Shown here piece by piece: positions 1 to 64,000 of a stretch of 64,000 nt of DNA. Numbering within the stretch: position 1 is the first letter of the stretch; each line of letters begins with the position of its first letter. Source of the stretch: Bradyrhizobium ottawaense (lineage in GTDB: Bacteria > Pseudomonadota > Alphaproteobacteria > Rhizobiales > Xanthobacteraceae); contig NZ_LT629693.1 in NCBI RefSeq assembly GCF_900099825.1, forward strand, positions 7,699,001 through 7,763,000, given 5' to 3'. The translations under genes were made by a program, and so were the position numbers. The notes beneath the pieces are model-generated. The model saw nothing but the letters and a program-made list of their open reading frames with translations, was not told the origin of the DNA and did not search any database.

Positions 1-112
1 GCAGACGCCGTGACCCCGGGGCTGGTTCATTGGCCGAGGCCAAATAAAAACCCGGGCAGACAGGGAACCGGGCCGGCTTGCCCGGCCGCCCGGGGCGGGG
101 TAGACGGGGCCT

Positions 113-610
113 ATGCCCCGTATCGCGCTCTATCCCGGGTCTTTCGACCCCGTCACCAATGGCCACCTCGACGTGGTCAGACACGCCGTCGGCCTCTGCG
201 ACCGGTTGATCGTCGCTATTGGGGTCCATCCCGGCAAAAAGCCGCTGTATTCGACCGAAGAACGCCTGGACATGGTCCGGGCGGTATTCGGGCCGGTCGC
301 CGCCAAGGCCGGCTGCGGCTTTGAGGCCACCACCTACGACAATCTCACCGTCACGGCGGCCCAGAAGGCCGGCGCGACCATCATGGTTAGGGGCCTGCGC
401 GACGGCACCGACCTCGATTATGAGATGCAGTTGAACGGCATGAACGAGACCATGGCACCCGAAGTGCAGACGGTATTCGTTCCCGCCTCGGCGGCGGTCC
501 GCCCGATCACCGCCACACTGATACGGCAAATCGCCGCCATGGGCGGGGACGTTTCCGCGTTCGTGCCGCCGTCGGTCGTCGCCAGTCTGAAGACCAAGTT
601 TTCCCGCTGA
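113..610 (+). CDS. coaD: Phosphopantetheine adenylyltransferase
   Basis: This 165-residue cytoplasmic enzyme transfers AMP from ATP to 4'-phosphopantetheine, the penultimate step of coenzyme A synthesis. The N-terminus [11 protein letters not shown] (about residues 8-18) carries the nucleotidyltransferase T/HxGH signature. The stretch [20 protein letters not shown] (residues 89-108) is the substrate-binding region typical of CoaD. The ITATLIR segment near the C-terminus replaces the usual ISSTxIR motif. Length matches the family (about 160-170). The cyclophilin gene follows 38 nt downstream on the same strand, so the two may be co-transcribed. Identification is secure. Confidence 0.97.
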
Positions 611-648
611 CGCGCGGCGCACCCCGACCTCTTGATCCCGGAGTTGTC

Positions 649-1209
649 ATGATCCGTATTCTCGCTTTCGTTGCCGCGCTTATCTGCGCGGCTCCCGCGA
701 TCGCTCAGCCGCTGCCCGCCAATCTCGACAAGGCGAATGCGATCGTGATCGACACCACCAAGGGCCGCATCGTGATCAAGCTGCGGACCGACGTCGCCCC
801 TGAACACGCCGAGCGCATCAAGTTGCTCGCGCGGGAGGGCTATTACAACAACGTGCCGTTCCACCGGGTGATCGGCGGCTTTATGGCACAGACCGGCGAC
901 GGTAAGAATTTCAACGGTACCGGCGGTTCCAAGTATCCCAACTTGAAAGCCGAATTTTCCAAAGTGCCGTTCACACGCGGCATCGTCGGCATGGCGCGCG
1001 CAGGCAGCCCCGACTCCGCCAACTCGCAGTTCTTCATCATGTTCGATACCGGCTCCAGCCTGAACAACCAGTACACGGTGGTCGGCGAAGTCGTTTCCGG
1101 CATGGACGTGGTCGACAAGCTGAAGAAGGCGCCGGAGGGGTCGCCGAGCGGGTCGGTCACCGACCCCGACAAGATGGTGAAGGTGCAAGTCGCATCCGAC
1201 ATCAAGTGA
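649..1209 (+). CDS. Periplasmic cyclophilin-type peptidyl-prolyl isomerase
   Basis: This 186-residue protein begins with a signal peptide (MIRILAFVAALICAAPAIA, cut near residue 19), followed by a complete cyclophilin domain. Motifs FHRVIGGFMAQTGDG and SQFFIMFD are the active-site region; the Arg of FHRV and the Phe of QFF are in place. It should accelerate cis/trans prolyl isomerisation of exported proteins in the periplasm. A second cyclophilin without a signal peptide lies about 420 nt downstream, giving a periplasmic/cytoplasmic pair separated by one small secreted-protein gene, probably all in one operon with coaD. Confidence 0.95.
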   Translation: MIRILAFVAALICAAPAIAQPLPANLDKANAIVIDTTKGRIVIKLRTDVAPEHAERIKLLAREGYYNNVPFHRVIGGFMAQTGDGKNFNGTGGSKYPNLKAEFSKVPFTRGIVGMARAGSPDSANSQFFIMFDTGSSLNNQYTVVGEVVSGMDVVDKLKKAPEGSPSGSVTDPDKMVKVQVASDIK

Positions 1210-1213
1210 CGCC

Positions 1214-1654
1214 ATGGCCGTGCGCCGCAGCAAGCCACTCGCCTGGTTTGCCGCGGTGCTGCTGTGGCTCCTATGGTCCGGCGAGGTGCGGGCCGAGCCG
1301 CCGGCGCTCGACACGCTCAAGGACATTTTCGCCAGATTGCATTCCTGCTGGAAGCCGCCGCCGGCCTCGCTCGCCAACCCGACCGACATCACGGTCGTCG
1401 TCAGTTTCAACCGCGAGGGCGTCATTCTCGGCCATCCCCGGATCACCTATGAATCCGAGCAGGCCAGCGACAACGACCGGCTACAGTACCGGATCGCCGT
1501 GATGGAAACATTGCAACGCTGTACGCCGTTGCCATTTACCGAGGGACTGGGCGGTGCCGTTGCCGGCCGGCCTTTGGCGATCCCTTTCAGAACCCGCAAA
1601 CGTCCACCCAAACCTGAAGAGAAACGAGCATGGCTGATACAGAAAACACTTTGA
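1214..1654 (+). CDS. Secreted hypothetical protein, TonB-C-like fold
   Basis: The 146-residue product starts with a hydrophobic signal segment (about residues 10-27, ending VRAEPP). The body contains DITVVVSFNREGVILGHPRI, a beta-strand pattern like TonB C-terminal or TolA-like domains, and two cysteines (in HSCWKPP and QRCTPLPF) that could form a disulfide. It starts 4 nt after the first cyclophilin stop and overlaps the second cyclophilin by 25 nt in another frame, so it belongs to the same operon and translation is probably coupled. No catalytic residues are evident. The TonB-C comparison is an impression of strand pattern, not an alignment. Confidence 0.8.
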   Translation: MAVRRSKPLAWFAAVLLWLLWSGEVRAEPPALDTLKDIFARLHSCWKPPPASLANPTDITVVVSFNREGVILGHPRITYESEQASDNDRLQYRIAVMETLQRCTPLPFTEGLGGAVAGRPLAIPFRTRKRPPKPEEKRAWLIQKTL

Positions 1655-2094
1655 TCCTTGAAACCACCCAGGGGCCCGTCACCATTGAAATGCGTCCCGA
1701 TCTGGCCCCGGGCCACGTCGCCCGGATCAAGGAACTGGTGCGTGAAGGATTCTACGACGGCATCGTGTTCCACCGCGTGATCGAAGGCTTCATGGCCCAG
1801 ACCGGCTGTCCGCAGGGCACCGGTACCGGCGGCTCCGGCAAGAAGCTGAAGGCCGAGTTCAACAAGGAACCGCATGTCCGCGGCACCACCTCGATGGCGC
1901 GCGCGGCAAGCCCGGACTCCGGCGACAGCCAGTTCTTCATCTGCTTCGACGACGCCTCGTTCCTCAACAACCAGTACACGGTGTGGGGCAAGGTCACGTC
2001 GGGGATGGAAAACGTCGACAAGATCAAGCGCGGCGAGCCGGTCAAGGATCCCGACAAGATCATCAAGGCGCACATGGCTGTGGACGCGGCCTGA
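1630..2094 (+). CDS. ppiB: Cytoplasmic cyclophilin-type peptidyl-prolyl isomerase
   Basis: This 154-residue single-domain cyclophilin has no signal peptide. FHRVIEGFMAQTGCPQGTGTGG and DSQFFICFDD match the PpiB active site. Compared with the paralogue at 649-1209, the body is about half identical and the export signal is absent, so this is the cytosolic member. The start lies inside the end of the preceding gene and is preceded by a GAAGAGAAACG purine-rich stretch acting as ribosome binding site. A palindromic repeat element follows the stop. Confidence 0.95.
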   Translation: MADTENTLILETTQGPVTIEMRPDLAPGHVARIKELVREGFYDGIVFHRVIEGFMAQTGCPQGTGTGGSGKKLKAEFNKEPHVRGTTSMARAASPDSGDSQFFICFDDASFLNNQYTVWGKVTSGMENVDKIKRGEPVKDPDKIIKAHMAVDAA

Positions 2095-2113
2095 GCTGAC
2101 AACCGACCTCCAG

Positions 2114-2231
2114 TGTCATGCCCCGCGAAAGCGGGGCATCCAGTACTCACCGGCTTTCACTATAAGAAAGGTCTGTGAGTACTGGAGTCGCCCGCCCCAG
2201 TGCGCAATTGCGCACAAGGCGGGCAATGACA
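2114..2231. repeat. Dispersed palindromic element, copy 1
   Basis: A non-coding element is built from nested inverted repeats: TGCCCCGC/GCGGGGCA at 2119-2138, CCAGTACTCAC (2140-2150) with GTGAGTACTGG (2175-2185), GCCCGCC (2190-2196) with GGCGGGC (2218-2224), and the perfect palindrome TGCGCAATTGCGCA at 2201-2214. The outer ends TGTCATGCCC and GGGCAATGACA also pair. A related element with the same ends and hairpin logic is at 27328-27440. It fits small REP/MITE-like repeats of Bradyrhizobium-type genomes. Confidence 0.75.
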
Positions 2232-2241
2232 GGCGTGGCCC

Positions 2242-3312
2242 ATGCGCACCGATCTCTTCGACTTCGAACTTCCTGCCTCGAGCATCGCGCTGCGGCCCGC
2301 GAGCCCGCGCGATTCCGCGCGCATGCTGGTGGTGCAGCCAGACGCCATGTTGCGCGACCGCACGGTCGCCGAGCTTCCGCAATGGCTGGAGCCGGGCGAC
2401 CAATTGGTGGTCAACGACACCAAGGTGATTTCGGCGCAGCTCAAAGGCCGGCGTATCGGCCGCGACACCGAGCCGAAGATCGAGGCGACGCTGATCAAGC
2501 GGCTGGACGGCTCGCGTTGGCAGGCGCTGGTCAAGCCGGCGAAAAAACTCGCGCCCGGCGACGTGGTCCGCTTCGGCAATGAAGGCAAGGTCTGCCTGCT
2601 CGGTCACCTCGACGCCACTGTCGAGGCCAAGGGCGAGGAGGGCGAGATCACGCTGTCGTTCTCGTTCCACGGACCGACACTGGATCAGGCCATTGCCGAC
2701 CTCGGCAGCCCGCCGCTACCGCCCTACATCGCTTCCAAGCGCACGCCTGACGACCAGGACGTCGCCGACTACCAGACCATGTTCGCGGCCAACGAAGGCG
2801 CGGTCGCTGCCCCTACGGCGGGGCTGCATTTCACGCCGGCGCTGGAGGCGGCGTTGCGCGACCGCGGCGTCGAACTGCACCGGCTGACCCTGCATGTCGG
2901 GGCAGGGACGTTTCTCCCGGTCAAGGTCGACGAGACCACCGAGCACAAGATGCACGCCGAATGGGGCTCGATTTCGTCCGCCACCGCCGCGGCGCTGAAC
3001 GCGGCGCGCGCCAAGGGCGGCCGCATCATCGCGGTCGGCACCACGTCGCTGCGGCTGTTGGAGAGCGCCGCCGCCGAGGACGGCACCATCCAGCCGTTCA
3101 GCGCCGAAACCTCGATCTTCATCACGCCGGGCTATCGTTTTCGCGCGGTGGATATCTTGCTCACCAATTTCCATCTGCCGCGTTCGACGCTGTTCATGCT
3201 GGTGTCGGCCTTCTCAGGGCTTGAGACCATGAAGGCGGCCTATGCCCATGCGATCGCGGATGGCTACCGATTCTATTCGTACGGCGATGCGTGTTTGTTG
3301 TTTCGGGCGTAG
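2242..3312 (+). CDS. queA: S-adenosylmethionine:tRNA ribosyltransferase-isomerase
   Basis: The 356-residue enzyme transfers and isomerises the ribose of SAM onto preQ1 at tRNA position 34 to make epoxyqueuosine. It starts [20 protein letters not shown] and contains the family blocks [16 protein letters not shown] ([12 protein letters not shown]), [27 protein letters not shown] ([11 protein letters not shown]) and [10 protein letters not shown]. Full length for the family. tgt, the next enzyme of the same modification, lies at 4715 on the same strand with reverse-strand asd between them. Confidence 0.97.
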
Positions 3313-3314
3313 TC

Positions 3315-3408
3315 CGTAGGGTGGGCAAAGCGAAGCGTGCCCACCCTTTGCAGTATTGATGCGGATCGATGGTGGGCACGGCGCAAGAGCGCCTTTGCCC
3401 ACCCTACG
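3315..3408. repeat. Long inverted-repeat element
   Basis: CGTAGGGTGGGCAAAG (3315-3330) is perfectly inverted at 3393-3408, and an inner pair GTGCCCACC (3337-3345)/GGTGGGCAC (3371-3379) makes the whole segment a near-continuous hairpin. It starts two bases after the queA stop and ends ten bases before the asd stop, between convergent genes. The GTAGGGTGGGCAAAG form is a recognisable dispersed repeat in Bradyrhizobium-type genomes and could also end transcription of both genes. Confidence 0.75.
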
Positions 3409-3418
3409 ATTCCTGCAC

Positions 3419-4456
3419 TCACGCCATCGCGCGTTGCGGCAGCAGTTCCGCGATCTGGATGGCATTGAGGGCGGCGCCCTTCAGCAGCTGGTCCGCCGAC
3501 ACGAACATCGAGATCGAATGGCCTGAGGGATCGCTGAGATCCTTGCGGATGCGGCCGACGAGGACGTCGTCCTGGCCCGAAGCATCGACCGGCATCGGGA
3601 AGTAATTGCCGGCGCGATCGTCGACGATCTTGACGCCGGGGGCGCGAGCCAGGATTGCGCGGACCTCGTCCTCGGTGATCGGCCGCTCGCATTCGAAGGT
3701 GATGGCCTCGCAATGCGCGCGCAGCACCGGCACGCGGACGCAGGTGACGCCGACCGCGATCTTGTCGTCCTCGAAAATCTTGCGGGTTTCCTTGATGACC
3801 TTGCTCTCTTCGTCGTTGTAGCCGGTCTCGGGATCGATGGCGGTGTTGTGGCTGAACAGGTTGAAGGCGTAGGGGTGTGGCATCACCCTGGGCGTGAAGA
3901 CCTGACCGTTGAGATTCGCCCGCGTCGATTCCACCAGCTCTTCCATGGCAGCCGCTCCGGCGCCGCTGGCCGCCTGGTAGGTCGAGATGATCAGGCGCTT
4001 GATCCGGTTGTTCTGATGGATCGGCCACAGCGGCACCAGCGCGGTGATCGCCGCGCAGTTGGGATTGGCAATGATGCCCTTGTGATCGCGAATAGGGTTT
4101 CCGTTCACCTCGGGGATGACCAGCGGCACGTTGGGATCCATCCGGAACGCCGAGGAGTTGTCGACCACGACGGCGCCGGCCTTGACGGCAACCGGCGCGA
4201 ACTTGCGCGAAATGCCGCCGCCGGCCGAGAACAGCGCGATGTCGACGCCGTCGAACGAGCGCTCGGTGAGCTCCTCGATCACGATCTTTTGCCCACGGAA
4301 GTCGACGGTCTTGCCGGCCGAGCGCGCGCTCGCCAGCGCCTTGAGCTTGCCGACGCGAAAACCGCGCCGGTCCATGGTGGCGATGAATTCGGCACCGACG
4401 GCGCCGGTCACGCCGGCAATGGCAATTACGGGATCGTGGGTCACTTGGGTCTCCAT
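3419..4456 (-). CDS. asd: Aspartate-semialdehyde dehydrogenase
   Basis: The 345-residue NADPH-dependent enzyme reduces aspartyl phosphate to aspartate semialdehyde, the branch point to lysine/diaminopimelate, threonine and methionine. The N-terminal VAIAGVTGAVG-type NADP loop reads IAIAGVTGAVG here. The catalytic cysteine lies in NPNCAAI, the catalytic histidine in RAHCEAITFE, and SAGGGISRK is the phosphate-binding loop. Length matches the family. The start ATG at 4456 is preceded by a leader with a terminator hairpin and a Thr/Lys-rich mini-ORF (separate entries), suggesting amino-acid-dependent attenuation. Confidence 0.97.
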   Translation of the reverse strand: METQVTHDPVIAIAGVTGAVGAEFIATMDRRGFRVGKLKALASARSAGKTVDFRGQKIVIEELTERSFDGVDIALFSAGGGISRKFAPVAVKAGAVVVDNSSAFRMDPNVPLVIPEVNGNPIRDHKGIIANPNCAAITALVPLWPIHQNNRIKRLIISTYQAASGAGAAAMEELVESTRANLNGQVFTPRVMPHPYAFNLFSHNTAIDPETGYNDEESKVIKETRKIFEDDKIAVGVTCVRVPVLRAHCEAITFECERPITEDEVRAILARAPGVKIVDDRAGNYFPMPVDASGQDDVLVGRIRKDLSDPSGHSISMFVSADQLLKGAALNAIQIAELLPQRAMA

Positions 4457-4476
4457 GCGAGGGTGTTGAAAGCAAT

Positions 4477-4506
4477 AAAAAAGCCCCGGTCCTTTTCAGG
4501 CGGGGC
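4477..4506 (-). terminator. Terminator hairpin in the asd leader (attenuator)
   Basis: Reading the reverse strand, GCCCCG at 4506-4501 pairs with CGGGGC at 4488-4483, extended inside the loop by CCT/AGG, and is followed at once by six T residues (4482-4477). This is a canonical intrinsic terminator pointing into asd, 21 nt before the asd start codon. No gene ends just upstream on this strand apart from the short leader ORF, so its natural role is attenuation of asd. Confidence 0.8.
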
Positions 4507-4535
4507 GCTTCGGTTCAGTTGATGCGATCGTTCGA

Positions 4536-4607
4536 CTACGCGCGCACGCCTCCGAAGGCCCCAGAGGGCGCTTTGGTTTTCAGGGTGCTTTTGGTCTGAA
4601 ACGTCAT
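4536..4607 (-). CDS. Putative Thr/Lys-rich leader peptide of asd
   Basis: A 23-residue ORF, MTFQTKSTLKTKAPSGAFGG then VRA and stop, lies in the asd leader. Within residues 2-12 there are four threonines and three lysines, both end products of the pathway that Asd feeds. The stop codon is 30 nt before the terminator hairpin. This is the arrangement of thr- or trp-type ribosome-mediated attenuation. There is no strong Shine-Dalgarno sequence before the ATG, so translation is inferred. Confidence 0.55.
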   Translation of the reverse strand: MTFQTKSTLKTKAPSGAFGGVRA

Positions 4608-4714
4608 GGCGCGGACTTATGCGGCAGGTCTGCGCCGCCGTCAACGGGTTTTGGACTGATTTTCTGCCCCAACGAGGTTGAACAAGGCGCCTATGTCACG
4701 TCATAAGCTCCCAC

Positions 4715-5848
4715 ATGACCGTTCCCAACCATTTCGAATTACTCGCCACCGACGGTGCGGCCCGTACCGGAAAACTGACCACGCCGCACGGCGTGGTGCG
4801 GACGCCGGCCTTCATGCCGGTCGGCACCGCGGGCGCGATGAAGGGCCTGCATTGGCGCGAGGTGCGCGATGCCGGCGCCGATATCGTGCTCGGCAATACC
4901 TATCACCTGATGCTGCGGCCCGGCGCCGAGCGGATCGCAGCCCTCGGGGGCTTGCAGAAATTCACCGGCTGGAACGGACCCATGCTGACCGATTCCGGCG
5001 GCTTCCAGGTGATGTCGCTGTCGGAATTGCGCAAGGTGACCGAGCAGGCGGTGACGTTTCGTTCGCATATCGACGGCGCCAAGGTCGAACTGTCGCCGGA
5101 ACGCTCGATCGAGGTGCAGCGGCTCCTGGGTTCTGACATCGCGATGCAGATGGACGAATGCGTGCGGCTGCCGGCCGAGCGCGCCGACATCGAGCGCGCG
5201 ATGCAGTTGTCGCTGCGCTGGGCGGCGCGCAGCAAGCGCGCCTTCGAAAGCGCGCCTGATGGCTACATGCTGTTCGGCATCGTGCAGGGCGGCGACGTTC
5301 CCGAATTGCGCCACGCCAGCGCCCGCGGCCTGGTCGAGATCGGATTCCACGGCTACGCGATCGGCGGGCTCGCGGTCGGCGAACCCCAGGCGGTAATGCT
5401 GGCCATGATCGAAGAGACCGCGCCGGTGTTGCCGGCGGATCGCCCGCGCTATCTGATGGGTGTGGGTACGCCGGAAGATCTGCTGGAAGCCGTGGCGCGC
5501 GGCATCGACATGTTCGACTGCGTGATGCCGACACGGAACGGCCGTCATGGCATGGCGTTCACGCGGTTCGGCCAGATCAATCTTCGCAACGCGCGCCATG
5601 CCGACGATCCGCGGCCGCTCGACGAGGAGAGCGCATGGCCGTCCGCGCGCGACATTTCGCGCGCCTACCTGCACCATCTGGTCAGGTCGGGCGAGACGCT
5701 GGGCGCGATGCTGCTGTCGGACATCAACATCGCGTACTACCAGCATCTGATGCAGGGCATGCGCGATGCGATCGCCGCCGGCACATTTGAGGAATTCAAA
5801 AAACAAACACGCGCCGGTTGGGCGCGTGGGGACATCCCACCGAGGTGA
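4715..5848 (+). CDS. tgt: tRNA-guanine transglycosylase
   Basis: The 377-residue enzyme exchanges guanine 34 for preQ1 in GU(N)-anticodon tRNAs. Catalytic aspartates are visible in [12 protein letters not shown] and [19 protein letters not shown] is the substrate-recognition loop. The C-terminal zinc site is abnormal: where the family normally has CxCxxC before SRAYLHHL, this protein reads [19 protein letters not shown], keeping only the histidine. Length is normal. Its start follows ACATG-containing sequence at 4713. It shares the pathway with queA upstream. Confidence 0.95.
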
Positions 5849-5857
5849 GTGTTGGGC

Positions 5858-6073
5858 CTAGTTACAGGCGAACCGCTTGACCGAATGCTTGGTCACAAAA
5901 CCGTAACCGCAGGTGTCGCAGGTCCAGAGATAGCTGATGATGCTGTCCTGGAGGTAGGCGGAAGCTTCGGCGGCCACCATGGAGTCGGCACACACGGGGC
6001 AGGTCGGTAAATCACACCCACGCGGATCGGGCCTAGACGCGACGGTCGACAGGACTTCAGCAACTGCTGCCAT
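5858..6073 (-). CDS. Small zinc-ribbon protein
   Basis: The 71-residue product has two CxxC pairs, CDLPTCPVC and TCDTCGYGF, separated by about 30 residues, the pattern of a zinc ribbon. There is no signal peptide or membrane segment. It converges on tgt, with 9 nt between the stops. The start is chosen at 6073, preceded by GGAGGT on the reverse strand (6084-6079). No specific function is recognised. Confidence 0.75.
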   Translation of the reverse strand: MAAVAEVLSTVASRPDPRGCDLPTCPVCADSMVAAEASAYLQDSIISYLWTCDTCGYGFVTKHSVKRFACN

Positions 6074-6300
6074 CGTGACCTCCTAGCGATCTGAACCTCA
6101 GCTTACCACCAAAGTATACTCCGACTTCTTTGACGATGCCGCAACACAAATGCGTTGGTTTTACGATATTTAGCTCACGGTTTGTTTTGCAACGCAGCGA
6201 ATTCTTGATGGCGCCGTTTCGCGCTTGCGCCAAGGCCAAGGCACCTCCTAAGTAAGGAACTGCCGTCAATTGTAGACAAAACCGCAAAGGGAGTCCTGTG

Positions 6301-7290
<990 letters not shown>

Positions 7291-7292
7291 CG

Positions 7293-7532
7293 ATGGCCGA
7301 CCAGCCGAGGCGACCGAGAACCCTGAACGACGCGCGCAGCGAAGCCGAGGCGGCGTTCAAGCGCACCACGACCAAGGTGGTTGAGGCGCCGGCGAAACCG
7401 ACAGCGCTTCCCGGCGTGAAGGAACTGGTCTCGCTGCGCATCGATCAGGATGTGCTGGAATTTTTCCAGGAAGGCGGTTCGGGCTGGCAGGACCGTATCA
7501 ACGAAGCGCTGCGCAAGGCTGCCGGAAAATAA
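7293..7532 (+). CDS. BrnA-antitoxin-like protein (DUF4415 family), orphan
   Basis: The 79-residue product ends in VSLRIDQDVLEFFQEGGSGW then QDRINEALRKAAGK, the ribbon-helix-helix signature of BrnA-type antitoxins (DUF4415). The N-terminal third is basic and low complexity. A BrnT toxin gene would normally be next to it, but cysK is immediately upstream and a terminator follows, so this is a solitary family member, perhaps a regulator in its own right. It is tightly coupled to cysK. Confidence 0.75.
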   Translation: MADQPRRPRTLNDARSEAEAAFKRTTTKVVEAPAKPTALPGVKELVSLRIDQDVLEFFQEGGSGWQDRINEALRKAAGK

Positions 7533-7560
7533 CTGAAGCTTTTCAATCCAAAATGAAAAA

Positions 7561-7587
7561 GCCCGGGACATGATCCCGGGCTTTTTT
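7561..7587 (+). terminator. Intrinsic terminator after cysK-brnA-like operon
   Basis: GCCCGGG (7561-7567), loop ACATGAT, CCCGGGC (7575-7581), then TTTTTT (7582-7587). With the AAAAA run upstream it may also work in reverse for the convergent caspase gene. Confidence 0.9.
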
Positions 7588-7602
7588 GTCCTGTTGGCAG
7601 GC

Positions 7603-9024
7603 TTAGCGGAGTATTCCGCCCATCACGCCGCCGATGAAGCGTCCGGCTCCGGCGGGATCACCGCCGCCGCCGCCGCGATAGTGACCACCGCCACCGCCGC
7701 CGCCACCACCACTCGCACGGCGACGGGCCGGGCGATCTCCGTCGTCGCTCGAACTTGCCGATGGCGTGGCCGCGACGATTTCCGACAGCATGGCCTTGTG
7801 CTGCAGCTTGTTGAGGAAGCCGGACGAGGGATAGCCGCGGGCAGCCTGCCAGCGCGTGATCACGGCGCGGGTCTGCTCGTCGAACTTGCCGGTTACCTTG
7901 GTGTCGAAGCCGAGCCCGGTCAGGCGGCGCTGCACGTCGCGGCGCTGTCCCTTGTCGAGGCCGATCTGGTCCTCGGTGACCTGGTTGGCCGCTTCGTTGA
8001 AGGTCGCGGGATCAACGCCGGTGGTCAGGTTGCGGGTCGCGGTGCTGGCGCCGTTCTCCAGCGCCGCAATGCGCGACAGCGCCAGCGGCTTGAACTGGCC
8101 GTTCGGATAGTTGGTGACGTAGGCGTTGAGCTCTTCCACCTTGTTGGAGTCCTTGATCGAGCGCCAGAACTCGAGCTCGACGTCGGATCCCGGCGCGGAG
8201 GCCACGGCGACCGGCGCCTGAGCCGGCGCGGCCCCGTTCGCCGTGGCGGGGGCGGGCGCACCGTTCAGATAGACCGAGCCGATCAGGTTGGTGTGGCCCC
8301 AGGGCAGTTGGCCCTTGTTGGTCTCCTCGTTGACCTGGGCGCGGACCTTGGTCATCGCCTGCTGGATCTCGACCCCGGGGGTCGCGATGTTGGCGATCAG
8401 GGCGCGGGTGAACGGGCTGTTGGTGCCTTCCTGGCCGTCGAGCGCGGTCTGGCCCGGGCCGGTCGCGAACGCGATCAGCGTGCCTTCACCGGACTTCATT
8501 TCGGCAAGGCCCGATCCGACCGATACGCTGCGGGTCGCCGAATTCGACTTGATCTTGGCGGCGAACGGATTATCGCGGCAGGCATCGAGGAACACCAGCT
8601 TGACCTTGGCGTCGCTCATGGTCTGGTCGAGCGTGAGGTCGATGTTGATGGCGGCGCCGAGCTTGACGTCCATTTCCGATTTGATGTCGGCGTCGATCGG
8701 CAGCAGATAGTTGGTGCCGCTGATGGCGATGCCGTGACCGGCATAGAAGAAGACGGCGACATCGGCACCTTGCGCCTTCTTGCCGAAGTCCAGCAGCTTT
8801 TCCGTCATCTTGTCGCGGGTGAGGTTGGTGCCTTCGACCACCTCGAAACCGACATTGCGCAACACGCCGGCCATCGCCTTGGCGTCGACCGGCGGGTTCG
8901 GAAGCTGGGCGACGTTCTTGTAGGCGCCGTTGCCGACCACGAAGGCGACGCGCCGTTCGGCGTTCGCGGCGCCGGCGGAAAGCATCATGCAGAGCAGGGA
9001 AAAAATGAGGGTTGGGTAGCGCAT
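7603..9024 (-). CDS. Secreted caspase-like protein with peptidoglycan-binding-like region
   Basis: The 473-residue protein has a signal peptide (residues 1-22, ending GAANA) and a C14 caspase-like domain (about 24-245) with catalytic His97 in YAGHG and Cys149 in LDACRDNP. A linker rich in Ala/Pro leads to a region (about 360-410) resembling PG_binding_1 (LDKGQRRDVQRRLTGLGFDT). The tail is extremely glycine rich and ends GRFIGGVMGGILR. Exported caspase-like proteins of this layout are widespread in Bradyrhizobium; their substrate is unknown. The gene is convergent with the cysK operon and separated by a terminator. Confidence 0.88.
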   Translation of the reverse strand: MRYPTLIFSLLCMMLSAGAANAERRVAFVVGNGAYKNVAQLPNPPVDAKAMAGVLRNVGFEVVEGTNLTRDKMTEKLLDFGKKAQGADVAVFFYAGHGIAISGTNYLLPIDADIKSEMDVKLGAAINIDLTLDQTMSDAKVKLVFLDACRDNPFAAKIKSNSATRSVSVGSGLAEMKSGEGTLIAFATGPGQTALDGQEGTNSPFTRALIANIATPGVEIQQAMTKVRAQVNEETNKGQLPWGHTNLIGSVYLNGAPAPATANGAAPAQAPVAVASAPGSDVELEFWRSIKDSNKVEELNAYVTNYPNGQFKPLALSRIAALENGASTATRNLTTGVDPATFNEAANQVTEDQIGLDKGQRRDVQRRLTGLGFDTKVTGKFDEQTRAVITRWQAARGYPSSGFLNKLQHKAMLSEIVAATPSASSSDDGDRPARRRASGGGGGGGGGHYRGGGGGDPAGAGRFIGGVMGGILR

Positions 9025-9237
9025 CTGAAATCCCCTGGCAGAATCGAAAAGAATTTGGCTGTAACGTTGAACCCGAGATTACACGAAAAAACCGCACTTC
9101 GCGCGGCAAAAAGTGGTCGGCCTGCGCAAATCCCGGGAACAGTCCGTTACCGCCAGGTTCCGGATGGCGGAGAGGCTATCGCACGCGTTTGGCTTCGCGC
9201 GTGATCCAGATCACAGCCAGCCGCCCGAACGCCGCAA

Positions 9238-10116
9238 TCAGGTTCCGGCAGGCGCAGCAATCGGACGCGCCGGTTTCAGATTCAGCAGGTTGCCGGTCAG
9301 GATGAGGGCGGCGCCGAGCACGGTGAACATGTCGAGCCGTTCGGAATAGATCAGCCAGCCCGCCGCGGCCGTCAGCGGAACCCGCAGGAAATCCATCGGC
9401 ACGACCACGGTGGCGTCGGCATACTGCATCGCCCTGGCGAGGAAGTAGTGGGAAAACGTGCCGCAAACCGCGATCACGACGATGTAGCCCCAGGTGTGGG
9501 CCGACGGCCAGGTCCAGACATAGAGCGCCGGCAGCAAGCCTGCGGCGGATTGTACCACCAGCATCCAGAAGATCACCGCCAGGGCGCTTTCGGTGCGGGT
9601 GAGGGATTTCAGCATGGCCATGGAAATCCCGAACCCGACCGCGGCGCCGAGCGCGATCAACTGACCAGGATTGATCGCGCCCATGGCGGGGCGGACGATG
9701 ACGACGACGCCGACCACCCCGAGCACGATCGCGGCAATCTTCCAGGGCGTCATCCGCTCGCCGAGAAAACTCGCGGCCAGGATCGCGGTCCAGATCGGCA
9801 TCGTGAACTCGATCGCCACCACCTGGCCGATCGGAATCAGCGTCAGCGCGAAGAACCAGCCGAGCTGCGCGCTGTAGTGAATGAGGTTGCGCGCGGCGTG
9901 CTGGGGAAACCGCGCGGTTTTCACGACGTGAAACCCGCCTTGGGCGAGGATCAGCGGACACAGCATCGCCAGTCCCAGCGCCGAGCGCACCTCCATGAGC
10001 TGAAACACGTTCAGTTCACGCATGGCCTCGCGGCCGGCGACGGTCAGGATCAGCATCAGGGACAGCCAGCAGGCCATCCACATCGCTGCCTTCAGTTTGG
10101 AGGGTGTTCGGGTCAT
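9238..10116 (-). CDS. EamA/DMT-family transporter
   Basis: The 292-residue inner-membrane protein has about ten hydrophobic helices in two EamA repeats; the second repeat begins near IAAIVLGVVGVVVIVRP. Features such as PLILAQGGFHVVKT and FLGERMTPWK between helices match drug/metabolite transporters of the RhaT/EamA group. Substrate cannot be predicted. It is divergent from the RidA gene, with a small inverted repeat in the gap. Confidence 0.88.
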   Translation of the reverse strand: MTRTPSKLKAAMWMACWLSLMLILTVAGREAMRELNVFQLMEVRSALGLAMLCPLILAQGGFHVVKTARFPQHAARNLIHYSAQLGWFFALTLIPIGQVVAIEFTMPIWTAILAASFLGERMTPWKIAAIVLGVVGVVVIVRPAMGAINPGQLIALGAAVGFGISMAMLKSLTRTESALAVIFWMLVVQSAAGLLPALYVWTWPSAHTWGYIVVIAVCGTFSHYFLARAMQYADATVVVPMDFLRVPLTAAAGWLIYSERLDMFTVLGAALILTGNLLNLKPARPIAAPAGT

Positions 10117-10266
10117 CGACGGGAAACTGGACCGGGGATCGAGGAGGGAAGGCCGGTATCGGCGAGCGCGCGCCGATTTGCAACGCGCAAATTGGCCGAC
10201 GGCGGGCTCAATTTCGCGGTGGGAGAGGTCGCCTGTTCGGTGCTAAGGGATCACCCGACTTTGTTG

Positions 10267-10306
10267 GTCATTTCGGGTTCGATGCTTCGCTTCGCCCCGG
10301 AATGAC
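10267..10306. repeat. Small inverted repeat
   Basis: GTCATTTCGG (10267-10276) is inverted as CCGGAATGAC (10297-10306) with one mismatch, enclosing TTCGATGCTTCGCTTCG-type sequence. It resembles another common short repeat class of this group and lies 27 nt before the RidA start. Confidence 0.5.
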
Positions 10307-10332
10307 GAAAAAGAAAGAACAGGGAGGACCCA

Positions 10333-10731
10333 ATGCGTATCCTGCAACCGGCCGAATGGTCGAAACCGCGCGGCTTTTCACACGGGGTCGAGATCGACGG
10401 GCCGGGCAAGTGGATCGTGCTGGCCGGCCAGACCGGCGGCGACGACAAGGGCGACTATGCGCCCGACATGGCCGCTCAGGTCGGCACGGCGTTGAAGCGA
10501 ATCATGAAACTGCTTGCCGAGGCCGGCGCGGGCCCCGAGCACATCGTCCGCCTGACCTGGTATCTGACCAGCCGCAGCGAATACGAAGCCGCGGGCGCCG
10601 GCATTGGGGCGGCCTGGAAGGAAACCCTGGGGCGGAATTTCCCGCCGTCGACGCTGCTCTATATCGGCGGGCTGGTCGACGAGCGGGCCAAGGTGGAAAT
10701 CGAGGTTACCGCCTACGTCCCCAAGGGATAA
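10333..10731 (+). CDS. RidA-family protein (reactive imine/enamine deaminase-like)
   Basis: The 132-residue protein has the YjgF/YER057c/UK114 fold signature, including WIVLAGQTGGDDKG, IVRLTWYLTSRSEY and the final strand KVEIEVTAYVPKG. RidA proteins hydrolyse 2-aminoacrylate and related imines. The canonical C-terminal arginine of RidA (in the R-V-E-I-E pattern) is replaced by lysine (AKVEIEV), so it probably belongs to a related Rid subgroup and deaminase activity should not be assumed. Good ribosome binding site GGGAGGA at 10322. Confidence 0.88.
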   Translation: MRILQPAEWSKPRGFSHGVEIDGPGKWIVLAGQTGGDDKGDYAPDMAAQVGTALKRIMKLLAEAGAGPEHIVRLTWYLTSRSEYEAAGAGIGAAWKETLGRNFPPSTLLYIGGLVDERAKVEIEVTAYVPKG

Positions 10732-10805
10732 AAGATGGGGTAAAGGACGGACGGCGCGCGCGTCGGACGGACGCGTTGGAACACGACAAAAGGAAATGAC
10801 GGCCA

Positions 10806-11006
10806 ATGACCAATCGATCGACCACCGCAGACTTCGTGACGGCCTTTGCGACCGGCTGGCCGGAAGCGCAGCCGGACCTCATGGTGCTTTCGCTGACCAC
10901 GCAAAAAGGCGTGCAGGATTTTGCCTTCAACAGGGAGCAGGCCCTGTTGATCGCGAAGACCATCAAGGACACCGCGGCGAAGCTGGCGAAGCCCAAAACC
11001 AGCTAA
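10806..11006 (+). CDS. Small hypothetical protein
   Basis: A 66-residue soluble protein (MTNRSTTADFVTAFATGWPE...). It has a central strand pair around LMVLSLTTQKGVQDFAFN and a lysine-rich helical tail. AAAGGAAATG lies upstream. No family recognised; it follows the RidA gene by 74 nt and may be co-transcribed. Confidence 0.6.
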   Translation: MTNRSTTADFVTAFATGWPEAQPDLMVLSLTTQKGVQDFAFNREQALLIAKTIKDTAAKLAKPKTS

Positions 11007-11126
11007 CGACCGGCTATAGTTTGACGGCCGCCGAAGCAGAGCAACAAGCGACAAAAAAGCGTTTCTGGTGCGGTGCTCCGCGTGGCTTGCCGAGCCGTAG
11101 CTCGCGGACAATAGCCCGCCTTCGCC

Positions 11127-11160
11127 CGGTGGGCCCGGCAGGACTCGAACCTGCAACCAG
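11127..11160 (-). tRNA. tRNA 3'-end fragment (T arm and acceptor strand only)
   Basis: On the reverse strand GCAGGTTCGAGTCCTGC (11154-11138) is a perfect TpsiC arm with loop TTCGAGT, followed by CGGGCCCACC, an acceptor strand and near-CCA end. The matching 5' acceptor GGGCCCG, D arm and anticodon arm are not found in the next 120 nt of the reverse strand. This is a partial tRNA copy of the kind left as an attachment site after integration, not a functional tRNA. Confidence 0.55.
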
Positions 11161-11233
11161 ACCGCGCAACGAGCGCAATCGAACCGGAACGAAAATGCAG
11201 CCAAATCGACCAAACCAACCATTATCCTCCCGC

Positions 11234-11452
11234 TCATAACGCTTTGACGAGGTGGTTTCTGATGCGAAACCGGTGAGGTAAACGAACGCTCGTATGGGAA
11301 TCGTCGCCCACCTGGCGGCGACGCCAGGTTTTGGCCATTTCGACATCGCCGTTCAATTCGAGATCAATGGTGTTCTGAGCGGCTTCCGCGATGGCTCGGG
11401 CACCGTGTGTTTCCAGCAACTAGCCACGCCTCGTCGTGAATTTCGACCGCAT
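11234..11452 (-). pseudogene. Frameshifted paralogue of the small gene at 17579
   Basis: From the ATG at 11452 the reverse strand aligns base by base with the gene at 17579-17761: reading EIHD in one frame, then LLETHGARAIAEAAQNTIDL in another. A 4-nt deletion after the second codon and a 1-nt insertion before LLE explain the frame changes; a TAG stands where the intact gene has CAG. After TWRRRQ the sequence diverges. It is a decayed copy of MREIEIHDYARQLLEAHG. Confidence 0.65.
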
Positions 11453-11508
11453 GGCTCACTCTCGTCTTATTCCGTGCGCTCGCGCCACGGAAACCCGCTT
11501 GATGCCGG

Positions 11509-11727
11509 TTACCCGTGCGTGAAGTCGCCGGGTTTCAATCCCAGAGCTTTGACGGCTACTTCCGGAAGCGGTCCCCATGCTTCGACCCTTTCATTCGGGG
11601 CCATCACTGCACCGACAATTGCCTTTGCCTTTGCTGGATCCTGTTCAGCCACATAGTAGACCGAGCGAACAGGCGAACCGCCCGCTAACGGTTGAGTTGT
11701 TACGAGGACAACCTGACCATTTGCCAT
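11509..11727 (-). CDS. Small hypothetical protein
   Basis: The 72-residue product MANGQVVLVTTQPLAGGSPV... has balanced composition, reads YYVAEQDPAKAKAIVGAVMA in the middle, and looks like an authentic conserved small protein of this group. It is divergent from the dehydrogenase cluster. No function is known to me. Confidence 0.6.
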   Translation of the reverse strand: MANGQVVLVTTQPLAGGSPVRSVYYVAEQDPAKAKAIVGAVMAPNERVEAWGPLPEVAVKALGLKPGDFTHG

Positions 11728-11888
11728 GCCCTAATATACCACTGACGCGGTGCCGCTTCCACGAAGGTGAAGGCGAATCCACCGCAGCGCAGCCGCGGCC
11801 ACGCGCCATCGGGGATCACGGTCTTGTACAGTCCCGGGCCAGCACCAATTACGAGGTGTGGGGGGTAAATCGCTGCAGGAGCGAGAAC

Positions 11889-12989
11889 GTGGCCAGCAAG
11901 AAAATGGCAGACGGAGGGCTCCCGGTGATCGCGCGCTTTGAGGTGCGCCACCGCAATTACCTTGCGCCAGACGGCTCGATAAGCCGGCCGCTCCCCGCAT
12001 TCGCCTCCGATGCCACCCTGCTCGTCGCGCTCTACCGAGCGATGGTGCTGATGCGCATCTTTGACCGAAAGGCTGTTGCATTGCAGCGCACCGGCCGGCT
12101 TGGGACCTATGCCGTTTCGCTCGGCCAGGAGGCGGTGTCCGTTGGCACAGCCAGTGCGATGCGAGCGGAGGACGTCCTGTTGCCCTCCTATCGCGACAAT
12201 GGCGCGCTGATCTGGCGTGGTGTCGGGCTGGAGGAAATTCTGCTGTTTTGGGGCGGCGACGAACGGGGCAATCATTTCTCCGGACCGCTCCAGGATTTCC
12301 CGTTTTGCGTTCCCGTCGGATCACAGGCGCCGCATGCCGCCGGCGCGGCCTATGCCTTCAAGTTGCGCCGGAAGCCGCGTGTCGCCGTATGCATGTTCGG
12401 CGATGGCGCCACCTCCAAGGGTGATGTCTACGAAGCGATGAATTTTGCCGGTGTGCACAAATTGCCGGTCGTGTTCGTCGCCACCAACAACCAATGGGCT
12501 ATTTCTGTGCCGTTACGACTGCAAACTGCCGCCGAAACACTTGCGCAGAAGGCCATCGCAGCCGGGTTTATCGGCGAGCAGGTGGATGGCAACGATGTGG
12601 TGGCGATGCGCGCCGCGGCGGAAGAGGCAATTGCCGCAGCCCGTGACGGCCAAGGCCCCCGCTTCATCGAGGCGGTCACCTACCGGCTCGGCGATCATAC
12701 CACCGCTGATGACGCGGCACGTTACCGTCCGGCTGAAGATGTCCAGGCCCATTGGAAGGAAGAGCCGATTGCGCGCCTGCGGACTTTCCTTGTTGGCCAG
12801 AAAATGTGGAGCAAAGCGGAGGAGGAACAGCTTGCCACCGAGTGCCATGAGCGCATCGAGGCTGCGGTCGAACGCTATCTGACCACGGAGCCACGCCGGC
12901 CGGAAACCATGTTCGATCATCTCTATGGCAAGCTGCCCAAGGCCTATGTCGCGCAGCGGCGTGAACTCGCGGGAGAGGACGATGTCTGA
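11889..12989 (+). CDS. 2-oxoacid dehydrogenase E1 component, alpha subunit
   Basis: The 366-residue thiamine-diphosphate subunit decarboxylates a 2-oxoacid. The ThDP motif is GDGATSKGDVYEAMNFAGVH leading to NNQWAIS; RTGRLGTYAVSLGQEA and LPSYRDNGAL are typical of the Bacillus/Pseudomonas alpha2beta2 E1 type (PDH, BCKDH or acetoin DH). GTG at 11889 is chosen because AGGAG lies 7 nt upstream; an ATG at 11904 is the alternative. It overlaps the start of the beta-subunit gene by 8 nt. Genes for beta and E2 follow; no E3 is present, so lipoamide dehydrogenase must come from elsewhere. Substrate cannot be decided. Confidence 0.92.
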   Translation: MASKKMADGGLPVIARFEVRHRNYLAPDGSISRPLPAFASDATLLVALYRAMVLMRIFDRKAVALQRTGRLGTYAVSLGQEAVSVGTASAMRAEDVLLPSYRDNGALIWRGVGLEEILLFWGGDERGNHFSGPLQDFPFCVPVGSQAPHAAGAAYAFKLRRKPRVAVCMFGDGATSKGDVYEAMNFAGVHKLPVVFVATNNQWAISVPLRLQTAAETLAQKAIAAGFIGEQVDGNDVVAMRAAAEEAIAAARDGQGPRFIEAVTYRLGDHTTADDAARYRPAEDVQAHWKEEPIARLRTFLVGQKMWSKAEEEQLATECHERIEAAVERYLTTEPRRPETMFDHLYGKLPKAYVAQRRELAGEDDV

Positions 12990-13031
12990 GGTGACGTTGG
13001 TCGATGCCATCAATCTGGCGCTCGCCCGAGC

Positions 13032-13961
13032 ATGCAGGATGATCCGAGTGTGGTCGTGCTGGGCGAAGATGTCGGCGTCAACGGCGGCGTTTTCCGCGCG
13101 ACCATCGGGCTGCAAGAGCGTTTCGGATCGGAGCGCGTCCTTGATACACCGCTTGCCGAACTCCTTATTAGCGGGCTCTGCGTCGGCATGGCGGTGCAGG
13201 GCCTGAAGCCCGTCGGCGAGATCCAGTTTATGGGATTTCTGTATCCCTGCATCGATCAACTGGTGAATCACGCATCCCGAATGCGCAACCGCAGCCAGGG
13301 ACGGCTTACCTGTCCAATGGTTCTACGAACTCCGCATGGAGCCGGCATTCGCGCGCCCGAGCATCACTCCGAAAGCACCGAGGCAATGCTCGCCCATATT
13401 CCCGGCTTGCGCGTTGTCATCCCTTCATCGCCCGAACGCGCATACGGGCTTCTCCTGGCCGCAATCCGCGATCCAGATCCAGTGGTGTTTCTGGAGCCAA
13501 CACGCTTATACCGCTCGGCAAAAGGTGAAGTGGAAGACAATGGCGAAGCCTTGCCGCTGGATTTAGCCTTTGTCCTGCGCGAAGGCCGCGACATCACGTT
13601 GATCAGTTGGGGCGCCATGCTGAAAGAGACCATGGCGGCGGCCGACGCACTAGCTGTCGAGGGCATCACAGCGGAGGTCATCGATCTCGCCACGCTCAAG
13701 CCCTACGATGAAGACACTTTGCTGGCTTCGGTCGCCAAGACTGGGCGTTGTGTGATCGTGCACGAGGCATCACGCACTGGAGGATTTGGAGCCGAGATCG
13801 CTGCACTTGTCGCTGAGCGCGGCCTGGGCTCTCTGCTTGCACCCGTGACCCGCGTCACCGGCTACGACACCATCATTCCAATGGCGCGGCTTGAACAGCG
13901 CTATATGCCTTCGGTCGACCGGATCGTGACCGCCGCGCGCAAAGCCTGCCAGTTCAGTTAA
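13032..13961 (+). CDS. 2-oxoacid dehydrogenase E1 component, beta subunit (N-terminal frameshift)
   Basis: The open frame from ATG 13032 encodes 309 residues beginning MQDDPSVVVLGEDVGVNGGV, a typical E1 beta chain (VLGEDVG, RTPHGAGI, HSESTEAML). The expected first 17 residues, MSEVTLVDAINLALARA, are encoded just upstream from ATG 12982 in a frame one base away, directly overlapping the alpha gene stop. A single missing base near 13031 would join both parts into a 326-residue chain of normal length. Either the gene is truncated or frameshifted in this strain, or one base is missing in the assembly. Confidence 0.88.
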   Translation: MQDDPSVVVLGEDVGVNGGVFRATIGLQERFGSERVLDTPLAELLISGLCVGMAVQGLKPVGEIQFMGFLYPCIDQLVNHASRMRNRSQGRLTCPMVLRTPHGAGIRAPEHHSESTEAMLAHIPGLRVVIPSSPERAYGLLLAAIRDPDPVVFLEPTRLYRSAKGEVEDNGEALPLDLAFVLREGRDITLISWGAMLKETMAAADALAVEGITAEVIDLATLKPYDEDTLLASVAKTGRCVIVHEASRTGGFGAEIAALVAERGLGSLLAPVTRVTGYDTIIPMARLEQRYMPSVDRIVTAARKACQFS

Positions 13962-13980
13962 ACTTCAACGGACTTGTCCC

Positions 13981-15081
13981 ATGCGCCAGTTCAAGTTGCC
14001 GGATCTTGGAGAAGGCCTTGAGGAGGCGGAGATCGTCACCTGGTATGTCAACGAGGGCGACCACGTTGTCACCGATCAGCCCCTGGTTTCCGTCGAGACC
14101 GACAAGGCGGTCGTCGAAGTGCCGGCGCCGTTAAGCGGGCGCATCGTGCGTCTATTTGGCGCCAAAGGAGATATGGTGAAGGTCGGCGCGGCGCTCGTCG
14201 AGTTTGCCGAAGGCGCCGAGCAGGACCCCGGCACAATTGTCGGCGAACTTGGCGCCAGCGAACCACCAGCGGCGGCAGAAACGCTTTCCGGGCGAGCGGT
14301 TGGGCATGGACTTCACGTGTTTCCGGCGGTGCGCGCGCTCGCGCGCAAGCTCGACGTCGATCTCGATTCTATCGAGGCTACAGGGCCCGGCGGCTTCATG
14401 ACACGTGCCGATGTCGAGCGGGCTGCGAAGAGTTTGTCCCAGGCGGGACCCGCCGAGCCCTTGCGCGGCTTGCGGCGCGCGATGGCCCAACGCATGACAG
14501 CGGCCCATGCCGAAATCGTCCCTGCCACCGTAACCGACGACGCCGATATCGACGATTGGCGCAAGGGTGAGGACGTGACCATCCGGCTGGTGCGTGCGAT
14601 CGCTGCAGCCTGCAAAGCCGAGCCCGCGCTCAATGTCTGGTACAATTCGGGCGCGGGAGAACGGCGCCTGATCGAACGCGTCGACATCGGCATCGCAGTC
14701 GATACTGGGGGAGGCCTTATCGTCCCCGTCATGCGCAATGTCGCAGAGCGTGACGCACCGGACTTGCGAACCGGGCTCGACCGGCTGCGGGCTGACGCAA
14801 TCGCGCGCTCAATACCTCCGGGGGAGCTGCGCGGTGCGACGATTACGCTGTCGAACTTCGGGATGATTGGAGGTCGGTTTGCCAACCTGATTGTCGTACC
14901 ACCGCAAGTGGCGATCGTCGGCGCCGGCCGGATTGCCCAACGGGTGGTCGCGCATCGGGGCCAGCCAACGGTGAGATGCGTGCTGCCGTTGTCGCTCACG
15001 TTTGACCATCGCGTGGTGACGGGCGGCGAAGCCGCTCGTTTCCTGGTAGCGCTCAAGTCGGATATTGAGCGGCCTTCCTAG
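13981..15081 (+). CDS. 2-oxoacid dehydrogenase E2 (dihydrolipoyl acyltransferase)
   Basis: The 366-residue chain has one lipoyl domain (residues 2-77, lipoyl-lysine in VETDKAVVEVPAP), a peripheral-subunit-binding domain around residues 110-142 (FPAVRALARKLDVDLDSIEA) and a catalytic acyltransferase domain ending in TFDHRVVTGGEAARF, where the DHRxxxG histidine is the catalytic base. It is rather short, with short linkers. It follows E1 beta by 19 nt and completes an E1alpha-E1beta-E2 operon lacking E3. Confidence 0.92.
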   Translation: MRQFKLPDLGEGLEEAEIVTWYVNEGDHVVTDQPLVSVETDKAVVEVPAPLSGRIVRLFGAKGDMVKVGAALVEFAEGAEQDPGTIVGELGASEPPAAAETLSGRAVGHGLHVFPAVRALARKLDVDLDSIEATGPGGFMTRADVERAAKSLSQAGPAEPLRGLRRAMAQRMTAAHAEIVPATVTDDADIDDWRKGEDVTIRLVRAIAAACKAEPALNVWYNSGAGERRLIERVDIGIAVDTGGGLIVPVMRNVAERDAPDLRTGLDRLRADAIARSIPPGELRGATITLSNFGMIGGRFANLIVVPPQVAIVGAGRIAQRVVAHRGQPTVRCVLPLSLTFDHRVVTGGEAARFLVALKSDIERPS

Positions 15082-15489
15082 AGCGCCTATGATCTGGAAG
15101 GGGGCTCCTGCAACTGTCCCGCGCCAAGGGCGCGCTGGCGATGGGCAGGGTTGCGATCAGACAGGCCGCCATCCGCCAATCCCGACCAACCGATCTGCGG
15201 ACTTCAGCGACGGTTCGGTTCCATGAGCCAAAAGTCTCATAGGTGGCAGTCCGGTTAGGATTACACTGCTTTCCGTGCTTCCGCTCCCGGACAGATGGGA
15301 GGAAGCAGCGGTGGCTCGCGGCACCGAAGCCCGTTGGAGCTCTCCTCAGGTGGTTCAAGTTCCCCTGAGGTCAGGCGTTGCGGACGCACTCGCAATTCGC
15401 GCCTGTAAACGTCGCATATGAACCGTGCTCCGCGAGCAAATAAAGCGCTAAAAATTGGAGGCAATGCCTTGAAATAATAGGAGCCACAC
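15082..15489. other. Intergenic region without recognised gene
   Basis: About 400 bases between the E2 gene and the transporter gene show no convincing ORF on either strand. A promoter for the downstream transporter is expected here; nothing more specific can be supported. Confidence 0.5.
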
Positions 15490-16815
15490 ATGGCAATTAT
15501 CCCGAGGGATTTCCGCCGCGTGATTATCGCTGCGTCGGTGGGAAACGTCATCGAATGGTATGACTTCTATATCTTCGGCAGCTTGGCCGCGGTTCTGTCG
15601 GTCAAGTTCTTTGAACAATCCCACCCGATCGCGGCCCTGCTGAGCACGATTGCGCTGTTCACCGCAGGATTCCTGATCCGTCCACTGGGGGCGTTCCTTT
15701 TCGGATGGATGGGCGACCGGGTCGGCCGCAAGTATACGTTCCTCATTACGCTCAGCGGAATGGGACTCGGCACGGGGGCGATCGGGTTGATCCCGACCTA
15801 CGAGTCGATCGGTCTGACCGCCGCGTTCGTTCTCTTCGGCTTGCGCATGATCCAGGGCCTGTGCCTGGGCGGCGAGTATGGCGGCGCCATCACCTATGTT
15901 GCGGAGCATGTGCCGGACGAAAGTCGCGGCTACTACACCGGCTGGCTGCAGACCTCTCCGACTCTCGGGATCGTGGTGTCGCTGGCCGTAATCATTGTGA
16001 CGCGGACGTATTTCGGTAATCAAGCATTCGACGAATGGGCGTGGCGCGTTCCGTTCCTGGTTTCGTTCTTGCTGGTGGCCATCGCAATCTACATCCGGCT
16101 CCAGCTCCAGGAGACGCCGATCTTCCAGGAGATCAAGGCGAGGGGGCAGATGACCAGGAACCCCTGGAAAGAGGCCTTCCTCAGCTCGAACATCAAATAC
16201 ATATTGATCGCCACCGTCGTACTGATCGGGCAGGGAGTGGTGTGGTACAGCGGTCAGTTCTGGGCGCTGTACTTTCTGCAGCAGGTTTCCAAGGTGGACC
16301 CGTTGACCTCAGCCTACATCGTGGGAGCTGCGTTGCTCATTGCAACGCCGAGCTTGATCTTTTTTGGCTGGCTGTCAGACCAGATCGGCCGCAAGCCGGT
16401 GATCCTGGGAGGCATGTTGTTTGCCGCGATCACGTACTATCCGCTGTATGTGTGGCTGGGAACGGTCACGCAGCCTGGCAACATCAACTATCCGGTCGCG
16501 ATCTTCATCATCTTCATCCTCGTTTGCTACGTCGGGATGGTGTATGGGCCGGTCGGGGCGTTTCTGGCGGAATACTTCCCCGGCAGGATTCGGTACACGT
16601 CGGTGTCGGTGCCGTATCACATCGGCAACGGCTGGGGAGGCGGATTGGTGCCGTTCATCACTTCGTCAGCTTTCGCGGCCACCGGCAGCATCGGCTACGC
16701 GCTGATCTACCCGATTCTGGTGCCAGCGGTGTGCTTCGTGCTCGCCCTCTTCCTGATGCCGGAGACTCGTAAAATCAGCATCTGGGAACCGATCGAGCCT
16801 AGACTCGCATCGTGA
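15490..16815 (+). CDS. MHS-family MFS transporter (metabolite:H+ symporter)
   Basis: The 441-residue inner-membrane protein has 12 predicted helices. The start VIIAASVGNVIEWYDFYIFG and the loop GWMGDRVGRKYTFL are signatures of the metabolite:H+ symporter group that includes ShiA, KgtP and ProP. The second half repeats the loop as GWLSDQIGRKP. Likely substrates are organic acids or betaines. Its position beside a 2-oxoacid dehydrogenase cluster makes uptake of a precursor of that pathway plausible, but this is inference. Confidence 0.9.
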   Translation: MAIIPRDFRRVIIAASVGNVIEWYDFYIFGSLAAVLSVKFFEQSHPIAALLSTIALFTAGFLIRPLGAFLFGWMGDRVGRKYTFLITLSGMGLGTGAIGLIPTYESIGLTAAFVLFGLRMIQGLCLGGEYGGAITYVAEHVPDESRGYYTGWLQTSPTLGIVVSLAVIIVTRTYFGNQAFDEWAWRVPFLVSFLLVAIAIYIRLQLQETPIFQEIKARGQMTRNPWKEAFLSSNIKYILIATVVLIGQGVVWYSGQFWALYFLQQVSKVDPLTSAYIVGAALLIATPSLIFFGWLSDQIGRKPVILGGMLFAAITYYPLYVWLGTVTQPGNINYPVAIFIIFILVCYVGMVYGPVGAFLAEYFPGRIRYTSVSVPYHIGNGWGGGLVPFITSSAFAATGSIGYALIYPILVPAVCFVLALFLMPETRKISIWEPIEPRLAS

Positions 16816-16820
16816 CAAAG

Positions 16821-16865
16821 TCGCCCAAGTGCGGGGTCGCCAAGGCCCTGCACTTGGGGCGCGAC
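16821..16865. terminator. Hairpin between convergent genes
   Basis: CCCAAGTGC (16824-16832) pairs with GCACTTGGG (16850-16858), and flanking TCGC/GCGA bases extend it. It lies directly after the transporter stop and may end transcription from both sides. There is no T tract. Confidence 0.4.
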
Positions 16866-16929
16866 CGGTGGCCCACGTCGCAAGTAGATAACGGCTGGGC
16901 TAAAGGCTCGGCTCGGGCAACTACCCTTC

Positions 16930-17292
16930 TCAGCTGGCCGGGTGATGCCAGCGATCGTGCCACCAGGTGTTGAAATCGCGATCGGTCATCAGTTCCGAGG
17001 CTGCAAGCAAGATCACCACTATGCCTGAGACCACACTGCTTACCGTGGCCAATGACTCGTAGCCGATCGCCCAAGGTACAACCACCAGAGCCAGACCGAT
17101 GAGGATTTCTCCCCATTCCTCCAGATAGGATGGAATGACAAATCCCTCTACGGCAAACAGAATGACGCACAACCCAAGCGCGATAGTCAGCCAGACTTCT
17201 GCCCCGGCGAATCCCAGGGCGAACGGCGACAAGACCAGCCACACGCCCAACAACAGGCTGCCGGCGTCCTGCCAATGTTGAATGCGCATCAT
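16930..17292 (-). CDS. SPW-repeat membrane protein
   Basis: The 120-residue protein has four hydrophobic helices in two repeats, each beginning with an SPW-like W/SP motif (QHWQDAGSLLLGVWLVLSPFA and LEEWGEILIGLALVVVPWAIG, shown here in part). This matches the SPW family (PF03779). The start at 17292 has GGGAGGTGAG immediately upstream on the reverse strand. The C-terminus is rich in His and Trp (NTWWHDRWHH). Function unknown; an inner-membrane location is expected. Confidence 0.8.
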   Translation of the reverse strand: MMRIQHWQDAGSLLLGVWLVLSPFALGFAGAEVWLTIALGLCVILFAVEGFVIPSYLEEWGEILIGLALVVVPWAIGYESLATVSSVVSGIVVILLAASELMTDRDFNTWWHDRWHHPAS

Positions 17293-17578
17293 ACTCACCT
17301 CCCTTCCGTCTCCGTATATGGTGATGCACCGCTGACAATGCATCCCACCAACGCCTGCGCTTGACGATGAGGCGAAGACAGAACGGGGGTTCTGCTGCCG
17401 CTGATCTGGCCGTAGAGGAATTACGGTACGCCCATCGGTCCTTGACGGCCCATGACCAGGAAGAGACCTCTTGCAAACGCCCCGCGCCAGGATGCAAACT
17501 GTGAGGGCCTGGTGGACGTCTACGGTTCTGCTGCCCGACTGGAATTCACGGTCGCGCAGAACGAAGGAGCATGACGCC

Positions 17579-17761
17579 ATGCGAGAAATCGAAATCCATG
17601 ACTATGCGCGGCAGTTGCTGGAAGCACACGGCCCGAAGGCCATTGCTGAAGCCGCCCAGAACGCCATCGAGCTTGAAGCAAAGGGCGAGGCGGAACTGGC
17701 CAGAACCTGGCGGCATATCGAAGACGCGATGAAGCTCATGCGCGGGCCGCACCAAAGCTGA
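17579..17761 (+). CDS. Small hypothetical protein, intact paralogue of 11234-11452
   Basis: The 60-residue helical protein MREIEIHDYARQLLEAHG... has KAIAEAAQNAIELEAKGEAE in the middle and ends MRGPHQS. AAGGAG precedes the ATG at a good distance. A decayed copy lies 6 kb upstream beside a tRNA fragment. Small proteins of this kind are common in Bradyrhizobium; function unknown. Confidence 0.7.
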   Translation: MREIEIHDYARQLLEAHGPKAIAEAAQNAIELEAKGEAELARTWRHIEDAMKLMRGPHQS

Positions 17762-17943
17762 AGCTGCCGGGCTCGCGCGTGACAAGGTGTGCCTGAATGC
17801 GAGCGCTGCCATGCCAGGTTGAGGCCGGTGTGGCGGCGGCGCGGAAGTTGGAACGCGGACCAAAATCCATCCCAGACCGCTTGGCCGCGGCGGAACGGCA
17901 ACACGATCTTCAAGGCGCCTCTCTTGGTTACAGGAGCTAAGCC

Positions 17944-19374
17944 ATGGTTCCGCATTGTGTGACAGCCGAAGATGTCCTGAAGGCGATCAAGGACGAGAAG
18001 GTCGAGATGATCGATCTGCGGTTCACCGACTTGCCGGGGGTCTGGCAGCATTTTTCCGTTCCGCCGAGCGCAGTAAGTATCGACGCGCTCAATGAAGGCA
18101 TCGGATTCGACGGCTCATCGATCCGCGGTTTCCAGGAGATCCAGGAAAGCGACATGTTGGTCGTTCCCGACCCGACGACGGCCTTCGTCGATCCGTTTAC
18201 CCCGGCAACAACACTGGTCCTGATCTGCAACATCAGGGACCCGGTGACCGGTCAATCCTATAGCCGCGACGCCCGCTACATCGCCCAGAAGGCCGAGACC
18301 TACCTGAAGGGCACTGGCCGCGCCGATACCAGCTATTTCGGTCCGGAGGCCGAGTTCTTCGTATTCAACGAGGTACGCTACGGACAGGGCATCAACTACG
18401 CCTTCCACGAAATCGATTCCACCGAAGGCAGTTGGAACACCGGCAGGAAGGAGGCGCCGAATTTGGGCCACAAGCCGCGCCCGAAGGAGGGATACTTTCC
18501 GGTTCCTCCGACCGACAGCATGCAGGATCTCCGTACCGAAATGGTACTGACCATGGAGTCGCTGGGAATTGCGATCGAAGCCCATCACCATGAAGTCGCG
18601 ACCGGCGGCCAAAACGAAATCGACATGCGCTTCACCACGCTGACCCGCATGGCCGACAACCTGATGATCTACAAATACGTGGTCAAGAATACTGCCCGCC
18701 AAAACGGCATGACCGCGACGTTCATGCCCAAACCGCTGTTCGAGGACAACGCCTCGGGAATGCACGTTCATCAGAGCTTGTGGAAGGGCGAGACCAACCT
18801 ATTCTACGACAAGGCGGACTATGCCGAGCTGAGCGAGCTTGGCCGCTACTACATCGGTGGGCTGCTGACGCATGCCTGGGCGTTATGCGGGCTTTGCGCC
18901 CCGACCACCAACTCCTATCGGCGCCTGGTGCCGGGTTACGAAGCTCCGATCAACCTGGTCTATTCCCAGCGCAATCGTTCCGCTTGCTGCCGGATTCCAA
19001 TGTATTCGCCGAACCCGCGCGCGAAACGCGTCGAGTTCCGTTCACCGGATCCCTCCTGCAATCCCTATTTGGCCTTCGCCGCGATGCTGATGGCCGGCCT
19101 TGACGGCATCAACAATCGCATCGACCCCGGCAGCCCGATCGACAAGAATCTTTATGACCTCCCGCCCGCCGAGGCCAAAGAGGTGAAATCGACGCCCGGA
19201 TCGTTGGACCAGGCGCTTGACGCGCTCGAACACGATCACGCGTTCCTGCTGCGCGGCGATGTGTTCACCAGCGACGTGATCGAAACCTGGCTCGACTACA
19301 AGCGAAAGAAGGAGATTGATGCCATACGGCTGCGCCCCCATCCCCACGAGTTTCATCTCTATTACGACATCTAA
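17944..19374 (+). CDS. glnA: Glutamine synthetase, type I
   Basis: The 476-residue cytoplasmic enzyme ligates ammonia to glutamate. The beta-grasp N-terminus has [17 protein letters not shown]; active-site blocks are [38 protein letters not shown] and [19 protein letters not shown] carries the tyrosine that is adenylylated in GSI-beta enzymes, so GlnE control is likely. No glnB lies beside it, unlike the main rhizobial glnBA operon, so this may be a second GSI copy. Confidence 0.93.
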
Positions 19375-19452
19375 ACACCTAGCCGGTTAGGCGACGCTTG
19401 GTCGGTCCAATTTGCAAGCATCACGTATGTGGCTGGTACGGCGCAGCGGCGG

Positions 19453-19854
19453 CTACACCGTTGGCGCGAAAAATATGACCCGGAGCAGATGCGTGTAGTC
19501 GGATTCGAGCACCATGATCGCGACAAACACCAACACCAGTATCGGCGGCAGCAGGATTGCGTAGGCCAGGGCCAGCCGCTCCCAGGCCATGTGCATGAAG
19601 ACGGCAACGATCAGACCAGCCTTCAACACCATGAACAGCAGGATCAGCGACCATCTGAGATAGCCATGGAGGCCAAAGTAGTCGACGAGATACGAGCAGG
19701 TGCTGAGAACGAACAACCATCCCCAGACCACGAGATAAAGCTTGATCGGATGCTGCTGGCCCTTTGTGTGCGCAACGCCTGATGCGAGTGCGTCATGCAT
19801 GTGTGTCTGCAGCGGATGTTGCTGCCCTTCCAGATGTACCGCTGCGTTTGTCAT
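19453..19854 (-). CDS. Cytochrome c oxidase subunit IV-like protein
   Basis: The 133-residue protein has three hydrophobic helices after a His/Gln-rich N-terminus (QQHPLQTHMHDALASGVAHT). The pattern YLVVWGWLFVLSTCSYLVDY and KAGLIVAVFMHMAWERLALA matches CtaF/CyoD-type subunit IV (COX4_pro). It is the last gene of the oxidase operon, 9 nt after the subunit III gene. Confidence 0.82.
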   Translation of the reverse strand: MTNAAVHLEGQQHPLQTHMHDALASGVAHTKGQQHPIKLYLVVWGWLFVLSTCSYLVDYFGLHGYLRWSLILLFMVLKAGLIVAVFMHMAWERLALAYAILLPPILVLVFVAIMVLESDYTHLLRVIFFAPTV

Positions 19855-19863
19855 GCGGCGACC

Positions 19864-20586
19864 TCACCAGAGATAAAAAAGTGCAAAGATGAACACCCAC
19901 ACAAGATCGACGAAGTGCCAGTACAGGCCGGTGATTTCGACGATCTCGTAATGCCCTTTCCGGCTCGTGAAAAAACCGCGCCGTTCGACATCGAAGTCTC
20001 CCCGCCAAACCTTTCGCGCGATGGCGATCAGGAAGATCACGCCGATCGTCACGTGGGTGCCGTGGAAACCGGTGATCATGAAAAAGCTTGAACCGAACTG
20101 CGCCGCGCCCCAAGGGTTGCCCCAGGGCCGGACGCCCTCCATGATCAGCTTGGTCCACTCGAAGGCCTGCATTCCGACAAAGGTTGCGCCGAATGCCGCT
20201 GTCGCCAGCATCAAGGCTGCAGTCTTGGCGCGATCGCGGCGGTAACCGAAGTTGACGGCCATCGCCATCGTTCCGCTGCTGCTGATCAGGATGAAGGTCA
20301 TGATGGCGATGAGGATGAGCGGGATTTTCTTGTCTCCGATCGTGAGCGCGAAGACTTCGCTGGGGTTGGGCCACGGCACGGTCGTGGACATTCGGGCCGT
20401 CATGTACGACAGCAGGAAACAGCTGAAGATAAAGGTGTCGCTGAGGAGGAAGATCCACATCATGGCCTTCCCCCAGGAGACATTCTTGAAGGCGCGCTGA
20501 TCCGAGGACCAGTCGGCGGCGATGCCTCGCAAGCCCGCCGGCCGCGCTTGCGGTTCTACCGTATTTATCAGCACAGTCTCTGCCAT
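19864..20586 (-). CDS. coxP: Cytochrome c oxidase subunit III (CoxP-like)
   Basis: The 240-residue inner-membrane protein has seven helices. WGKAMMWIFLLSDTFIFSCF, GSSFFMITGFHGTHVTIGVI and the C-terminal YWHFVDLVWVFIFALFYLW are the standard COX3 blocks; the HFVDLVW motif is complete. It is the second of two COX3-family genes in this operon. The symbol follows the B. japonicum coxMNOP order (M subunit II, N subunit I, O and P the two COX3-like genes). Confidence 0.85.
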   Translation of the reverse strand: MAETVLINTVEPQARPAGLRGIAADWSSDQRAFKNVSWGKAMMWIFLLSDTFIFSCFLLSYMTARMSTTVPWPNPSEVFALTIGDKKIPLILIAIMTFILISSSGTMAMAVNFGYRRDRAKTAALMLATAAFGATFVGMQAFEWTKLIMEGVRPWGNPWGAAQFGSSFFMITGFHGTHVTIGVIFLIAIARKVWRGDFDVERRGFFTSRKGHYEIVEITGLYWHFVDLVWVFIFALFYLW

Positions 20587-20601
20587 CTGGTCCTTGCCTC
20601 T

Positions 20602-21306
20602 CTAGCTCAGCAACTGGCGACAGATGTCGATGAAATTGTCCGTCCAGCCGGTCAGCAGGCCGAGCAGGACCAGCCAGACCACCAGCAGGAAATGCCAGTA
20701 GATGGCGCAGAGTTCCACGCTCAGGCGAATTTGGGTCGCCTCGGCGCCACGCCACACCTTGGCCGTCGTTCTGCCGAGGGCCACCAGGCCGCCCATCAGA
20801 TGTAGGCCGTGCATCGCGGTGATCAGGTAGAAGAACGAATTGGCTGGATTGGACGCCAGGAAATACCCGGCGCCACTCAGCTGGCGCCACGCCAGCAGTT
20901 GCCCGACCAGGAATGTAACGGCGGATGCGCCACCGGCGCACAGGCCTACGATGACGCCGTCGATGTCGTCGCGGCGCGCGGCCATATACGCCCATTGCAG
21001 CGCCACACTGCTCAGGACCAGGACGGCTGTGTTGAACCACAGCAGCGCTGGCACCGGCAGCGTCCGCCAGTCCACCAGGTTCATGCGCATCGAGTAAGCG
21101 CTGATGAACAGCGCGAACAACGAGCCGACGACCGCGAGAAACACGCCCAGTCCGATTTTCGCCGGCGGCAGGGACGAGGTGCTCTGTTCGCGAAAATCGA
21201 CGTTCAGCCCTTCCTCCAGCCAGGGTTTGGCTGTGAGCCGTTGCTGTGAGAGCCACCATCCCGCAATTGCCGCTATTCCAGCCATGAACAGGATGATGGC
21301 GCTCAT
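20602..21306 (-). CDS. coxO: Cytochrome c oxidase subunit III-like (CoxO-like)
   Basis: The 234-residue membrane protein belongs to the COX3 family but is more divergent than its neighbour. It keeps FFYLITAMHGLHLMGGLVAL and the C-terminal AIYWHFLLVVWLVLLGLLTG, in which HFVD is altered to HFLL. It overlaps the subunit I stop by 4 nt and lies 15 nt upstream of CoxP. Two tandem COX3 genes are the known layout of coxMNOP. Confidence 0.82.
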   Translation of the reverse strand: MSAIILFMAGIAAIAGWWLSQQRLTAKPWLEEGLNVDFREQSTSSLPPAKIGLGVFLAVVGSLFALFISAYSMRMNLVDWRTLPVPALLWFNTAVLVLSSVALQWAYMAARRDDIDGVIVGLCAGGASAVTFLVGQLLAWRQLSGAGYFLASNPANSFFYLITAMHGLHLMGGLVALGRTTAKVWRGAEATQIRLSVELCAIYWHFLLVVWLVLLGLLTGWTDNFIDICRQLLS

Positions 21307-23078
21307 GGGTGAGACCCCTGCGCGGACAATCCGGCCGGCGGCTCATCTTGCGGCACAAAGTCCCTGGCGGCGCCGGGTACGCTGTAGTCGTAAGCCCAGC
21401 GATAGACGATCGGGAGTTCCTTGCCCCAGTTGCCATGCCCCGGCGGGGTCTCAGGCGTTTGCCATTCCAGCGACGCCGCTCCCCAGGGATTGCCGCCAGC
21501 CTCTCGCCCCTTGAACAGACTCCAGATCAGATTGAACAGGAACACCAGCTGGGCAAAGCCGACAATCAAGGCCGCTATGCTCATGAACGCATTGAGGTCG
21601 TGCGCGGATGCCGGGATGAAGGACGTTTCGCCGATGTCGTGATAGCGGCGGGGCATGCCCAGGAGGCCGAGATAGTGCATGGGGAAGAAGATCGCATAGG
21701 CCCCCAGGAACGAGACCCAGAAGTGGAATCGTCCAAGTGCCTCATTGAGCATTCGTCCGGTGACTTTCGGATACCAGTGATAGATCCCGCCGAACACGGC
21801 CATGATCGGTGCAATGCCCATCACCATATGGAAGTGGGCTACAACGAACATCGTGTCGGACAGCGGAACGTCCACCACCACGTTGCCAAGAAACAGGCCG
21901 GTCAAGCCGCCGTTGACGAATGTGATGATGAACGCAAGCGCAAACAGCATCGGGATGGTGAGATGAATGTCGCCGCGCCACAGGGTCAGCACCCAGTTGT
22001 AAACCTTGATGGCGGTAGGGATGGCGATGATGAGCGTCGTGGTGGCGAAGAAGAACCCGAAGTAGGGGTTCATGCCGCTCACATACATGTGGTGCGCCCA
22101 CACGACGAAGCTGAGGGCGCCGATTCCCACGATGGCCCAGACCATCATGCGATAGCCGAAGATGTTCTTGCGCGCGTGGACGCTGATCAGATCGGAAATG
22201 ATGCCGAAGGCCGGCAAGGCGACGATGTAGACTTCGGGATGGCCGAAGAACCAGAACAGGTGCTGGAACAGGATCGGGCTGCCACCGCCATATTTCGTCA
22301 GCGTGCCCATCTCGACCAGCGTGGGCATGAAGAAGCTGGTCCCCAACAGGCGGTCGAGCAACAGCATCACCGAGGCCACGAACAGTGCCGGGAAGGCCAG
22401 CAGCGCCATGACCGTAGCCGTGAAAATGCCCCACACGGTCAAGGGCAAACGCATCAACGTCATGCCGCGTGTGCGCGCCTGCAACACCGTCACCACATAA
22501 TTGAGCCCGCCCATCGTGAAGCCGATAATGAACAGGATCAGGGAGGCCAGCATGAGAACGATGCCCCAATCCTGCCCGGGGGTGCCGGAGAGAATCGCCT
22601 GGGGCGGGTACAGCGTCCAGCCGGCGCCGGTGGGCCCGCCGGGTACGAAAAAGGTCGAGGCCAGCACCACGACCGCGAGCAGGTAGACCCAATAGCTCAA
22701 CATGTTCACATAGGGGAACACCATGTCCCGGGCGCCGACCATCAGCGGGATGAGGTAGTTACCAAAGCCGCCGAGGAACAACGCCGTGAGCAGGTAGATC
22801 ACCATGATCATGCCGTGCATGGTGATGAACTGCAGGTATTGGTTGGAATCGATGAAGGAAAAGGTGCCGGGAAATCCGAGCTGCAGTCGCATCAGCCATG
22901 ACAGCACCAGCGCAACCATTCCGATGGCCATCGCGGTGATCGAGTACTGGATGGCGATAACCTTGGCGTCCTGCGAAAAGACGTACCTCGTCCACCAGCT
23001 TCTCGGATGATAGAGGTCGACCTCACCCACTTCTGCGGGCGGAATGCCTGCTACTGTGTCAAACGGGACATCGACCAT
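21303..23078 (-). CDS. coxN: Cytochrome c oxidase subunit I (CoxN-like)
   Basis: The 591-residue catalytic subunit has 12 core helices. Low-spin haem ligands are in FITMHGMIMVIY and HFHMVMG; the CuB histidine, cross-linked tyrosine and the D-channel glutamate are in WFFGHPEVYIVALP; the other CuB histidines are the HH of VWAHHMYVSG. These mark an A1-type aa3 haem-copper oxidase reducing O2 to water with proton pumping. The C-terminal extension past helix 12 carries TPETPPGHGNWGKELPIVY. Upstream gene CoxM ends 73 nt away. Confidence 0.93.
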   Translation of the reverse strand: MVDVPFDTVAGIPPAEVGEVDLYHPRSWWTRYVFSQDAKVIAIQYSITAMAIGMVALVLSWLMRLQLGFPGTFSFIDSNQYLQFITMHGMIMVIYLLTALFLGGFGNYLIPLMVGARDMVFPYVNMLSYWVYLLAVVVLASTFFVPGGPTGAGWTLYPPQAILSGTPGQDWGIVLMLASLILFIIGFTMGGLNYVVTVLQARTRGMTLMRLPLTVWGIFTATVMALLAFPALFVASVMLLLDRLLGTSFFMPTLVEMGTLTKYGGGSPILFQHLFWFFGHPEVYIVALPAFGIISDLISVHARKNIFGYRMMVWAIVGIGALSFVVWAHHMYVSGMNPYFGFFFATTTLIIAIPTAIKVYNWVLTLWRGDIHLTIPMLFALAFIITFVNGGLTGLFLGNVVVDVPLSDTMFVVAHFHMVMGIAPIMAVFGGIYHWYPKVTGRMLNEALGRFHFWVSFLGAYAIFFPMHYLGLLGMPRRYHDIGETSFIPASAHDLNAFMSIAALIVGFAQLVFLFNLIWSLFKGREAGGNPWGAASLEWQTPETPPGHGNWGKELPIVYRWAYDYSVPGAARDFVPQDEPPAGLSAQGSHP

Positions 23079-23151
23079 CGGAATTCCCTCCTTGGCCTCT
23101 CTTCAGCGAGGAGACCGCCTTACGGCAGGTCGCATCTCCTCGTCGGCATTT

Positions 23152-23985
23152 TCATTCGCTTCCTGACCTGTAGGCCGCCTTCGCGACGTCGCGTTGCCCC
23201 GAAAGCTCGGCGAACGTGTGCTGCTTCTGCAGCCACGCGTGATATTCTTTCTCTTCCTCGACGACGACCTTGCTTCGCATCTGCGCATGCGCGGCGCCGC
23301 AGAGTTCGGCGCAGAGAACGTCGAATGTTCCGGTGCGGGTGGGCGTCAACCAGTAATACGTGACCGAGCCCGGTATCATATCCATCTTCGCCCGGAACTC
23401 GGGCACATAGAAATCATGCAGGACATCAATCGAGCGGAGCAGCACCTTCACCGGTTTTCCAACCGGCAGGTGCAAATCGTCGTTTTGAATGACGATGTCG
23501 TCTTGTCCGGCGGGATCGTCGGGATTCAACCCCATGGGATTTTCGGAACTGACATGGCGGGCGTCGGAAGTCCCGAGCCGGCCGTCCTTTCCGGGAAGCC
23601 GATAGCTCCACATCCACTGTTGTCCCATGACCTCGACATCGGTCGCATCGGCCGGAACTGTGACGAACTGGTGCCAGACGACCAGCCCGGGTGCCAGCAT
23701 GGCTGCGACGCCGATGGCGGTCCCGATGCTGAGCCACCATTCGAGCTTCTTGTTTTCGGGATTGTAGGCTGCCTGTCTTCCCTCCACGTGACGAAAGCGG
23801 AAGACGCAATAGGCCATGAACGCGACGACCGCGAAGAAAACGGCTCCGGTGATCCAGAACGTCAGGGTGATCGTGTCGTCGATGTAGCGCCAGTTGGAGG
23901 CGAGCGGCGTCCACCACCACGGGCTGAAAATGTGAAACAGCACCGAGGCGACCGCTACCAAAAGCAGTATGAGTGCTACAGCCAT
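23152..23985 (-). CDS. coxM: Cytochrome c oxidase subunit II (CoxM-like)
   Basis: The 277-residue subunit has three hydrophobic segments near the N-terminus and a periplasmic CuA domain. All CuA ligands are visible: the first His in VLHDFYVPEFR, and Cys, Glu, Cys, His, Met in CAELCGAAHAQM. Aromatic path residues are in MGQQWMWSYRLPG. An insertion with ARHVSSENPMGLNPDDPAGQ precedes the second beta sheet, as in quinol-independent cytochrome c oxidases. It is first in the operon, so the promoter must lie in 23986-24539. Confidence 0.92.
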   Translation of the reverse strand: MAVALILLLVAVASVLFHIFSPWWWTPLASNWRYIDDTITLTFWITGAVFFAVVAFMAYCVFRFRHVEGRQAAYNPENKKLEWWLSIGTAIGVAAMLAPGLVVWHQFVTVPADATDVEVMGQQWMWSYRLPGKDGRLGTSDARHVSSENPMGLNPDDPAGQDDIVIQNDDLHLPVGKPVKVLLRSIDVLHDFYVPEFRAKMDMIPGSVTYYWLTPTRTGTFDVLCAELCGAAHAQMRSKVVVEEEKEYHAWLQKQHTFAELSGQRDVAKAAYRSGSE

Positions 23986-24539
23986 CCCTCATTCATCCTT
24001 GCCATTAAAGGCTGCGGATACGAATCAAGGGGCGGGGCTCGCGTCTGTTGCGACGGCGAACTTCACTTTCGCCATCGTCGGGCCTCTTGCCTCGCCCATT
24101 CAACCGGTCGCGACGTCAAACTTGACATAGAGGACTGGTCGCGACCGCTCATTCCAGGAGCTAGGGGCGCCTTCAGCAATTTATGATTTTAAGATGATCC
24201 CCGTCGCGCCTTGCGTCAATAGCTCATAACGGGCTTACGTCACGACCCTGTCCGGTGGGTGTGTGCCATCCGACGAGCATCCGTCCACACCAGCCGTCCG
24301 GTGATGCGGCGCAGCAAACGATGTGTGCGGATGCAAAATTCACCCAACCGTGAGCGCCATCTTGCTTCTATCGTATATCGCGCTAACTTCACTGTACCGG
24401 TCGCGACAGGAGTCGTCCGGCAAAGCTCCTTCACGTTGAACCTGATTTGCCGGGCTCGATCGCGATTTTCGCGCACGAGGCGGCGCGCGTTCTGAGTGCG
24501 CTCCGTTCCCCTGCGATCAGAAGCAAGGAGACCGGAGCC
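23986..24539. other. Divergent promoter region, no gene
   Basis: About 550 bases between the divergent oxidase operon and the DUF2189 gene hold no convincing ORF. I did not find a clear FixK/FNR-type palindrome, so I cannot name the regulator of the oxidase. Confidence 0.5.
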
Positions 24540-25436
24540 ATGACCACAGTATTCGCAAGACCCAAACTGCAAGTGTTTGGCGTCTCTACCCCCTTTGTTG
24601 TTCGCAAGATCAGCCTTTCCGACCTCGGCGAGGCACTGCGCCTGGGCTGGGAAGACTTCAAGGCCATCCCAACTCACGCCGTCGTCCTGTGCGTGATTTA
24701 TCCTGTCCTCGGACTTGTCCTGTTCAGACTTGCCATCGGCTATTCGGTGCTGCCGCTGCTCTTTCCGCTCGCCGCCGGCTTTACCCTGATCGGTCCTTTT
24801 GCCGGGCTCGGCCTCTACGAACTCAGCCGCCGCCGCGAGCGCGGAGAGGAAGCGGCAGCATGGGATGCAATGCAGGTGCTGCGCTCACCGTCCTTCGGCG
24901 CCATTCTCGAGCTAGGCGTACTACTGCTCGTTCTGTTCGGGGTCTGGATCGGCGCTGCGGACGCTATCTACATAGCAACGTTCGGCCACGCTCCGGCCGC
25001 CAGCATCCCTGATTTCGCAACGCGTGTTTTGACGACGCCGGAAGGATGGTCACTCATCATCGTCGGCTGCGGCGTCGGCTTGCTGTTCGCCGTCGTGGCC
25101 CTGTGCGTCAGTGTGGTGTCGTTTCCGCTGATGCTCGACCGGCATGCGACTGCGATCGACGCAATCCGGACTTCGCTGCGGGCCGTGAAGGAAAATCCAT
25201 TTGCGATGGCGGTATGGGGGCTGATTGTTGCGGCACTGCTGGCGATTGGTTCGCTGCCGTTCTTCGTCGGTCTCGCCGTCGTTCTGCCGGTGCTCGGTCA
25301 TGCCACCTGGCATCTTTATCGGAAGGTGATCGAGCCTGACCCGAATCCGCCGGAAGAACAGCCGCGACCGCCGATAGGTCATCGCTATGCCGCAGATTTC
25401 CCGGCCTCACTGTTCCCCTGGAGTCGCGAGCGCTAG
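24540..25436 (+). CDS. DUF2189 family integral membrane protein
   Basis: The 298-residue protein has about six hydrophobic helices. The cytoplasmic start VRKISLSDLGEALRLGWEDF and the later FPLMLDRHATAIDAIRTSLR followed by NPFAMAVWG are the DUF2189 (YckC/Cox-associated) blocks; the C-terminus is proline rich. ATG 24540 is preceded by AAGGAG (24525). Members often lie near respiratory genes; the position divergent to a cox operon agrees, but the role is unknown. Confidence 0.8.
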   Translation: MTTVFARPKLQVFGVSTPFVVRKISLSDLGEALRLGWEDFKAIPTHAVVLCVIYPVLGLVLFRLAIGYSVLPLLFPLAAGFTLIGPFAGLGLYELSRRRERGEEAAAWDAMQVLRSPSFGAILELGVLLLVLFGVWIGAADAIYIATFGHAPAASIPDFATRVLTTPEGWSLIIVGCGVGLLFAVVALCVSVVSFPLMLDRHATAIDAIRTSLRAVKENPFAMAVWGLIVAALLAIGSLPFFVGLAVVLPVLGHATWHLYRKVIEPDPNPPEEQPRPPIGHRYAADFPASLFPWSRER

Positions 25437-25537
25437 CGCAGCGCAATCCGCCATTCACGATCACTGTGCTGGCGAGCGGTGGGTTACGCCTCCGCCCTAC
25501 GTTTTGTGTTTCGATTTCGCGCCTTGCGCCTTGCGCG

Positions 25538-26509
25538 TCACGGCGTCAGCAGCACCTTGCCCTGTCCTGCGATCGCCGTTTCGATCGCCTTTGTCACCTG
25601 TTCGAACGGGAACGTTGCGGCGATCGGGGTGGCGATGGAGCCGGAGGCCACCATCGGCACCAGGCGGTCGTACATCTCGGCGACCATCTTCGGCGTGGCT
25701 TTCTGCAACCAGGTCACCAGCCAGAATCCGCGAATCGTGATGTCCTTGAAAATCAGCGGTTGCGGCGGCGCCACCATGGCCTTGCGGCTCATAGCGCCGT
25801 AGGAGACCAGCGTGCCGCGCTGCGCGAGGCTGCCCAGCAGGCCCGTGGTTCCGGTGTCGCCGACCACATCGAGGGCCAGCGTGATCGGTGCGTTACCGGT
25901 GGCCTCCGCCACGCGCTTCGGCAGATCCGCTCCGTCGAGCAGCACGATATTGCCGCCGAGCGCCTTGATCTCGTCGACCAGTTCGGCGCGGCGGACCACA
26001 TTGACGGTTTTCAATCCCAGCGATTTTGCGATCGGGATCACCGCGCGGCCGACGCCGGAGTTGGCACCGTTCTGAATTACCCACTGGCCCGGCTGCGGCG
26101 CCACGAAATCGGTCAACAGCAGGTAGGCGGTCGCCGGATTGACGCCAAGCATCGCGAATTGCTTGATGTCGCCGGCGGGCAACGGGCGCAACCAGGTGGC
26201 GTCGACCTTGATGCGTTCGGCCCAGGTCGGCGATCCGAACGGAACGATGGAGTGGTCGCCCTCCTTGAGGTGCTTGACGTTCGAGCCGACCGCCACCACG
26301 CGGCCGGCGCCCTCCGCTCCGACGATCGACGGCAGCGGCGGACGGTAGCCGTAGTTTCCTGTAAACATGAATAGATCGCTGGGATTGATCGGTGATGCTT
26401 CCAGCGCGATCACGACTTCGTTCGGGCCGGGCGCGCCGACATCCGGCACATCGGCGACTTGCAACACTTCGGTTGGTTTTCCGAACGCGACAATCTGAAC
26501 GGCTTTCAT
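25538..26509 (-). CDS. Zinc-free MDR oxidoreductase, 2-enoyl thioester reductase-like
   Basis: The 323-residue medium-chain reductase starts MKAVQIVAFGKPTEVLQVAD, with GGAGAATTCCC upstream. NPSDLFMFTGNYGYRPPLP and QNGANSGVGRAVIPIAKSLG are typical of mitochondrial-type enoyl reductases (ETR/MECR group) that reduce 2-enoyl thioesters with NADPH. Structural zinc cysteines are absent. It lies downstream of a TetR gene on the same strand with an operator-like palindrome in the gap. Confidence 0.85.
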   Translation of the reverse strand: MKAVQIVAFGKPTEVLQVADVPDVGAPGPNEVVIALEASPINPSDLFMFTGNYGYRPPLPSIVGAEGAGRVVAVGSNVKHLKEGDHSIVPFGSPTWAERIKVDATWLRPLPAGDIKQFAMLGVNPATAYLLLTDFVAPQPGQWVIQNGANSGVGRAVIPIAKSLGLKTVNVVRRAELVDEIKALGGNIVLLDGADLPKRVAEATGNAPITLALDVVGDTGTTGLLGSLAQRGTLVSYGAMSRKAMVAPPQPLIFKDITIRGFWLVTWLQKATPKMVAEMYDRLVPMVASGSIATPIAATFPFEQVTKAIETAIAGQGKVLLTP

Positions 26510-26629
26510 GGGAATTCTCCGGATTACTGTGGTTGGCGCAGCCGTCATCGTTTTCCATTCGGACATCTCCGAGCGAAGCCGACCCGTTTCAAAGGTCAGA
26601 TGACGACGCGTTGCCCGGCTGTTGCCAGA

Positions 26630-26651
26630 TTATATACTATACGGTATATAA
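26630..26651. promoter_or_regulatory. TetR-type operator palindrome
   Basis: TTATATAC (26630-26637) and GTATATAA (26644-26651) form a perfect inverted repeat, with a second palindrome TATACgGTATA (26638-26648) inside. It is AT rich in a GC-rich genome and lies between the TetR stop and the reductase start, about 120 nt upstream of that start. It is the natural operator for the neighbouring TetR protein. Confidence 0.7.
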
Positions 26652-26664
26652 CAGAATGCCGCTG

Positions 26665-27249
26665 TCAAGAGGGGGTATCGAGCAACCGCAGCAATTGTGC
26701 GGCCACCGCCTTGGTCTCGGCGGCGGAGGGCGCGTCCTTCGCGAGCACCATCAGTCCGGCATACGCCGCGATCATAGTGCGGGCCGTTGCAGCCGCATTG
26801 AAATCGTCGGGGAATTCGCTCGCACCTTGTGTCAATCGCGCGGCGACCATCGCTTCGAGATCGCGATAGAAGCGGATGGCGCTTCCGGTAATCTCGGCGT
26901 CGTCGAGCGCGCTATCGGTCAGCGTGTTGATGGAGAAACAGCCCCGGGCGCCGCGGCTGCCCGTGCACAGGGGAATATAGTCGGCGAGCCACGCCGCGAT
27001 CGCCTCGCGCGCGGTTACGCCCTTCGCCAGCTGCGTTTTGGTGCGCTTGAGCAGAAAGCCGTGATAGCGATCCAGCGCCTTGCGAAACAATGCGTTCTTG
27101 TCACCGAACGCCGCATAGAGGCTGGGTTTGGTCAGGCCGCTCACTGCTGTGATGTCATCGAACGACGTGCCGTGAAAGCCCTTGCTCCAGAACACTTGAA
27201 GCGCGGCATCAAGCACGGTGTCGGGATCGAAGGTGCGGGGACGGGCCAT
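26665..27249 (-). CDS. TetR/AcrR family transcriptional regulator
   Basis: The 194-residue repressor has an N-terminal helix-turn-helix: MARPRTFDPDTVLDAALQVF followed by WSKGFHGTSFDDITAVSGLT and KPSLYAAFGDK. The C-terminal effector domain is helical and includes GCFSINTLTDSALDD (TetR_C_16-like YcdC style). ATG at 27249 is chosen because the HTH begins right after it. It probably represses the enoyl-reductase-like gene downstream through the palindrome at 26630. Confidence 0.9.
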   Translation of the reverse strand: MARPRTFDPDTVLDAALQVFWSKGFHGTSFDDITAVSGLTKPSLYAAFGDKNALFRKALDRYHGFLLKRTKTQLAKGVTAREAIAAWLADYIPLCTGSRGARGCFSINTLTDSALDDAEITGSAIRFYRDLEAMVAARLTQGASEFPDDFNAAATARTMIAAYAGLMVLAKDAPSAAETKAVAAQLLRLLDTPS

Positions 27250-27327
27250 GGATCTTACATAGCGTGGTTTTGGAAGAAGGGGAGAGGATAAAAAATCGAG
27301 CTGAAAAAGTCTGATGCATTTCCCCAC

Positions 27328-27440
27328 TGTCATGCCCGCGCACGCGGGCATCCAGCATACGCAGGCCTTCATGGTTCGTGCAGGGCCCCCTTCCACGTCC
27401 TCTGGGCGAACTGGATGCCCGCGTGCGCGGGCACGACAAC
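27328..27440. repeat. Dispersed palindromic element, copy 2
   Basis: TGTCATGCCCGCG starts the element; hairpin TGCCCGCGcaCGCGGGCA is at 27333-27350 and its counterpart TGCCCGCGtgCGCGGGCA at 27416-27433. The internal TCCAGCATACG/ACTGGATG arms echo the CCAGTACT arms of the element at 2114-2231. Same family, different centre. Confidence 0.7.
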
Positions 27441-27620
27441 GGAGAGAGATGATGCGCTTCGACACCAGGACTCAGGCCGCCGCGCGAGCGGCCAAGCGCC
27501 GCGGCAGCGTGCTGGTGGGCGTCGCTCAAAACCAATCGGTCCATCACACCCAAGACTGCCTCCCAAACGCAGTCTTGAATCTGATTTGCTCTTAAAAGGG
27601 AATTCTTAGAGTCCACACGA

Positions 27621-27723
27621 CCTGGAGCGTTTTCCAGCGAAGTGGAAACCGGTTCGCGTCAAGAAAACGCGTCAAATCAAAAATCTGGAGCCCCGTTCCA
27701 ATTCCATCGGAACGGGGCTCCAG
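27621..27723. repeat. Dispersed repeat ending in 15-bp perfect hairpin
   Basis: A stretch reading GGAGCGTTTTCCAGCGAAG, CCGGTTCGCGTCAAGAAAAC and similar bases ends in CTGGAGCCCCGTTCC (27685-27699), 9-nt loop, GGAACGGGGCTCCAG (27709-27723). The first part is familiar to me as a repeated intergenic sequence of Bradyrhizobium genomes. No gene is in 27250-27828 apart from these repeats. Confidence 0.6.
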
Positions 27724-27758
27724 TTTGACGGCAGGCTCACGCCATATCCAAAACGGTC

Positions 27759-27788
27759 ATCGCCCGCTTTGGGAATTGAGCGGGCGAT
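27759..27788 (-). terminator. Probable terminator of the reverse-strand secreted-protein genes
   Basis: ATCGCCCGCT (27759-27768) and AGCGGGCGAT (27779-27788) form a 10-bp perfect stem 41 nt after the stop of the gene at 27829. On the reverse strand a short T run (CCGTTTTGG) follows. Confidence 0.5.
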
Positions 27789-27828
27789 CCGGTATTCCAG
27801 AGAGGTTACTGCTTGAAACGATGGCAGG

Positions 27829-28377
27829 CTATTTCGACAGCGTAATATCCGCGCCCCTGAACTGGCTGTCGGCCCGCATCGTGACGATCTGCTTGTTGCC
27901 TGCGGTCCGCAGCGAAATATTGGAATTGAAACCCGCCGTCGCCGCGACAATCTGGAAATTGCCGCCGCCGCCGCGGCCCTGCAGAACGCCGCTCACGTTG
28001 CGGCCGGATTCGCTCCAGTTGCCCGAGACCGCGCCGCCCTCGTCGACGACATTGGCGGCCAGGTTGAACTTGTAGGCGTCGCTGGCGCAGGTGAGGGCCA
28101 TGGTCATCCTGGTGCCCGCGACCTGATAGGACGCCCGGCAACGAATGCGTTCGCGCGAACCGTCATCGAGGGTGACGGTGCCGCCGCCGGACCAATTGCC
28201 GGCGAGACCCGCGAATGGACCCGACTGGGCGTAGCTCGCCGACGCCGACACCATAAAAAAAGCGACGGCTGCGAATGTCAGCCGCCGCGTTTGGGCGATC
28301 AGTCCCGTTGACCGGTTTTTCTTACTGACGGGATGCTTCCCATCGACCGCTGCACGGTACGCCAGATGATGCACCAT
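27829..28377 (-). CDS. Secreted hypothetical protein, uncertain start
   Basis: The mature part, after a hydrophobic stretch ending SASASYAQ, is about 120 residues: GLAGNWSGGGTVTLDDGSRE..., with SGNWSESGRNVSGVLQGRGG and a C-terminal GADITLSK. It looks like a small periplasmic beta-sheet protein. The frame has no clear start close to the signal peptide; ATG 28377 is the first plausible one but overlaps the preceding gene by 56 nt. The two neighbouring genes share the GxW/W-ending small secreted style and form an operon. Confidence 0.65.
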   Translation of the reverse strand: MVHHLAYRAAVDGKHPVSKKNRSTGLIAQTRRLTFAAVAFFMVSASASYAQSGPFAGLAGNWSGGGTVTLDDGSRERIRCRASYQVAGTRMTMALTCASDAYKFNLAANVVDEGGAVSGNWSESGRNVSGVLQGRGGGGNFQIVAATAGFNSNISLRTAGNKQIVTMRADSQFRGADITLSK

Positions 28378-28675
28378 TCCACTTCCCCGATCCGGAATTG
28401 CCACTGAGTTGACCGTTCGCATATGCACCATTGATCGAGACTCGCACAAGTCCCCCACTGCCGACAGTGCCGGAAACCGGGCCGCCCGAGATCTTGCCGT
28501 CGCTGACGTTCACGGTTGAAGTGGTGTGCGCATCGCAACTTCCGCTTTTGGTCACGACAGTCACCTGCCAAAGGCCGTCATAGGGCTGCTGGGCGGAAAC
28601 GGGGGCGGCCGCAACGATAACGGTGGTGGCAGCGATTGAAGCAAAAAACAGGTCGCGAATGCGATTGGGGCGCAT
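28322..28675 (-). CDS. Secreted hypothetical protein
   Basis: The 117-residue protein has a signal peptide (MRPNRIRDLFFASIAATTVI, cut after VSAQ) and a small glycine/serine-rich domain: YDGLWQVTVVTKSGSCDAHT and a C-terminal CSGRWEASRQ. The two cysteines may form a disulfide. It is upstream of, and co-oriented with, the gene at 27829. No function is recognised. Confidence 0.7.
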   Translation of the reverse strand: MRPNRIRDLFFASIAATTVIVAAAPVSAQQPYDGLWQVTVVTKSGSCDAHTTSTVNVSDGKISGGPVSGTVGSGGLVRVSINGAYANGQLSGNSGSGKWNGASSGVPCSGRWEASRQ

Positions 28676-28870
28676 GGATCAATTCCTTGAAATGTGTGTG
28701 ATGGGACGCCTTATCCGGGCACAATGTGTCCAAACTTTGGTGCGTCGCAGCAACGCGGAAAGTTCCTGTGGATTCAAACACATCAAGGTGAATTTGGTTC
28801 CGGCCCTGGAACAGGGAAATTAACCCCGTTCGGCCCGATTCGGGGCCGGAATTCGGCGATTCGGTGCCAT

Positions 28871-29470
28871 TTAGTGCTTGGCGAGGGCCAGGGCCGGCGC
28901 TTTGGTAGCAAATTGCTCGTCCTGGGGCTTGGCTGGCAGGTTTTTATGGGTCTTGGCATAGTCGATGACGTCGCCAAGCAGCTTGTAGCCAAGCGGCGCC
29001 AGCGCCCGTTCCCACAGTTCCCGCGCGGTCTCGCCCTTCTTGACGAAGACCCACTCCTGGGCGGCGATCGCGCCGGCGTCCATGCGGTCGGCGAGGTGAT
29101 AGACGGTGCCGCCGGCGATCGAATCGCCTTCCTTGATGGTCCACTCGACCGCGGCAAGGCCGCGGTGGCGCGGCAGCAGCGAGGGGTGGTAGCCGATGCC
29201 GCCGAGTCTCGCGGCCGCCAGCGCTTCCCGTGTAACGCGGGCATGGCTGTGGGCGGTGACGATCAAATCGGTATCGGGCGCGATTTCGGTGGCGGCCACG
29301 AATTTCGGGTTCGCCTGCACCACGGCCTCGATGCCGGCGGTCTTGGCCGCAGCCGCCAGCCGGTCTTCACCGTCGTGAACGACGACGCGCACGATATCGA
29401 CCCCGTGCTGGCGCAACATGTTGAAGGTCGTCACGCCGAAGTGGCGGGAACCGACGAGCGTGATCCGCAT
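28871..29470 (-). CDS. Formyltransferase-like protein with altered active site
   Basis: The 199-residue protein matches the formyltransferase N-terminal fold used by PurN, Fmt and ArnA: MRITLVGSRHFGVTTFNMLR, HPSLLPRHRG and RMDAGAIAAQEW. The catalytic triad is usually Asn-x-His ... Asp. His and Asp are present (YHPSLLP, DAGAI), but the Asn two residues before the His is Gly (GIGYHPSLLP). It is not full-length Fmt (about 310 residues) and lacks the C-terminal OB domain. It may act on another N-formyl reaction or not be a transferase. Confidence 0.8.
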   Translation of the reverse strand: MRITLVGSRHFGVTTFNMLRQHGVDIVRVVVHDGEDRLAAAAKTAGIEAVVQANPKFVAATEIAPDTDLIVTAHSHARVTREALAAARLGGIGYHPSLLPRHRGLAAVEWTIKEGDSIAGGTVYHLADRMDAGAIAAQEWVFVKKGETARELWERALAPLGYKLLGDVIDYAKTHKNLPAKPQDEQFATKAPALALAKH

Positions 29471-29587
29471 GTGTTCTTTCCGTCGTTAGTCAGGCCGATA
29501 TGCCGATAGCACACCACGGCCGCCTGTCCCGCCGCGGGGCCGGGGGCCGCCGGGTTATCAACAGGACGGGTCAACGGGCAGGTGGGG

Positions 29588-30226
29588 CTAGCTCTTGTTG
29601 ACGCAGCTCGGGTAGGGCGGGGCCTCGCCGGGCACAATCGGACAGAGCCGGATCGGCTGCAGCTGGCGTAGCCGCTCCAGCCACTTGGCCTCGTCGATGA
29701 CGGGCCTGCCCGAGGTGGGCGTGCGTTCGGCCCATTGCAGCGTGTAGTAATCGGCGCTGCCTTTGACGGCGACGACCAGCGCGGTTTCGCTGTGCTTGTC
29801 GGGCGCCGAGACGACGCTGCCGCAGCTTGCCAGCGCGACATAGCCGTCCTGATCGCCGAATTTGACCGGACCCACTCCCTTGGCGACAAATGTGTCAGGG
29901 CAGGCGGACTTGAAGCCGCCGGCGATCGAAGCGGCAAAGGTCTCCGGCGTTACGTTGGCATTGGCGACCAGACCCTTGGCGCCGGTCACCGTGATCATCT
30001 GGGTCCAGCGGTTCGCCGTCTCGCCTTTCAGCACCGCCTCGCGGATATAGCTCGGCCCGTTGATGTTCTCGCCGACCACGACAAAGGCCTGTGGCATCGA
30101 GAAGGTGACGAGCTGGCCGAAGATCGGCGAGATTACCTTGAACGCGGTGGGCGGCGGCCCTTCGGCCGATGCGGCTGAACCGAGCATCGCAGCCAACATC
30201 ACCAGATAAACGCTCATTCTCGTCAT
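29588..30226 (-). CDS. Secreted hypothetical protein
   Basis: The 212-residue protein starts MTRMSVYLVMLAAMLGSAAS (signal peptide cut near ASAEG). The mature part begins PPPTAFKVISPIFGQLVTFS and has cysteines in KSACPDTF, ASCGSV, RLCPIV and PSCVNKS, compatible with two disulfides in the periplasm. I do not recognise the family. The start is chosen at the Met before the hydrophobic segment rather than 22 codons upstream. Confidence 0.7.
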   Translation of the reverse strand: MTRMSVYLVMLAAMLGSAASAEGPPPTAFKVISPIFGQLVTFSMPQAFVVVGENINGPSYIREAVLKGETANRWTQMITVTGAKGLVANANVTPETFAASIAGGFKSACPDTFVAKGVGPVKFGDQDGYVALASCGSVVSAPDKHSETALVVAVKGSADYYTLQWAERTPTSGRPVIDEAKWLERLRQLQPIRLCPIVPGEAPPYPSCVNKS

Positions 30227-30356
30227 CGCCAGTTTCCCAAAATCCCGCGCCGCCCGCCTGGTTCGACCATAGGTCGGCGCTGCCGCGCCCACCAGCGTGC
30301 AAGGCGCCGCCAGCGCAAGGCGCCGCCAGCGTAAGAGGGATCAGATCGGAATGGCG

Positions 30357-30614
30357 TCAGGCCAGAATGCGCAGCTCGGGTCTGGTAAAGACCCGGTTGG
30401 AGTCCCGCGCCGGCGGCGTCTGCTGCGCCTCGAGTCGCTCGAGATGCGCTTTCAGGTCGGCGCTGCACTGCTTCATCTGGTTGCGCAGTTCGCGGCGGCT
30501 AAAGGCGGTGAGGGAGGGATCGCCGAGCTGTCGCCAGGCGGTACGCAGCCATTCCTGCAGGGCTCTGATATCGCGATCACGGATATCGCGGTCGAAGATC
30601 TCGGGCTGGTTCAT
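30357..30614 (-). CDS. Small hypothetical protein
   Basis: The 85-residue, strongly charged helical product MNQPEIFDRDIRDRDIRALQ... includes the repeated DRDIRDRDIR and a possible coiled coil around NQMKQCSADLKAHLERLEAQ. No family recognised, but composition and codon pattern are gene-like. It is upstream of, and co-oriented with, 29588-30226. Confidence 0.6.
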   Translation of the reverse strand: MNQPEIFDRDIRDRDIRALQEWLRTAWRQLGDPSLTAFSRRELRNQMKQCSADLKAHLERLEAQQTPPARDSNRVFTRPELRILA

Positions 30615-30762
30615 GCCGCCAAAATCCCAAAGCGTGGTGCTGCGTCGAGTAGGTCTGATTCCCGCAGCGACGCCTACACCGTTAAATGACGGAGACCGGC
30701 TTCAGTTACGGGAACGCAAGCCCTACATCATCATTCCATACTGAGCCCACGGAGAACCCCGG

Positions 30763-31176
30763 ATGTCCCGCACCTCGACGCTTGCCGGCGTCATCGCCAT
30801 CGCGCTGGCGTTCGCCGGTCCGCTCGCGCCCACCTTCGCGCAGTTGGTTCCACCGGCCGGTTCGGCCGGCGCCGGCAGTTCGGCGATCTCGGGCGTACCG
30901 TTCGGGCCCGCCAATCCAAGCGTGCTTTCCGATCCCAGCGGGATCGGCAATGCCGGCAGAATGGCGCCACTCGGCACCAATGCGCCGGCGCCGCCGACGT
31001 CCTACGGCGCGGTCACTTCGTCGCCGCCATCGGTTTCGCGGTCGCGCGTCGTGACGCCGTCCTATGCGAGCGAGTCGCCGCGGTTCAGCGCCCGAAACAT
31101 CGAGCCCCGAAAGCCCGTCCGTCACCGCGGGCGGGCGCAGACCAGTAGCTTTACGGGGATTTGCCGGGGCTGCTGA
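30763..31176 (+). CDS. Secreted low-complexity hypothetical protein
   Basis: The 137-residue protein begins with a signal peptide (MSRTSTLAGVIAIALAFAGP, cut after TFAQ). The mature part is rich in Pro, Ser, Gly and Ala, with a basic end (KPVRHRGRAQ) and a final CRGC. CCCACGGAGAACCCCGG precedes the start. It is probably an exported disordered protein. Confidence 0.65.
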   Translation: MSRTSTLAGVIAIALAFAGPLAPTFAQLVPPAGSAGAGSSAISGVPFGPANPSVLSDPSGIGNAGRMAPLGTNAPAPPTSYGAVTSSPPSVSRSRVVTPSYASESPRFSARNIEPRKPVRHRGRAQTSSFTGICRGC

Positions 31177-31354
31177 GCGCCGGCGCGGGCTCCGACATGA
31201 CTGCAGCTACCTCGCGCATGTCATGAAGACGCTTCTTTAAGCCTCTGGTGTTTCTATCAAAGCGACCGCTCCGCCGCGCGGTCGAACAGCCGGGTGCGGC
31301 GTCTTCACCTACCCCAGGGCGACCAGCGCTCGGCTGTTCTCTTAAAGTGGGAAG

Positions 31355-31612
31355 TTAGACCTCGCGGTCTTCAAATCCGTATTCGCGGTAGATGTCGCCA
31401 CGGTCCCCGTTCGGAAACAGCCGGCACTTGGCCTGGGCCAGATGCAGGTTGAAGGTTCCAGGCTGGCATTTCGCGGCCAGTATTTTCCGGATGTCGTCCA
31501 TCTGCTGCTGGGATTGCTGGGTCGGCTCGAGCTGTTCGAGGGCGACCAGCGCCGTCGCCAGCGCTTCCGTGACAACCCATTCGTCGTGGCCGGTAATTCC
31601 CTTTTTCGGCAT
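31355..31612 (-). CDS. Small hypothetical protein
   Basis: An 85-residue soluble protein, MPKKGITGHDEWVVTEALAT..., with helical EQLEPTQQSQQQMDDIRKIL and a C-terminal YREYGFEDREV. Start at 31612 is preferred over an upstream codon in less gene-like sequence. No family recognised. Confidence 0.6.
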   Translation of the reverse strand: MPKKGITGHDEWVVTEALATALVALEQLEPTQQSQQQMDDIRKILAAKCQPGTFNLHLAQAKCRLFPNGDRGDIYREYGFEDREV

Positions 31613-31768
31613 GGGGACCCCGCATCGTGTCGGCTCAGCTTCGGAACAACCCCTGACGCGCATTATAGGTCCAAACGGCCATTCGTCACGGCCGGACTGC
31701 GAGGCTTCGTGCCTATTCGAAAGGCGGCCCCGGCGACGCGCAGCGCGAGGTCAACGCCAACGATGCGC

Positions 31769-32020
31769 TCAGAGATCCTTGCGGACCTCGTCGGCGACCC
31801 TGATCGACCTCGACGGGCGTGCTGCATTCGGCGACGTCGGGGTAATGGTCGCGCCGGCACGGTAGACCGCATCCGCAGACTTCATCCCGACCTGGCCATC
31901 GGAGACCTGTTCCGCCGAAACGAACACGAAGATCATCCCGGCCACGCCGATCGCCGCCAGCACCGCGGCGATCGCGGCGGGCAATAGGGAGATGGATGGC
32001 TGATGGTCGTTGGATGTCAC
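31769..32020 (-). CDS. Single-pass membrane hypothetical protein
   Basis: From GTG 32020 (AGGAAG seven nt upstream) the 83-residue product has one transmembrane segment (LLPAAIAAVLAAIGVAGMIF) and an extracytoplasmic tail ending SIRVADEVRKDL. Function unknown. Confidence 0.6.
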   Translation of the reverse strand: MTSNDHQPSISLLPAAIAAVLAAIGVAGMIFVFVSAEQVSDGQVGMKSADAVYRAGATITPTSPNAARPSRSIRVADEVRKDL

Positions 32021-32150
32021 GTTGGCTTCCTGCGGTTCTTCGCTTTTGCGAGATAGGTACGCGCTGCGCTGCACACCAGTTTCAAACCGATCACTCGCGA
32101 TCAAAACGCGATCACCTGATGGTGACGAGCTCGCGCCGCTATTCGATTAA

Positions 32151-32948
32151 CTATCGTCCCGCGATCGGCATCAGCCCGCCCTTCGCGATCACAGGCACGG
32201 CCTCCGGCGACGCGAGGAAGCGGAGCAGGGCGCTCGCGGCCTCGGGTTGCTGCACGGTCTGGGTGAGAACGCCCGCGAAGGAAAACACCGGCTGCACCTC
32301 GGCCGGCAGCGTGCCGACGAAGCTAATTCCGGGGACGTGAATCAATTCGGCCACCTGCTGGAAGCCGATCTCGGCCTCGCCGCGCGCCACCACCGCGGCC
32401 ACCGGCTCGCCCGATGGCGGGCCGCATATCTTTCGGCTCTTGCCGGCGATCTCCTGGGCAATGCCGAGCTGGGCGAACAGCCTGGTCGACAGATAGGTGC
32501 CGCTGCCGCTGTCCGAATAGGCTATCGACTTGGCCGCCAGCAGCGTGCGCTTGAGCGCCTCGACGTTGCCGATGTCGGGCTTGGCGGTGCCGGCCTGCAC
32601 CACCATCCCGATCAGCGAGCGCGCCAGCTCGGTCTTCGAGTAAGCGCGCACCAATCCGCGGCTGCCGAGTTCGTCCGCGGCGCCGCCATCGAGAATCACG
32701 ACGTCGGCAGCCTCGCCGCGCGAAAGCCGGCTCGGAATCGATTCCGGAGAGTCGCCCATCGACGGGCCGCGCGTCGTCACCAGATGGTGGCCGCTGGCGC
32801 GCTCGAACGCAGGCGCGAGTTCGGAATAGACGCCGTGGAAGCCGGCCGAGATCATGACGTGGATGTCGGCGGCGGAGGCGGGGGTTACCGTTAGCAGGGC
32901 GGTCACGCCCAACGCGGTCAGCCATCGGGCGAGCGAAAGCGGCTTCAC
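32151..32948 (-). CDS. Molybdate-type extracellular solute-binding protein
   Basis: The 265-residue protein starts at GTG 32948 with AGGAG upstream, has a signal peptide ending ASAADI, and resembles ModA/SBP_bac_11: DIHVMISAGFHGVYSELAPA, the ligand loop SYSDSGSGTYLS-like (AYSDSGSGTYLS) and the C-terminal RFLASPEAVPVIAKGG. No modBC permease or ATPase is adjacent, so this is an orphan binding protein. Its ligand could be an organic anion. Confidence 0.82.
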   Translation of the reverse strand: MKPLSLARWLTALGVTALLTVTPASAADIHVMISAGFHGVYSELAPAFERASGHHLVTTRGPSMGDSPESIPSRLSRGEAADVVILDGGAADELGSRGLVRAYSKTELARSLIGMVVQAGTAKPDIGNVEALKRTLLAAKSIAYSDSGSGTYLSTRLFAQLGIAQEIAGKSRKICGPPSGEPVAAVVARGEAEIGFQQVAELIHVPGISFVGTLPAEVQPVFSFAGVLTQTVQQPEAASALLRFLASPEAVPVIAKGGLMPIAGR

Positions 32949-33009
32949 AGGATTCTCCTGGCGCGCTGATGGAACGAGCGCATTCCCGGCTTTGGTCCGA
33001 TCGCGCCTG

Positions 33010-34236
33010 CTATGATCGCGCGGTTCTGACGCGCTTCCCGGCCCGGTGGCCTGGCTTCGCGGCCGATTCCGCTTGTCGCGCCTTCGCTCCGCGCTTGTCG
33101 GCGTATTCCTTGCCGTCGATCGGGCCGACATGCGGCGGATCGTGATCGAGGTAGGGCCGTCCGATGCCAAAATCCTTGCCGTGGGTATCGATCCATTTCC
33201 AGAAGGCTTGCGAGGAAGTCAGACGCTGCGCCCGCGTGGCGCCATTGATGCTCACGACGTCAGCCGCAAGCCCGTGGCCATAACCGCCGCGCAGGCTGCC
33301 GCCGTGATAGGACCGGTTGCTGGCAGCCTTGAGGCCCGATGCAATCGATTGGCGATAGTCGTCGCGGAAGGCGCTGGTGATGCCGGGCGACATGCCGATC
33401 TCCTCGGCGACGTGAAGCATGTGAAACAGTTTTAGCTTGAAATCCCGGTCCATGCCGCCGATCACGTAGTCCGCCATCGACATCCCGGCCTTCTCGGCGG
33501 CCTTGGGATCCTTCCACGCAAAATCCTGATCGGCGCGTGTCGTGAAGGTCCGCGTCACCGTTATCGTTCTGCCTTTCCTCTTCAGGGTCACCTGTCGCTG
33601 TTCCTCGACCTTGACTGTGTCTTCCTTGGGCGTGCGCTGATAGAGCGTCCACAGGTAACGGTCGACGCAGACATCGACGGCAAAACATTCATCGAACACT
33701 TCGATCGAGCCGGTGCCCTGACTGGCCGGGGTAACCTGATTGACGTCGCCGGTCTCCAGGCTCGCAACGCGAGGATTCACGGCGTCAGCACTGGCTGCCG
33801 GCTCCGGTGGTGTTTCAGGCCGCAGCATCTCCGGCGGGTCGCCCAACGAGGCCGTCACGATCGGTTCCGGTTCATGCGAAGCCGGCGCAGGCGTCGCCTC
33901 GGGGGGCACAGCCGCCGTCGCCGGAATGCTGGCGAGCGACAGGTCGGAAGGCGGCGGAAAATTTGGCGTGGCGGATGCGAGCTTTGTCGGTCCGTCGGTG
34001 AGTTTGGTGTCGGCAAGTTTGGTTTCGGTGGTCTTGCTGTCAGCGGCCTTGGTATCGGTAAGCTTGTCCGTAAACTTGGCGTCCGCGGCAAGCGATGGCG
34101 CGAGGCGTTCAACGACGGGCGCGGCGCGGGTGTTGTCGATGGCCGCAAAACCGGACGTGCCGATCCACGCAAACACCAAAGCCGGTATCGCGACCTCGCG
34201 GCCCAGCACTGCCATCGCTGCCAACCGCGGGTTCAT
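33010..34236 (-). CDS. M15-family peptidase-like (D-Ala-D-Ala carboxypeptidase fold) cell-wall protein
   Basis: The 408-residue exported protein starts MNPRLAAMAVLGREVAIPAL, with GGAGA upstream. A low-complexity region rich in Thr, Lys and Asp (KLTDTKAADSKTTETKLADT) precedes a Pro/Ala linker. The C-terminal domain (about 270-385) has the zinc-peptidase M15 pattern: SAFRDDYRQS, RSYHGGSLRGGYGHGLAADV and a final HDPPHVGP supplying His/Asp/His ligands. It probably cleaves peptidoglycan peptides in the periplasm. A long N-terminal spacer is unusual. Confidence 0.78.
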   Translation of the reverse strand: MNPRLAAMAVLGREVAIPALVFAWIGTSGFAAIDNTRAAPVVERLAPSLAADAKFTDKLTDTKAADSKTTETKLADTKLTDGPTKLASATPNFPPPSDLSLASIPATAAVPPEATPAPASHEPEPIVTASLGDPPEMLRPETPPEPAASADAVNPRVASLETGDVNQVTPASQGTGSIEVFDECFAVDVCVDRYLWTLYQRTPKEDTVKVEEQRQVTLKRKGRTITVTRTFTTRADQDFAWKDPKAAEKAGMSMADYVIGGMDRDFKLKLFHMLHVAEEIGMSPGITSAFRDDYRQSIASGLKAASNRSYHGGSLRGGYGHGLAADVVSINGATRAQRLTSSQAFWKWIDTHGKDFGIGRPYLDHDPPHVGPIDGKEYADKRGAKARQAESAAKPGHRAGKRVRTARS

Positions 34237-34444
34237 GATCAGATCACCGTCTCCAATCGGGCCGGAGTACGTGGCCGAAGCATCACGCGGGAGAAGGTAA
34301 CGGGTCGCGCCGGTGGTGTGCAACACCTGCGGAAGGTGGACATGGGCTGCCGCGCCGGTGAATCCGCCATTTCCAGAGGTTTTTGAGTGCTGTTCGCTTT
34401 CTGTTCGTGACGCTTGTTGTTCGGACCGCAGGTGTTCAGCGCGT

Positions 34445-34993
34445 CTACAGGCAGATGCTCAGGAGCTTCAATCTGCAGGCTTGTGGCGCTGCTCGGGCTT
34501 TTGGTTTCGCCGCGCCGGGTACTGCCTTCGCGCCGGCAGCCTTCGGCTTCTCGTAGCCGCCGGCGATCACCATCGCCCAGTAGGTGCGTCCGTCAGAGCT
34601 GCTCTTCGCACTGGCGACACCGACCCGCGCCGCATCATGCATCAAGAGATTCTTGCGATGGCCCGAGGAGTTGATCCACTGATCCAGGGTTTTTGGAAAA
34701 CTGTCGTAGCCGTACGCGATATTCTCGGCAGCCCGTCCGGCATTGGCCGGCGCCACGCGCGAACTGAAAGATCCGAGTACGTCATGGTCCATCACGCCTT
34801 TGGAAGCCATGGCATTGGCCTGGTCCTGCGCGATCCGCTTCAGCGTGGCGTCGGGTTTAACGCGTCCTTCCTGATGCTGAACCCGAAAATCGGAAATCAA
34901 CGCCGCCGGGTCGGCGTGAGCTTGCGCTAGCGCGGGATCGGAGAGACAGAACGCCAGCCCCAGCCAAAGCAGGAGCTTCGTCGTGACCTGCAT
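34445..34993 (-). CDS. Secreted CAP-domain (SCP/PR1-like) protein
   Basis: The 182-residue protein has a signal peptide (MQVTTKLLLWLGLAFCLSDP, cut after LAQA) and a CAP domain: LISDFRVQHQEGRVKPDATL, MASKGVMDHDVLGSF, AENIAYGYDSF and WINSSGHRKNLLMHDAARVG. The two domain histidines and the Glu of AENI are present. The C-terminus is Lys/Ala/Pro rich. Bacterial CAP proteins are exported; their biochemical role is unsettled. Confidence 0.88.
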   Translation of the reverse strand: MQVTTKLLLWLGLAFCLSDPALAQAHADPAALISDFRVQHQEGRVKPDATLKRIAQDQANAMASKGVMDHDVLGSFSSRVAPANAGRAAENIAYGYDSFPKTLDQWINSSGHRKNLLMHDAARVGVASAKSSSDGRTYWAMVIAGGYEKPKAAGAKAVPGAAKPKARAAPQACRLKLLSICL

Positions 34994-35306
34994 TGGCCTT
35001 CGCAAATTGCTTCTGGTCTTTATCACGGTGAATTTGTTCGATGCGATTGAAGAATTGAAGTCAACGACCGAAGGCGATGACGGTTAGCGTGAATGCGGCG
35101 ACAAGCTAATTGCAACTGGAGCTTGGGTCACTGAGACCGGAACAAGCGTATTGCCCCTGATTGGAGCATAGCAACTCAGTTTCGCCGCCTCAATGCGTTA
35201 CGTTTGCCGGATTCCGGATTAATGGCCATTCGTTCCTGTAGGTGCACCCCGTTTGCCGTTAGTTGGGTGCACAGCGGGTGCACGAACCCCGGGCGCAGAC
35301 GGGAAC
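34994..35306. other. Intergenic region leading to integrase remnant
   Basis: About 310 bases with no ORF of interest. The right end holds three copies of GTGCACCC, one inverted (35242-35249, 35265-35272, 35276-35283), just before the integrase remnant start. Confidence 0.5.
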
Positions 35307-35510
35307 ATGCTGGTCAAAATTACGAAACGCCGGATCGACGCTCTGACTCCCGGCGACCTAATTGTCGATGAAGAGGTGAGGGGATGCGTGGTCAGGAAGC
35401 TGCCCAGCGGGGTGGTGACTTACGGCTTTCGGTCTCGCGACAAAAGGCAAATCAGCGACACTGGCTCGGTCTTGGACTGCACGGCTCGATTGGACGTCGA
35501 TTTCACCGGC
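35307..35510 (+). pseudogene. Tyrosine-integrase N-terminal remnant (Arm-binding domain)
   Basis: From ATG 35307 the product MLVKITKRRIDALTPGDLIV then DEEVRGCVVRKLPSGVVTYG matches the DUF4102-type N-terminal domain of phage/island integrases. After FRSRDKRQ the homology (WLGLGLHGSIG) continues in another frame, so there is a frameshift near 35450. The sequence then runs into the end of a reverse-strand kinase gene; the catalytic domain is lost. Confidence 0.7.
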
Positions 35511-37148
35511 TCAACTTGCCGCAGAACTCGCAGGAGCGACGCGCGGCAAAACCAAGTGAATTTTCGTTCCTTTGCCAGGTTCGCTTTCCAGCGTGAGCGT
35601 GCCGCCCAAGCAGTTCGTGACAATGGTATGAATGATATGCAGGCCAAGGCCGGTATTGCCTTGTTCGCGGCGCGTCGTGAAGAACGGATCGAAGGCTTTC
35701 CGCCTGACGTCGAGGCTCATTCCGCAACCATCGTCGGAAAAAAGGACATCAACATTGTCGTCACCAGCGGCCTGGACGACCTTGATGTCGATGGTTCCGT
35801 TCTTGCCGTTAGGAAACGCATGTGCGAGCGCATTGAGGAAAAGATTGGTCAGCACCTGGCCATACGGGCCCGGATAACTGTTCATGGCCAGGTCGGGTTG
35901 GCATTCAATGGTGAGTGCCAAATTTTGCTTTCCAAGACCCGGCCTCAAGCTCGTGACGATCTGTTCGGTCAACTCTCCAAGATCGAACACGCGCTGATTT
36001 GAATAGCTTTGGTCGGTGGCGACTTGTTTGAATGACTGGATCAGGTTCGCAGCGCGATTGAGGTTTGCGACCAATTGCGAAGATGCCTCGCGGCTGACCT
36101 CAAGGAAGTCGTTTAAGGTCGATCGCTTGAGGGTGCCGTTTGCCAGCTCCACAGCGACCATCGCTGTCTTGTGCTCTAGCGACGAGGCGACTGTCAGGCT
36201 TGTCCCGACGGGATTGTTTATCTCATGGGCCACTCCCGCCACCAGCCGCCCCAGCGCAGCGAGCTTTTCGGCTTCGATGAGGGAATTTTGGGTCTCTTTG
36301 AGATTGTGCAGGGCAGCTTCGGCCGCGTCCCTGGCGTTGCGTAGCTCCTGCTCGCCGCGCTTGCGCTCGCTGATATCGATGTGAGTGCCGATCCAGCGAT
36401 AGACGGCAGAAGCTGCATCTCGCAGGGGAACGGCGCGCGTCAAGAATGGGCGATACTGGCCGTCCGCTCCGCGCAAGGACACCTCGAGTTCGAAGGGTGT
36501 ACCGGTTTGCAGAGCCAGCGCCCAGCGCTCGCGTGCGCCATGGAAGGGGCCAGGTGCCAGGGCAGCCTGCCAGTCCTGAGAATCCGTGCCCGTATACTGG
36601 CGCCAATGATTGTTGAACCAGAAGATCTTGCCGCCAGCGTCGGCCATCCATACCAGCTGAGGAATTGAATCCGCCAGCGTATGGAATTGGCGTTCACTTG
36701 CTTTCAGCGCGGCTTCTGCGCGTTTGCGCTCGGTGATTTCTTCCGCCGCGACGTTCACGCCAACGATTTCGCCGACCGAATTGCGCAGGGGGTGCCAGTA
36801 GGTGACCCAAGAACGTTCGTCGGTCTGGTCGGCGCGCTGGCCCGCGACCTCGACGCCAATAACCGGGTCACCGGTATTCATGATCGAATCGACGATCCCC
36901 TGGACTGCGTCAGCCAAAGCGGGGACGCACTCCCGAACGGACCGACCAAGGTGATCTTCCACCGAGATGCCGCATATCTCCGTGAGGCGCTGGTTGATCT
37001 GCAGATAGCGGCAGTCGGGTGAAAGGAAGGCAAGGCCGATGGGCGCGGTGTCATAGATCAGTTGCAGGGCCGGTTGCTGAGGAAGCGGCACGCCAAAAAC
37101 CGGTGACATTTGCACCGTGGTAGCGTCGCGATTCAGACCGTTTGTCAA
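35511..37148 (-). CDS. PAS-PAS sensor histidine kinase
   Basis: The 545-residue cytoplasmic kinase has two PAS domains (about 25-145 and 150-270, each ending in an EERK-type helix such as EEITERKRAE and IDISERKRGE), a coiled linker, an HisKA-like region with phosphoacceptor His in GVAHEINNP, and an HATPase_c domain (NLFLNALAHAFPNG, DDGCGM, TGLGLHII). It begins with TTG at 37148; Met14 (37109) is an alternative start. No response regulator is adjacent and no membrane segment is seen. Confidence 0.9.
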   Translation of the reverse strand: MTNGLNRDATTVQMSPVFGVPLPQQPALQLIYDTAPIGLAFLSPDCRYLQINQRLTEICGISVEDHLGRSVRECVPALADAVQGIVDSIMNTGDPVIGVEVAGQRADQTDERSWVTYWHPLRNSVGEIVGVNVAAEEITERKRAEAALKASERQFHTLADSIPQLVWMADAGGKIFWFNNHWRQYTGTDSQDWQAALAPGPFHGARERWALALQTGTPFELEVSLRGADGQYRPFLTRAVPLRDAASAVYRWIGTHIDISERKRGEQELRNARDAAEAALHNLKETQNSLIEAEKLAALGRLVAGVAHEINNPVGTSLTVASSLEHKTAMVAVELANGTLKRSTLNDFLEVSREASSQLVANLNRAANLIQSFKQVATDQSYSNQRVFDLGELTEQIVTSLRPGLGKQNLALTIECQPDLAMNSYPGPYGQVLTNLFLNALAHAFPNGKNGTIDIKVVQAAGDDNVDVLFSDDGCGMSLDVRRKAFDPFFTTRREQGNTGLGLHIIHTIVTNCLGGTLTLESEPGKGTKIHLVLPRVAPASSAAS

Positions 37149-37319
37149 CGGGCGTCCCCTGCCTCTGCGCGCCGGCCGCCAAAATCTACCAAAAATAAGC
37201 GCTCGCGGCTATGCTAGAACGGTCCTCGCTGGGCCGAGAGCCCTTGCCACGCCGGACTGTGCGTAATTTGCGCTCCACGCGGAGCGCGCCATGGAACACG
37301 TGATTGGCGTCCTATTCGG

Positions 37320-38297
37320 TTATCTGGTGTTGTGCTTCGTCGATTTGGTGCCGATGGCGAGCGTCTCCGCTCCCCGGGTGCCGTGTTTTTTGAAATCGGC
37401 TAAAATTCCTTCGTCAGACAAATCGAGCTTTTTGGAATTCTTCCAATCACGGCGCGATGTCTTGACGAGCCGTTTCACCACATGCTTGGCGTCGGTCTCG
37501 ACAGCCAGTTCTCGTCTTGCATCGAAACTCCCCGGTGTGAGGTTGATCGATCCTACAATCGCGCGCCTCTCATCTGCGAGCAGCATCTTGCCGTGCAGCT
37601 TGAGATCCTTGAGTTTATGAACCTTCGCGCCTACGTCGTGCATGATACGAAGACCGCCGACCGCTTCAACCAGTTTGTTCTTCTTCAGCTTGTGCGCGGG
37701 GCGCGCCATGATTCGGACGCGAACGCCACGATTCAGGGCTTGAACCAGCCGCTCGACAATTACCGTGTCCTGATAGCGTTCGTTCTGAATCCAGAGGCTT
37801 TTCTTGGCCCCATCGATAAAAGCCGCAATACGCTCGCGGCCGTCGTTAGGACACCAGATGAGGCGTGATTTGGGATCGGGTTTGAACGGCTTTCGCGACC
37901 AGTCAGCGTTGAAGCACGCTATCATCTCGGCAACTTCGCGCTTGCTCGTCGTTACGACGGCATAATCACGGGTTTCCGTGAGGTCTCGCGTCTCCCAATT
38001 GAGGGATTCTACAAAGCCCAATGTATCGTCGATCACCATCGACTTCTGATGCGTCAGCGCAAAAGCTTCGCTGCTGTTCCGGACTTTGACGCCAGCCTTG
38101 AGCAGCAGTCTGCGAGACTTTTCGTTTTCGCTTTTCCCGTCGCGTCGAGCTGGGTTCAGCATGACACGGACGTTGACGCCGCGGCGTTTCGCAGCGATCA
38201 CGGCGCTCAGCAGGGTCGGATCGGTGAACAGAAACATTCGAATGTTGAGTGAATGCAGAGCCGCATCGATAACCAAGTATTGATTTGGCGGTGTCAT
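37320..38297 (-). CDS. Phospholipase D-like domain protein
   Basis: The 325-residue protein carries two HKD motifs, HQKSMVID (about residue 83) and HGKMLLAD (about residue 239), the latter followed by GSINLTPGSF. Together these form one active site of the PLD superfamily. It is shorter than cardiolipin synthase and lacks the N-terminal membrane helices, so it may be a soluble phosphodiesterase or nuclease-like member. It lies 74 nt after the ABC exporter gene on the same strand, probably in its operon. Confidence 0.85.
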   Translation of the reverse strand: MTPPNQYLVIDAALHSLNIRMFLFTDPTLLSAVIAAKRRGVNVRVMLNPARRDGKSENEKSRRLLLKAGVKVRNSSEAFALTHQKSMVIDDTLGFVESLNWETRDLTETRDYAVVTTSKREVAEMIACFNADWSRKPFKPDPKSRLIWCPNDGRERIAAFIDGAKKSLWIQNERYQDTVIVERLVQALNRGVRVRIMARPAHKLKKNKLVEAVGGLRIMHDVGAKVHKLKDLKLHGKMLLADERRAIVGSINLTPGSFDARRELAVETDAKHVVKRLVKTSRRDWKNSKKLDLSDEGILADFKKHGTRGAETLAIGTKSTKHNTR

Positions 38298-38371
38298 CCG
38301 GGAGGACGATTAACCTATGCGCCATGGCTTGAAGCTCCTCAAATGATGTAATGCGGCTGGCCGATCCGTGC

Positions 38372-40246
38372 CTATGCTGCGCTGGTCAGTCTTGCGACGG
38401 CTGGTTCATACTGGACACGGTGCAACTCGGCGTAGACGCCCCCGCGTGCAATTAGTTCGTCATTTGAGCCCTCTTCTGCCACGACGCCGTCCTTCAGGAC
38501 GATGATCTTGTCGGCGTCGACGATGGTGCTGAGGCGATGCGCAATCATGATGACCGTACGGCCCTCCATCAGACGTTCCAAACCCTCAATGACCAGACGC
38601 TCGGATTCTGTATCGAGCGCTGCCGTGGGCTCGTCGAGGATCATGATTGGACTGTTCCGAATGACTGCACGCGCTATGCCGATGCGCTGTCGCTGGCCGC
38701 CCGAAAGGGTGTCGCCGCGCTCGCCGACAGCGGAGTCGTAGCCGTGCGGCATGCGACTGATGAACTCGTCCGCGTTGGCAATTTTCGCGGCAGCGATGAC
38801 CTCCTCGTCCGTAGCTCCGGGGCGTCCATAAGCAATGTTTTCGCGAATGGTTCCGCGAAATAGCACCGTTTCCTGCAGCACGAAACCGACCTGGGAACGC
38901 AGCGACGCGAGCTTGTAGGTGGATATGTCTTTACCGTCGATCAGCACTCGTCCGCTGGTGGGATTGTAAAATCGGGGAACGAGGCTCAACACCGTCGACT
39001 TGCCGGAACCCGTTGGGCCGACAATGCCCACGACTTGGCCGGGCTCGATACTGAACGAAACGTTGCGCAATACCGGGATATCGTCACCGTAGCCGAAGGC
39101 GACATGGTCGAAGGTGATGGCGCCCTTGAGGCGGCCGGGGTCTGTGGCATCGGCGCGCTCCTGGATGATGTCATCGGCGGACAAGATGGTTTGGATACGT
39201 TCCAGGGCCACCGTCGTCTGTGCGATTGCGCTCGTCATGCTTGCAAGGTCTTTGACCGGTTTGAAAAACTTCGACAAGTACGCCAGATACACAGTCAGCG
39301 CTCCGGCTGTCATCGTTCCCGCAACGATCAGGGAAGTGCCCTTCCAGAGCACAATCCCTGTACAGATCGCCACCACAATATTGACCATCGGTGACAGCAG
39401 CGATTTCACCTGTCGCGCCTTGAGTACGGCTTCAACGGTCGCATGGCTCGCGGCCTCCAAATGGGCGACTTCGAGATCCTGCCTTCCAAATGCCTTGACT
39501 GCCCGAACAGAACCGAGTCCCTCCTGGACAACCGCGACGATGTCACTCTGTCGCGCACGGACGGTCCGCGTGACTTCCTTCACCGCTTTCTTGAAATGAA
39601 AAAGAAACACCACCAGGAAGGGGGTGAAACCGACGGCGATCAGGGTGAAATCCCAATCGAGCCAGAACATCAGCCCGACCATGAAGACGATGGTGATCAG
39701 GTCAACGACGATGTCGAGTGTAGATGACGACGCAAAGCTTTGAATCGTAGCAACGTCGCTGGTGATAGTGGACATCAGCGCGCCCGTCTTGACGTTGTCG
39801 TAGTAGCGCAGCGAAAGGCGGTGCAAGTGCTCGTAAATGCGAATACGCAAGTCGTTTGCTACCCATTGCCCGACGCTGGTGGTGTAGTAATTGTCGATAT
39901 AGGTGGCGATCGCTCCGAAGACGGCAATAAACAGGGTCGCGACTCCTGCGAACAGGGCAACACCGAGTGTATGACGTCCAAAACCGTAGTCGTGCGCCCA
40001 CGCGAGCCAGTCCGGAAGCTTGTGGTGTCCGAGGGCGTCGTCGAGCACAAGCTTGAGTGGCCACGGTGCCGCGAGGCTCATGGCGATCTCGACCAGCATT
40101 GCGATGAAAACAATGATAAGCCAGCCACGGTATGGCCGGAGGAGGTCAAGAACCAGGCGGCTCAACCGCCCGCTCTTCGCCGGCTGAGCGTGGGCTGCCT
40201 CGGCCACCGAAACGGCGGTCCCGGCGATGGATTTCGGAGGCGGCAT
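38372..40246 (-). CDS. ABC exporter, fused permease and ATPase
   Basis: The 624-residue half-transporter has six membrane helices (about 35-330) and a nucleotide-binding domain with Walker A GPTGSGKST, signature LSGGQRQRIGIARA, Walker B IMILDEPTAAL and H-loop AHRLSTI. It should dimerise and export a lipid, peptide or drug (MsbA/LmrA-type layout). The start ATG 40246 lies 64 nt downstream of a TTTTGCATAG element. Confidence 0.92.
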   Translation of the reverse strand: MPPPKSIAGTAVSVAEAAHAQPAKSGRLSRLVLDLLRPYRGWLIIVFIAMLVEIAMSLAAPWPLKLVLDDALGHHKLPDWLAWAHDYGFGRHTLGVALFAGVATLFIAVFGAIATYIDNYYTTSVGQWVANDLRIRIYEHLHRLSLRYYDNVKTGALMSTITSDVATIQSFASSSTLDIVVDLITIVFMVGLMFWLDWDFTLIAVGFTPFLVVFLFHFKKAVKEVTRTVRARQSDIVAVVQEGLGSVRAVKAFGRQDLEVAHLEAASHATVEAVLKARQVKSLLSPMVNIVVAICTGIVLWKGTSLIVAGTMTAGALTVYLAYLSKFFKPVKDLASMTSAIAQTTVALERIQTILSADDIIQERADATDPGRLKGAITFDHVAFGYGDDIPVLRNVSFSIEPGQVVGIVGPTGSGKSTVLSLVPRFYNPTSGRVLIDGKDISTYKLASLRSQVGFVLQETVLFRGTIRENIAYGRPGATDEEVIAAAKIANADEFISRMPHGYDSAVGERGDTLSGGQRQRIGIARAVIRNSPIMILDEPTAALDTESERLVIEGLERLMEGRTVIMIAHRLSTIVDADKIIVLKDGVVAEEGSNDELIARGGVYAELHRVQYEPAVARLTSAA

Positions 40247-40310
40247 TGCTGATCACCTGGTTATGGCGGCCTTCTGGTTCAGCCAAAATTCCATGGTGTT
40301 ACGTCGCCCG

Positions 40311-40324
40311 CTATGCAAAATCGG
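40311..40324 (-). promoter_or_regulatory. TTTTGCATAG element 1
   Basis: Reverse strand reads CCGATTTTGCATAG, 64 nt before the ABC exporter start. One of five identical copies in the window; forms a divergent pair with the element at 40427. Confidence 0.75.
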
Positions 40325-40426
40325 CCGGTCGCGGAGGCCAAATTATTCGAATGAGCGAAATCAAATTCCGATCTGATGGGACTCCGAGCCTCCATTTCGA
40401 TATCGTGGGTGTCGTCGTCCTGTGGT

Positions 40427-40440
40427 CGGATTTTGCATAG
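40427..40440 (+). promoter_or_regulatory. TTTTGCATAG element 2
   Basis: CGGATTTTGCATAG, 69 nt before the ATG at 40510. Points away from element 1. Confidence 0.75.
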
Positions 40441-40509
40441 ACGACGCCATGCCTCGATAGACATGATTGGCGAAACCGGTCTCGTCGTGGCCGTTGAGCC
40501 AAAACACGA

Positions 40510-40833
40510 ATGAGGATCCAGGAGATGCCCATCTCGATTTCAATGATTGTTCTGAGCTCGCAACTGGTTATGCCGGTCGCCGACGGTGTGCCGAAGTTCG
40601 ATATCGCGCGGAGCTGCAAGCTGGACATGGCTGCCACCGCCGGCCTCGCTGTCGATCAGTCCGGGGAGACCTGCATCAGAGACGAACGGAAAGCAAAGCA
40701 ACAGCTCTCGGGTCAATGGTCGAAATTCCCGGCAGCAAGCCGGGCAAGCTGTACCTCGCAAGAGAGTATCGGCGGCACGCCGAGCTACGTCAGTCTGCAG
40801 ACCTGCCTCCAAATGGGGCAGTGGGCTCGGTAG
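40510..40833 (+). CDS. Secreted small protein with paired cysteines
   Basis: The 107-residue protein has a short hydrophobic N-terminus (ISISMIVLSSQLVMPVADG) and four conserved-looking cysteines (SCKLD, TCIRDE, SCTSQE, TCLQMG). The phrase QSGETCIRDERKAKQQLSGQ and the ending PSYVSLQTCLQMGQ match a small exported family I have seen in Bradyrhizobium without a known function. ATG 40525 directly after CCAGGAG is an alternative start. Confidence 0.7.
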   Translation: MRIQEMPISISMIVLSSQLVMPVADGVPKFDIARSCKLDMAATAGLAVDQSGETCIRDERKAKQQLSGQWSKFPAASRASCTSQESIGGTPSYVSLQTCLQMGQWAR

Positions 40834-40914
40834 CTGCTCCGGTCCGGATTTTTCACTCAGGCGATCGGGGCTGGCTGCCTCCAGGTAATGCGCTTTACGA
40901 AGAACGTCACTGCG

Positions 40915-41357
40915 TCAGGCGTAATGATCGAACTCGCTCAGTGCGATTCGCACCTCTCGGGCAAAATCAACAAGCGATACTGTGAAGGCGCCGAGGGCAA
41001 CCATGAATAGGATGGCCACCCCGCGCTCATGTTGAATCTGGAGCAGCGCGCTTGCGAATGCGATGACGACAAGTAGGGTCCCCGAAATACTGCCGATCAC
41101 GGCCCAGAAGATTGCACGGTTCAGCATCTCTGCGCGCCGCATCAAACGTGGGAGATCGGCCTTTAGCCGGCTTCTAACGGTGTCGTCGTCGGGGATCCCG
41201 TTGAGGACAATCGTCCTGTCAACGATGCGATTCAGACGGGAAATCAGGACTGCAATGAAGGCCGCCAGTGCGCCGAGAAGGAACGCGGGCGCAGCCGCCT
41301 GCGAAATGACATGCGATAGCTGACTGACTGACTGACTGACGGCGTATCGGGAAACAT
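40915..41357 (-). pseudogene. DUF2721 membrane protein, out of frame at a (TGAC)5 repeat
   Basis: The reverse strand encodes LSHVISQAAAPAFLLGALAA followed by FIAVLISRLNRIVDRTIVLN and, from residue MRRAEM onward, two more helices: a DUF2721 protein. The natural start ATG at 41357 (MFPDTPSVSQ...) is in another frame, because a tetranucleotide tract, five copies of TGAC at 41321-41340, lies between. Six or three copies would restore the frame. No in-frame ATG, GTG or TTG precedes the first helix. As it stands, only a 76-residue tail from ATG 41145 could be made. Confidence 0.7.
41321..41340. repeat. Tetranucleotide microsatellite (TGAC)5
   Basis: Five perfect tandem copies of TGAC (TCAG on the coding strand) lie within the N-terminal coding region of the DUF2721 gene and determine its reading frame. 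Confidence 0.95.
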
Positions 41358-41367
41358 TGGGTCCAGC

Positions 41368-41511
41368 CTAGGTCACCCGCTGCAGCGGCGGCTGCTTCCA
41401 CTTGCCATCCGTTGCGGCTTCTTTCGACCAGTAGAGGCGCATGATCATGGAGAATGGTCCCTTTGCGGCCGGTATGGGGGCGCCAAATTTGGTCCATTGG
41501 ACGCCGATGGC
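41368..41511 (-). pseudogene. DUF1214 C-terminal remnant
   Basis: The reverse strand encodes TKFGAPIPAAKGPFSMIMRL then YWSKEAATDGKWKQPPLQRV and a stop, the C-terminal tail of a DUF1254/DUF1214 protein (compare MRLYWPRPEAPSVLPAGQG in the intact gene at 56155). Upstream of this tail the homology ends and element 3 follows within 26 nt, so the body of the gene has been deleted. Confidence 0.7.
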
Positions 41512-41536
41512 ATTTTCTCGGAATTGCAGCGGGCGA

Positions 41537-41550
41537 CTATGCAAAAACCA
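41537..41550 (-). promoter_or_regulatory. TTTTGCATAG element 3
   Basis: Reverse strand reads TGGTTTTTGCATAG. It points into the DUF1214 remnant and, beyond it, the DUF2721 gene. Confidence 0.7.
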
Positions 41551-41677
41551 ACCATTTTGCAGATTCGGACCCGATTTCGCTGTAACGGCAGCCCAAAACA
41601 ACCAGTATCGGCGGCTCTGATTTTCCGTAAAATGCCTTGCTACCATCGATTGAATTGCACAAAGCAGGACAGGGGTA

Positions 41678-43258
41678 TTGCCCGAGCCGTCCCACGAAGA
41701 TCAATTGCTTCTCGCCACCTTGCCGCCGTCAAAGGGGCAGATTCGGTTGGCGCTCGGGGTCGTCGCGGTCCTTCTGCTCGCACTCGTTCTGACGATACCG
41801 TTTACGAACGTTCAGCTGGCACGTGCGGACGCTTTCATTCCAGCCTTACAGACAGGAATTGTATTCACCGACCTCGTTACCTCAGCGCTGCTATTTTCTC
41901 AATTTTCCATCACGCGCTCGCGGGCCATTTTGGTACTCGCGAATGGATTTCTCTTCACCGCCCTAGTTGTCATTTCACACGTGCTTACCTTTCCGGGCGC
42001 CTTCGCGCCAACCGGACTTCTGGGCGCTGGATTGCAAACCGCCGCATGGCTCTATGTTTTTTGGCATGCTGGACCACCATTGGTCGTGATCAGTTACGTT
42101 TTGCTCAAGGATACGGAGAAAAGCACAGCCAAGTCCGAAAGCTCTCCGGCTGCTTCGATCGGCTGGAGCGTGGGGCTGGTGATCTCGGTCGCGTGGGCAC
42201 TGACCTGGGTTGCCATCGAGGCGGACAGGTTCTTGCCACCAATGATGCTCAACAACATTGAGACGAACCGAATTGTCACTTTAACCACTGGCGGATCGGT
42301 TGCTTTGTTGAACGCCACCGCACTTGCGCTGCTGTGGTTCCGGCGACGCTCCGTGCTTGATCTGTGGCTCTTGGTTATGTGTTGCGCGTGGCTGGCCGAA
42401 ACGGTGGTAACCGCCAACGTCGCAGGCCGCTTCACTTTCGGATTTTATGCCAGCCGGCTTTATGCTTTCGTCGCCGTGTTTTCGGTTCTGCTCGTGCTGC
42501 TGTCCGAAACGATGACGCTCTATTCGAACCTCGTCTATTCGGCGTTGAAGCGGCGCAGTAACAGCGAGGGACGACAGATCGCCATGGACGCGATGGCGGC
42601 CTCCATCGCTCACGAGGTCAGTCAGCCAATTGGTGCGATGAGCTTTAACGGCGAAGCAGCGTTGATGCTTCTCGCGCAAACGCCGCCAAATCTTGAAGAA
42701 GCGCGCGCTGCCCTTGAAGCCATTGTCAGTGATGGAATCCGCGCGGCCACGGTGATTGCAAGTCTTCGGGCGATGTTCAAGAGAAACACCCCACAAAGGG
42801 TTAGTTTCGATGTCAACGATCTTCTTCAGGAGGTACTTAAGCTGGTCGATTCCGACCTTTGGTCTCACAAAGTCACAGTCTCGCTCGAACTGCGCGGGCC
42901 TCTGCCACAACTGCGGGCCGATCGAGTTCAGTTGCAGCAAGTTCTTCTGAATTTGTTTACGAACGCGATCGAGGCAATGCAACCCGTTACCGATCGGGCC
43001 CGACTGCTACGGATCAAGTCCGATTTCATTCAAGACCATTCTGGAGTGTTGATTACCATTGAAGATACCGGCACTGGAATAGATTTTAAAGACAAAGATC
43101 GGATCTTCGAACCGTTCGTTTCGACGAAGCTAAGGGGCACGGGAATTGGGTTAGCGATCTGCAAATCGATCGTAGAAGCCCATGGCGGGCATCTTCGCGC
43201 ATCAGCCAACCATCCCCACGGCGCGGTCTTTCACGTCGCATTGCCGGAAAGTGAGTAG
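41678..43258 (+). CDS. MASE4-type membrane sensor histidine kinase
   Basis: The 526-residue kinase has a MASE4-like N-terminal membrane domain (about eight helices to residue 285): ADAFIPALQTGIVFTDLVTS, then FSITRSRAILVLANGFLFTA, then SHVLTFPGAFAPTGLLGAGL. HisKA has IAHEVSQPIGAMSFNGEAAL with the phosphoacceptor His. HATPase_c motifs are NLFTNAIEAM, EDTGTGI, GTGIGLAIC. Start is TTG 41678 after AGGGG. No response regulator is adjacent; the nearest is the FixJ-like gene at 52663. There is no TTTTGCATAG element upstream. Confidence 0.88.
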   Translation: MPEPSHEDQLLLATLPPSKGQIRLALGVVAVLLLALVLTIPFTNVQLARADAFIPALQTGIVFTDLVTSALLFSQFSITRSRAILVLANGFLFTALVVISHVLTFPGAFAPTGLLGAGLQTAAWLYVFWHAGPPLVVISYVLLKDTEKSTAKSESSPAASIGWSVGLVISVAWALTWVAIEADRFLPPMMLNNIETNRIVTLTTGGSVALLNATALALLWFRRRSVLDLWLLVMCCAWLAETVVTANVAGRFTFGFYASRLYAFVAVFSVLLVLLSETMTLYSNLVYSALKRRSNSEGRQIAMDAMAASIAHEVSQPIGAMSFNGEAALMLLAQTPPNLEEARAALEAIVSDGIRAATVIASLRAMFKRNTPQRVSFDVNDLLQEVLKLVDSDLWSHKVTVSLELRGPLPQLRADRVQLQQVLLNLFTNAIEAMQPVTDRARLLRIKSDFIQDHSGVLITIEDTGTGIDFKDKDRIFEPFVSTKLRGTGIGLAICKSIVEAHGGHLRASANHPHGAVFHVALPESE

Positions 43259-43502
43259 TGGGGTAGCGAAGTCACGCATGCCGTGTGAAGGCGACTTGAA
43301 AAACCAGATCATTCAAGGCGGACTTACCCAAGCGGGCTGCCTCAGATCGAATTCTTCGCTGCCAGGGGATCAATACGCGAAGAAGGTGAATTATCTCGCG
43401 GATCGGTGTCCGATTTTGCATAGGCAAACAGTCGCGCCGGTTCGTATAGCTACTCCCGCGCGTCCGCCAGAGTTGTGCGAGGCTCGCAGGGAGCGATCGA
43501 TC
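43259..43502. promoter_or_regulatory. Upstream region of the DUF992 operon with element 4
   Basis: The gap after the kinase gene carries CCGATTTTGCATAG at 43410-43423 on the forward strand, 79 nt before ATG 43503. The rest shows nothing recognisable. Confidence 0.65.
43410..43423 (+). promoter_or_regulatory. TTTTGCATAG element 4
   Basis: CCGATTTTGCATAG, exact consensus copy, 79 nt before the DUF992 start. Confidence 0.75.
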
Positions 43503-43994
43503 ATGCGCAGCTACCGATTTATCAGGGTTGTAAGCCTTGCCGCGCTGATACTTCTGGGCCCGGCGTTTGCCTCGGCTCAGCAGCCCCCTCCGGGGGTCCA
43601 GGCCGGCATGCTGACCTGCAACCTCGCGCCGAGCATCGGCCTGATTGTCGCCGAGAGCCAGCGGATGAGTTGTCGGTATGCACCCAACGGGCCTTATCCG
43701 CCCGAGAACTATAATGGTGTGCTGAACACGGTCGGGCTCGAACTCGGCATCACCGCAGGTGGAGCTATGGCGTGGGGCGTGTTTGCTCCAACTCAGGGGA
43801 CGCCGATCGGAGCGTTGACCGGCGAGTACGTGGGCGCCAGCGGCGACATCGCAGTCGGGGTCGGAGTCGGCGCCAACGTCCTGTTCGGCGGCTCAAACCG
43901 AACGATTGCGCTGCAACCCTTGTCGGTCGAGGGGCAGGCGGGCTTGAACGTGTCCCTGGGAGTGTCGGGTCTGACACTAGCTTTCGCGCCCTGA
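43503..43994 (+). CDS. DUF992 secreted protein
   Basis: The 163-residue protein has a signal peptide (MRSYRFIRVVSLAALILLGP, cut after ASAQ). The mature part has the DUF992 blocks AGMLTCNLAPSIGLIVAESQ, MSCRYAPNGPYPPENYNGVL, GAMAWGVFAPTQGTPIGALT and GANVLFGGSNRTIALQPLSV. Two cysteines probably pair. It is periplasmic or envelope associated; function unknown. A paralogue is at 61001. The TAXI protein gene starts 5 nt after its stop. Confidence 0.88.
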   Translation: MRSYRFIRVVSLAALILLGPAFASAQQPPPGVQAGMLTCNLAPSIGLIVAESQRMSCRYAPNGPYPPENYNGVLNTVGLELGITAGGAMAWGVFAPTQGTPIGALTGEYVGASGDIAVGVGVGANVLFGGSNRTIALQPLSVEGQAGLNVSLGVSGLTLAFAP

Positions 43995-43999
43995 CGCCG

Positions 44000-45319
44000 A
44001 TGGCAAGCCCCACGATCACACGGTGGCCCCGGTGGCTGAGGCTGACGATCGTGGGGGCTGTGACCGCGGGGGTCATAACCGGCGGTTGGCTTTCCTATCG
44101 TTACTTCGCCAAGCCAATCGTTTTGACGGTGGCGGCCGGCTCGGTTGATGGCGAGGCACTGTCGCTGATTTCGGCGGTCGCTGCGCGCCTGACGGCCTCG
44201 AACGCGCATGTTCGATTGAAAGTGGTGGATAGCAATACCTCAGCCAAGGCATCGGAACTGCTGGCTGCGCACAAGGCCGATCTCGCTGTCGTTCGTGGCG
44301 ATACCGGCGGTCTGGCGGATGCAAGGAGCGTGCTCCTGCTGACCCACGGCGTGGTTCTGCTCATGGCGCCTTCGACCTTGAGCGGCGATAGTCTTGGCGA
44401 TCTTCGCGATACGACGATTGGCGTCATCGGAGGGGCGATTAACCGGCCTGTGGTGGATGCACTGAAGCAGGTTTATCCGTTTGATCGCGCCAAGGTCATT
44501 TTCCAGGATATTGCCGTAGCCGACGGTGCCACCGCGCTTTCGTCCGGCCGGGTTCACGCCCTTCTGGCGGTTGTCCCGCTGACCGAGAAGTACCTGGCCA
44601 AAGTCAGACAGTTCTTCCAGCAGGACCGGACCAGGGGATCGGTTCCGAAACTGATCGAAATCGAGTCAGCCGGAGCCGTCGCCAACATCGCGCAGTATTA
44701 CGAGAGTTACGACATCCCAAAGGGGACCTTGCGAGGCGCGCCACCTGTTCCATCCGACGATCTGACGTCGCTTCGCGTTTCGTATTTTCTTGTTGCCAAC
44801 AAGTCGGTGGGTAACAGCGCCATCACCGACCTGACGCAGTCCCTGGTCGACGTTCGAAGGGACCTGTTGTCCCAATATCCGATATTGGCGCAAGCGGCCG
44901 AGCCGAGCACCGACGCCGATGCGCTGATTCCCATCCATCCGGGAGCTGCGACGTACTACAACGGAAACCAGCAGAGCTTTCTCGATAAGTATGACGACAA
45001 GCTCTATTACGGGTCGTTGCTGCTGGGATCACTTCTCTCCGTCATTGTTGCTGCCTGGCGCTTCGCGGGTTCGGGAGCCGCGCCCCGTAGCATGCTCGAA
45101 CCGCTCTATGAGTTCGGCAATGAGATCAAGGGTGCCAAGAGCGAGGCCGAGCTGGAAGAAATCGAAAAACGTATCGACGATATCCTGAAGTCCGAACTTG
45201 CCAGGAACGCGAACGGAGAGGGGGCTGACAGCCCCGATATGGCCGCGCTAGGTCTGACAGCCCACAGGCTTCAATACCTGATGAGCCATCGCCGGCTCTC
45301 GCTTCACAAGTCGTCATAG
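44000..45319 (+). CDS. TAXI-family TRAP solute-binding protein with membrane anchors
   Basis: The 439-residue protein starts MASPTITRWPRWLRLTIVGA, with an N-terminal membrane anchor. The core resembles TAXI TRAP binding proteins: LTVAAGSVDGEALSLISAVA, LAAHKADLAVVRGDTGGLAD and GVIGGAINRPVVDALKQVYP. A second helix (YYGSLLLGSLLSVIVAAWRF) is followed by a charged coiled tail (KGAKSEAELEEIEKRIDDIL). No DctQM permease is adjacent; with two membrane segments and a cytoplasmic tail it may signal rather than transport. Co-transcribed with DUF992. Confidence 0.82.
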   Translation: MASPTITRWPRWLRLTIVGAVTAGVITGGWLSYRYFAKPIVLTVAAGSVDGEALSLISAVAARLTASNAHVRLKVVDSNTSAKASELLAAHKADLAVVRGDTGGLADARSVLLLTHGVVLLMAPSTLSGDSLGDLRDTTIGVIGGAINRPVVDALKQVYPFDRAKVIFQDIAVADGATALSSGRVHALLAVVPLTEKYLAKVRQFFQQDRTRGSVPKLIEIESAGAVANIAQYYESYDIPKGTLRGAPPVPSDDLTSLRVSYFLVANKSVGNSAITDLTQSLVDVRRDLLSQYPILAQAAEPSTDADALIPIHPGAATYYNGNQQSFLDKYDDKLYYGSLLLGSLLSVIVAAWRFAGSGAAPRSMLEPLYEFGNEIKGAKSEAELEEIEKRIDDILKSELARNANGEGADSPDMAALGLTAHRLQYLMSHRRLSLHKSS

Positions 45320-45370
45320 GATCGGGAATTGTCGCCGCGCGTTGTGGTCGCGACGTCCACGGAATTTCGC

Positions 45371-48300
45371 CTAGGTTCGCATACTGGTAGCGCCGCGCGT
45401 TACCGAGGCGGAATTGAGTGGATCGGAGCCTCGGCCTTGCTCGCATTCCTTCAGCATGAACCTGGCCACGGGGTCGGTGGGAAAGTCATCGAGAATAGCG
45501 CGATAGGCGCGCTCCGCCGCCGCAAAATCGCCGGCCTCCATTCGTTGTGAGGCGCGCGATGTCATCACGCCAAGCTGCTCGTCCCGATCGCGGACCCTCA
45601 GGTCTGGGTCGTCGCTGGCGCGAAGCGCGAGCAATTCATAGATCATGAATTCGGTCTTGCGGCCCTTCACCTGAACCCGCTTGAGCGGCCGCGCGACTAT
45701 ATCGGCCTGCACCTGGTCGAAAATGCTGTCGCTGATGCAGATGGTGGTGCCAAACAGCTTGTTGATGCCTTCAAGGCGGGCGGCAACGTTCACGCCGTCC
45801 CCCAAGGCCGTGTAGCTCAGCCGGGTCGAAGAGCCGACATTGCCGACCAGAACGGTGGCGCAATTGAGCCCGATCCTAATGTGGATTCGCGGTCGTCCCT
45901 CCGCCTCCCAGGCATCGTTGACGCGCCCCATGCGGCGCGCCGCACGCAACGCCGCGGCGCAGGCGCGTAGAATGTGGTCTGGGCGTTCGACCGGCGCATT
46001 CCAGAACGCCATGATGCCATCGCCGATGAATTTATCGACGGTGCCACCCTCCTGCGAGATCGCGGACGAGACCTCCTCGAGATAGGTCGATATCTGGACC
46101 AGAAGGTCGTCAGGCGCGAGCGTTTCGGAGTGGCTGGAAAAATTCTCCAGATCGGAAAAGAACACGGTGAGGAATCGCGGCTCGACGCCCAGGGTCAATG
46201 GAATGCCCGACTTGATGAGCTGGCGGACCACGTCGAGCGGAACGAAGGAGGAGAACGATTTCAGCGAGCTTCGCAGCAGCGAAGCCGCCGATTCCAGCTT
46301 CGCAATCTCCTGGATATTCGATGGTGGACGCGCCGGCGTATCAAAATTGAGGCTTTCGATCGCCTGCAATTGCCGGGACACGTTTTCGACCGGCCGCGAC
46401 AGCCGGCGAGAGGCGAAAAAGATGAAGAACAGCTCGATCACGGTGAGACCAATAATCACGATCATCATCAGCCGATTGGTCTTCTTCAACGTTCCGACGA
46501 AATCGTCGATCGGCGTCAACGTGATCACCTGCCAGGGTTGACCGAAGCCGCCCGGGAAATTGGCGAAAGCTGCGATAAAATCCCCCCCGTTCGTTGGCGA
46601 TTGAAAGACAAAGTTGTTGGCCCCCGTACGAGCGTGCTGGCGGTGAGCCTCGCGCACCTCGGGATCGTCGATATCAGCCAGGGTTGCGATCTTGAGAGCT
46701 CCGTTCTCGATGCGAACGCCTTTCTGCTTGTCCGGGAAGGCGATGATCTTGCCGTTGTTGCGGTCGGCGATGAGGGTGGTGCTGTGCGCGCTGGCCCGGT
46801 GTTTCTCGAGAAAGCGCGACAGGACATTTACGGTAATGTTGGCCGTTGCGCAGCCGACGAAGTCGACACCATGGAATATTGGAATACGCAAAAAGAGAAT
46901 CGGGAAACCGGTGTCGGGGTTGATGGAGGGTTCGGTCACCGCGAGCGTCCGCGTCGTTTTGGCGGCCTGGCAGCCGGGCAAAGCGCGGATATCGACGTCG
47001 GTGGGAACGTCATAGGCGCCGACCTGATGGGGCCATATATCGAAGAATTTGCGATGGCGAATCCTTGAGAACGAAAACGTGATTGCATCGATGTAGCTGG
47101 CGTGCCAGTTCGCTGCGGCTGGAATCCGGGGATCCGCGAGCCGGCGATCCTCGTCAATTCGCGTCACGACCCGATGATAGCCATCCTCGAAGCTGACGTA
47201 GATGGCGTCGATATGCGCGGCCGAGGTGAGCCCGCGGTACAGCAGGTCATTGCTCTGCTCGGTGCGGAAATAGCCGGGATCGGCGCCTGCTACTTCGGCG
47301 AGAAAGCGCAGCGGGCTTTCCGTGTTCTCGACCAAATTCTCGGTGCGGTCGATGCCGGCCTGGCTGGTCTGCGCGACCGCATCGTTCAGGATCGATACCA
47401 TGCCGGCCGAATTCTTGTTGTAATTGTAGATCAAGATGAAAATGAGAACGGGAATGCTGAGGCCGATGAACAGCAACGCCATGATCAGGCTTAGTCTTGG
47501 CCGCCCCATCGTGGCGGGCCACGGAAGCGTGCCCAATCGGGCCATGGCGGCCTTCAGGCTGCGGCGGCTCCGGTACGCGACCAGCGCCGCAATCGCCAGC
47601 CCGATCGGCACCAGCAGGAGCGGAACGAACCAGCGCCGCAGGCTGCCGTCATTTCCATCCCAGATCAGTGCCGCGGGTAGCGTATCGTCGGCCAGCAGCC
47701 CGAGTTGTCGATAGCTCGCGGCGATGCCTTGCCAGCGCGCGGGATCCTGCTCGCCGATCCGGCCGGCGTCGCGTCCGACCAATATCGCGGTATGCTCCGC
47801 CTCAAACAGCAGGGCCTCACGGCTCTTTTTCGCCGAATAGCTCCGCAGGATCAAATCGACCGTCGCCTCCTTATGCGCGAGGGCATAGGCCCAGCCTTTC
47901 ACGCTGGCGGCCCTGAACGCGGCCACCCGGTCCGGGTGGGCTTTCACCTCCGCCTCGGCAGCGCACAAATTGTCGCCGTAGAAATCGATGCCGGATGCGG
48001 CGGGCGCGAAGGTGCGGTAGGCCGCGCCCAGTTGATCAAGGACGAACGGCTCGTTGGTGCTGTAAGCGACCATTGCGTCGGCGCGGCCGGCCAGGAGATC
48101 GCGCGGGTCGCCCCCGTGAGCGACGCGCGGCAGGGCGTTATAGTCGCCCCCTTCGCGCGCAAGCATCGCCGCGATCTCGTCGCTGCCTGGCGTGTCCATC
48201 AGCGTACGGCCGCGCAGTTCCGACACGTTGCTGATATCAGCTCGGCGCGCGACCAGGATGACGGCGGGGGAGCGCTGGAAGATGGCGGCCAACACGACCA

Positions 48301-48664
48301 GCCGGCGGCCCATCGACCATTCGCGCAGGACGCTGGCGTTGCAGACGCCGAAATCGGCCTTGCCGCTGGCAACCGCTTCGGCGACATCGATGCCGGGACC
48401 GCCTTCGCGGATGACGACGTCGAGGCCCGCGTCGCGGTAAAAACCTTGTTCGAGCGCCTGGTAGTAGCCCGCGAACTGAAACTGATGATTCCATTTCAGC
48501 TGCATCGATATCTGATCCAGCGCGGCGGCAGGATGCGATGCCAGCAGGAGCAGGCAAACGGCGATGACCGGCCGTTTCGATCTATCCAACTGCAGTGCAA
48601 ATGCAGCAAGCAGCCAAGCGGCCGTTGCAGTGCCAAATGGCTTGATGAACTCATGCGGTCGCAT
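45371..48664 (-). CDS. Substrate-binding-protein/Cache/HAMP/class III nucleotidyl cyclase chimera
   Basis: The 1097-residue protein starts at ATG 48664. After a signal/anchor, residues about 45-325 are an NMT1/THI5-like periplasmic binding domain (ISMQLKWNHQFQFAGYYQAL and GLDVVIREGG, VASGKADFGV). Then come two membrane helices, a Cache-like sensor region, another helix, a HAMP segment (RRLSRPVENVSRQLQAIESL), a class III cyclase domain with metal Asp residues in FFSDLENFSSHSE and FIGDGIMAFWNAP and the ATP region RLSYTALGDGVNVAARLEGI, and a helical TPR-like tail. It should make cAMP (or cGMP) in response to a periplasmic ligand. Element 5 lies 102 nt upstream. Confidence 0.9.
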   Translation of the reverse strand: MRPHEFIKPFGTATAAWLLAAFALQLDRSKRPVIAVCLLLLASHPAAALDQISMQLKWNHQFQFAGYYQALEQGFYRDAGLDVVIREGGPGIDVAEAVASGKADFGVCNASVLREWSMGRRLVVLAAIFQRSPAVILVARRADISNVSELRGRTLMDTPGSDEIAAMLAREGGDYNALPRVAHGGDPRDLLAGRADAMVAYSTNEPFVLDQLGAAYRTFAPAASGIDFYGDNLCAAEAEVKAHPDRVAAFRAASVKGWAYALAHKEATVDLILRSYSAKKSREALLFEAEHTAILVGRDAGRIGEQDPARWQGIAASYRQLGLLADDTLPAALIWDGNDGSLRRWFVPLLLVPIGLAIAALVAYRSRRSLKAAMARLGTLPWPATMGRPRLSLIMALLFIGLSIPVLIFILIYNYNKNSAGMVSILNDAVAQTSQAGIDRTENLVENTESPLRFLAEVAGADPGYFRTEQSNDLLYRGLTSAAHIDAIYVSFEDGYHRVVTRIDEDRRLADPRIPAAANWHASYIDAITFSFSRIRHRKFFDIWPHQVGAYDVPTDVDIRALPGCQAAKTTRTLAVTEPSINPDTGFPILFLRIPIFHGVDFVGCATANITVNVLSRFLEKHRASAHSTTLIADRNNGKIIAFPDKQKGVRIENGALKIATLADIDDPEVREAHRQHARTGANNFVFQSPTNGGDFIAAFANFPGGFGQPWQVITLTPIDDFVGTLKKTNRLMMIVIIGLTVIELFFIFFASRRLSRPVENVSRQLQAIESLNFDTPARPPSNIQEIAKLESAASLLRSSLKSFSSFVPLDVVRQLIKSGIPLTLGVEPRFLTVFFSDLENFSSHSETLAPDDLLVQISTYLEEVSSAISQEGGTVDKFIGDGIMAFWNAPVERPDHILRACAAALRAARRMGRVNDAWEAEGRPRIHIRIGLNCATVLVGNVGSSTRLSYTALGDGVNVAARLEGINKLFGTTICISDSIFDQVQADIVARPLKRVQVKGRKTEFMIYELLALRASDDPDLRVRDRDEQLGVMTSRASQRMEAGDFAAAERAYRAILDDFPTDPVARFMLKECEQGRGSDPLNSASVTRGATSMRT

Positions 48665-48766
48665 GTGACCCCGCCGGGCGCATTTTCGTGAAGGGCGAGG
48701 CCGCGCCGCGCGGTTTCCCTTCCGAAATTGGCTCCGCGGAAGGCTACGCACCCTCCGATCAGGCGA

Positions 48767-48780
48767 CTATGCAAATTCGG
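48767..48780 (-). promoter_or_regulatory. TTTTGCATAG element 5
   Basis: Reverse strand reads CCGAATTTGCATAG, 102 nt before the cyclase start and after the LssY_C stop, so the cyclase has its own element. Confidence 0.7.
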
Positions 48781-48839
48781 ACAATCGGGCGCACCCACCG
48801 CAGTAGTTGCGGAAGTCAAATCGTGCGCCAGCCGTACGG

Positions 48840-49640
48840 TCAATCGTTGGAAGAGCGCAAGGAAAACACCGCATCCTTCATTTGAATCAATGCCGGCGGC
48901 GGTTGCCTCCCAGCAACCTTGTCAGTCCTCTCGCCTTGACGAACGAGCTGCGCCAACCATATTTCACCGTCGGTGTGGTAGGGATCGCCTTCGCCGTTAC
49001 GCCCGTTCAGGGTCGGACCGATGCCCCTCATTTGAAAAATGCCTTTGACCAGCTGCGCCTGGTTTAATCCGTCAATCAGCTGGTTACGCGCTTGGTCGAT
49101 GTTGGGCGCGATTTTATGCGTCACTTGGCCCGTGTCGCGGCTCAGGGTGACCCCGCTGTCGAAACTGGCCGATCCTAGCCACACGGGAGATGCATCGGCC
49201 CCGCTCGACAGGACCAGCCATAGCCGGACGTGCTGCCTGCGGTCGGCGCTTACGCCGTGCGGCTTTTCGAAGGCCAGATCTTCACGCCGTCCCTCGAAGA
49301 AGAGCGGACTGACCGGGGCGGCCTTGTAAGGCCGATCGAGCACGACGCTGCCAATGATTTCCAGGCTCGTCCGCAACGTAATTGGGTCCGCGGGATACCA
49401 CGCGGCCACTTGAAAGGCAGAGACGACGTCTTCACGGGTCCCAATAAGGCCCACGTTAATCGGACCTCCCGGAATTCCCTGCGCGTTCGCAGTCAGGAAC
49501 GTCCGCTTCGCGAGTCCGGGGTCATGCTCAATACGCGACCAGGTGGCTGGCAAAATCAGGTAGCTAACGACGAAATAACAAACGATCACCGTCGGAAGCG
49601 CCGCAATGTACCGATTGCGAAATTTCAGACCGATATTCAC
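48840..49640 (-). CDS. LssY C-terminal domain protein
   Basis: The 266-residue protein has an N-terminal anchor (ALPTVIVCYFVVSYLILPAT) and an LssY_C-type domain: GPINVGLIGTREDVVSAFQV, AAWYPADPITLRTSLEIIGS, YKAAPVSPLFFEGRREDLAF and QHVRLWL. It starts with GTG at 49640. It follows the outer-membrane protein gene by 74 nt, probably in one unit under element 6. Function is unknown beyond the envelope location. Confidence 0.82.
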   Translation of the reverse strand: MNIGLKFRNRYIAALPTVIVCYFVVSYLILPATWSRIEHDPGLAKRTFLTANAQGIPGGPINVGLIGTREDVVSAFQVAAWYPADPITLRTSLEIIGSVVLDRPYKAAPVSPLFFEGRREDLAFEKPHGVSADRRQHVRLWLVLSSGADASPVWLGSASFDSGVTLSRDTGQVTHKIAPNIDQARNQLIDGLNQAQLVKGIFQMRGIGPTLNGRNGEGDPYHTDGEIWLAQLVRQGERTDKVAGRQPPPALIQMKDAVFSLRSSND

Positions 49641-49714
49641 GGGTCTAACCCCCGCATCAGAGCGAGCTCATCACTATCGGCAGCTGACGCCGATCGCTGC
49701 TCGGGACGATGTCC

Positions 49715-50791
49715 TTACTTGGTCACCATCCGGCGCGTTGGCGTCACGGTGCTGGTCGGTGCCATCGGCGAGATCGAGAACGTCAGCCAGGTATTCCATC
49801 CCGACGGCCGGTTGGCGGCATCGAATTCGCCATATCCTTTCAGATTCAGATATCCCTGCATATCGCCGATCGGGAATAGGTATCCGATCTGGGGACCGAC
49901 ACCGATGACACGTGACCTGAAACCACCGAGAATAGGGTGTTGACCAAAATCGTCTGTGACCTGTTGATACGCATATCCGACGAGGCCGACGAAAACCTGT
50001 TTCGAGAGGAACTGCGAAGCACCCCAGTCGACGTGAAAGTCGATCCCGTTCTGGTATTGCGTGTCTTGATTCTTGAAATTGTAGGTAAATCCAGCGACCG
50101 CCGAGAACTCGTGCCCTGTCGCAGGATTGAAATAGGTGTAGCCGCCGCCGCCATCAATGGCGGCATGGCCGATGCCGAGATTGGCGAGGCGAGTGGGATC
50201 GTAGGCGCCGACGGGAATGTCTCCCGTCACGTAAGTCATGAAATTGTGTACGCCCGCGTTCCACTTCAGCGTCGCCTGCGGATACAGGTCGCCAACGGAA
50301 GTGATGGAGTCACCGATGCTTCCCATGCGGGTTGCGGCAAACGGTCCAAACCCCGTCGTGAGCGTCCCATTGATGGAGGCAGCCGATCGGCCGAATATGC
50401 CGGTTATGCCGATGGCGAATTGGCCACCCAGCACCGGCGTTGCGAACGTGTAGGTCGGGTTGAGGAACAGGAGATCGGCCTGCGCATTCAAATTTGCATT
50501 CAAGTTGACATTAACTGTCGGCGAGAACCTGCCGATCTGAATTTCTCTCGCCGCGGCTACGGCGCCAAACGCCGATACCGAGGTATGATAGTAAACCTCG
50601 GCCATGGACCAGCCCGGCACCTCCGGGGTTGCCGCGAGGCTGCTGAACCGGCCGGGAAGCCAGTACGAAACGCCGCCTTCGTCCGCACAGGCCGCCCCGG
50701 GAAGCGAAGCAAATACCGCCATGGCGAGGCCGGCGGAGTATGCGAGCCAATGCGCAGCGCCTCGTTTGGAGATATTGCCCGTCATCTGCAT
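49715..50791 (-). CDS. Outer-membrane beta-barrel protein, phenol MetA-pathway family
   Basis: The 358-residue protein has a signal peptide ending GAACADE. The mature part starts GGVSYWLPGRFSSLAATPEV, then shows alternating strands (NLNANLNAQADLLFLNPTYT, GYTYFNPATGHEFSAVAGFT, GVGPQIGYLFPIGDMQGYLN), as in the MetA_phenol degradation family of transport barrels. RBS GAGGGAGAC precedes ATG 50791. Element 6 is 59 nt upstream. Confidence 0.85.
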   Translation of the reverse strand: MQMTGNISKRGAAHWLAYSAGLAMAVFASLPGAACADEGGVSYWLPGRFSSLAATPEVPGWSMAEVYYHTSVSAFGAVAAAREIQIGRFSPTVNVNLNANLNAQADLLFLNPTYTFATPVLGGQFAIGITGIFGRSAASINGTLTTGFGPFAATRMGSIGDSITSVGDLYPQATLKWNAGVHNFMTYVTGDIPVGAYDPTRLANLGIGHAAIDGGGGYTYFNPATGHEFSAVAGFTYNFKNQDTQYQNGIDFHVDWGASQFLSKQVFVGLVGYAYQQVTDDFGQHPILGGFRSRVIGVGPQIGYLFPIGDMQGYLNLKGYGEFDAANRPSGWNTWLTFSISPMAPTSTVTPTRRMVTK

Positions 50792-50850
50792 GTCTCCCTC
50801 AATGTCGCAATGCTCAGAGTCGCGATTGAACGTCGGAATTGCAGCAATGA

Positions 50851-50864
50851 CTATGCAAAATCGG
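50851..50864 (-). promoter_or_regulatory. TTTTGCATAG element 6
   Basis: Reverse strand reads CCGATTTTGCATAG (exact consensus), 59 nt before the barrel protein start. Confidence 0.75.
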
Positions 50865-50962
50865 CCATGTCACAAACGACGGGCCGTTGCTGTTGCTCTA
50901 ATGTCACGCTTAAGTTGTAGTCGTCAGGAAGGCCGAGATCTGAAAGGCAGCGTGACGGACCC

Positions 50963-51415
50963 TTACATGCAAAATTCGACTCGGTCTTCGCGATCGGCGG
51001 TACGGTTCACGGGTGCTGTGCCATTCGATGCGCGGTGCAATGTTTGAGAGGGGCTTTCACCGAATACCTTACGGTACTCGACCGAAAAGCGTCCCAATTC
51101 CAGGAAGCCGAAGCCGGTGGCAATCTCTGTCACAGTCGTGAGATGGCTATCAGTGGCGATCAACGCGCACCTTGCCTGTTGCAAGCGCAGCATTCGAAGA
51201 TGCCGGCAGGGCGGTAAGCCATGGACCCTGTGAAATGCCTTGCGAAGGGTCCTCTCGCTGATCGAAAGGGCGGCACACAGGGCCGAAATCTGGATCGGAT
51301 CGTCGACTTCGGCGAGCGCCAGAATTTCAGCCTGTTCGACGATGTCCCGGGACGGATTGTCTCGGGCTGCACGGGCTGATTCCGTCTCAGTTGTGGCTGT
51401 CAGATGAACTTTCAT
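50963..51415 (-). CDS. Short AraC-family regulator (DNA-binding domain only)
   Basis: The 150-residue protein starts MKVHLTATTETESARAARDN and consists of little more than the two-HTH AraC domain: ISALCAALSISERTLRKAFH (first HTH) and TEIATGFGFLELGRFSVEYR followed by KVFGESPSQTLHR (second HTH and family signature). The usual N-terminal sensor domain is missing. It follows the DUF3551 gene and may be in its transcription unit. The sequence GGCAGAACGTTCTGCC, a perfect palindrome at 51443-51458, is directly upstream. Confidence 0.78.
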   Translation of the reverse strand: MKVHLTATTETESARAARDNPSRDIVEQAEILALAEVDDPIQISALCAALSISERTLRKAFHRVHGLPPCRHLRMLRLQQARCALIATDSHLTTVTEIATGFGFLELGRFSVEYRKVFGESPSQTLHRASNGTAPVNRTADREDRVEFCM

Positions 51416-51442
51416 CGTGGTACCTGCACTGCGCAAGAACAC

Positions 51443-51458
51443 GGCAGAACGTTCTGCC
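51443..51458. promoter_or_regulatory. Perfect 16-bp palindrome upstream of short AraC gene
   Basis: GGCAGAACGTTCTGCC lies 28 nt before the AraC start, in the gap after the DUF3551 gene. Possible operator; no known regulator assigned. Confidence 0.4.
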
Positions 51459-51549
51459 CGGCACCAAGACATCACAGCGCGGTATCCGGGCCTATTGTCC
51501 TTGAGGGCAACGTCAGGTGGTGGCGGGGCGCCAGGAAATTTTTCGCGTC

Positions 51550-51876
51550 TCAATTCGGCGGAGGACCGACGGGAAGCGGAGAAAAAGCCGGTCCGTCTGT
51601 GTTCGCGTCCGGAGGCGGTGCGGCGTTGTCGCCGGCCTGATACCACGGGTTTGCGAGACATTCGTCGAACGTGCCGGAAGCCGTGGCCTGGCATTGCTGA
51701 TAGCTGGCAAAACTGCAGTTGCTCCAGCCGGGATAATCGTCGCCCTGAAGGCAGAACGGGTATCGGGTCGAAACCTGTGCATGTGCGCTCGCCGTGCATT
51801 GGATCGCGGCAACAACAAGCAGCGTCGCGGTCCATTTCGGCTTCACGCCTCGTTTCCGAGTACTGCAATGTGTCAT
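51550..51876 (-). CDS. DUF3551 secreted protein
   Basis: The 108-residue protein has a signal peptide ending SAHAQ. The mature part is a compact four-cysteine DUF3551 domain: RYPFCLQGDDYPGWSNCSFA then SYQQCQATASGTFDECLANP and WY, followed by a Pro-rich disordered tail. ATG 51876 is preferred over 51903; element 7 is 62 nt upstream. Function unknown; these are abundant in Bradyrhizobium. Confidence 0.82.
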   Translation of the reverse strand: MTHCSTRKRGVKPKWTATLLVVAAIQCTASAHAQVSTRYPFCLQGDDYPGWSNCSFASYQQCQATASGTFDECLANPWYQAGDNAAPPPDANTDGPAFSPLPVGPPPN

Positions 51877-51938
51877 GGCGGCAGCATCACTTTCGCGGTT
51901 CATCGAGACCGGACGCTAGGACGCCGACAGCGCACCGC

Positions 51939-51952
51939 CTATGCAAAATCGG
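51939..51952 (-). promoter_or_regulatory. TTTTGCATAG element 7
   Basis: Reverse strand reads CCGATTTTGCATAG (exact consensus), 62 nt before the DUF3551 start. Divergent pair with element 8. Confidence 0.75.
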
Positions 51953-52011
51953 GCAACAACTTTGGGAAGACGATTGTCTGGATATTCATCTCACCTGAAA
52001 TCGCCCACTGG

Positions 52012-52025
52012 CGGTTTCTGCATAG
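52012..52025 (+). promoter_or_regulatory. TTTTGCATAG element 8
   Basis: CGGTTTCTGCATAG, 79 nt before ATG 52105. One C replaces a T of the consensus. Confidence 0.65.
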
Positions 52026-52104
52026 CCGCTGCGGATCACGTCCGCTTATTTGCGGTTCGTTCGAAGCGTTCACGCAATCCCGTATTCGAAAGAATGGACA
52101 GAGC

Positions 52105-52581
52105 ATGAGGAATCGATTTCTTGCAGCTGGTTTGATCGCGTCGCTTTTGATGAGCGGATCTCTGACCAACGCGGATGCGCTACCGCTACTGGGCCATCCT
52201 CCGGCGCTTCACGATGCTGTTTCGCCGGGAGCAGAACCTGTCGCTGTCCGGCGGGGTGCTGTGGTCGCCCGCGGGCCGCGGGGAGGCGTGGTCGCCGCCG
52301 GCCGGACCACCGTCGTTCGTCATGGCGTACACCCGGTGCATCCAATCGCTCGCCCGGGCGTTCGTCCCGTGCATCCAATTGCCCGCCCTGGCGTTCGTCC
52401 CTGGGTGCGTCCGGCGCGGTATTACTGGCTCCCAGGAGGCGCCATCGCGGCTGGTGCAGCGATTGGCTTCGTCGCCGCGGCATCCGTCGGGGCGTATGCC
52501 GGCGTAGCTCCAGGCCCGAATTATTGCTGGTACTACACCGACGCCAGCCGCACCAAGGGCTTCTGGGACGTATGTCCTTGA
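52105..52581 (+). CDS. Secreted protein with HPVHPIARPGVRP repeats
   Basis: The 158-residue protein has a signal peptide (MRNRFLAAGLIASLLMSGSL, cut near ADA). The middle has tandem units HPVHPIARPGVRP, HPIARPGVRP, then a hydrophobic glycine/alanine stretch (GGAIAAGAAIGFVAAASVGA) that could insert in a membrane, and a C-terminal NYCWYYTDASRTKGFWDVCP with two cysteines. This last motif is common in small Bradyrhizobium surface proteins. Element 8 is 79 nt upstream. Confidence 0.72.
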   Translation: MRNRFLAAGLIASLLMSGSLTNADALPLLGHPPALHDAVSPGAEPVAVRRGAVVARGPRGGVVAAGRTTVVRHGVHPVHPIARPGVRPVHPIARPGVRPWVRPARYYWLPGGAIAAGAAIGFVAAASVGAYAGVAPGPNYCWYYTDASRTKGFWDVCP

Positions 52582-52662
52582 GCTGACGGCGGCTTGCGGT
52601 CGTCGCGAAGACGCGCCTTGCCTCGCGGCGATTCGAAGTTGCGATCTCGTCGAAAACTCCGA

Positions 52663-53307
52663 TCAGGGGTTTTCGACGCCCCTTGCTGCCGACGGTGCAA
52701 GCAATCCCGTCTTCTCGGCGATAGAGACGGCCTCCGCAAAAGAATGCACCTGCAGCTTTTCCATCACCATATGCCGGTGCGCCTTGATGGTTCGCTCGGA
52801 TGTACCAAGCTGAAAGGCAATCTGCTTGTTCATCTTGCCCCGAACCATAAGCGCAAAGACTTCGCTTTCCCGAGGTGTCAGGGTCGCTATCAAGGATCTG
52901 AGTGAATTGATCTGATCCTGCTGCTGCTTCGTCGCCTCAAATCCGGCGAGGGCGCGGCGGATCGCATCGAGCAGCGTTTCCTTGGATACGGGTTTCAGCA
53001 GAAAGTCTTCGGCGCCGGCCTTGATCGCGCGCACGCTGGTGGGGACGTCACCACGGCCGGTCATGAAGACGATCGGCCAGCCGTGCGACAGTTTCGCGAG
53101 TTCTTCCTGAAGCTGTAGCCCATCAAACGATGGCATGTTCACATCGAGCAGAATGCAACCGGGCTTGGCAGTCTCAATGCCGCGCAAAAACGAGATTGCG
53201 GACTCATAGTCGGCAATCTCGAAGCCGGAGACCTTCAACACACGCGAAATGGCCGCCCGGAAAGAGGCGTCGTCGTCGACAATGTGTATGACAGGCGCGC
53301 CGGTCAT
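52663..53307 (-). CDS. FixJ/NarL-type response regulator
   Basis: The 214-residue regulator starts MTGAPVIHIVDDDASFRAAI. The receiver domain has the acidic DDD pocket, phosphoacceptor Asp in CILLDVNMPSF and Lys in FLLKPVS. The C-terminal LuxR-type HTH reads LTPRESEVFALMVRGKMNKQ and IAFQLGTSERTIKAHRHMVM. The style is that of FixJ/TodT-like regulators. No kinase is adjacent; MASE4 and PAS orphan kinases lie 10-15 kb away. GAGAGA precedes ATG 53307. No TTTTGCATAG element is upstream. Confidence 0.9.
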   Translation of the reverse strand: MTGAPVIHIVDDDASFRAAISRVLKVSGFEIADYESAISFLRGIETAKPGCILLDVNMPSFDGLQLQEELAKLSHGWPIVFMTGRGDVPTSVRAIKAGAEDFLLKPVSKETLLDAIRRALAGFEATKQQQDQINSLRSLIATLTPRESEVFALMVRGKMNKQIAFQLGTSERTIKAHRHMVMEKLQVHSFAEAVSIAEKTGLLAPSAARGVENP

Positions 53308-53538
53308 TCTCTCGTTCGGAATCGCCCTGGTAGCCGTGGCGCAGCAACCAGGGCCAGGCGCTTTAGCGAAGTCGGGGACGGTATCAGCCGTCGGGTTATG
53401 CAATTGGGAATATAACGCCGACAATTGAAACTAGCCAGCCCACGGGGGCATCGTCAACGCAAAGCATATTTTGGCATCCGTTATGCCAAAATACACATGG
53501 GATCTTCCGTGGTCCCGCTACCGAGCAGGCCGCATCGG

Positions 53539-54698
53539 CTACAAGTAGGCCGTGTAGGAACTGACCCAGACGAGAATGGAGGCGAGTAGCCCGATAACGC
53601 CGGCATTCGCAGCAAAGGCGGTTGCGCTTCCGGACATCCCGAGCCGGAGCGAGTCGCGGCTCATTTCGTGCGGAATGAAGATCTCTGCCGGGAAGGCCGA
53701 CGCCCCACCGATCGCATTGGTCCGCGCCAGTGTACCGGATGTGGCAATCTGTCCTTGGCCTATCCCCTTTGGAATTTCCGTGGTTTTGGCGTGGTAGATT
53801 CGGCCCGAGCGTTGTCGAACACGATATCGACGGGCGTGCCGGCCTTGATTGTCTGGAATCCGTTCTGTGAAAACATTCCGACAATTGTAATTTCATTCGC
53901 GACGATAAACGACATCGTTGAGCGTGCCTGGAGGGCACGATCGCCGACAGTGAGTGCAACAGATGTGACATCGCCGTCGGCCGGCGCGCGAATGGTTGTC
54001 TGCGATAACTCCCAATTGGCATTCTCCAGTTGGGCCTGAATCTGGGCAACCGAGGTGTTCACCCCACCGATTTCCGAATCCAGGGCGAGCTTGGCGCTCT
54101 GCTGATCGGCTTTGGCCACGTTGAGCTGCGCCAGCGACGTCTCGTATTGATTCTGGCGATCCTGTCCCTGGAATTGCGTGTTGGCATCATCAGCGACGAG
54201 CTTCTGAATGTCTGCCAGGCGTTTTGCGTTGAACGCGACCTGCGAAGTCAAACCAACAACGTTTGCCGTGGCTTGCTCGTAGTTGGATTTCAGTATCTCG
54301 GTTTGCTGTTTTGCGGCAGCAAGCGACGCCTGCAACTGCGTTACCTTGTATTGAAATGGTGCCGGATCGATCTGAAACAGGATGTCACCCGACTTCACCG
54401 GCACGTTCGGCTTTACCGGAATCGCCACCACCTGACCCGTCACATTCGGCGTCACCTCGACCACCCGACCAGCGACCGTCACCTTGCCCGACGGCGTCAG
54501 GAAATTAAACAGCGCGAGGAATATCGCGAGAATGAAGGCGCCGATCATTATCGAGATCGTTCCCGACAGCCAACCCCAGCGCACCAGTTTGAACCTGGAG
54601 AAGAAGGCCCACATCGCCGCTACATAAAGGCAGAAGATAATGACCAGGGCGGCGCCCCCAATTGGTCGAGTACGAGATCGCCAGTAGCCGGCAATCAA
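53539..54698 (-). pseudogene. HlyD-family membrane-fusion protein, frameshifted
   Basis: The first part (to about 53805) encodes two N-terminal helices, then VEVTPNVTGQVVAIPVKPNV, coiled-coil LQASLAAAKQQTEILKSNYE and TIRAPADGDVTSVALTVGDR, an EmrA/YibH-like periplasmic adaptor. After FDNA the frame runs to an early stop. In the neighbouring frame the normal C-terminus follows: SGRIYHAKTTEIPKGIGQGQ, LRLGMSGSATAF and VIGLLASILVWVSSYTAYL with stop at 53539. A one-base change near 53804-53811 has split the gene. The annotated start is a TTG at 54698; the true one may be later, since element 9 lies only 10 nt away. Confidence 0.75.
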
Positions 54699-54708
54699 TC
54701 AATGCGCG

Positions 54709-54722
54709 CTATGCAAAATCGG
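54709..54722 (-). promoter_or_regulatory. TTTTGCATAG element 9
   Basis: Reverse strand reads CCGATTTTGCATAG (exact consensus), pointing to the HlyD gene. Divergent pair with element 10. Confidence 0.75.
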
Positions 54723-54758
54723 CGCGGTGAAAATCGTCGTACCAGACGATCGCCGTGC

Positions 54759-54772
54759 TGGTTTTTGCATAG
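54759..54772 (+). promoter_or_regulatory. TTTTGCATAG element 10
   Basis: TGGTTTTTGCATAG, 80 nt before the DUF2092 start. Confidence 0.75.
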
Positions 54773-54852
54773 TCGATGCAGCGTGACTTCTCCATGGTGG
54801 CCGGCAAGCGAGACCATTCGCCGGAATCATCGTGACTAACAAGGAGAGTGTT

Positions 54853-55653
54853 ATGGGGCAGGCGTCGATACGCAAAGCCGGGGCGTTTAGCCTCGTCGCG
54901 GCCGGGTTGGCGTTGGCCCTGATTATTTCGGGCATACCACATGCCCATGCTCAGGAAGATGGCGCGAGCAAACTTCTCAAGGCCATGTCGGACTATGTGG
55001 CGAGCCAGAAGACCATATCGGTCACCTACGATTCGGACATCGAAGTCATCACCTCCACCTTGCAGAAGATTCAGTTCACCAGCTCCGGGCAGGTGCAACT
55101 GAGCCGTCCGGACAAGCTCCGCGCCACGCGCACGGGCGGCTATCGGGACGTCGAAGTCGTATTTGACGGCAAGCTGGTCACCGTGAACGACAAGGATACC
55201 AAGAATTACGCCCAGATCGAAGCCGAAGGGACTGCCGATCAACTGATCGACGCGCTGCGCGAGAAGAACGGCGTCGTGGCCCCCGGGGCCGACCTGCTGC
55301 TGCCGAACGTGTTCGATGTGATGATGGCGGACGTTGTCGAAGGCGCCGTGATCGGAAAGGGCGTCATCGACGGCGTCGAATGCGACCATTTGGCATTCCG
55401 CAATGTCGAGACCGATTGGCAGATCTGGGTCGAGTCCGGCGCCAGGCCGATCCCGCGCAAATATGTGATCACCAGCAAGGGCGTCGGCGAAGCGCCGCAA
55501 TACACCCTGCGCATCAAGGAATGGAAGACCGATCTGCCGGCGGATGCGTTTGCGTTCAAGCCGGAACAGTCCGCCAAGAAACTGGCGCTGGGTGAACTCG
55601 GCGACATCGACGAAGTGCCGCACGGCGTCGCCAATACAGGAGCCAGGAAATGA
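54853..55653 (+). CDS. DUF2092 secreted protein
   Basis: The 266-residue protein has a signal peptide ending HAHAQED. The mature part matches DUF2092: LLKAMSDYVASQKTISVTYD, RPDKLRATRTGGYRDVEVVF, KNYAQIEAEGTADQLIDALR and GVECDHLAFRNVETDWQIWV, a LolA-like fold. It may bind lipid or a hydrophobic ligand in the periplasm (inference from the fold). AAGGAG precedes ATG 54853. Its stop overlaps the next gene start (ATGA). Confidence 0.85.
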   Translation: MGQASIRKAGAFSLVAAGLALALIISGIPHAHAQEDGASKLLKAMSDYVASQKTISVTYDSDIEVITSTLQKIQFTSSGQVQLSRPDKLRATRTGGYRDVEVVFDGKLVTVNDKDTKNYAQIEAEGTADQLIDALREKNGVVAPGADLLLPNVFDVMMADVVEGAVIGKGVIDGVECDHLAFRNVETDWQIWVESGARPIPRKYVITSKGVGEAPQYTLRIKEWKTDLPADAFAFKPEQSAKKLALGELGDIDEVPHGVANTGARK

Positions 55654-55973
55654 TCCGCATATCGAAAACTCTCGTTCGTCTCTCGACTGTCGCGATCGTC
55701 GGCGCCGCGGCGCTGTTGTGGAACGGGCAGTCACCGCTGGATTCGAACGCAGCCCTGGTCTCATCGGCCGGGGCGAGGATCGGGCGACCGCTTACGCCGA
55801 TGAGCTATGCCGGCGTGGCCCGCCGGACGACACGGCGCGCCGTTGCCGTGGGCGCGGTGGCGGCGGGAGCTGCCTATGCGGCGCCGGTCGTGGTGGCGCC
55901 TGTGCCGGTTGTTCCGGGGCGTTGCGTGCAGGCCGTCGATCCCTACGGGCGCATTTACACGCGCTGCTATTAG
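55650..55973 (+). CDS. Secreted protein with TPMSYAGVARRT motif
   Basis: The 107-residue exported protein has an N-terminal hydrophobic segment, then RIGRPLTPMSYAGVARRTTR, an Ala/Val-rich stretch and a C-terminal YGRIYTRCY. The TPMSYAGVARRT block recurs in the C-terminal part of the gene at 61982. It overlaps the DUF2092 stop by 4 nt, so the two are translationally coupled. Function unknown; possibly a membrane-associated partner of DUF2092. Confidence 0.75.
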   Translation: MIRISKTLVRLSTVAIVGAAALLWNGQSPLDSNAALVSSAGARIGRPLTPMSYAGVARRTTRRAVAVGAVAAGAAYAAPVVVAPVPVVPGRCVQAVDPYGRIYTRCY

Positions 55974-56056
55974 GACTGGCGCCGGGCGGCGGGTGTAGTC
56001 AGCCGTGGTCGACAAAATATGTGCGAAGAGCGGACATCCAGGCGAGTCAGGATTGC

Positions 56057-56070
56057 CCGTTTTTACATAG
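56057..56070 (+). promoter_or_regulatory. TTTTGCATAG element 11
   Basis: CCGTTTTTACATAG, 84 nt before ATG 56155; A replaces the G of GCATAG. Confidence 0.7.
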
Positions 56071-56154
56071 CCAGCCATCGCACAGGGCGCCAAACATTTA
56101 CCTGTTACCCAAGCTCGCTTGACCGCAAGCTCCGAACCGGAAGGAATTGTTCTG

Positions 56155-57594
56155 ATGTTTACAAAACGCGATCTGCTTCGTTCCGCAGCGCTGGCTGCGA
56201 TCGCTGTCACGGCGGCGAAAGCTGTCCCGGCAAACGCACAGGCCAAAGCGGAATGGCCTGACATCCGCGAGGCCAAGGCGATCGCCGAGGAAGGCTTCAT
56301 CTACGGGCTGCCGATCGTAATGAACTACGCGGTCATGTATGAATATTCAGTCGACAAGAACTCGGGGCAATTCAAGGCGCCGTTCAATCAGATCAATAAC
56401 GAGGCGAGGGTCTTCACATACAAAGACACGGCCATCATAACCCCCAACAGCGACACACCGTACTCGATCGTATGGACCGATCTGCGTGCCGAACCGATCG
56501 TCCTTTCGGTGCCGGCTGTCGAGAAGACGCGCTATTATGCGGTAATGCTGTGCGACGGCAGCACGTTCAACTACGGATATGTCGGTAGCCGCGCGACCGG
56601 CAGCGAGGCGGGTGACTATATGGTGGTCGGTCCCGATTGGAAGGGCGCCACCCCACCCGGTATCAAGAAGGTCTTCCAGTCCTCGACGCAGTTTTCGATC
56701 GTTGTCTACCGCACGCAACTTTTCAATGCTGAAGACATGCCGAATGTCGAGAAGATCCAGGCGGGCTACAAAGTGCAGCCCCTATCGGCCTATCTGAAGC
56801 AACCCGCACCGGCCGCGGCACCGGCCATCAACTTTCCCAAAGCCAATGCGGAGTTGGTGAAGAAAAACTTCTTCGAGTACCTCGACTTCGCCTTGCAGTT
56901 CGCCCCGGCCGGGCCGGAGGAAACGCAGATCCGCGCCAAGCTCGCCCGCATTGGCATCGGGGCCGGCAAGACCTTCGACTTCAAGGATCTTCCACTGACG
57001 CACAAGATTGAAATCGGGCTGGGAATGAGAGACGGCGAAGAGAAGGTCGTAAAGTATCTTGCCAGCGGGCAGAAAGACGTAAATGGGTGGAAAATCGGAT
57101 CGCTGTTCGGAGACCGCCAATTCTACAGCGGCGACTGGCTGAAGCGCGCTGCTGCCGCCAAGGGCGGCATCTATGGCAACGACGCGGTTGAGGCCGTCTA
57201 TCCGCTGACGAGGACGGTTGCCGATGGCGAGGTCCTCGATGGTTCCAAGCACAGTTACACCCTTACTTTCCCAGCTGGACAATTGCCGCCGGTGAACGCG
57301 TTCTGGTCGGTGACGATGTACGACGGCAAGACACAGTTGCTGATCGAAAATCCGATCAACCGCTATCTGATCAATTCGCCGATGCTGCCGGGCATGAAGC
57401 GGAACGCGGACGGTTCGCTGACGCTCCACATCCAGAATAAATCGCCGGGCGCCGACAAGGAGGCCAATTGGCTTCCGGCGCCGAACGGAGAAATCTATCT
57501 CGTCATGCGTCTGTACTGGCCGAGGCCGGAAGCGCCGTCGGTCCTGCCGGCGGGCCAAGGGACATGGCAGCCGCCTGGTATCAAGCGGGTTTGA
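56155..57594 (+). CDS. DUF1254/DUF1214 secreted protein
   Basis: The 479-residue protein has an export signal with a Tat-like start (MFTKRDLLRSAALAAIAVTA, cut after NAQA). DUF1254 (about 60-190) begins EEGFIYGLPIVMNYAVMYEY and has PNSDTPYSIVWTDLRAEPIV; DUF1214 (about 350-470) has YTLTFPAGQLPPVNAFWSVT, ENPINRYLINSP and the tail EIYLVMRLYWPRPEAPSVLP. Enzymatic function is not established. AAGGAA precedes the ATG. Related genes or remnants are at 41368, 61551 and 62777. Confidence 0.88.
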   Translation: MFTKRDLLRSAALAAIAVTAAKAVPANAQAKAEWPDIREAKAIAEEGFIYGLPIVMNYAVMYEYSVDKNSGQFKAPFNQINNEARVFTYKDTAIITPNSDTPYSIVWTDLRAEPIVLSVPAVEKTRYYAVMLCDGSTFNYGYVGSRATGSEAGDYMVVGPDWKGATPPGIKKVFQSSTQFSIVVYRTQLFNAEDMPNVEKIQAGYKVQPLSAYLKQPAPAAAPAINFPKANAELVKKNFFEYLDFALQFAPAGPEETQIRAKLARIGIGAGKTFDFKDLPLTHKIEIGLGMRDGEEKVVKYLASGQKDVNGWKIGSLFGDRQFYSGDWLKRAAAAKGGIYGNDAVEAVYPLTRTVADGEVLDGSKHSYTLTFPAGQLPPVNAFWSVTMYDGKTQLLIENPINRYLINSPMLPGMKRNADGSLTLHIQNKSPGADKEANWLPAPNGEIYLVMRLYWPRPEAPSVLPAGQGTWQPPGIKRV

Positions 57595-57721
57595 TGGCAC
57601 TGGGACCAATCGTGCTGCCCGGAAAGTGACTTGAGCGCGCGCGAACTCGTGCCGGCCGTTTTTGGCGGGCGCGAGTTCGAGCGTGACTCACAGGTTCTAA
57701 AGCAGCAATCGGAAAAGGAAG
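57595..57721. other. Short gap before HdeA-like pseudogene
   Basis: No gene or motif recognised. Confidence 0.4.
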
Positions 57722-58085
57722 ATGGTGAGCAACTACATACGGAGCGCCGGTCCTCGCAGCAATGCCCGGCCTGGCGGCAATACAATCGGCGCGCGCGCAG
57801 CCCAACCAGAGCGCCTACGCAGATAGCGAAGGATATATCGACGTTCAGACGCTGACCTGCGCTCAACTTGCGGGCACCTGGCAGGAAGAGGCGCCTCACC
57901 ACGTAGCACAGCGGCTGCTACCGCGCTCTCACACGTAGGCATCGTCTCAACGTCAAGAGAGCAAAGAGCGAGCAAGAAGTCATTCAGTACTGCAAGGCCA
58001 AGCCCGGCAAGCCGGTCATCGAAGCGATTGCGATCGTGTTCAAGGACGTGCAGGCGGCGCCTGGTATCAAGATGAAGCCGGTCTG
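57722..58085 (+). pseudogene. HdeA/HdeB-like acid-stress chaperone, broken
   Basis: Three pieces in different frames make one gene. MVSNYIRSA (57722) leads after a shift into VLAAMPGLAAIQSARAQPNQ (signal peptide), then SAYADSEGYIDVQTLTCAQL with GTWQEEA and a stop. After a scrambled 60-nt part, VKRAKSEQEVIQYCKAKPGK, then PVIEAIAIVFKDVQAAPGIK. The two cysteines (LTCAQL and QYCKAK) are the conserved HdeA pair. Its 3' part is open into the AraC gene, which hides the true AraC start. Confidence 0.7.
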
Positions 58086-58113
58086 TAGGAAACCGAATGG
58101 GAGGATTTTTCCG

Positions 58114-59079
58114 TTGGGGGCTGCTAGCGACGTACCATTACACAGCCTTAGCTTTGACGAATATTCTGAGACGGTTATTGGAGCGACGGTGAATTTCCTG
58201 CTGACTGGTCCCAGTCAAGCTCCTTGGTCGGTCGGTCATTGCAAATTGGGGGCGATCGTCTTGCAATTTGGCGTGGAGGGAGGCTCCAAGATTTTGCACG
58301 GCATTTCGCGTTCGGATGCTTTGACCTTCATCTTTCAGGACGAGAAAATTGCCGATCGCGTGATTTTCGACGGTCAAATCCTTCAGCCTCAGGACTTCGT
58401 GGTGCTTCCGCCTGGGAGCGATTTTACGTTCGCGTCGCGCGGCATCCATCGTTGGATGTCGATTTCGATGCCCGTTGGTCTCTTTGAAACGTTTGCTATT
58501 GAGACCGGCAGAAAACATCTTGCATGGGTCGAGAAAGAAAAGTGCGTCATTTCGTCTCCGGAGCAATTGCTCAGATGTTTGTCCGCGGCAGCCGCGAGCA
58601 CCGCCGTTCTGATACGCGAGGAGCAAACGCCGACGCTCCACGGATTTAGTATTGCCCGTCTATTAAACGCATTGATCGCTGCAATTGCGGATTTGGATAA
58701 CGAAATGTGTCTCCCAACAGAAAAGTCACGATTGTCCAGCGACACCGTGACAAAAGCGTTGAGGTATGCCCGTGGTCGGAAATGGGAAGGGCTTCAGGTT
58801 GCTGACCTGGCCCTCGCGGCTGACGTAACAAGCCGGACGCTGTTGAGGACGTTCCGGCAACAGCTGGGCGTTGGATCGGCAAGCTATCTCAAGCTACGTC
58901 AACTCAACATGGTCCGCCGTGCACTCCGCGGAAAATGTGAGTCGTCAGGTAAAGTCACAAACATCATGAGCGAACACGGCGTTACAGAATTCGGTCGTTT
59001 TGCCTCGGAATACAAAGCCCTTTTTGGAGAGCGCCCATCGGAGACGGTGGCGAGGTCGCGATCGCAAAGAGTGGGCTGA
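58114..59079 (+). CDS. AraC-family transcriptional regulator
   Basis: From TTG 58114 (GGGAGG at 58099-58104) the 321-residue regulator has an N-terminal sensor domain (about 1-200; SDVPLHSLSFDEYSETVIGA and LPPGSDFTFASRGIHRWMSI) and a C-terminal AraC domain: ALRYARGRKWEGLQVADLAL, AADVTSRTLLRTFRQQLGVG and VTEFGRFASEYKALFGERPS. The open frame extends upstream into HdeA-like sequence, which I exclude. It has no TTTTGCATAG element and is a candidate regulator of those units. Confidence 0.82.
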   Translation: MGAASDVPLHSLSFDEYSETVIGATVNFLLTGPSQAPWSVGHCKLGAIVLQFGVEGGSKILHGISRSDALTFIFQDEKIADRVIFDGQILQPQDFVVLPPGSDFTFASRGIHRWMSISMPVGLFETFAIETGRKHLAWVEKEKCVISSPEQLLRCLSAAAASTAVLIREEQTPTLHGFSIARLLNALIAAIADLDNEMCLPTEKSRLSSDTVTKALRYARGRKWEGLQVADLALAADVTSRTLLRTFRQQLGVGSASYLKLRQLNMVRRALRGKCESSGKVTNIMSEHGVTEFGRFASEYKALFGERPSETVARSRSQRVG

Positions 59080-59341
59080 GGCGATGCGCTTCAGCCGGCG
59101 TCGTCAGCCGCAATGCGCAAATTCGTCAAGTGCAGTTGGCGCCGCCGAGCGCACCGAAAAGAAGCGCGGGCGCAACCGCCTGCGAAATGCATCCGACACG
59201 CGGCAGGCCGCCTTGTTGCCGGCTTTCGACGAAGCATGTGGCTTCAAGGCTAGCCTCAAGGTTGGTTGATGCCGGCGAAACAGAAGCGTTACGCTGCAGT
59301 GTATCGAATTTGCAACGGGCCAACTTCTTTCGGTTGGCTGT
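59080..59341. other. Region with DUF2721 N-terminal remnant
   Basis: On the reverse strand about 59139-59195 reads ISQAVAPALLFGALGG, matching the first helix of the DUF2721 protein at 40915-41357 (ISQAAAPAFLLGALAA). Nothing else is recognised. Confidence 0.55.
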
Positions 59342-59355
59342 CCGATTTTACATAG
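59342..59355 (+). promoter_or_regulatory. TTTTGCATAG element 12
   Basis: CCGATTTTACATAG, 76 nt before ATG 59432. Confidence 0.75.
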
Positions 59356-59431
59356 CGACCGAAAGTTGACCCAAATACTTTCGGTGCAGGCCCTCAAACT
59401 TGCGGATGATGTATTTCCAAAGGATTTGAAA

Positions 59432-60175
59432 ATGAGAAAGATCGTACTCACGGCGGCGGCATTCGCTGCATTCGCTGGCCCTGCGTTCGCTGCCGACCTG
59501 CCGCAGCGGGCTTACGCCCCGGTCAAGGCTCCCGTAATGGCTGCGGTCTACGACTGGACCGGCTTCTACATCGGCGGTAACGGCGGATATGGAACGAGCC
59601 GCAATTGCTGGGGTGTCGTACCGGCAGGTGGCGTGGTCGTTCCTGACGGTTGCCACAGTCAGTCGGGAGGCGTCCTCGGTGGACAGGTGGGCTACCGTTG
59701 GCAGGCCGGTCAGTTTGTGTTCGGTTTGGAAGGCCAGGGCGACTGGGCAAGCATGCGCAGTTCACACGTGAGTATTGCTAATCCGCTTCTTACCGATTCT
59801 TCCAAGGTTACTAGCTTGGGCCTTTTCACCGGCCAGATTGGCTATGCCTGGAACGCGGCGTTGCTGTATTTGAAAGGCGGCGCGGCGGTGACGAACAACA
59901 ACCTTCTTCAAGCGACCACGTTTGGAGGCGTTGGCCTGAACTATGCGACCTCAACCCGTTGGGGCGGCGCCATCGGCGTTGGATTTGAATACGGCTTCAC
60001 GCCGAACTGGTCGGCCGCCATTGAATACGATCGCCTGATCATGGGTGATGCCAACAATTCGTTCTCGGTACCGGCAGGCGCTGCTGCTGTGGTCAATCGG
60101 GTCAGTCAGGACGTGGATCTGATCACCGTGCGCGTGAACTATAAATTCGGTGGACCCGTCGTTGCGGCATACTGA
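59432..60175 (+). CDS. Omp25/31-like outer-membrane protein
   Basis: The 247-residue porin-like protein has a signal peptide (MRKIVLTAAAFAAFAGPAFA), mature start ADLPQRAYAPVKAPVMAAVY then DWTGFYIGGNGGYGTSRNCW, and an eight-stranded barrel ending VDLITVRVNYKFGG. This is the classic Bradyrhizobium/Brucella Omp31-type layout (DWTGFYIGxNxGYG). Next gene is a paralogue, with an intercistronic hairpin. Confidence 0.92.
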   Translation: MRKIVLTAAAFAAFAGPAFAADLPQRAYAPVKAPVMAAVYDWTGFYIGGNGGYGTSRNCWGVVPAGGVVVPDGCHSQSGGVLGGQVGYRWQAGQFVFGLEGQGDWASMRSSHVSIANPLLTDSSKVTSLGLFTGQIGYAWNAALLYLKGGAAVTNNNLLQATTFGGVGLNYATSTRWGGAIGVGFEYGFTPNWSAAIEYDRLIMGDANNSFSVPAGAAAVVNRVSQDVDLITVRVNYKFGGPVVAAY

Positions 60176-60192
60176 TCGTTGATAGCCAACCC

Positions 60193-60218
60193 GAGGGCCG
60201 GCTTGGCAGCCGGCCCTC
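60193..60218. terminator. Intercistronic 10-bp hairpin
   Basis: GAGGGCCGGC (60193-60202), loop TTGGCA, GCCGGCCCTC (60209-60218). Perfect stem without a T tract, between two Omp genes; may act as partial terminator or 3' stabiliser. Confidence 0.55.
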
Positions 60219-60255
60219 GTCGGCCTTGTGGCTCTTTTGGGGAGAAGTTTTCGTG

Positions 60256-60972
60256 ATGGACGGCATGAAGAAATTTATCATTGGAGCAGCATTTGCTGCA
60301 GTCGGTTCCACTTGCGCCTTTGCGGCGGACCTTCCCATGCAGGCCTATAAGAGCGCGCCCGTGGCGGCCCAGGTCTATAACTGGACCGGCCTTTATGTCG
60401 GTGTGAACGGCGGTTACGGCTGGGGCTCGCAGGATCCGCTGACGCTCGTCTCTAACAGGTTCGACCGTACAAGCTTCAATATCAGTGGCGGGATGCTCGG
60501 CGGCACCGTGGGGGCCCAAATCCAGCAGGGATATGTGGTGCTCGGCCTCGAGGGCGATCTTGATTGGGCGAACATCAAGGGCAACGGCATCTTAAATCCG
60601 GCTATCGCTGGCGTCGGGCAGGGTATTACGCTCGATATCGCGTCCAAGATCAGCGCCGTTGGAACGGCAAGGGCGCGTGCTGGCGTCGCTATGAACAATT
60701 GGCTGTTCTACGTGACGGGCGGTGCGGCATTTGTGAAATCGAGCGCTAACGGCACTTCAATTGCTGGCGTGCCTTGCGGTACGCTTGGTGTGCTCCAGAA
60801 TTGCGCGGCCTCCGCCTGGCGCCCTGGCATCGTTGCTGGGGTAGGCATGGAATATGGCTTCACGCCGAACTGGTCCTTGAAGGGTGAATATCTTTACACG
60901 CAGGTGATCGGGACGGGCGCAAGCGTTGACAAGCTCAACATCTTCCGTGGCGGCATCAATTATCGATTTTGA
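60256..60972 (+). CDS. Omp25/31-like outer-membrane protein, second copy
   Basis: The 238-residue protein has a signal peptide ending TCAFA and mature start ADLPMQAYKSAPVAAQVYNW, then TGLYVGVNGGYGWGSQDPLT and a barrel ending NIFRGGINYRF. It belongs to the same family as its upstream neighbour but is not closely identical. ATG 60256 follows GGGGAGAAG; Met at 60265 is an alternative. It shares the transcription unit of element 12 with the first Omp and DUF992. Confidence 0.9.
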   Translation: MDGMKKFIIGAAFAAVGSTCAFAADLPMQAYKSAPVAAQVYNWTGLYVGVNGGYGWGSQDPLTLVSNRFDRTSFNISGGMLGGTVGAQIQQGYVVLGLEGDLDWANIKGNGILNPAIAGVGQGITLDIASKISAVGTARARAGVAMNNWLFYVTGGAAFVKSSANGTSIAGVPCGTLGVLQNCAASAWRPGIVAGVGMEYGFTPNWSLKGEYLYTQVIGTGASVDKLNIFRGGINYRF

Positions 60973-61000
60973 AAATAGAAGATTCGGGTAGGGCGGTATT

Positions 61001-61477
61001 ATGAATCCTAAGGCATTTGCTCTTTGTGCAACGTTGGTTGCACTTGCCGGTCCTGTATCGGCCCAGACGCCGCCATGGACCCAAACGGGTATGCTCAGCT
61101 GCAAGCTCAACCCGAGCATTGGATTCATTATCGCCGGCCACCAGTCGATGGAGTGCCGTTTCGTGCCATCCATGCCCGGTCCCCCACAATTTTACGAAGG
61201 CGCCCTCAACACGGTGGGAATTGATATTGGGATAATCGGTGGCGGCGCCTTGGCGTGGGGCGTTCTGGCGCCTACCGCTGGCGTGCCTGCTGGCGCTCTG
61301 GCTGGCACCTATGTTGGTGCAAGCGGTGATGTGGCGCTGGGACTTGGTGTTGGAGCAAATGTTCTGGTCGGCGGATCCAACAGAAGCTTCGCGTTGCAAC
61401 CGGTATCAGTCGAGGGCTCGGTCGCGCTGGATGTCACACTTGGTCTGTCCGCACTTCAATTGAGATGGGTCCCGTGA
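61001..61477 (+). CDS. DUF992 secreted protein, second copy
   Basis: The 158-residue protein has a signal peptide (MNPKAFALCATLVALAGPVS, cut after SAQ). DUF992 blocks are TGMLSCKLNPSIGFIIAGHQ, SMECRFVPSMPGPPQFYEGA, GALAWGVLAPTAGVPAGALA and GANVLVGGSNRSFALQPVSV. About two-thirds of residues match the copy at 43503. It lies 28 nt after the second Omp gene. Function unknown. Confidence 0.88.
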   Translation: MNPKAFALCATLVALAGPVSAQTPPWTQTGMLSCKLNPSIGFIIAGHQSMECRFVPSMPGPPQFYEGALNTVGIDIGIIGGGALAWGVLAPTAGVPAGALAGTYVGASGDVALGLGVGANVLVGGSNRSFALQPVSVEGSVALDVTLGLSALQLRWVP

Positions 61478-61550
61478 GCCAGTGCACCTGGCCTTGCAGA
61501 ACACAGTTCGAGTTATGCAAGGAACGCGAAACCAGAGGGTTTAGCGCGCG

Positions 61551-61737
61551 ACATTATTTCGTTCTCGCCACGGCTGCGGCAATTGCCTGATCCAGCGCCG
61601 TGGCCCAGACGTCGCTTTCGGCCTATGTCGACAGCAACGGCTTCACCAAGGCCCACTGGCCGAAGCCTACGCCACCTTCGATCCTGCCGCCGGGCCATGG
61701 GACCTGGCAGCCGCCCGGCGTGAAACAGGTTTCTTAG
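61551..61737 (+). pseudogene. DUF1214 C-terminal remnant
   Basis: The forward strand encodes AHWPKPTPPSILPPGHGTWQ then PPGVKQVS and a stop, matching the tail of the DUF1254/DUF1214 protein at 56155 (YWPRPEAPSVLPAGQGTWQP). Upstream sequence (AQTSLSAYVDSNGFTK) is not the normal protein body, so only the 3' end remains or was copied. Confidence 0.6.
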
Positions 61738-61875
61738 CAGGCGCAGAGTTCGTGCGCCTGAGTCCGCGCCCTGGTTCAAGCAAAGCAGACATCGGCATGC
61801 TGCGCGGGCATGCGCGCGTCTGCTTTCGCGCGTCGTCCGGTAGCGAGACGGCGCGCTTTATGTTTTTCAATCGGT

Positions 61876-61889
61876 TCGTTTTTGCATAG
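61876..61889 (+). promoter_or_regulatory. TTTTGCATAG element 13
   Basis: TCGTTTTTGCATAG, 92 nt before ATG 61982. Confidence 0.75.
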
Positions 61890-61981
61890 TCGGCGCTTCA
61901 TCGCGCGCCCATGGTGCCTGATAGCGCGACCGACCGCTGATGACATTAGCGATAACCCGAACCCCAACAGGAGAAGTAGAG

Positions 61982-62671
61982 ATGACGAGTGCAAGATTTG
62001 TTCAGATGGCCGGGCTGCTCGCCGTGACGGCGATACTGGGCGGCATGGCAACGGCCAGTGCCCAAACCGCACAGGCGCCGGCCGCGTTGAAAACGATTGG
62101 TGCGCCGTCCACCGCAGCCAAGCCTGAGATCGTCCCCTCGCTGTTCGTGCTCAATTCCCGTGCGGCGACGTTGCAGGGCGAGACCCTGGTGCTGACGGGC
62201 ATTGCCCCGAGCTCCATCATATTTGCCGACCGCCCGGTGCGATCCGCCGGCCATCAGCTCACCGCCGACGTCATCGCGGAATGGGGATCGGGCGACGACA
62301 GCTTTACCAAGAATCCTCCTAATGCGACCTTGTCGGTATTCGGCAAGGATGGCGCGGTGAAGGACGCAGTCGTGGTGCTGAAGAACCCGAAGCTCGAGGG
62401 CGACAAGCTGACGTTCACCGTTCAGACCCTCGAAGGGGATATTGCCGGCGCGGACGGCGGGGCAGCGCTGTTCATTGACATCATCGGCCGGCCGTTCACG
62501 CCGATGTCGTTTGCCGGCGTCGCACGGCGTACGGCATTCCGGGGCGCGATGTATGCCGGTGCAGCCACCGCTGCCGCTTATGGCGCGGCTGCGTATGCTG
62601 CGCCTTACGTCGCGCCATATCCGTACGCGCGGCCCGTGTGCGGCTACTACCCCTATCCGCCCTGTTACTGA
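61982..62671 (+). CDS. Secreted protein with C-terminal TPMSFAGVARRT region
   Basis: The 229-residue exported protein has a signal peptide (MTSARFVQMAGLLAVTAILG, cut after ASAQ). The core IVPSLFVLNSRAATLQGETL, VLTGIAPSSIIFADRPVRSA, NPPNATLSVFGKDGAVKDAV and KLTFTVQTLEGDI is a beta-rich domain I do not name. The end has PFTPMSFAGVARRTAFRGAM and an Ala/Tyr/Pro-rich tail with YYPYPPCY. The TPMS block is shared with 55650-55973. AGGAG precedes ATG. It is followed by a DUF1254 gene. Confidence 0.75.
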   Translation: MTSARFVQMAGLLAVTAILGGMATASAQTAQAPAALKTIGAPSTAAKPEIVPSLFVLNSRAATLQGETLVLTGIAPSSIIFADRPVRSAGHQLTADVIAEWGSGDDSFTKNPPNATLSVFGKDGAVKDAVVVLKNPKLEGDKLTFTVQTLEGDIAGADGGAALFIDIIGRPFTPMSFAGVARRTAFRGAMYAGAATAAAYGAAAYAAPYVAPYPYARPVCGYYPYPPCY

Positions 62672-62776
62672 GAACAGAGGAGGCGGGGAGGCGCATGTTT
62701 CCCCGCTTTCAATCGATTTTCGTTTTCGGTCGATGACTCCACACAAAAAAGCCAGCCGGCAAAAATGGAGATTGCA

Positions 62777-64000
62777 ATGAATATCACGCGCCGTAGCCTT
62801 GCGATGGGCGGCCTGAGCCTTCTCGCCAGCGCCTCGACGAGTTCCCTGAGCCGGGCCGAGTTCGGCGAGACCCTTGGTTTGGGTGAAGGCCTCGAAGATT
62901 TCTGGCTCGCCACCGACGCCTATGTCTACGGCTATCCGCTCGTGACCATGGAAATGACGCGGCGCGTTTTCACCAACGTCCCGAAGGTCGAAACGATGCG
63001 CGGCCCGATGGGCCAGATCGTCAAGGTGAGGCAATATCCGAACGCATCCTATCGCGACGTCACCGCGCCCAACGCGGATACGCTCTACACCACCGGATTT
63101 TTCGATGTCGGCAAGGAGCCGTGGGTGCTCAGCATCCCCGATATGAAGGGCCGCTATGCCCTGCTGCCGATGCTGGACGGCTGGACCAACGTATTCCAGG
63201 TTCCCGGCAAGCGCACGACCGGCACCGGTGCGCAGACCTATGCCATCAGCGGACCAGGCTGGAAAGGTTCTTTGCCCGCCGGAGTCAAGGAATTGAAGTC
63301 ACCGACCAGCATGGTCTGGTTGCTCGGCCGCATCTATTGCACCGGCACGCCGGAAGACTACGCTGAAGTTCACAAGTTGCAGGACGAATTCAAGCTCGTT
63401 CCGCTGAGTTCCTACGGCAAGCCGTACACACCGCCCGAACACACGGTCGATCCGTCAATCGACATGAAGACGGCCGTGCGCGAGCAGGTCAACCGGATGG
63501 ACGCGGCTGCTTATTTCAAGCTGCTTTGCGAGTTGATGAAGACCAACCCTCCGGCTGCCGCGGACGCCGGCCAGATCGCCAGATTCGCAAAAATCGGCAT
63601 CGTGCCCGGCCAGGATTTCGACGCCAGCAAGCTGAAGGCGGATTTCCTCAAGCGGGTGCCGGAAGTGTCCTTCGATCGCATCATGCTCCAGTTCAAGGTC
63701 AACAAGGACATGAAGGACGAGAACGGCTGGACCTACACCACCAAGGGCGGCGTTTACGGTACCGAATATTTGTTCCGCGCGTTCTGCTGCGCAGTCGGGC
63801 TCGGAATGAACCGCCCACAAGACGCGATCTACCCGATCTCGCAGAAGGATGTCGAGGGGCGGACGTACAGTGGCGCCAACAAGTACGTCATGAAGTTTGC
63901 CAAGGGCGAGTTGCCACCTGCGCAGGGCTTCTGGTCACTGACGATGTACGACAAGGGATACTTCTTCGTGGAAAACCCGATCAACCGGTACTCCATCAGT
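62777..64000 (+). CDS. DUF1254/DUF1214 secreted protein, 3' end beyond window
   Basis: At least 408 residues are in the window with no stop. The N-terminus has a Tat-like signal (MNITRRSLAMGGLSLLASAS). DUF1254: TDAYVYGYPLVTMEMTRRVF and APNADTLYTTGFFDVGKEPW. DUF1214: YVMKFAKGELPPAQGFWSLT and ENPINRYSIS at the edge. Spaced 105 nt after 61982-62671 and probably co-transcribed under element 13. It belongs to the same family as the protein at 56155 but is clearly a different subgroup. Confidence 0.9.
   Translation, partial: MNITRRSLAMGGLSLLASASTSSLSRAEFGETLGLGEGLEDFWLATDAYVYGYPLVTMEMTRRVFTNVPKVETMRGPMGQIVKVRQYPNASYRDVTAPNADTLYTTGFFDVGKEPWVLSIPDMKGRYALLPMLDGWTNVFQVPGKRTTGTGAQTYAISGPGWKGSLPAGVKELKSPTSMVWLLGRIYCTGTPEDYAEVHKLQDEFKLVPLSSYGKPYTPPEHTVDPSIDMKTAVREQVNRMDAAAYFKLLCELMKTNPPAAADAGQIARFAKIGIVPGQDFDASKLKADFLKRVPEVSFDRIMLQFKVNKDMKDENGWTYTTKGGVYGTEYLFRAFCCAVGLGMNRPQDAIYPISQKDVEGRTYSGANKYVMKFAKGELPPAQGFWSLTMYDKGYFFVENPINRYSIS

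Follow-up and report, generated by a model that had tools for sequence, protein, structure and literature searches.

Why does one short, directional DNA word recur ahead of gene after gene in a single stretch of the Bradyrhizobium ottawaense genome, and which protein reads it? The window (the whole stretch that was analysed, 64,000 nucleotides of contig NZ_LT629693.1) contains 13 copies of this element, all of them located where the original prediction had placed them, with CCGATTTTGCATAG in five and CATAG constant in all 13. YSGWTTTTGCATAG is matched exactly by nine sites and with one base off by the other four (48767, 52012, 56057, and 59342). The sites and the units they serve are:

40311..40324, minus strand: site 1, CCGATTTTGCATAG; ABC exporter gene 64 nt downstream, then a PLD gene (Pfam)
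40427..40440, plus strand: site 2; 102-aa ORF without Pfam match 84 nt downstream
41537..41550, minus strand: site 3; directed at a DUF2721 ORF (40915-41142)
43410..43423, plus strand: site 4; DUF992 79 nt downstream, then a TAXI/NMT1-like gene
48767..48780, minus strand: site 5, one mismatch; NMT1-cyclase protein 102 nt downstream
50851..50864, minus strand: site 6; MetA-type barrel 59 nt downstream, then an LssY_C gene
51939..51952, minus strand: site 7; DUF3551 ORF 62 nt downstream; upstream of the AraC gene, an autoregulatory position
52012..52025, plus strand: site 8, one mismatch; ATG of a small ORF 79 nt downstream
54709..54722, minus strand: site 9; HlyD-like gene 94 nt downstream, then the FixJ-like gene
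54759..54772, plus strand: site 10; DUF2092 gene 80 nt downstream
56057..56070, plus strand: site 11, one mismatch; DUF1254/DUF1214 gene 84 nt downstream
59342..59355, plus strand: site 12, one mismatch; ATG 76 nt downstream, belonging to the first gene of an OMP pair, then DUF992
61876..61889, plus strand: site 13; 229-aa protein without Pfam family 92 nt downstream, then a DUF1254/DUF1214 gene

A regulon built on these sites would yield proteins that are mostly of envelope type.

At up to two mismatches, the element has 15 matches in the window as compared to 2.1 expected (100 shuffles, largest 7), and TTTTGCATAG at up to one mismatch has 13 as compared to 2.0 (largest 6 in the shuffles); the arithmetic given earlier for an exact 14-mer was correct. 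The full element extends over about 20 bp, reads TGnYSGWTTTTGCATAGnCR, and is directional. The statement that the first 40 kb are free of copies holds for zero or one mismatch, but not for two (27249 and 37209). Likewise, the proposed spacing of 59-102 nt to the start codon stands as a pattern, although a plausible ATG is present for 12 of the 13 sites and not for 11, the only exception being the site at 41537, for which a convincing start was not found within 102 nt. One further exact copy lies 680 nt beyond the end of the window and was absent from the prediction because of this location.

The description of the regulon as local proved too narrow, as a second cluster is situated 6 Mb away on the same contig and copies also occur in other genomes. 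Exact copies, 223 in total, were found in 75 of 265 Bradyrhizobium genomes, and other genera of the same family showed background level only. Within the cluster loci, a single exact site out of 126 falls inside a called gene (as compared to 5095 of 7400 random points), and a start is found 55-110 nt ahead of 71 of 124 sites, as opposed to 4 of 123 flipped sites and 107 of 2203 points placed at random in non-coding DNA; these direction counts drop identical contexts only, so that close species count more than once. The sites, their direction, and their recurrence in other species are shown by sequence statistics, as are the -10 spacing, the AraC co-occurrence, and the autoregulatory placement described below. 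The original interpretation holds in part; supported is its view that the regulon is real and under a shared, directional control element.

What kind of control this might be is suggested by the DNA downstream of the element. In a profile of 123 out of 160 distinct exact sites (those at least 70 % alike in their flanks were left out), the best TATAAT match lies at offset 34 in 36.8 of the 123 sites, with 15.3 and 16.5 at the neighbouring offsets. Of the 59 cluster sites outside the window, 18 show the pattern xAnnnT at the same hexamer offset, as compared to a mean of 2.8 across offsets; for the 54 other sites, the count is 17 and the mean 2.7. The pattern is seen in 4 of 10 of the window's own set and, overall, in only about one third of the sites. 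A -10 hexamer at this fixed spacing means that the end of the element (TAGnC) falls at -35 and that the element is not itself a -10 box. Statistically, over many sites of which about one third show the hexamer, the element is thus an asymmetric, one-orientation site over the -35 region, 16-18 bp before the -10, i. e., it has the predicted arrangement of a class II activator site with fixed orientation. With the hexamer at element bases 34-39 (first base 0), transcription would be expected to start about 32 nt after CATAG and not 5-10 nt after it, as had been proposed.

This layout bears on two alternatives. That the element might be part of an alternative sigma promoter, with CATAG as its -10, had been offered in the original prediction and would fit its directionality, its steady distance to genes, and its location in non-coding DNA. 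However, the hexamer peak further downstream at a fixed spacing displaces CATAG from this role, and no strong conserved block was found upstream at -35 spacing, which makes this explanation very improbable. A sigma-54 promoter was rejected as well, since the column profile of the 13 sites showed neither GG-N10-GC (-24/-12) nor a GG at the right distance. The -35 region is also a place where repressors act. A repressor (the same AraC protein or another one) that blocks the -35 would accordingly be compatible with the overlap; on the other hand, this -35 is poor (TAGnC vs TTGAC), from which an unaided promoter would presumably be weak, and MarA-like proteins act as activators when bound to forward sites over the -35, according to the portions consulted of two reports (PMC12052159, PMC8811837). 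We regard repression as quite improbable. The other suggestion of the prediction, a common activator, is supported in that an activator is the most likely reader.

Candidates for such a reader, together with a DUF3551 ORF next to one of them, are encoded in the cluster itself:

50963..51415, minus strand: short AraC-family protein, proposed reader; 150 aa from this ATG, with the frame open further upstream (HTH_18, co-occurrence, tree)
51550..51876, minus strand: DUF3551 ORF, located after site 7 and before the AraC gene (Pfam scan from the longer start 51903)
52663..53307, minus strand: FixJ-like response regulator, proposed upstream input (Pfam; NCBIfam FixJ 187 bits, cut-off 255)
58189..59079, plus strand: second AraC-family protein (AraC2), not favoured (Pfam)

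The short AraC protein matches PF12833 (HTH_18) with an E-value of 2.7e-19 and 69.6 bits (cut-off 33.6), as expected for a double helix-turn-helix, and HTH_18 and HTH_AraC are the sole Pfam matches of the 150-aa ORF. Its stop-to-stop frame is 307 aa long, that of G161 300 aa, and those of 20 of 22 short-type relatives 161-249 aa. It belongs to a clade whose members have this short, HTH-only form here and a full-length form in other species (domain rows shorter than 80-85 residues are left out of the tree). A relative of the short AraC protein is also encoded by B. australiense WSM 1791. A clade member, as defined by cut-offs of our choice (E<=1e-40 for the short or E<=1e-60 for the full-length form), is present in all 30 genomes with at least three exact sites (site-rich genomes); a nearby AraC protein had rightly been named as a candidate. 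Fewer than three exact sites occur in 24 of 54 clade-bearing genomes and none in 6 of 36 genomes with the full-length form, and 27 of the 75 site-carrying genomes, seven of which have two sites, are without a clade member by the chosen cut-offs. Of 44 full-length clade places checked, at least 16 have a site no more than 5 kb away (among the sites listed), and G074 and G250 have their clade gene at a large distance from all exact sites. The co-occurrence of the AraC clade is confounded by clusters travelling together.

The FixJ-like regulator, which adjoins histidine kinase genes in the window cluster, could bind the element itself, and some observations are in line with this: all 23 clear orthologs (at least 299 bits, a threshold of our choice; the next match has 261) are found in genomes with two or more sites, and on inspection by eye a loose dyad can be drawn around TGCA. 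Its clear ortholog, however, is present in only 21 of the 30 site-rich genomes, i. e., not wherever sites are, on which count it fails as sole reader. Seven of the remaining nine have a weaker homolog, but such homologs occur in the majority of Bradyrhizobium genomes (184 of 265, E<=1e-60) irrespective of sites. Moreover, the seven outer pairs of the dyad showed no covariation beyond column make-up in a test of limited power (the left half is constrained by the search pattern), and a dimer site is not favoured on this weak test. Altogether, direct binding by the FixJ-like regulator appears unlikely.

Placement provides a further line of evidence for the AraC clade. In 9 of 43 full-length clade genes, a sense site lies within 300 nt upstream of the gene itself (mean 0.175 in 40 shuffles, with a maximum of 1), and six of these nine sites are 89-100 nt before the start. 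The input consisted of 43 tblastn pieces scoring 150 bits or more and starting within the first 10 residues; as controls, 2 of 43 antisense windows pass too, and in ten loci 9 of 114 gene upstream regions do so (this control is biased, as the loci were chosen for holding a site). In a subclade of 12 rows, no site is seen in front of the clade genes themselves. Which gene of a travelling cluster matters cannot be told from co-occurrence, and a different regulator that moves along with the clusters might conceivably read the element. Against this stand the sense sites before full-length clade genes in several different loci and a comparison of the regulators in FixJ-less loci (FixJ-like, clade AraC, AraC2, and receiver and kinase genes): among those compared, only the clade is present in all six FixJ-less genomes whose locus held any (G119, G145, G169, G197, G100, and G046). 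Seven of the nine site-rich genomes without FixJ ortholog (G119, G144, G145, G169, G233, G241, and G272) have a clade gene and a site less than 3 kb apart; no clade AraC was found in the stretches read at FixJ-less loci of G074, G144, G133, G102, G210, G181, G165, G071, G091, and G111. We assign another regulator only a small probability.

We therefore favour, as a reasonably probable explanation, that the element is the operator of an AraC-family activator of class II type with positive feedback and FixJ input. An activator with the DNA-binding domain of this clade (here 50963-51415) would bind the element, which would overlap the poor -35 hexamer (TAGnCR) 17 bp before the -10, and would recruit sigma-70 RNA polymerase as class II activators do. 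Through the site before its own transcription unit, the activator would enhance its own expression (positive feedback). A two-component signal probably reaches it from the FixJ-like regulator of the same cluster, which could also act in trans on the second cluster. What we infer from these patterns is that the protein binds, that it activates rather than represses, that the FixJ-like regulator provides input, and where transcription starts. More tentatively, and with the balance somewhat against it, one operator may serve two kinds of AraC protein: a full-length, probably ligand-sensing form in some Bradyrhizobium species and elsewhere an HTH-only sister form whose sensor was lost and whose control passed to a FixJ-type two-component system with positive feedback. 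If so, the regulon changed its input but kept its DNA code, perhaps as a natural case of a sensor-bearing and a sensor-less activator serving one operator. The element also ties gene families without known role (DUF1254/DUF1214, DUF992, DUF2092, DUF3551, and the unnamed 229-aa family) to a location and to a switch that can be put to the test.

While the mechanism is of a familiar kind, the switch and the gene set seem to be undescribed. No paper on a DUF1254/DUF1214 regulon was found in the open-licence literature, and for the ten-letter word no title on such bacterial regulation was among the open-licence matches listed (where sequences in figures are invisible). In the portions consulted of two reports, MarA, SoxS, and RamA of enteric bacteria are small AraC-family activators with little beyond the DNA-binding domain and an oriented, asymmetric site over the sigma-70 -35 (PMC12052159, PMC8811837). 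The window's protein resembles them in its short form, close to the DNA-binding domain only, and in the asymmetric, oriented site over the predicted -35, whereas the genes differ, as the site sequence appears to, and a response regulator is found in the same cluster here. The marbox fits the 13 sites with two mismatches at best in seven (six of them reversed) and three in six, as raw counts, and a MarA or SoxS model was not among the NCBIfam matches of the AraC protein. The nearest curated models to its DNA-binding domain are AndR (92 bits) and EutR (80 bits), far below their cut-offs of 350 and 319 and hence outside these equivalogs; unlike them, the short form here is without the N-terminal part. 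Upstream of E. coli eutS, a target of the distant relative EutR, no element match was found (best score 1.0); TTGCCGAATTT is shared by eye, but given this score nothing is drawn from the EutR promoter. As in FixJ-type two-component regulons, a FixJ-like regulator is encoded with histidine kinases in the window cluster; unlike in these, its best NCBIfam match (FixJ) stays under the cut-off and the ortholog is absent from nine of the 30 site-rich genomes. AraC2, finally, was rejected as reader, being present in only 12 of the 30 site-rich genomes; where present, it is always accompanied by sites (two or more in 16 of 16 genomes).

A scan of the window bore out the original prediction of 13 copies of a directional element between 40311 and 61889, including their positions, the five identical copies (CCGATTTTGCATAG), and the CATAG common to all 13. 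Nine sites fit YSGWTTTTGCATAG exactly and four with one mismatch, while up to two mismatches yield 15 matches in the window as compared to 2.1 from shuffles. The predicted spacing of 59–102 nt before a start also stood, with a plausible ATG at this distance from 12 rather than 11 of the sites. When gene calls from our own simple caller were used, only 1/126 exact sites in cluster loci fell within a called gene (random points, 5095/7400). A start lay 55–110 nt ahead of 71/124 exact cluster sites, as compared to 4/123 flipped sites and 107/2203 random non-coding points (at 30–250 nt: 94/124, 50/123, and 430/2203, respectively).

Exact sites number 13 in the genome itself (8.34 Mb, single contig). 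The window accounts for nine, a tenth lies 680 nt beyond the window end and 134 nt 5′ of a single-domain receiver gene, and a second cluster, near 1.74 Mb, has the other three. The regulon proposed as local is thus clustered in the window but not restricted to it. Nor is the element a common dispersed repeat, as a genome-wide scan gave 32 sites with up to one mismatch versus 2 for the reversed pattern. Four of the 19 one-mismatch sites are in the window, two in the second cluster, and 13 elsewhere; among the latter, seven lie within called genes and look like chance matches, and two are found 78 and 81 nt 5′ of genes with products that, by eye, resemble exported proteins. Across the genus, 223 exact sites occur in 75 of 265 genomes (reversed control 21, hand count of the table). 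In other genera of the family, 7/284 genomes had one match apiece, with four control matches, under a two-base-longer exact pattern to which a diverged operator would be invisible. In the related clusters read, sites precede the same families as in the window (ABC exporter/PLD, DUF2721, DUF992/TAXI, MetA-type barrel, HlyD, DUF2092, DUF1254, OMP, and an unnamed 229-aa family). The element is the probable operator of a genuine regulon, seen in this genus only.

In the column profile of the 13 window sites, the conserved block spans about 20 bp and no strong block appears at −35 spacing 5′ of it. Downstream, A peaks at base 35 and T at base 39 (first base of the element, 0), a prediction that was tested on other sites. 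A35 and T39 reach 44 % and 58 % in 123 non-redundant sites, and xAnnnT at hexamer offset 34 was present in 18/59 cluster sites outside the window (mean over offsets 2.8), 17/54 other sites (mean 2.7), and 4/10 of the window set. Offset 34 is also the commonest best match to TATAAT, flanked by lower shoulders at 33 and 35. A 17-bp spacer would then put the −35 hexamer on TAGnCR, of which the C is conserved at 69 % and TAG is set by the search pattern. The simplest reading of these sequences is an activator site laid on a poor −35. MarA-like class II promoters share this predicted layout: their site is non-palindromic, faces forward, and overlaps the −35 (PMC12052159).

Three regulators in the window were considered as readers:
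50963–51415 (−), short, HTH-only AraC-family protein
52663–53307 (−), FixJ-like response regulator
58189–59079 (+), AraC2, a second AraC-family protein

For the FixJ-like protein, 23 orthologs are clear, and every one belongs to a genome with two or more sites; weaker homologs (E≤1e-60) occur in 184/265 genomes, that is, most of the genus. The short AraC is present in the same 23 genomes plus G250. In 21 of these 24, no more than 2 kb separates it from the FixJ-like ortholog; the exceptions are G161 (elsewhere), G225 (different contig), and G250 (no ortholog). Site clusters lacking the ortholog, read in G119, G145, G169, G197, G100, and G046, encode AraC proteins of the same DNA-binding-domain clade, mostly full-length; ten further loci, retrieved because they contain a site, showed no clade AraC. 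Among the 30 of 265 genomes with at least three exact sites, a clade member occurs in 30/30, a FixJ ortholog in 21/30, and AraC2 in 12/30, which favors the clade of the short AraC over the two other proposed candidates. In seven of the nine without the ortholog, a clade gene and a site are no more than 3 kb apart; in G074 and G250 the clade gene is distant. Genomes average 3.5 exact sites with a clade member versus 0.16 without; exact sites are absent from 6/36 genomes that carry the full-length form, and 27/75 site-bearing genomes have no clade member at the chosen cut-offs.

Sites also precede clade genes. At a score of at least 13, a sense site was found within 300 nt 5′ of 9/43 full-length genes (antisense 2/43; shuffles 0.175), six at 89–100 nt from the start and the others at 156, 204, and 217 nt. 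A control gave 9 of 114 gene upstreams with a site in ten loci, biased in that these were fetched for holding one. In a midpoint-rooted domain tree (96 rows, 105 columns, 35/93 inner branches open), 23 short-type rows group together (99/98), as do 61 rows that are full-length except one (99/92), while AraC2 is separate (100/98). The two groups are likely sisters (joining branch 95/62 with EutR outside; long branches flagged). A 12-row subclade has no site before its own genes. The short clade AraC of G169 (L142:5386–5871), a genome without the FixJ ortholog, sits on a long branch and is possibly an intermediate. Eight loci with relatives of the short AraC include one of B. australiense WSM 1791, and the two closest come from MAGs. 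A relative with 65 % identity to the short AraC is encoded on a short contig titled Acidobacteria MAG (L187), perhaps mis-binned Bradyrhizobium.

Judged from sequence, the most likely reader of the operator is an AraC activator of the MarA-like type. The common activator originally proposed would accordingly be a known kind of switch, predicted from co-occurrence and from sites before clade genes. A description of this regulon was not found in the literature searched; the kind of system is already known and this member seemingly undescribed there. Site 7 (51939) precedes DUF3551 and AraC, site 9 (54709) precedes HlyD and the FixJ-like gene, and the order site, HlyD, FixJ-like, AraC recurs in G013, G044, G253, G095, G258, and G177. 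Given such sites in the window and in other species, both regulators are probably controlled via the element, which would close a positive loop. The FixJ-like copy of the second cluster is truncated (L032:15875–16240, receiver domain only, 121 aa; five stops in the stretch up to 16522), and the 30 kb read there showed no clade AraC, so that the sites of this cluster would rely on the window AraC.

Many served products fall in exported, membrane, or envelope families by Pfam assignment; the "envelope programme" of the original prediction holds as a description, not as a function. Further products in or near the clusters are:
35511–37148, histidine kinase, PAS type
41678–43258, histidine kinase, MASE4 type
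past the window end, histidine kinase with a solute-binding match below cut-off
45371–48664 (−), 1097-aa protein with NMT1/THI5-like solute-binding and nucleotide cyclase domains and a weak Cache match below cut-off
61982–62671, 229-aa protein with an N-terminus that looks like that of an exported protein
L031:273–629, small protein resembling HdeA (E 1e-4, 23 bits; cut-off 22)

The 229-aa protein has no match in Pfam or NCBIfam and recurs in many related clusters. The 1097-aa protein, behind site 5 (48767), is an unusual fusion. The HdeA-like protein sits between DUF1254 and a receiver gene and recurs in sister clusters.
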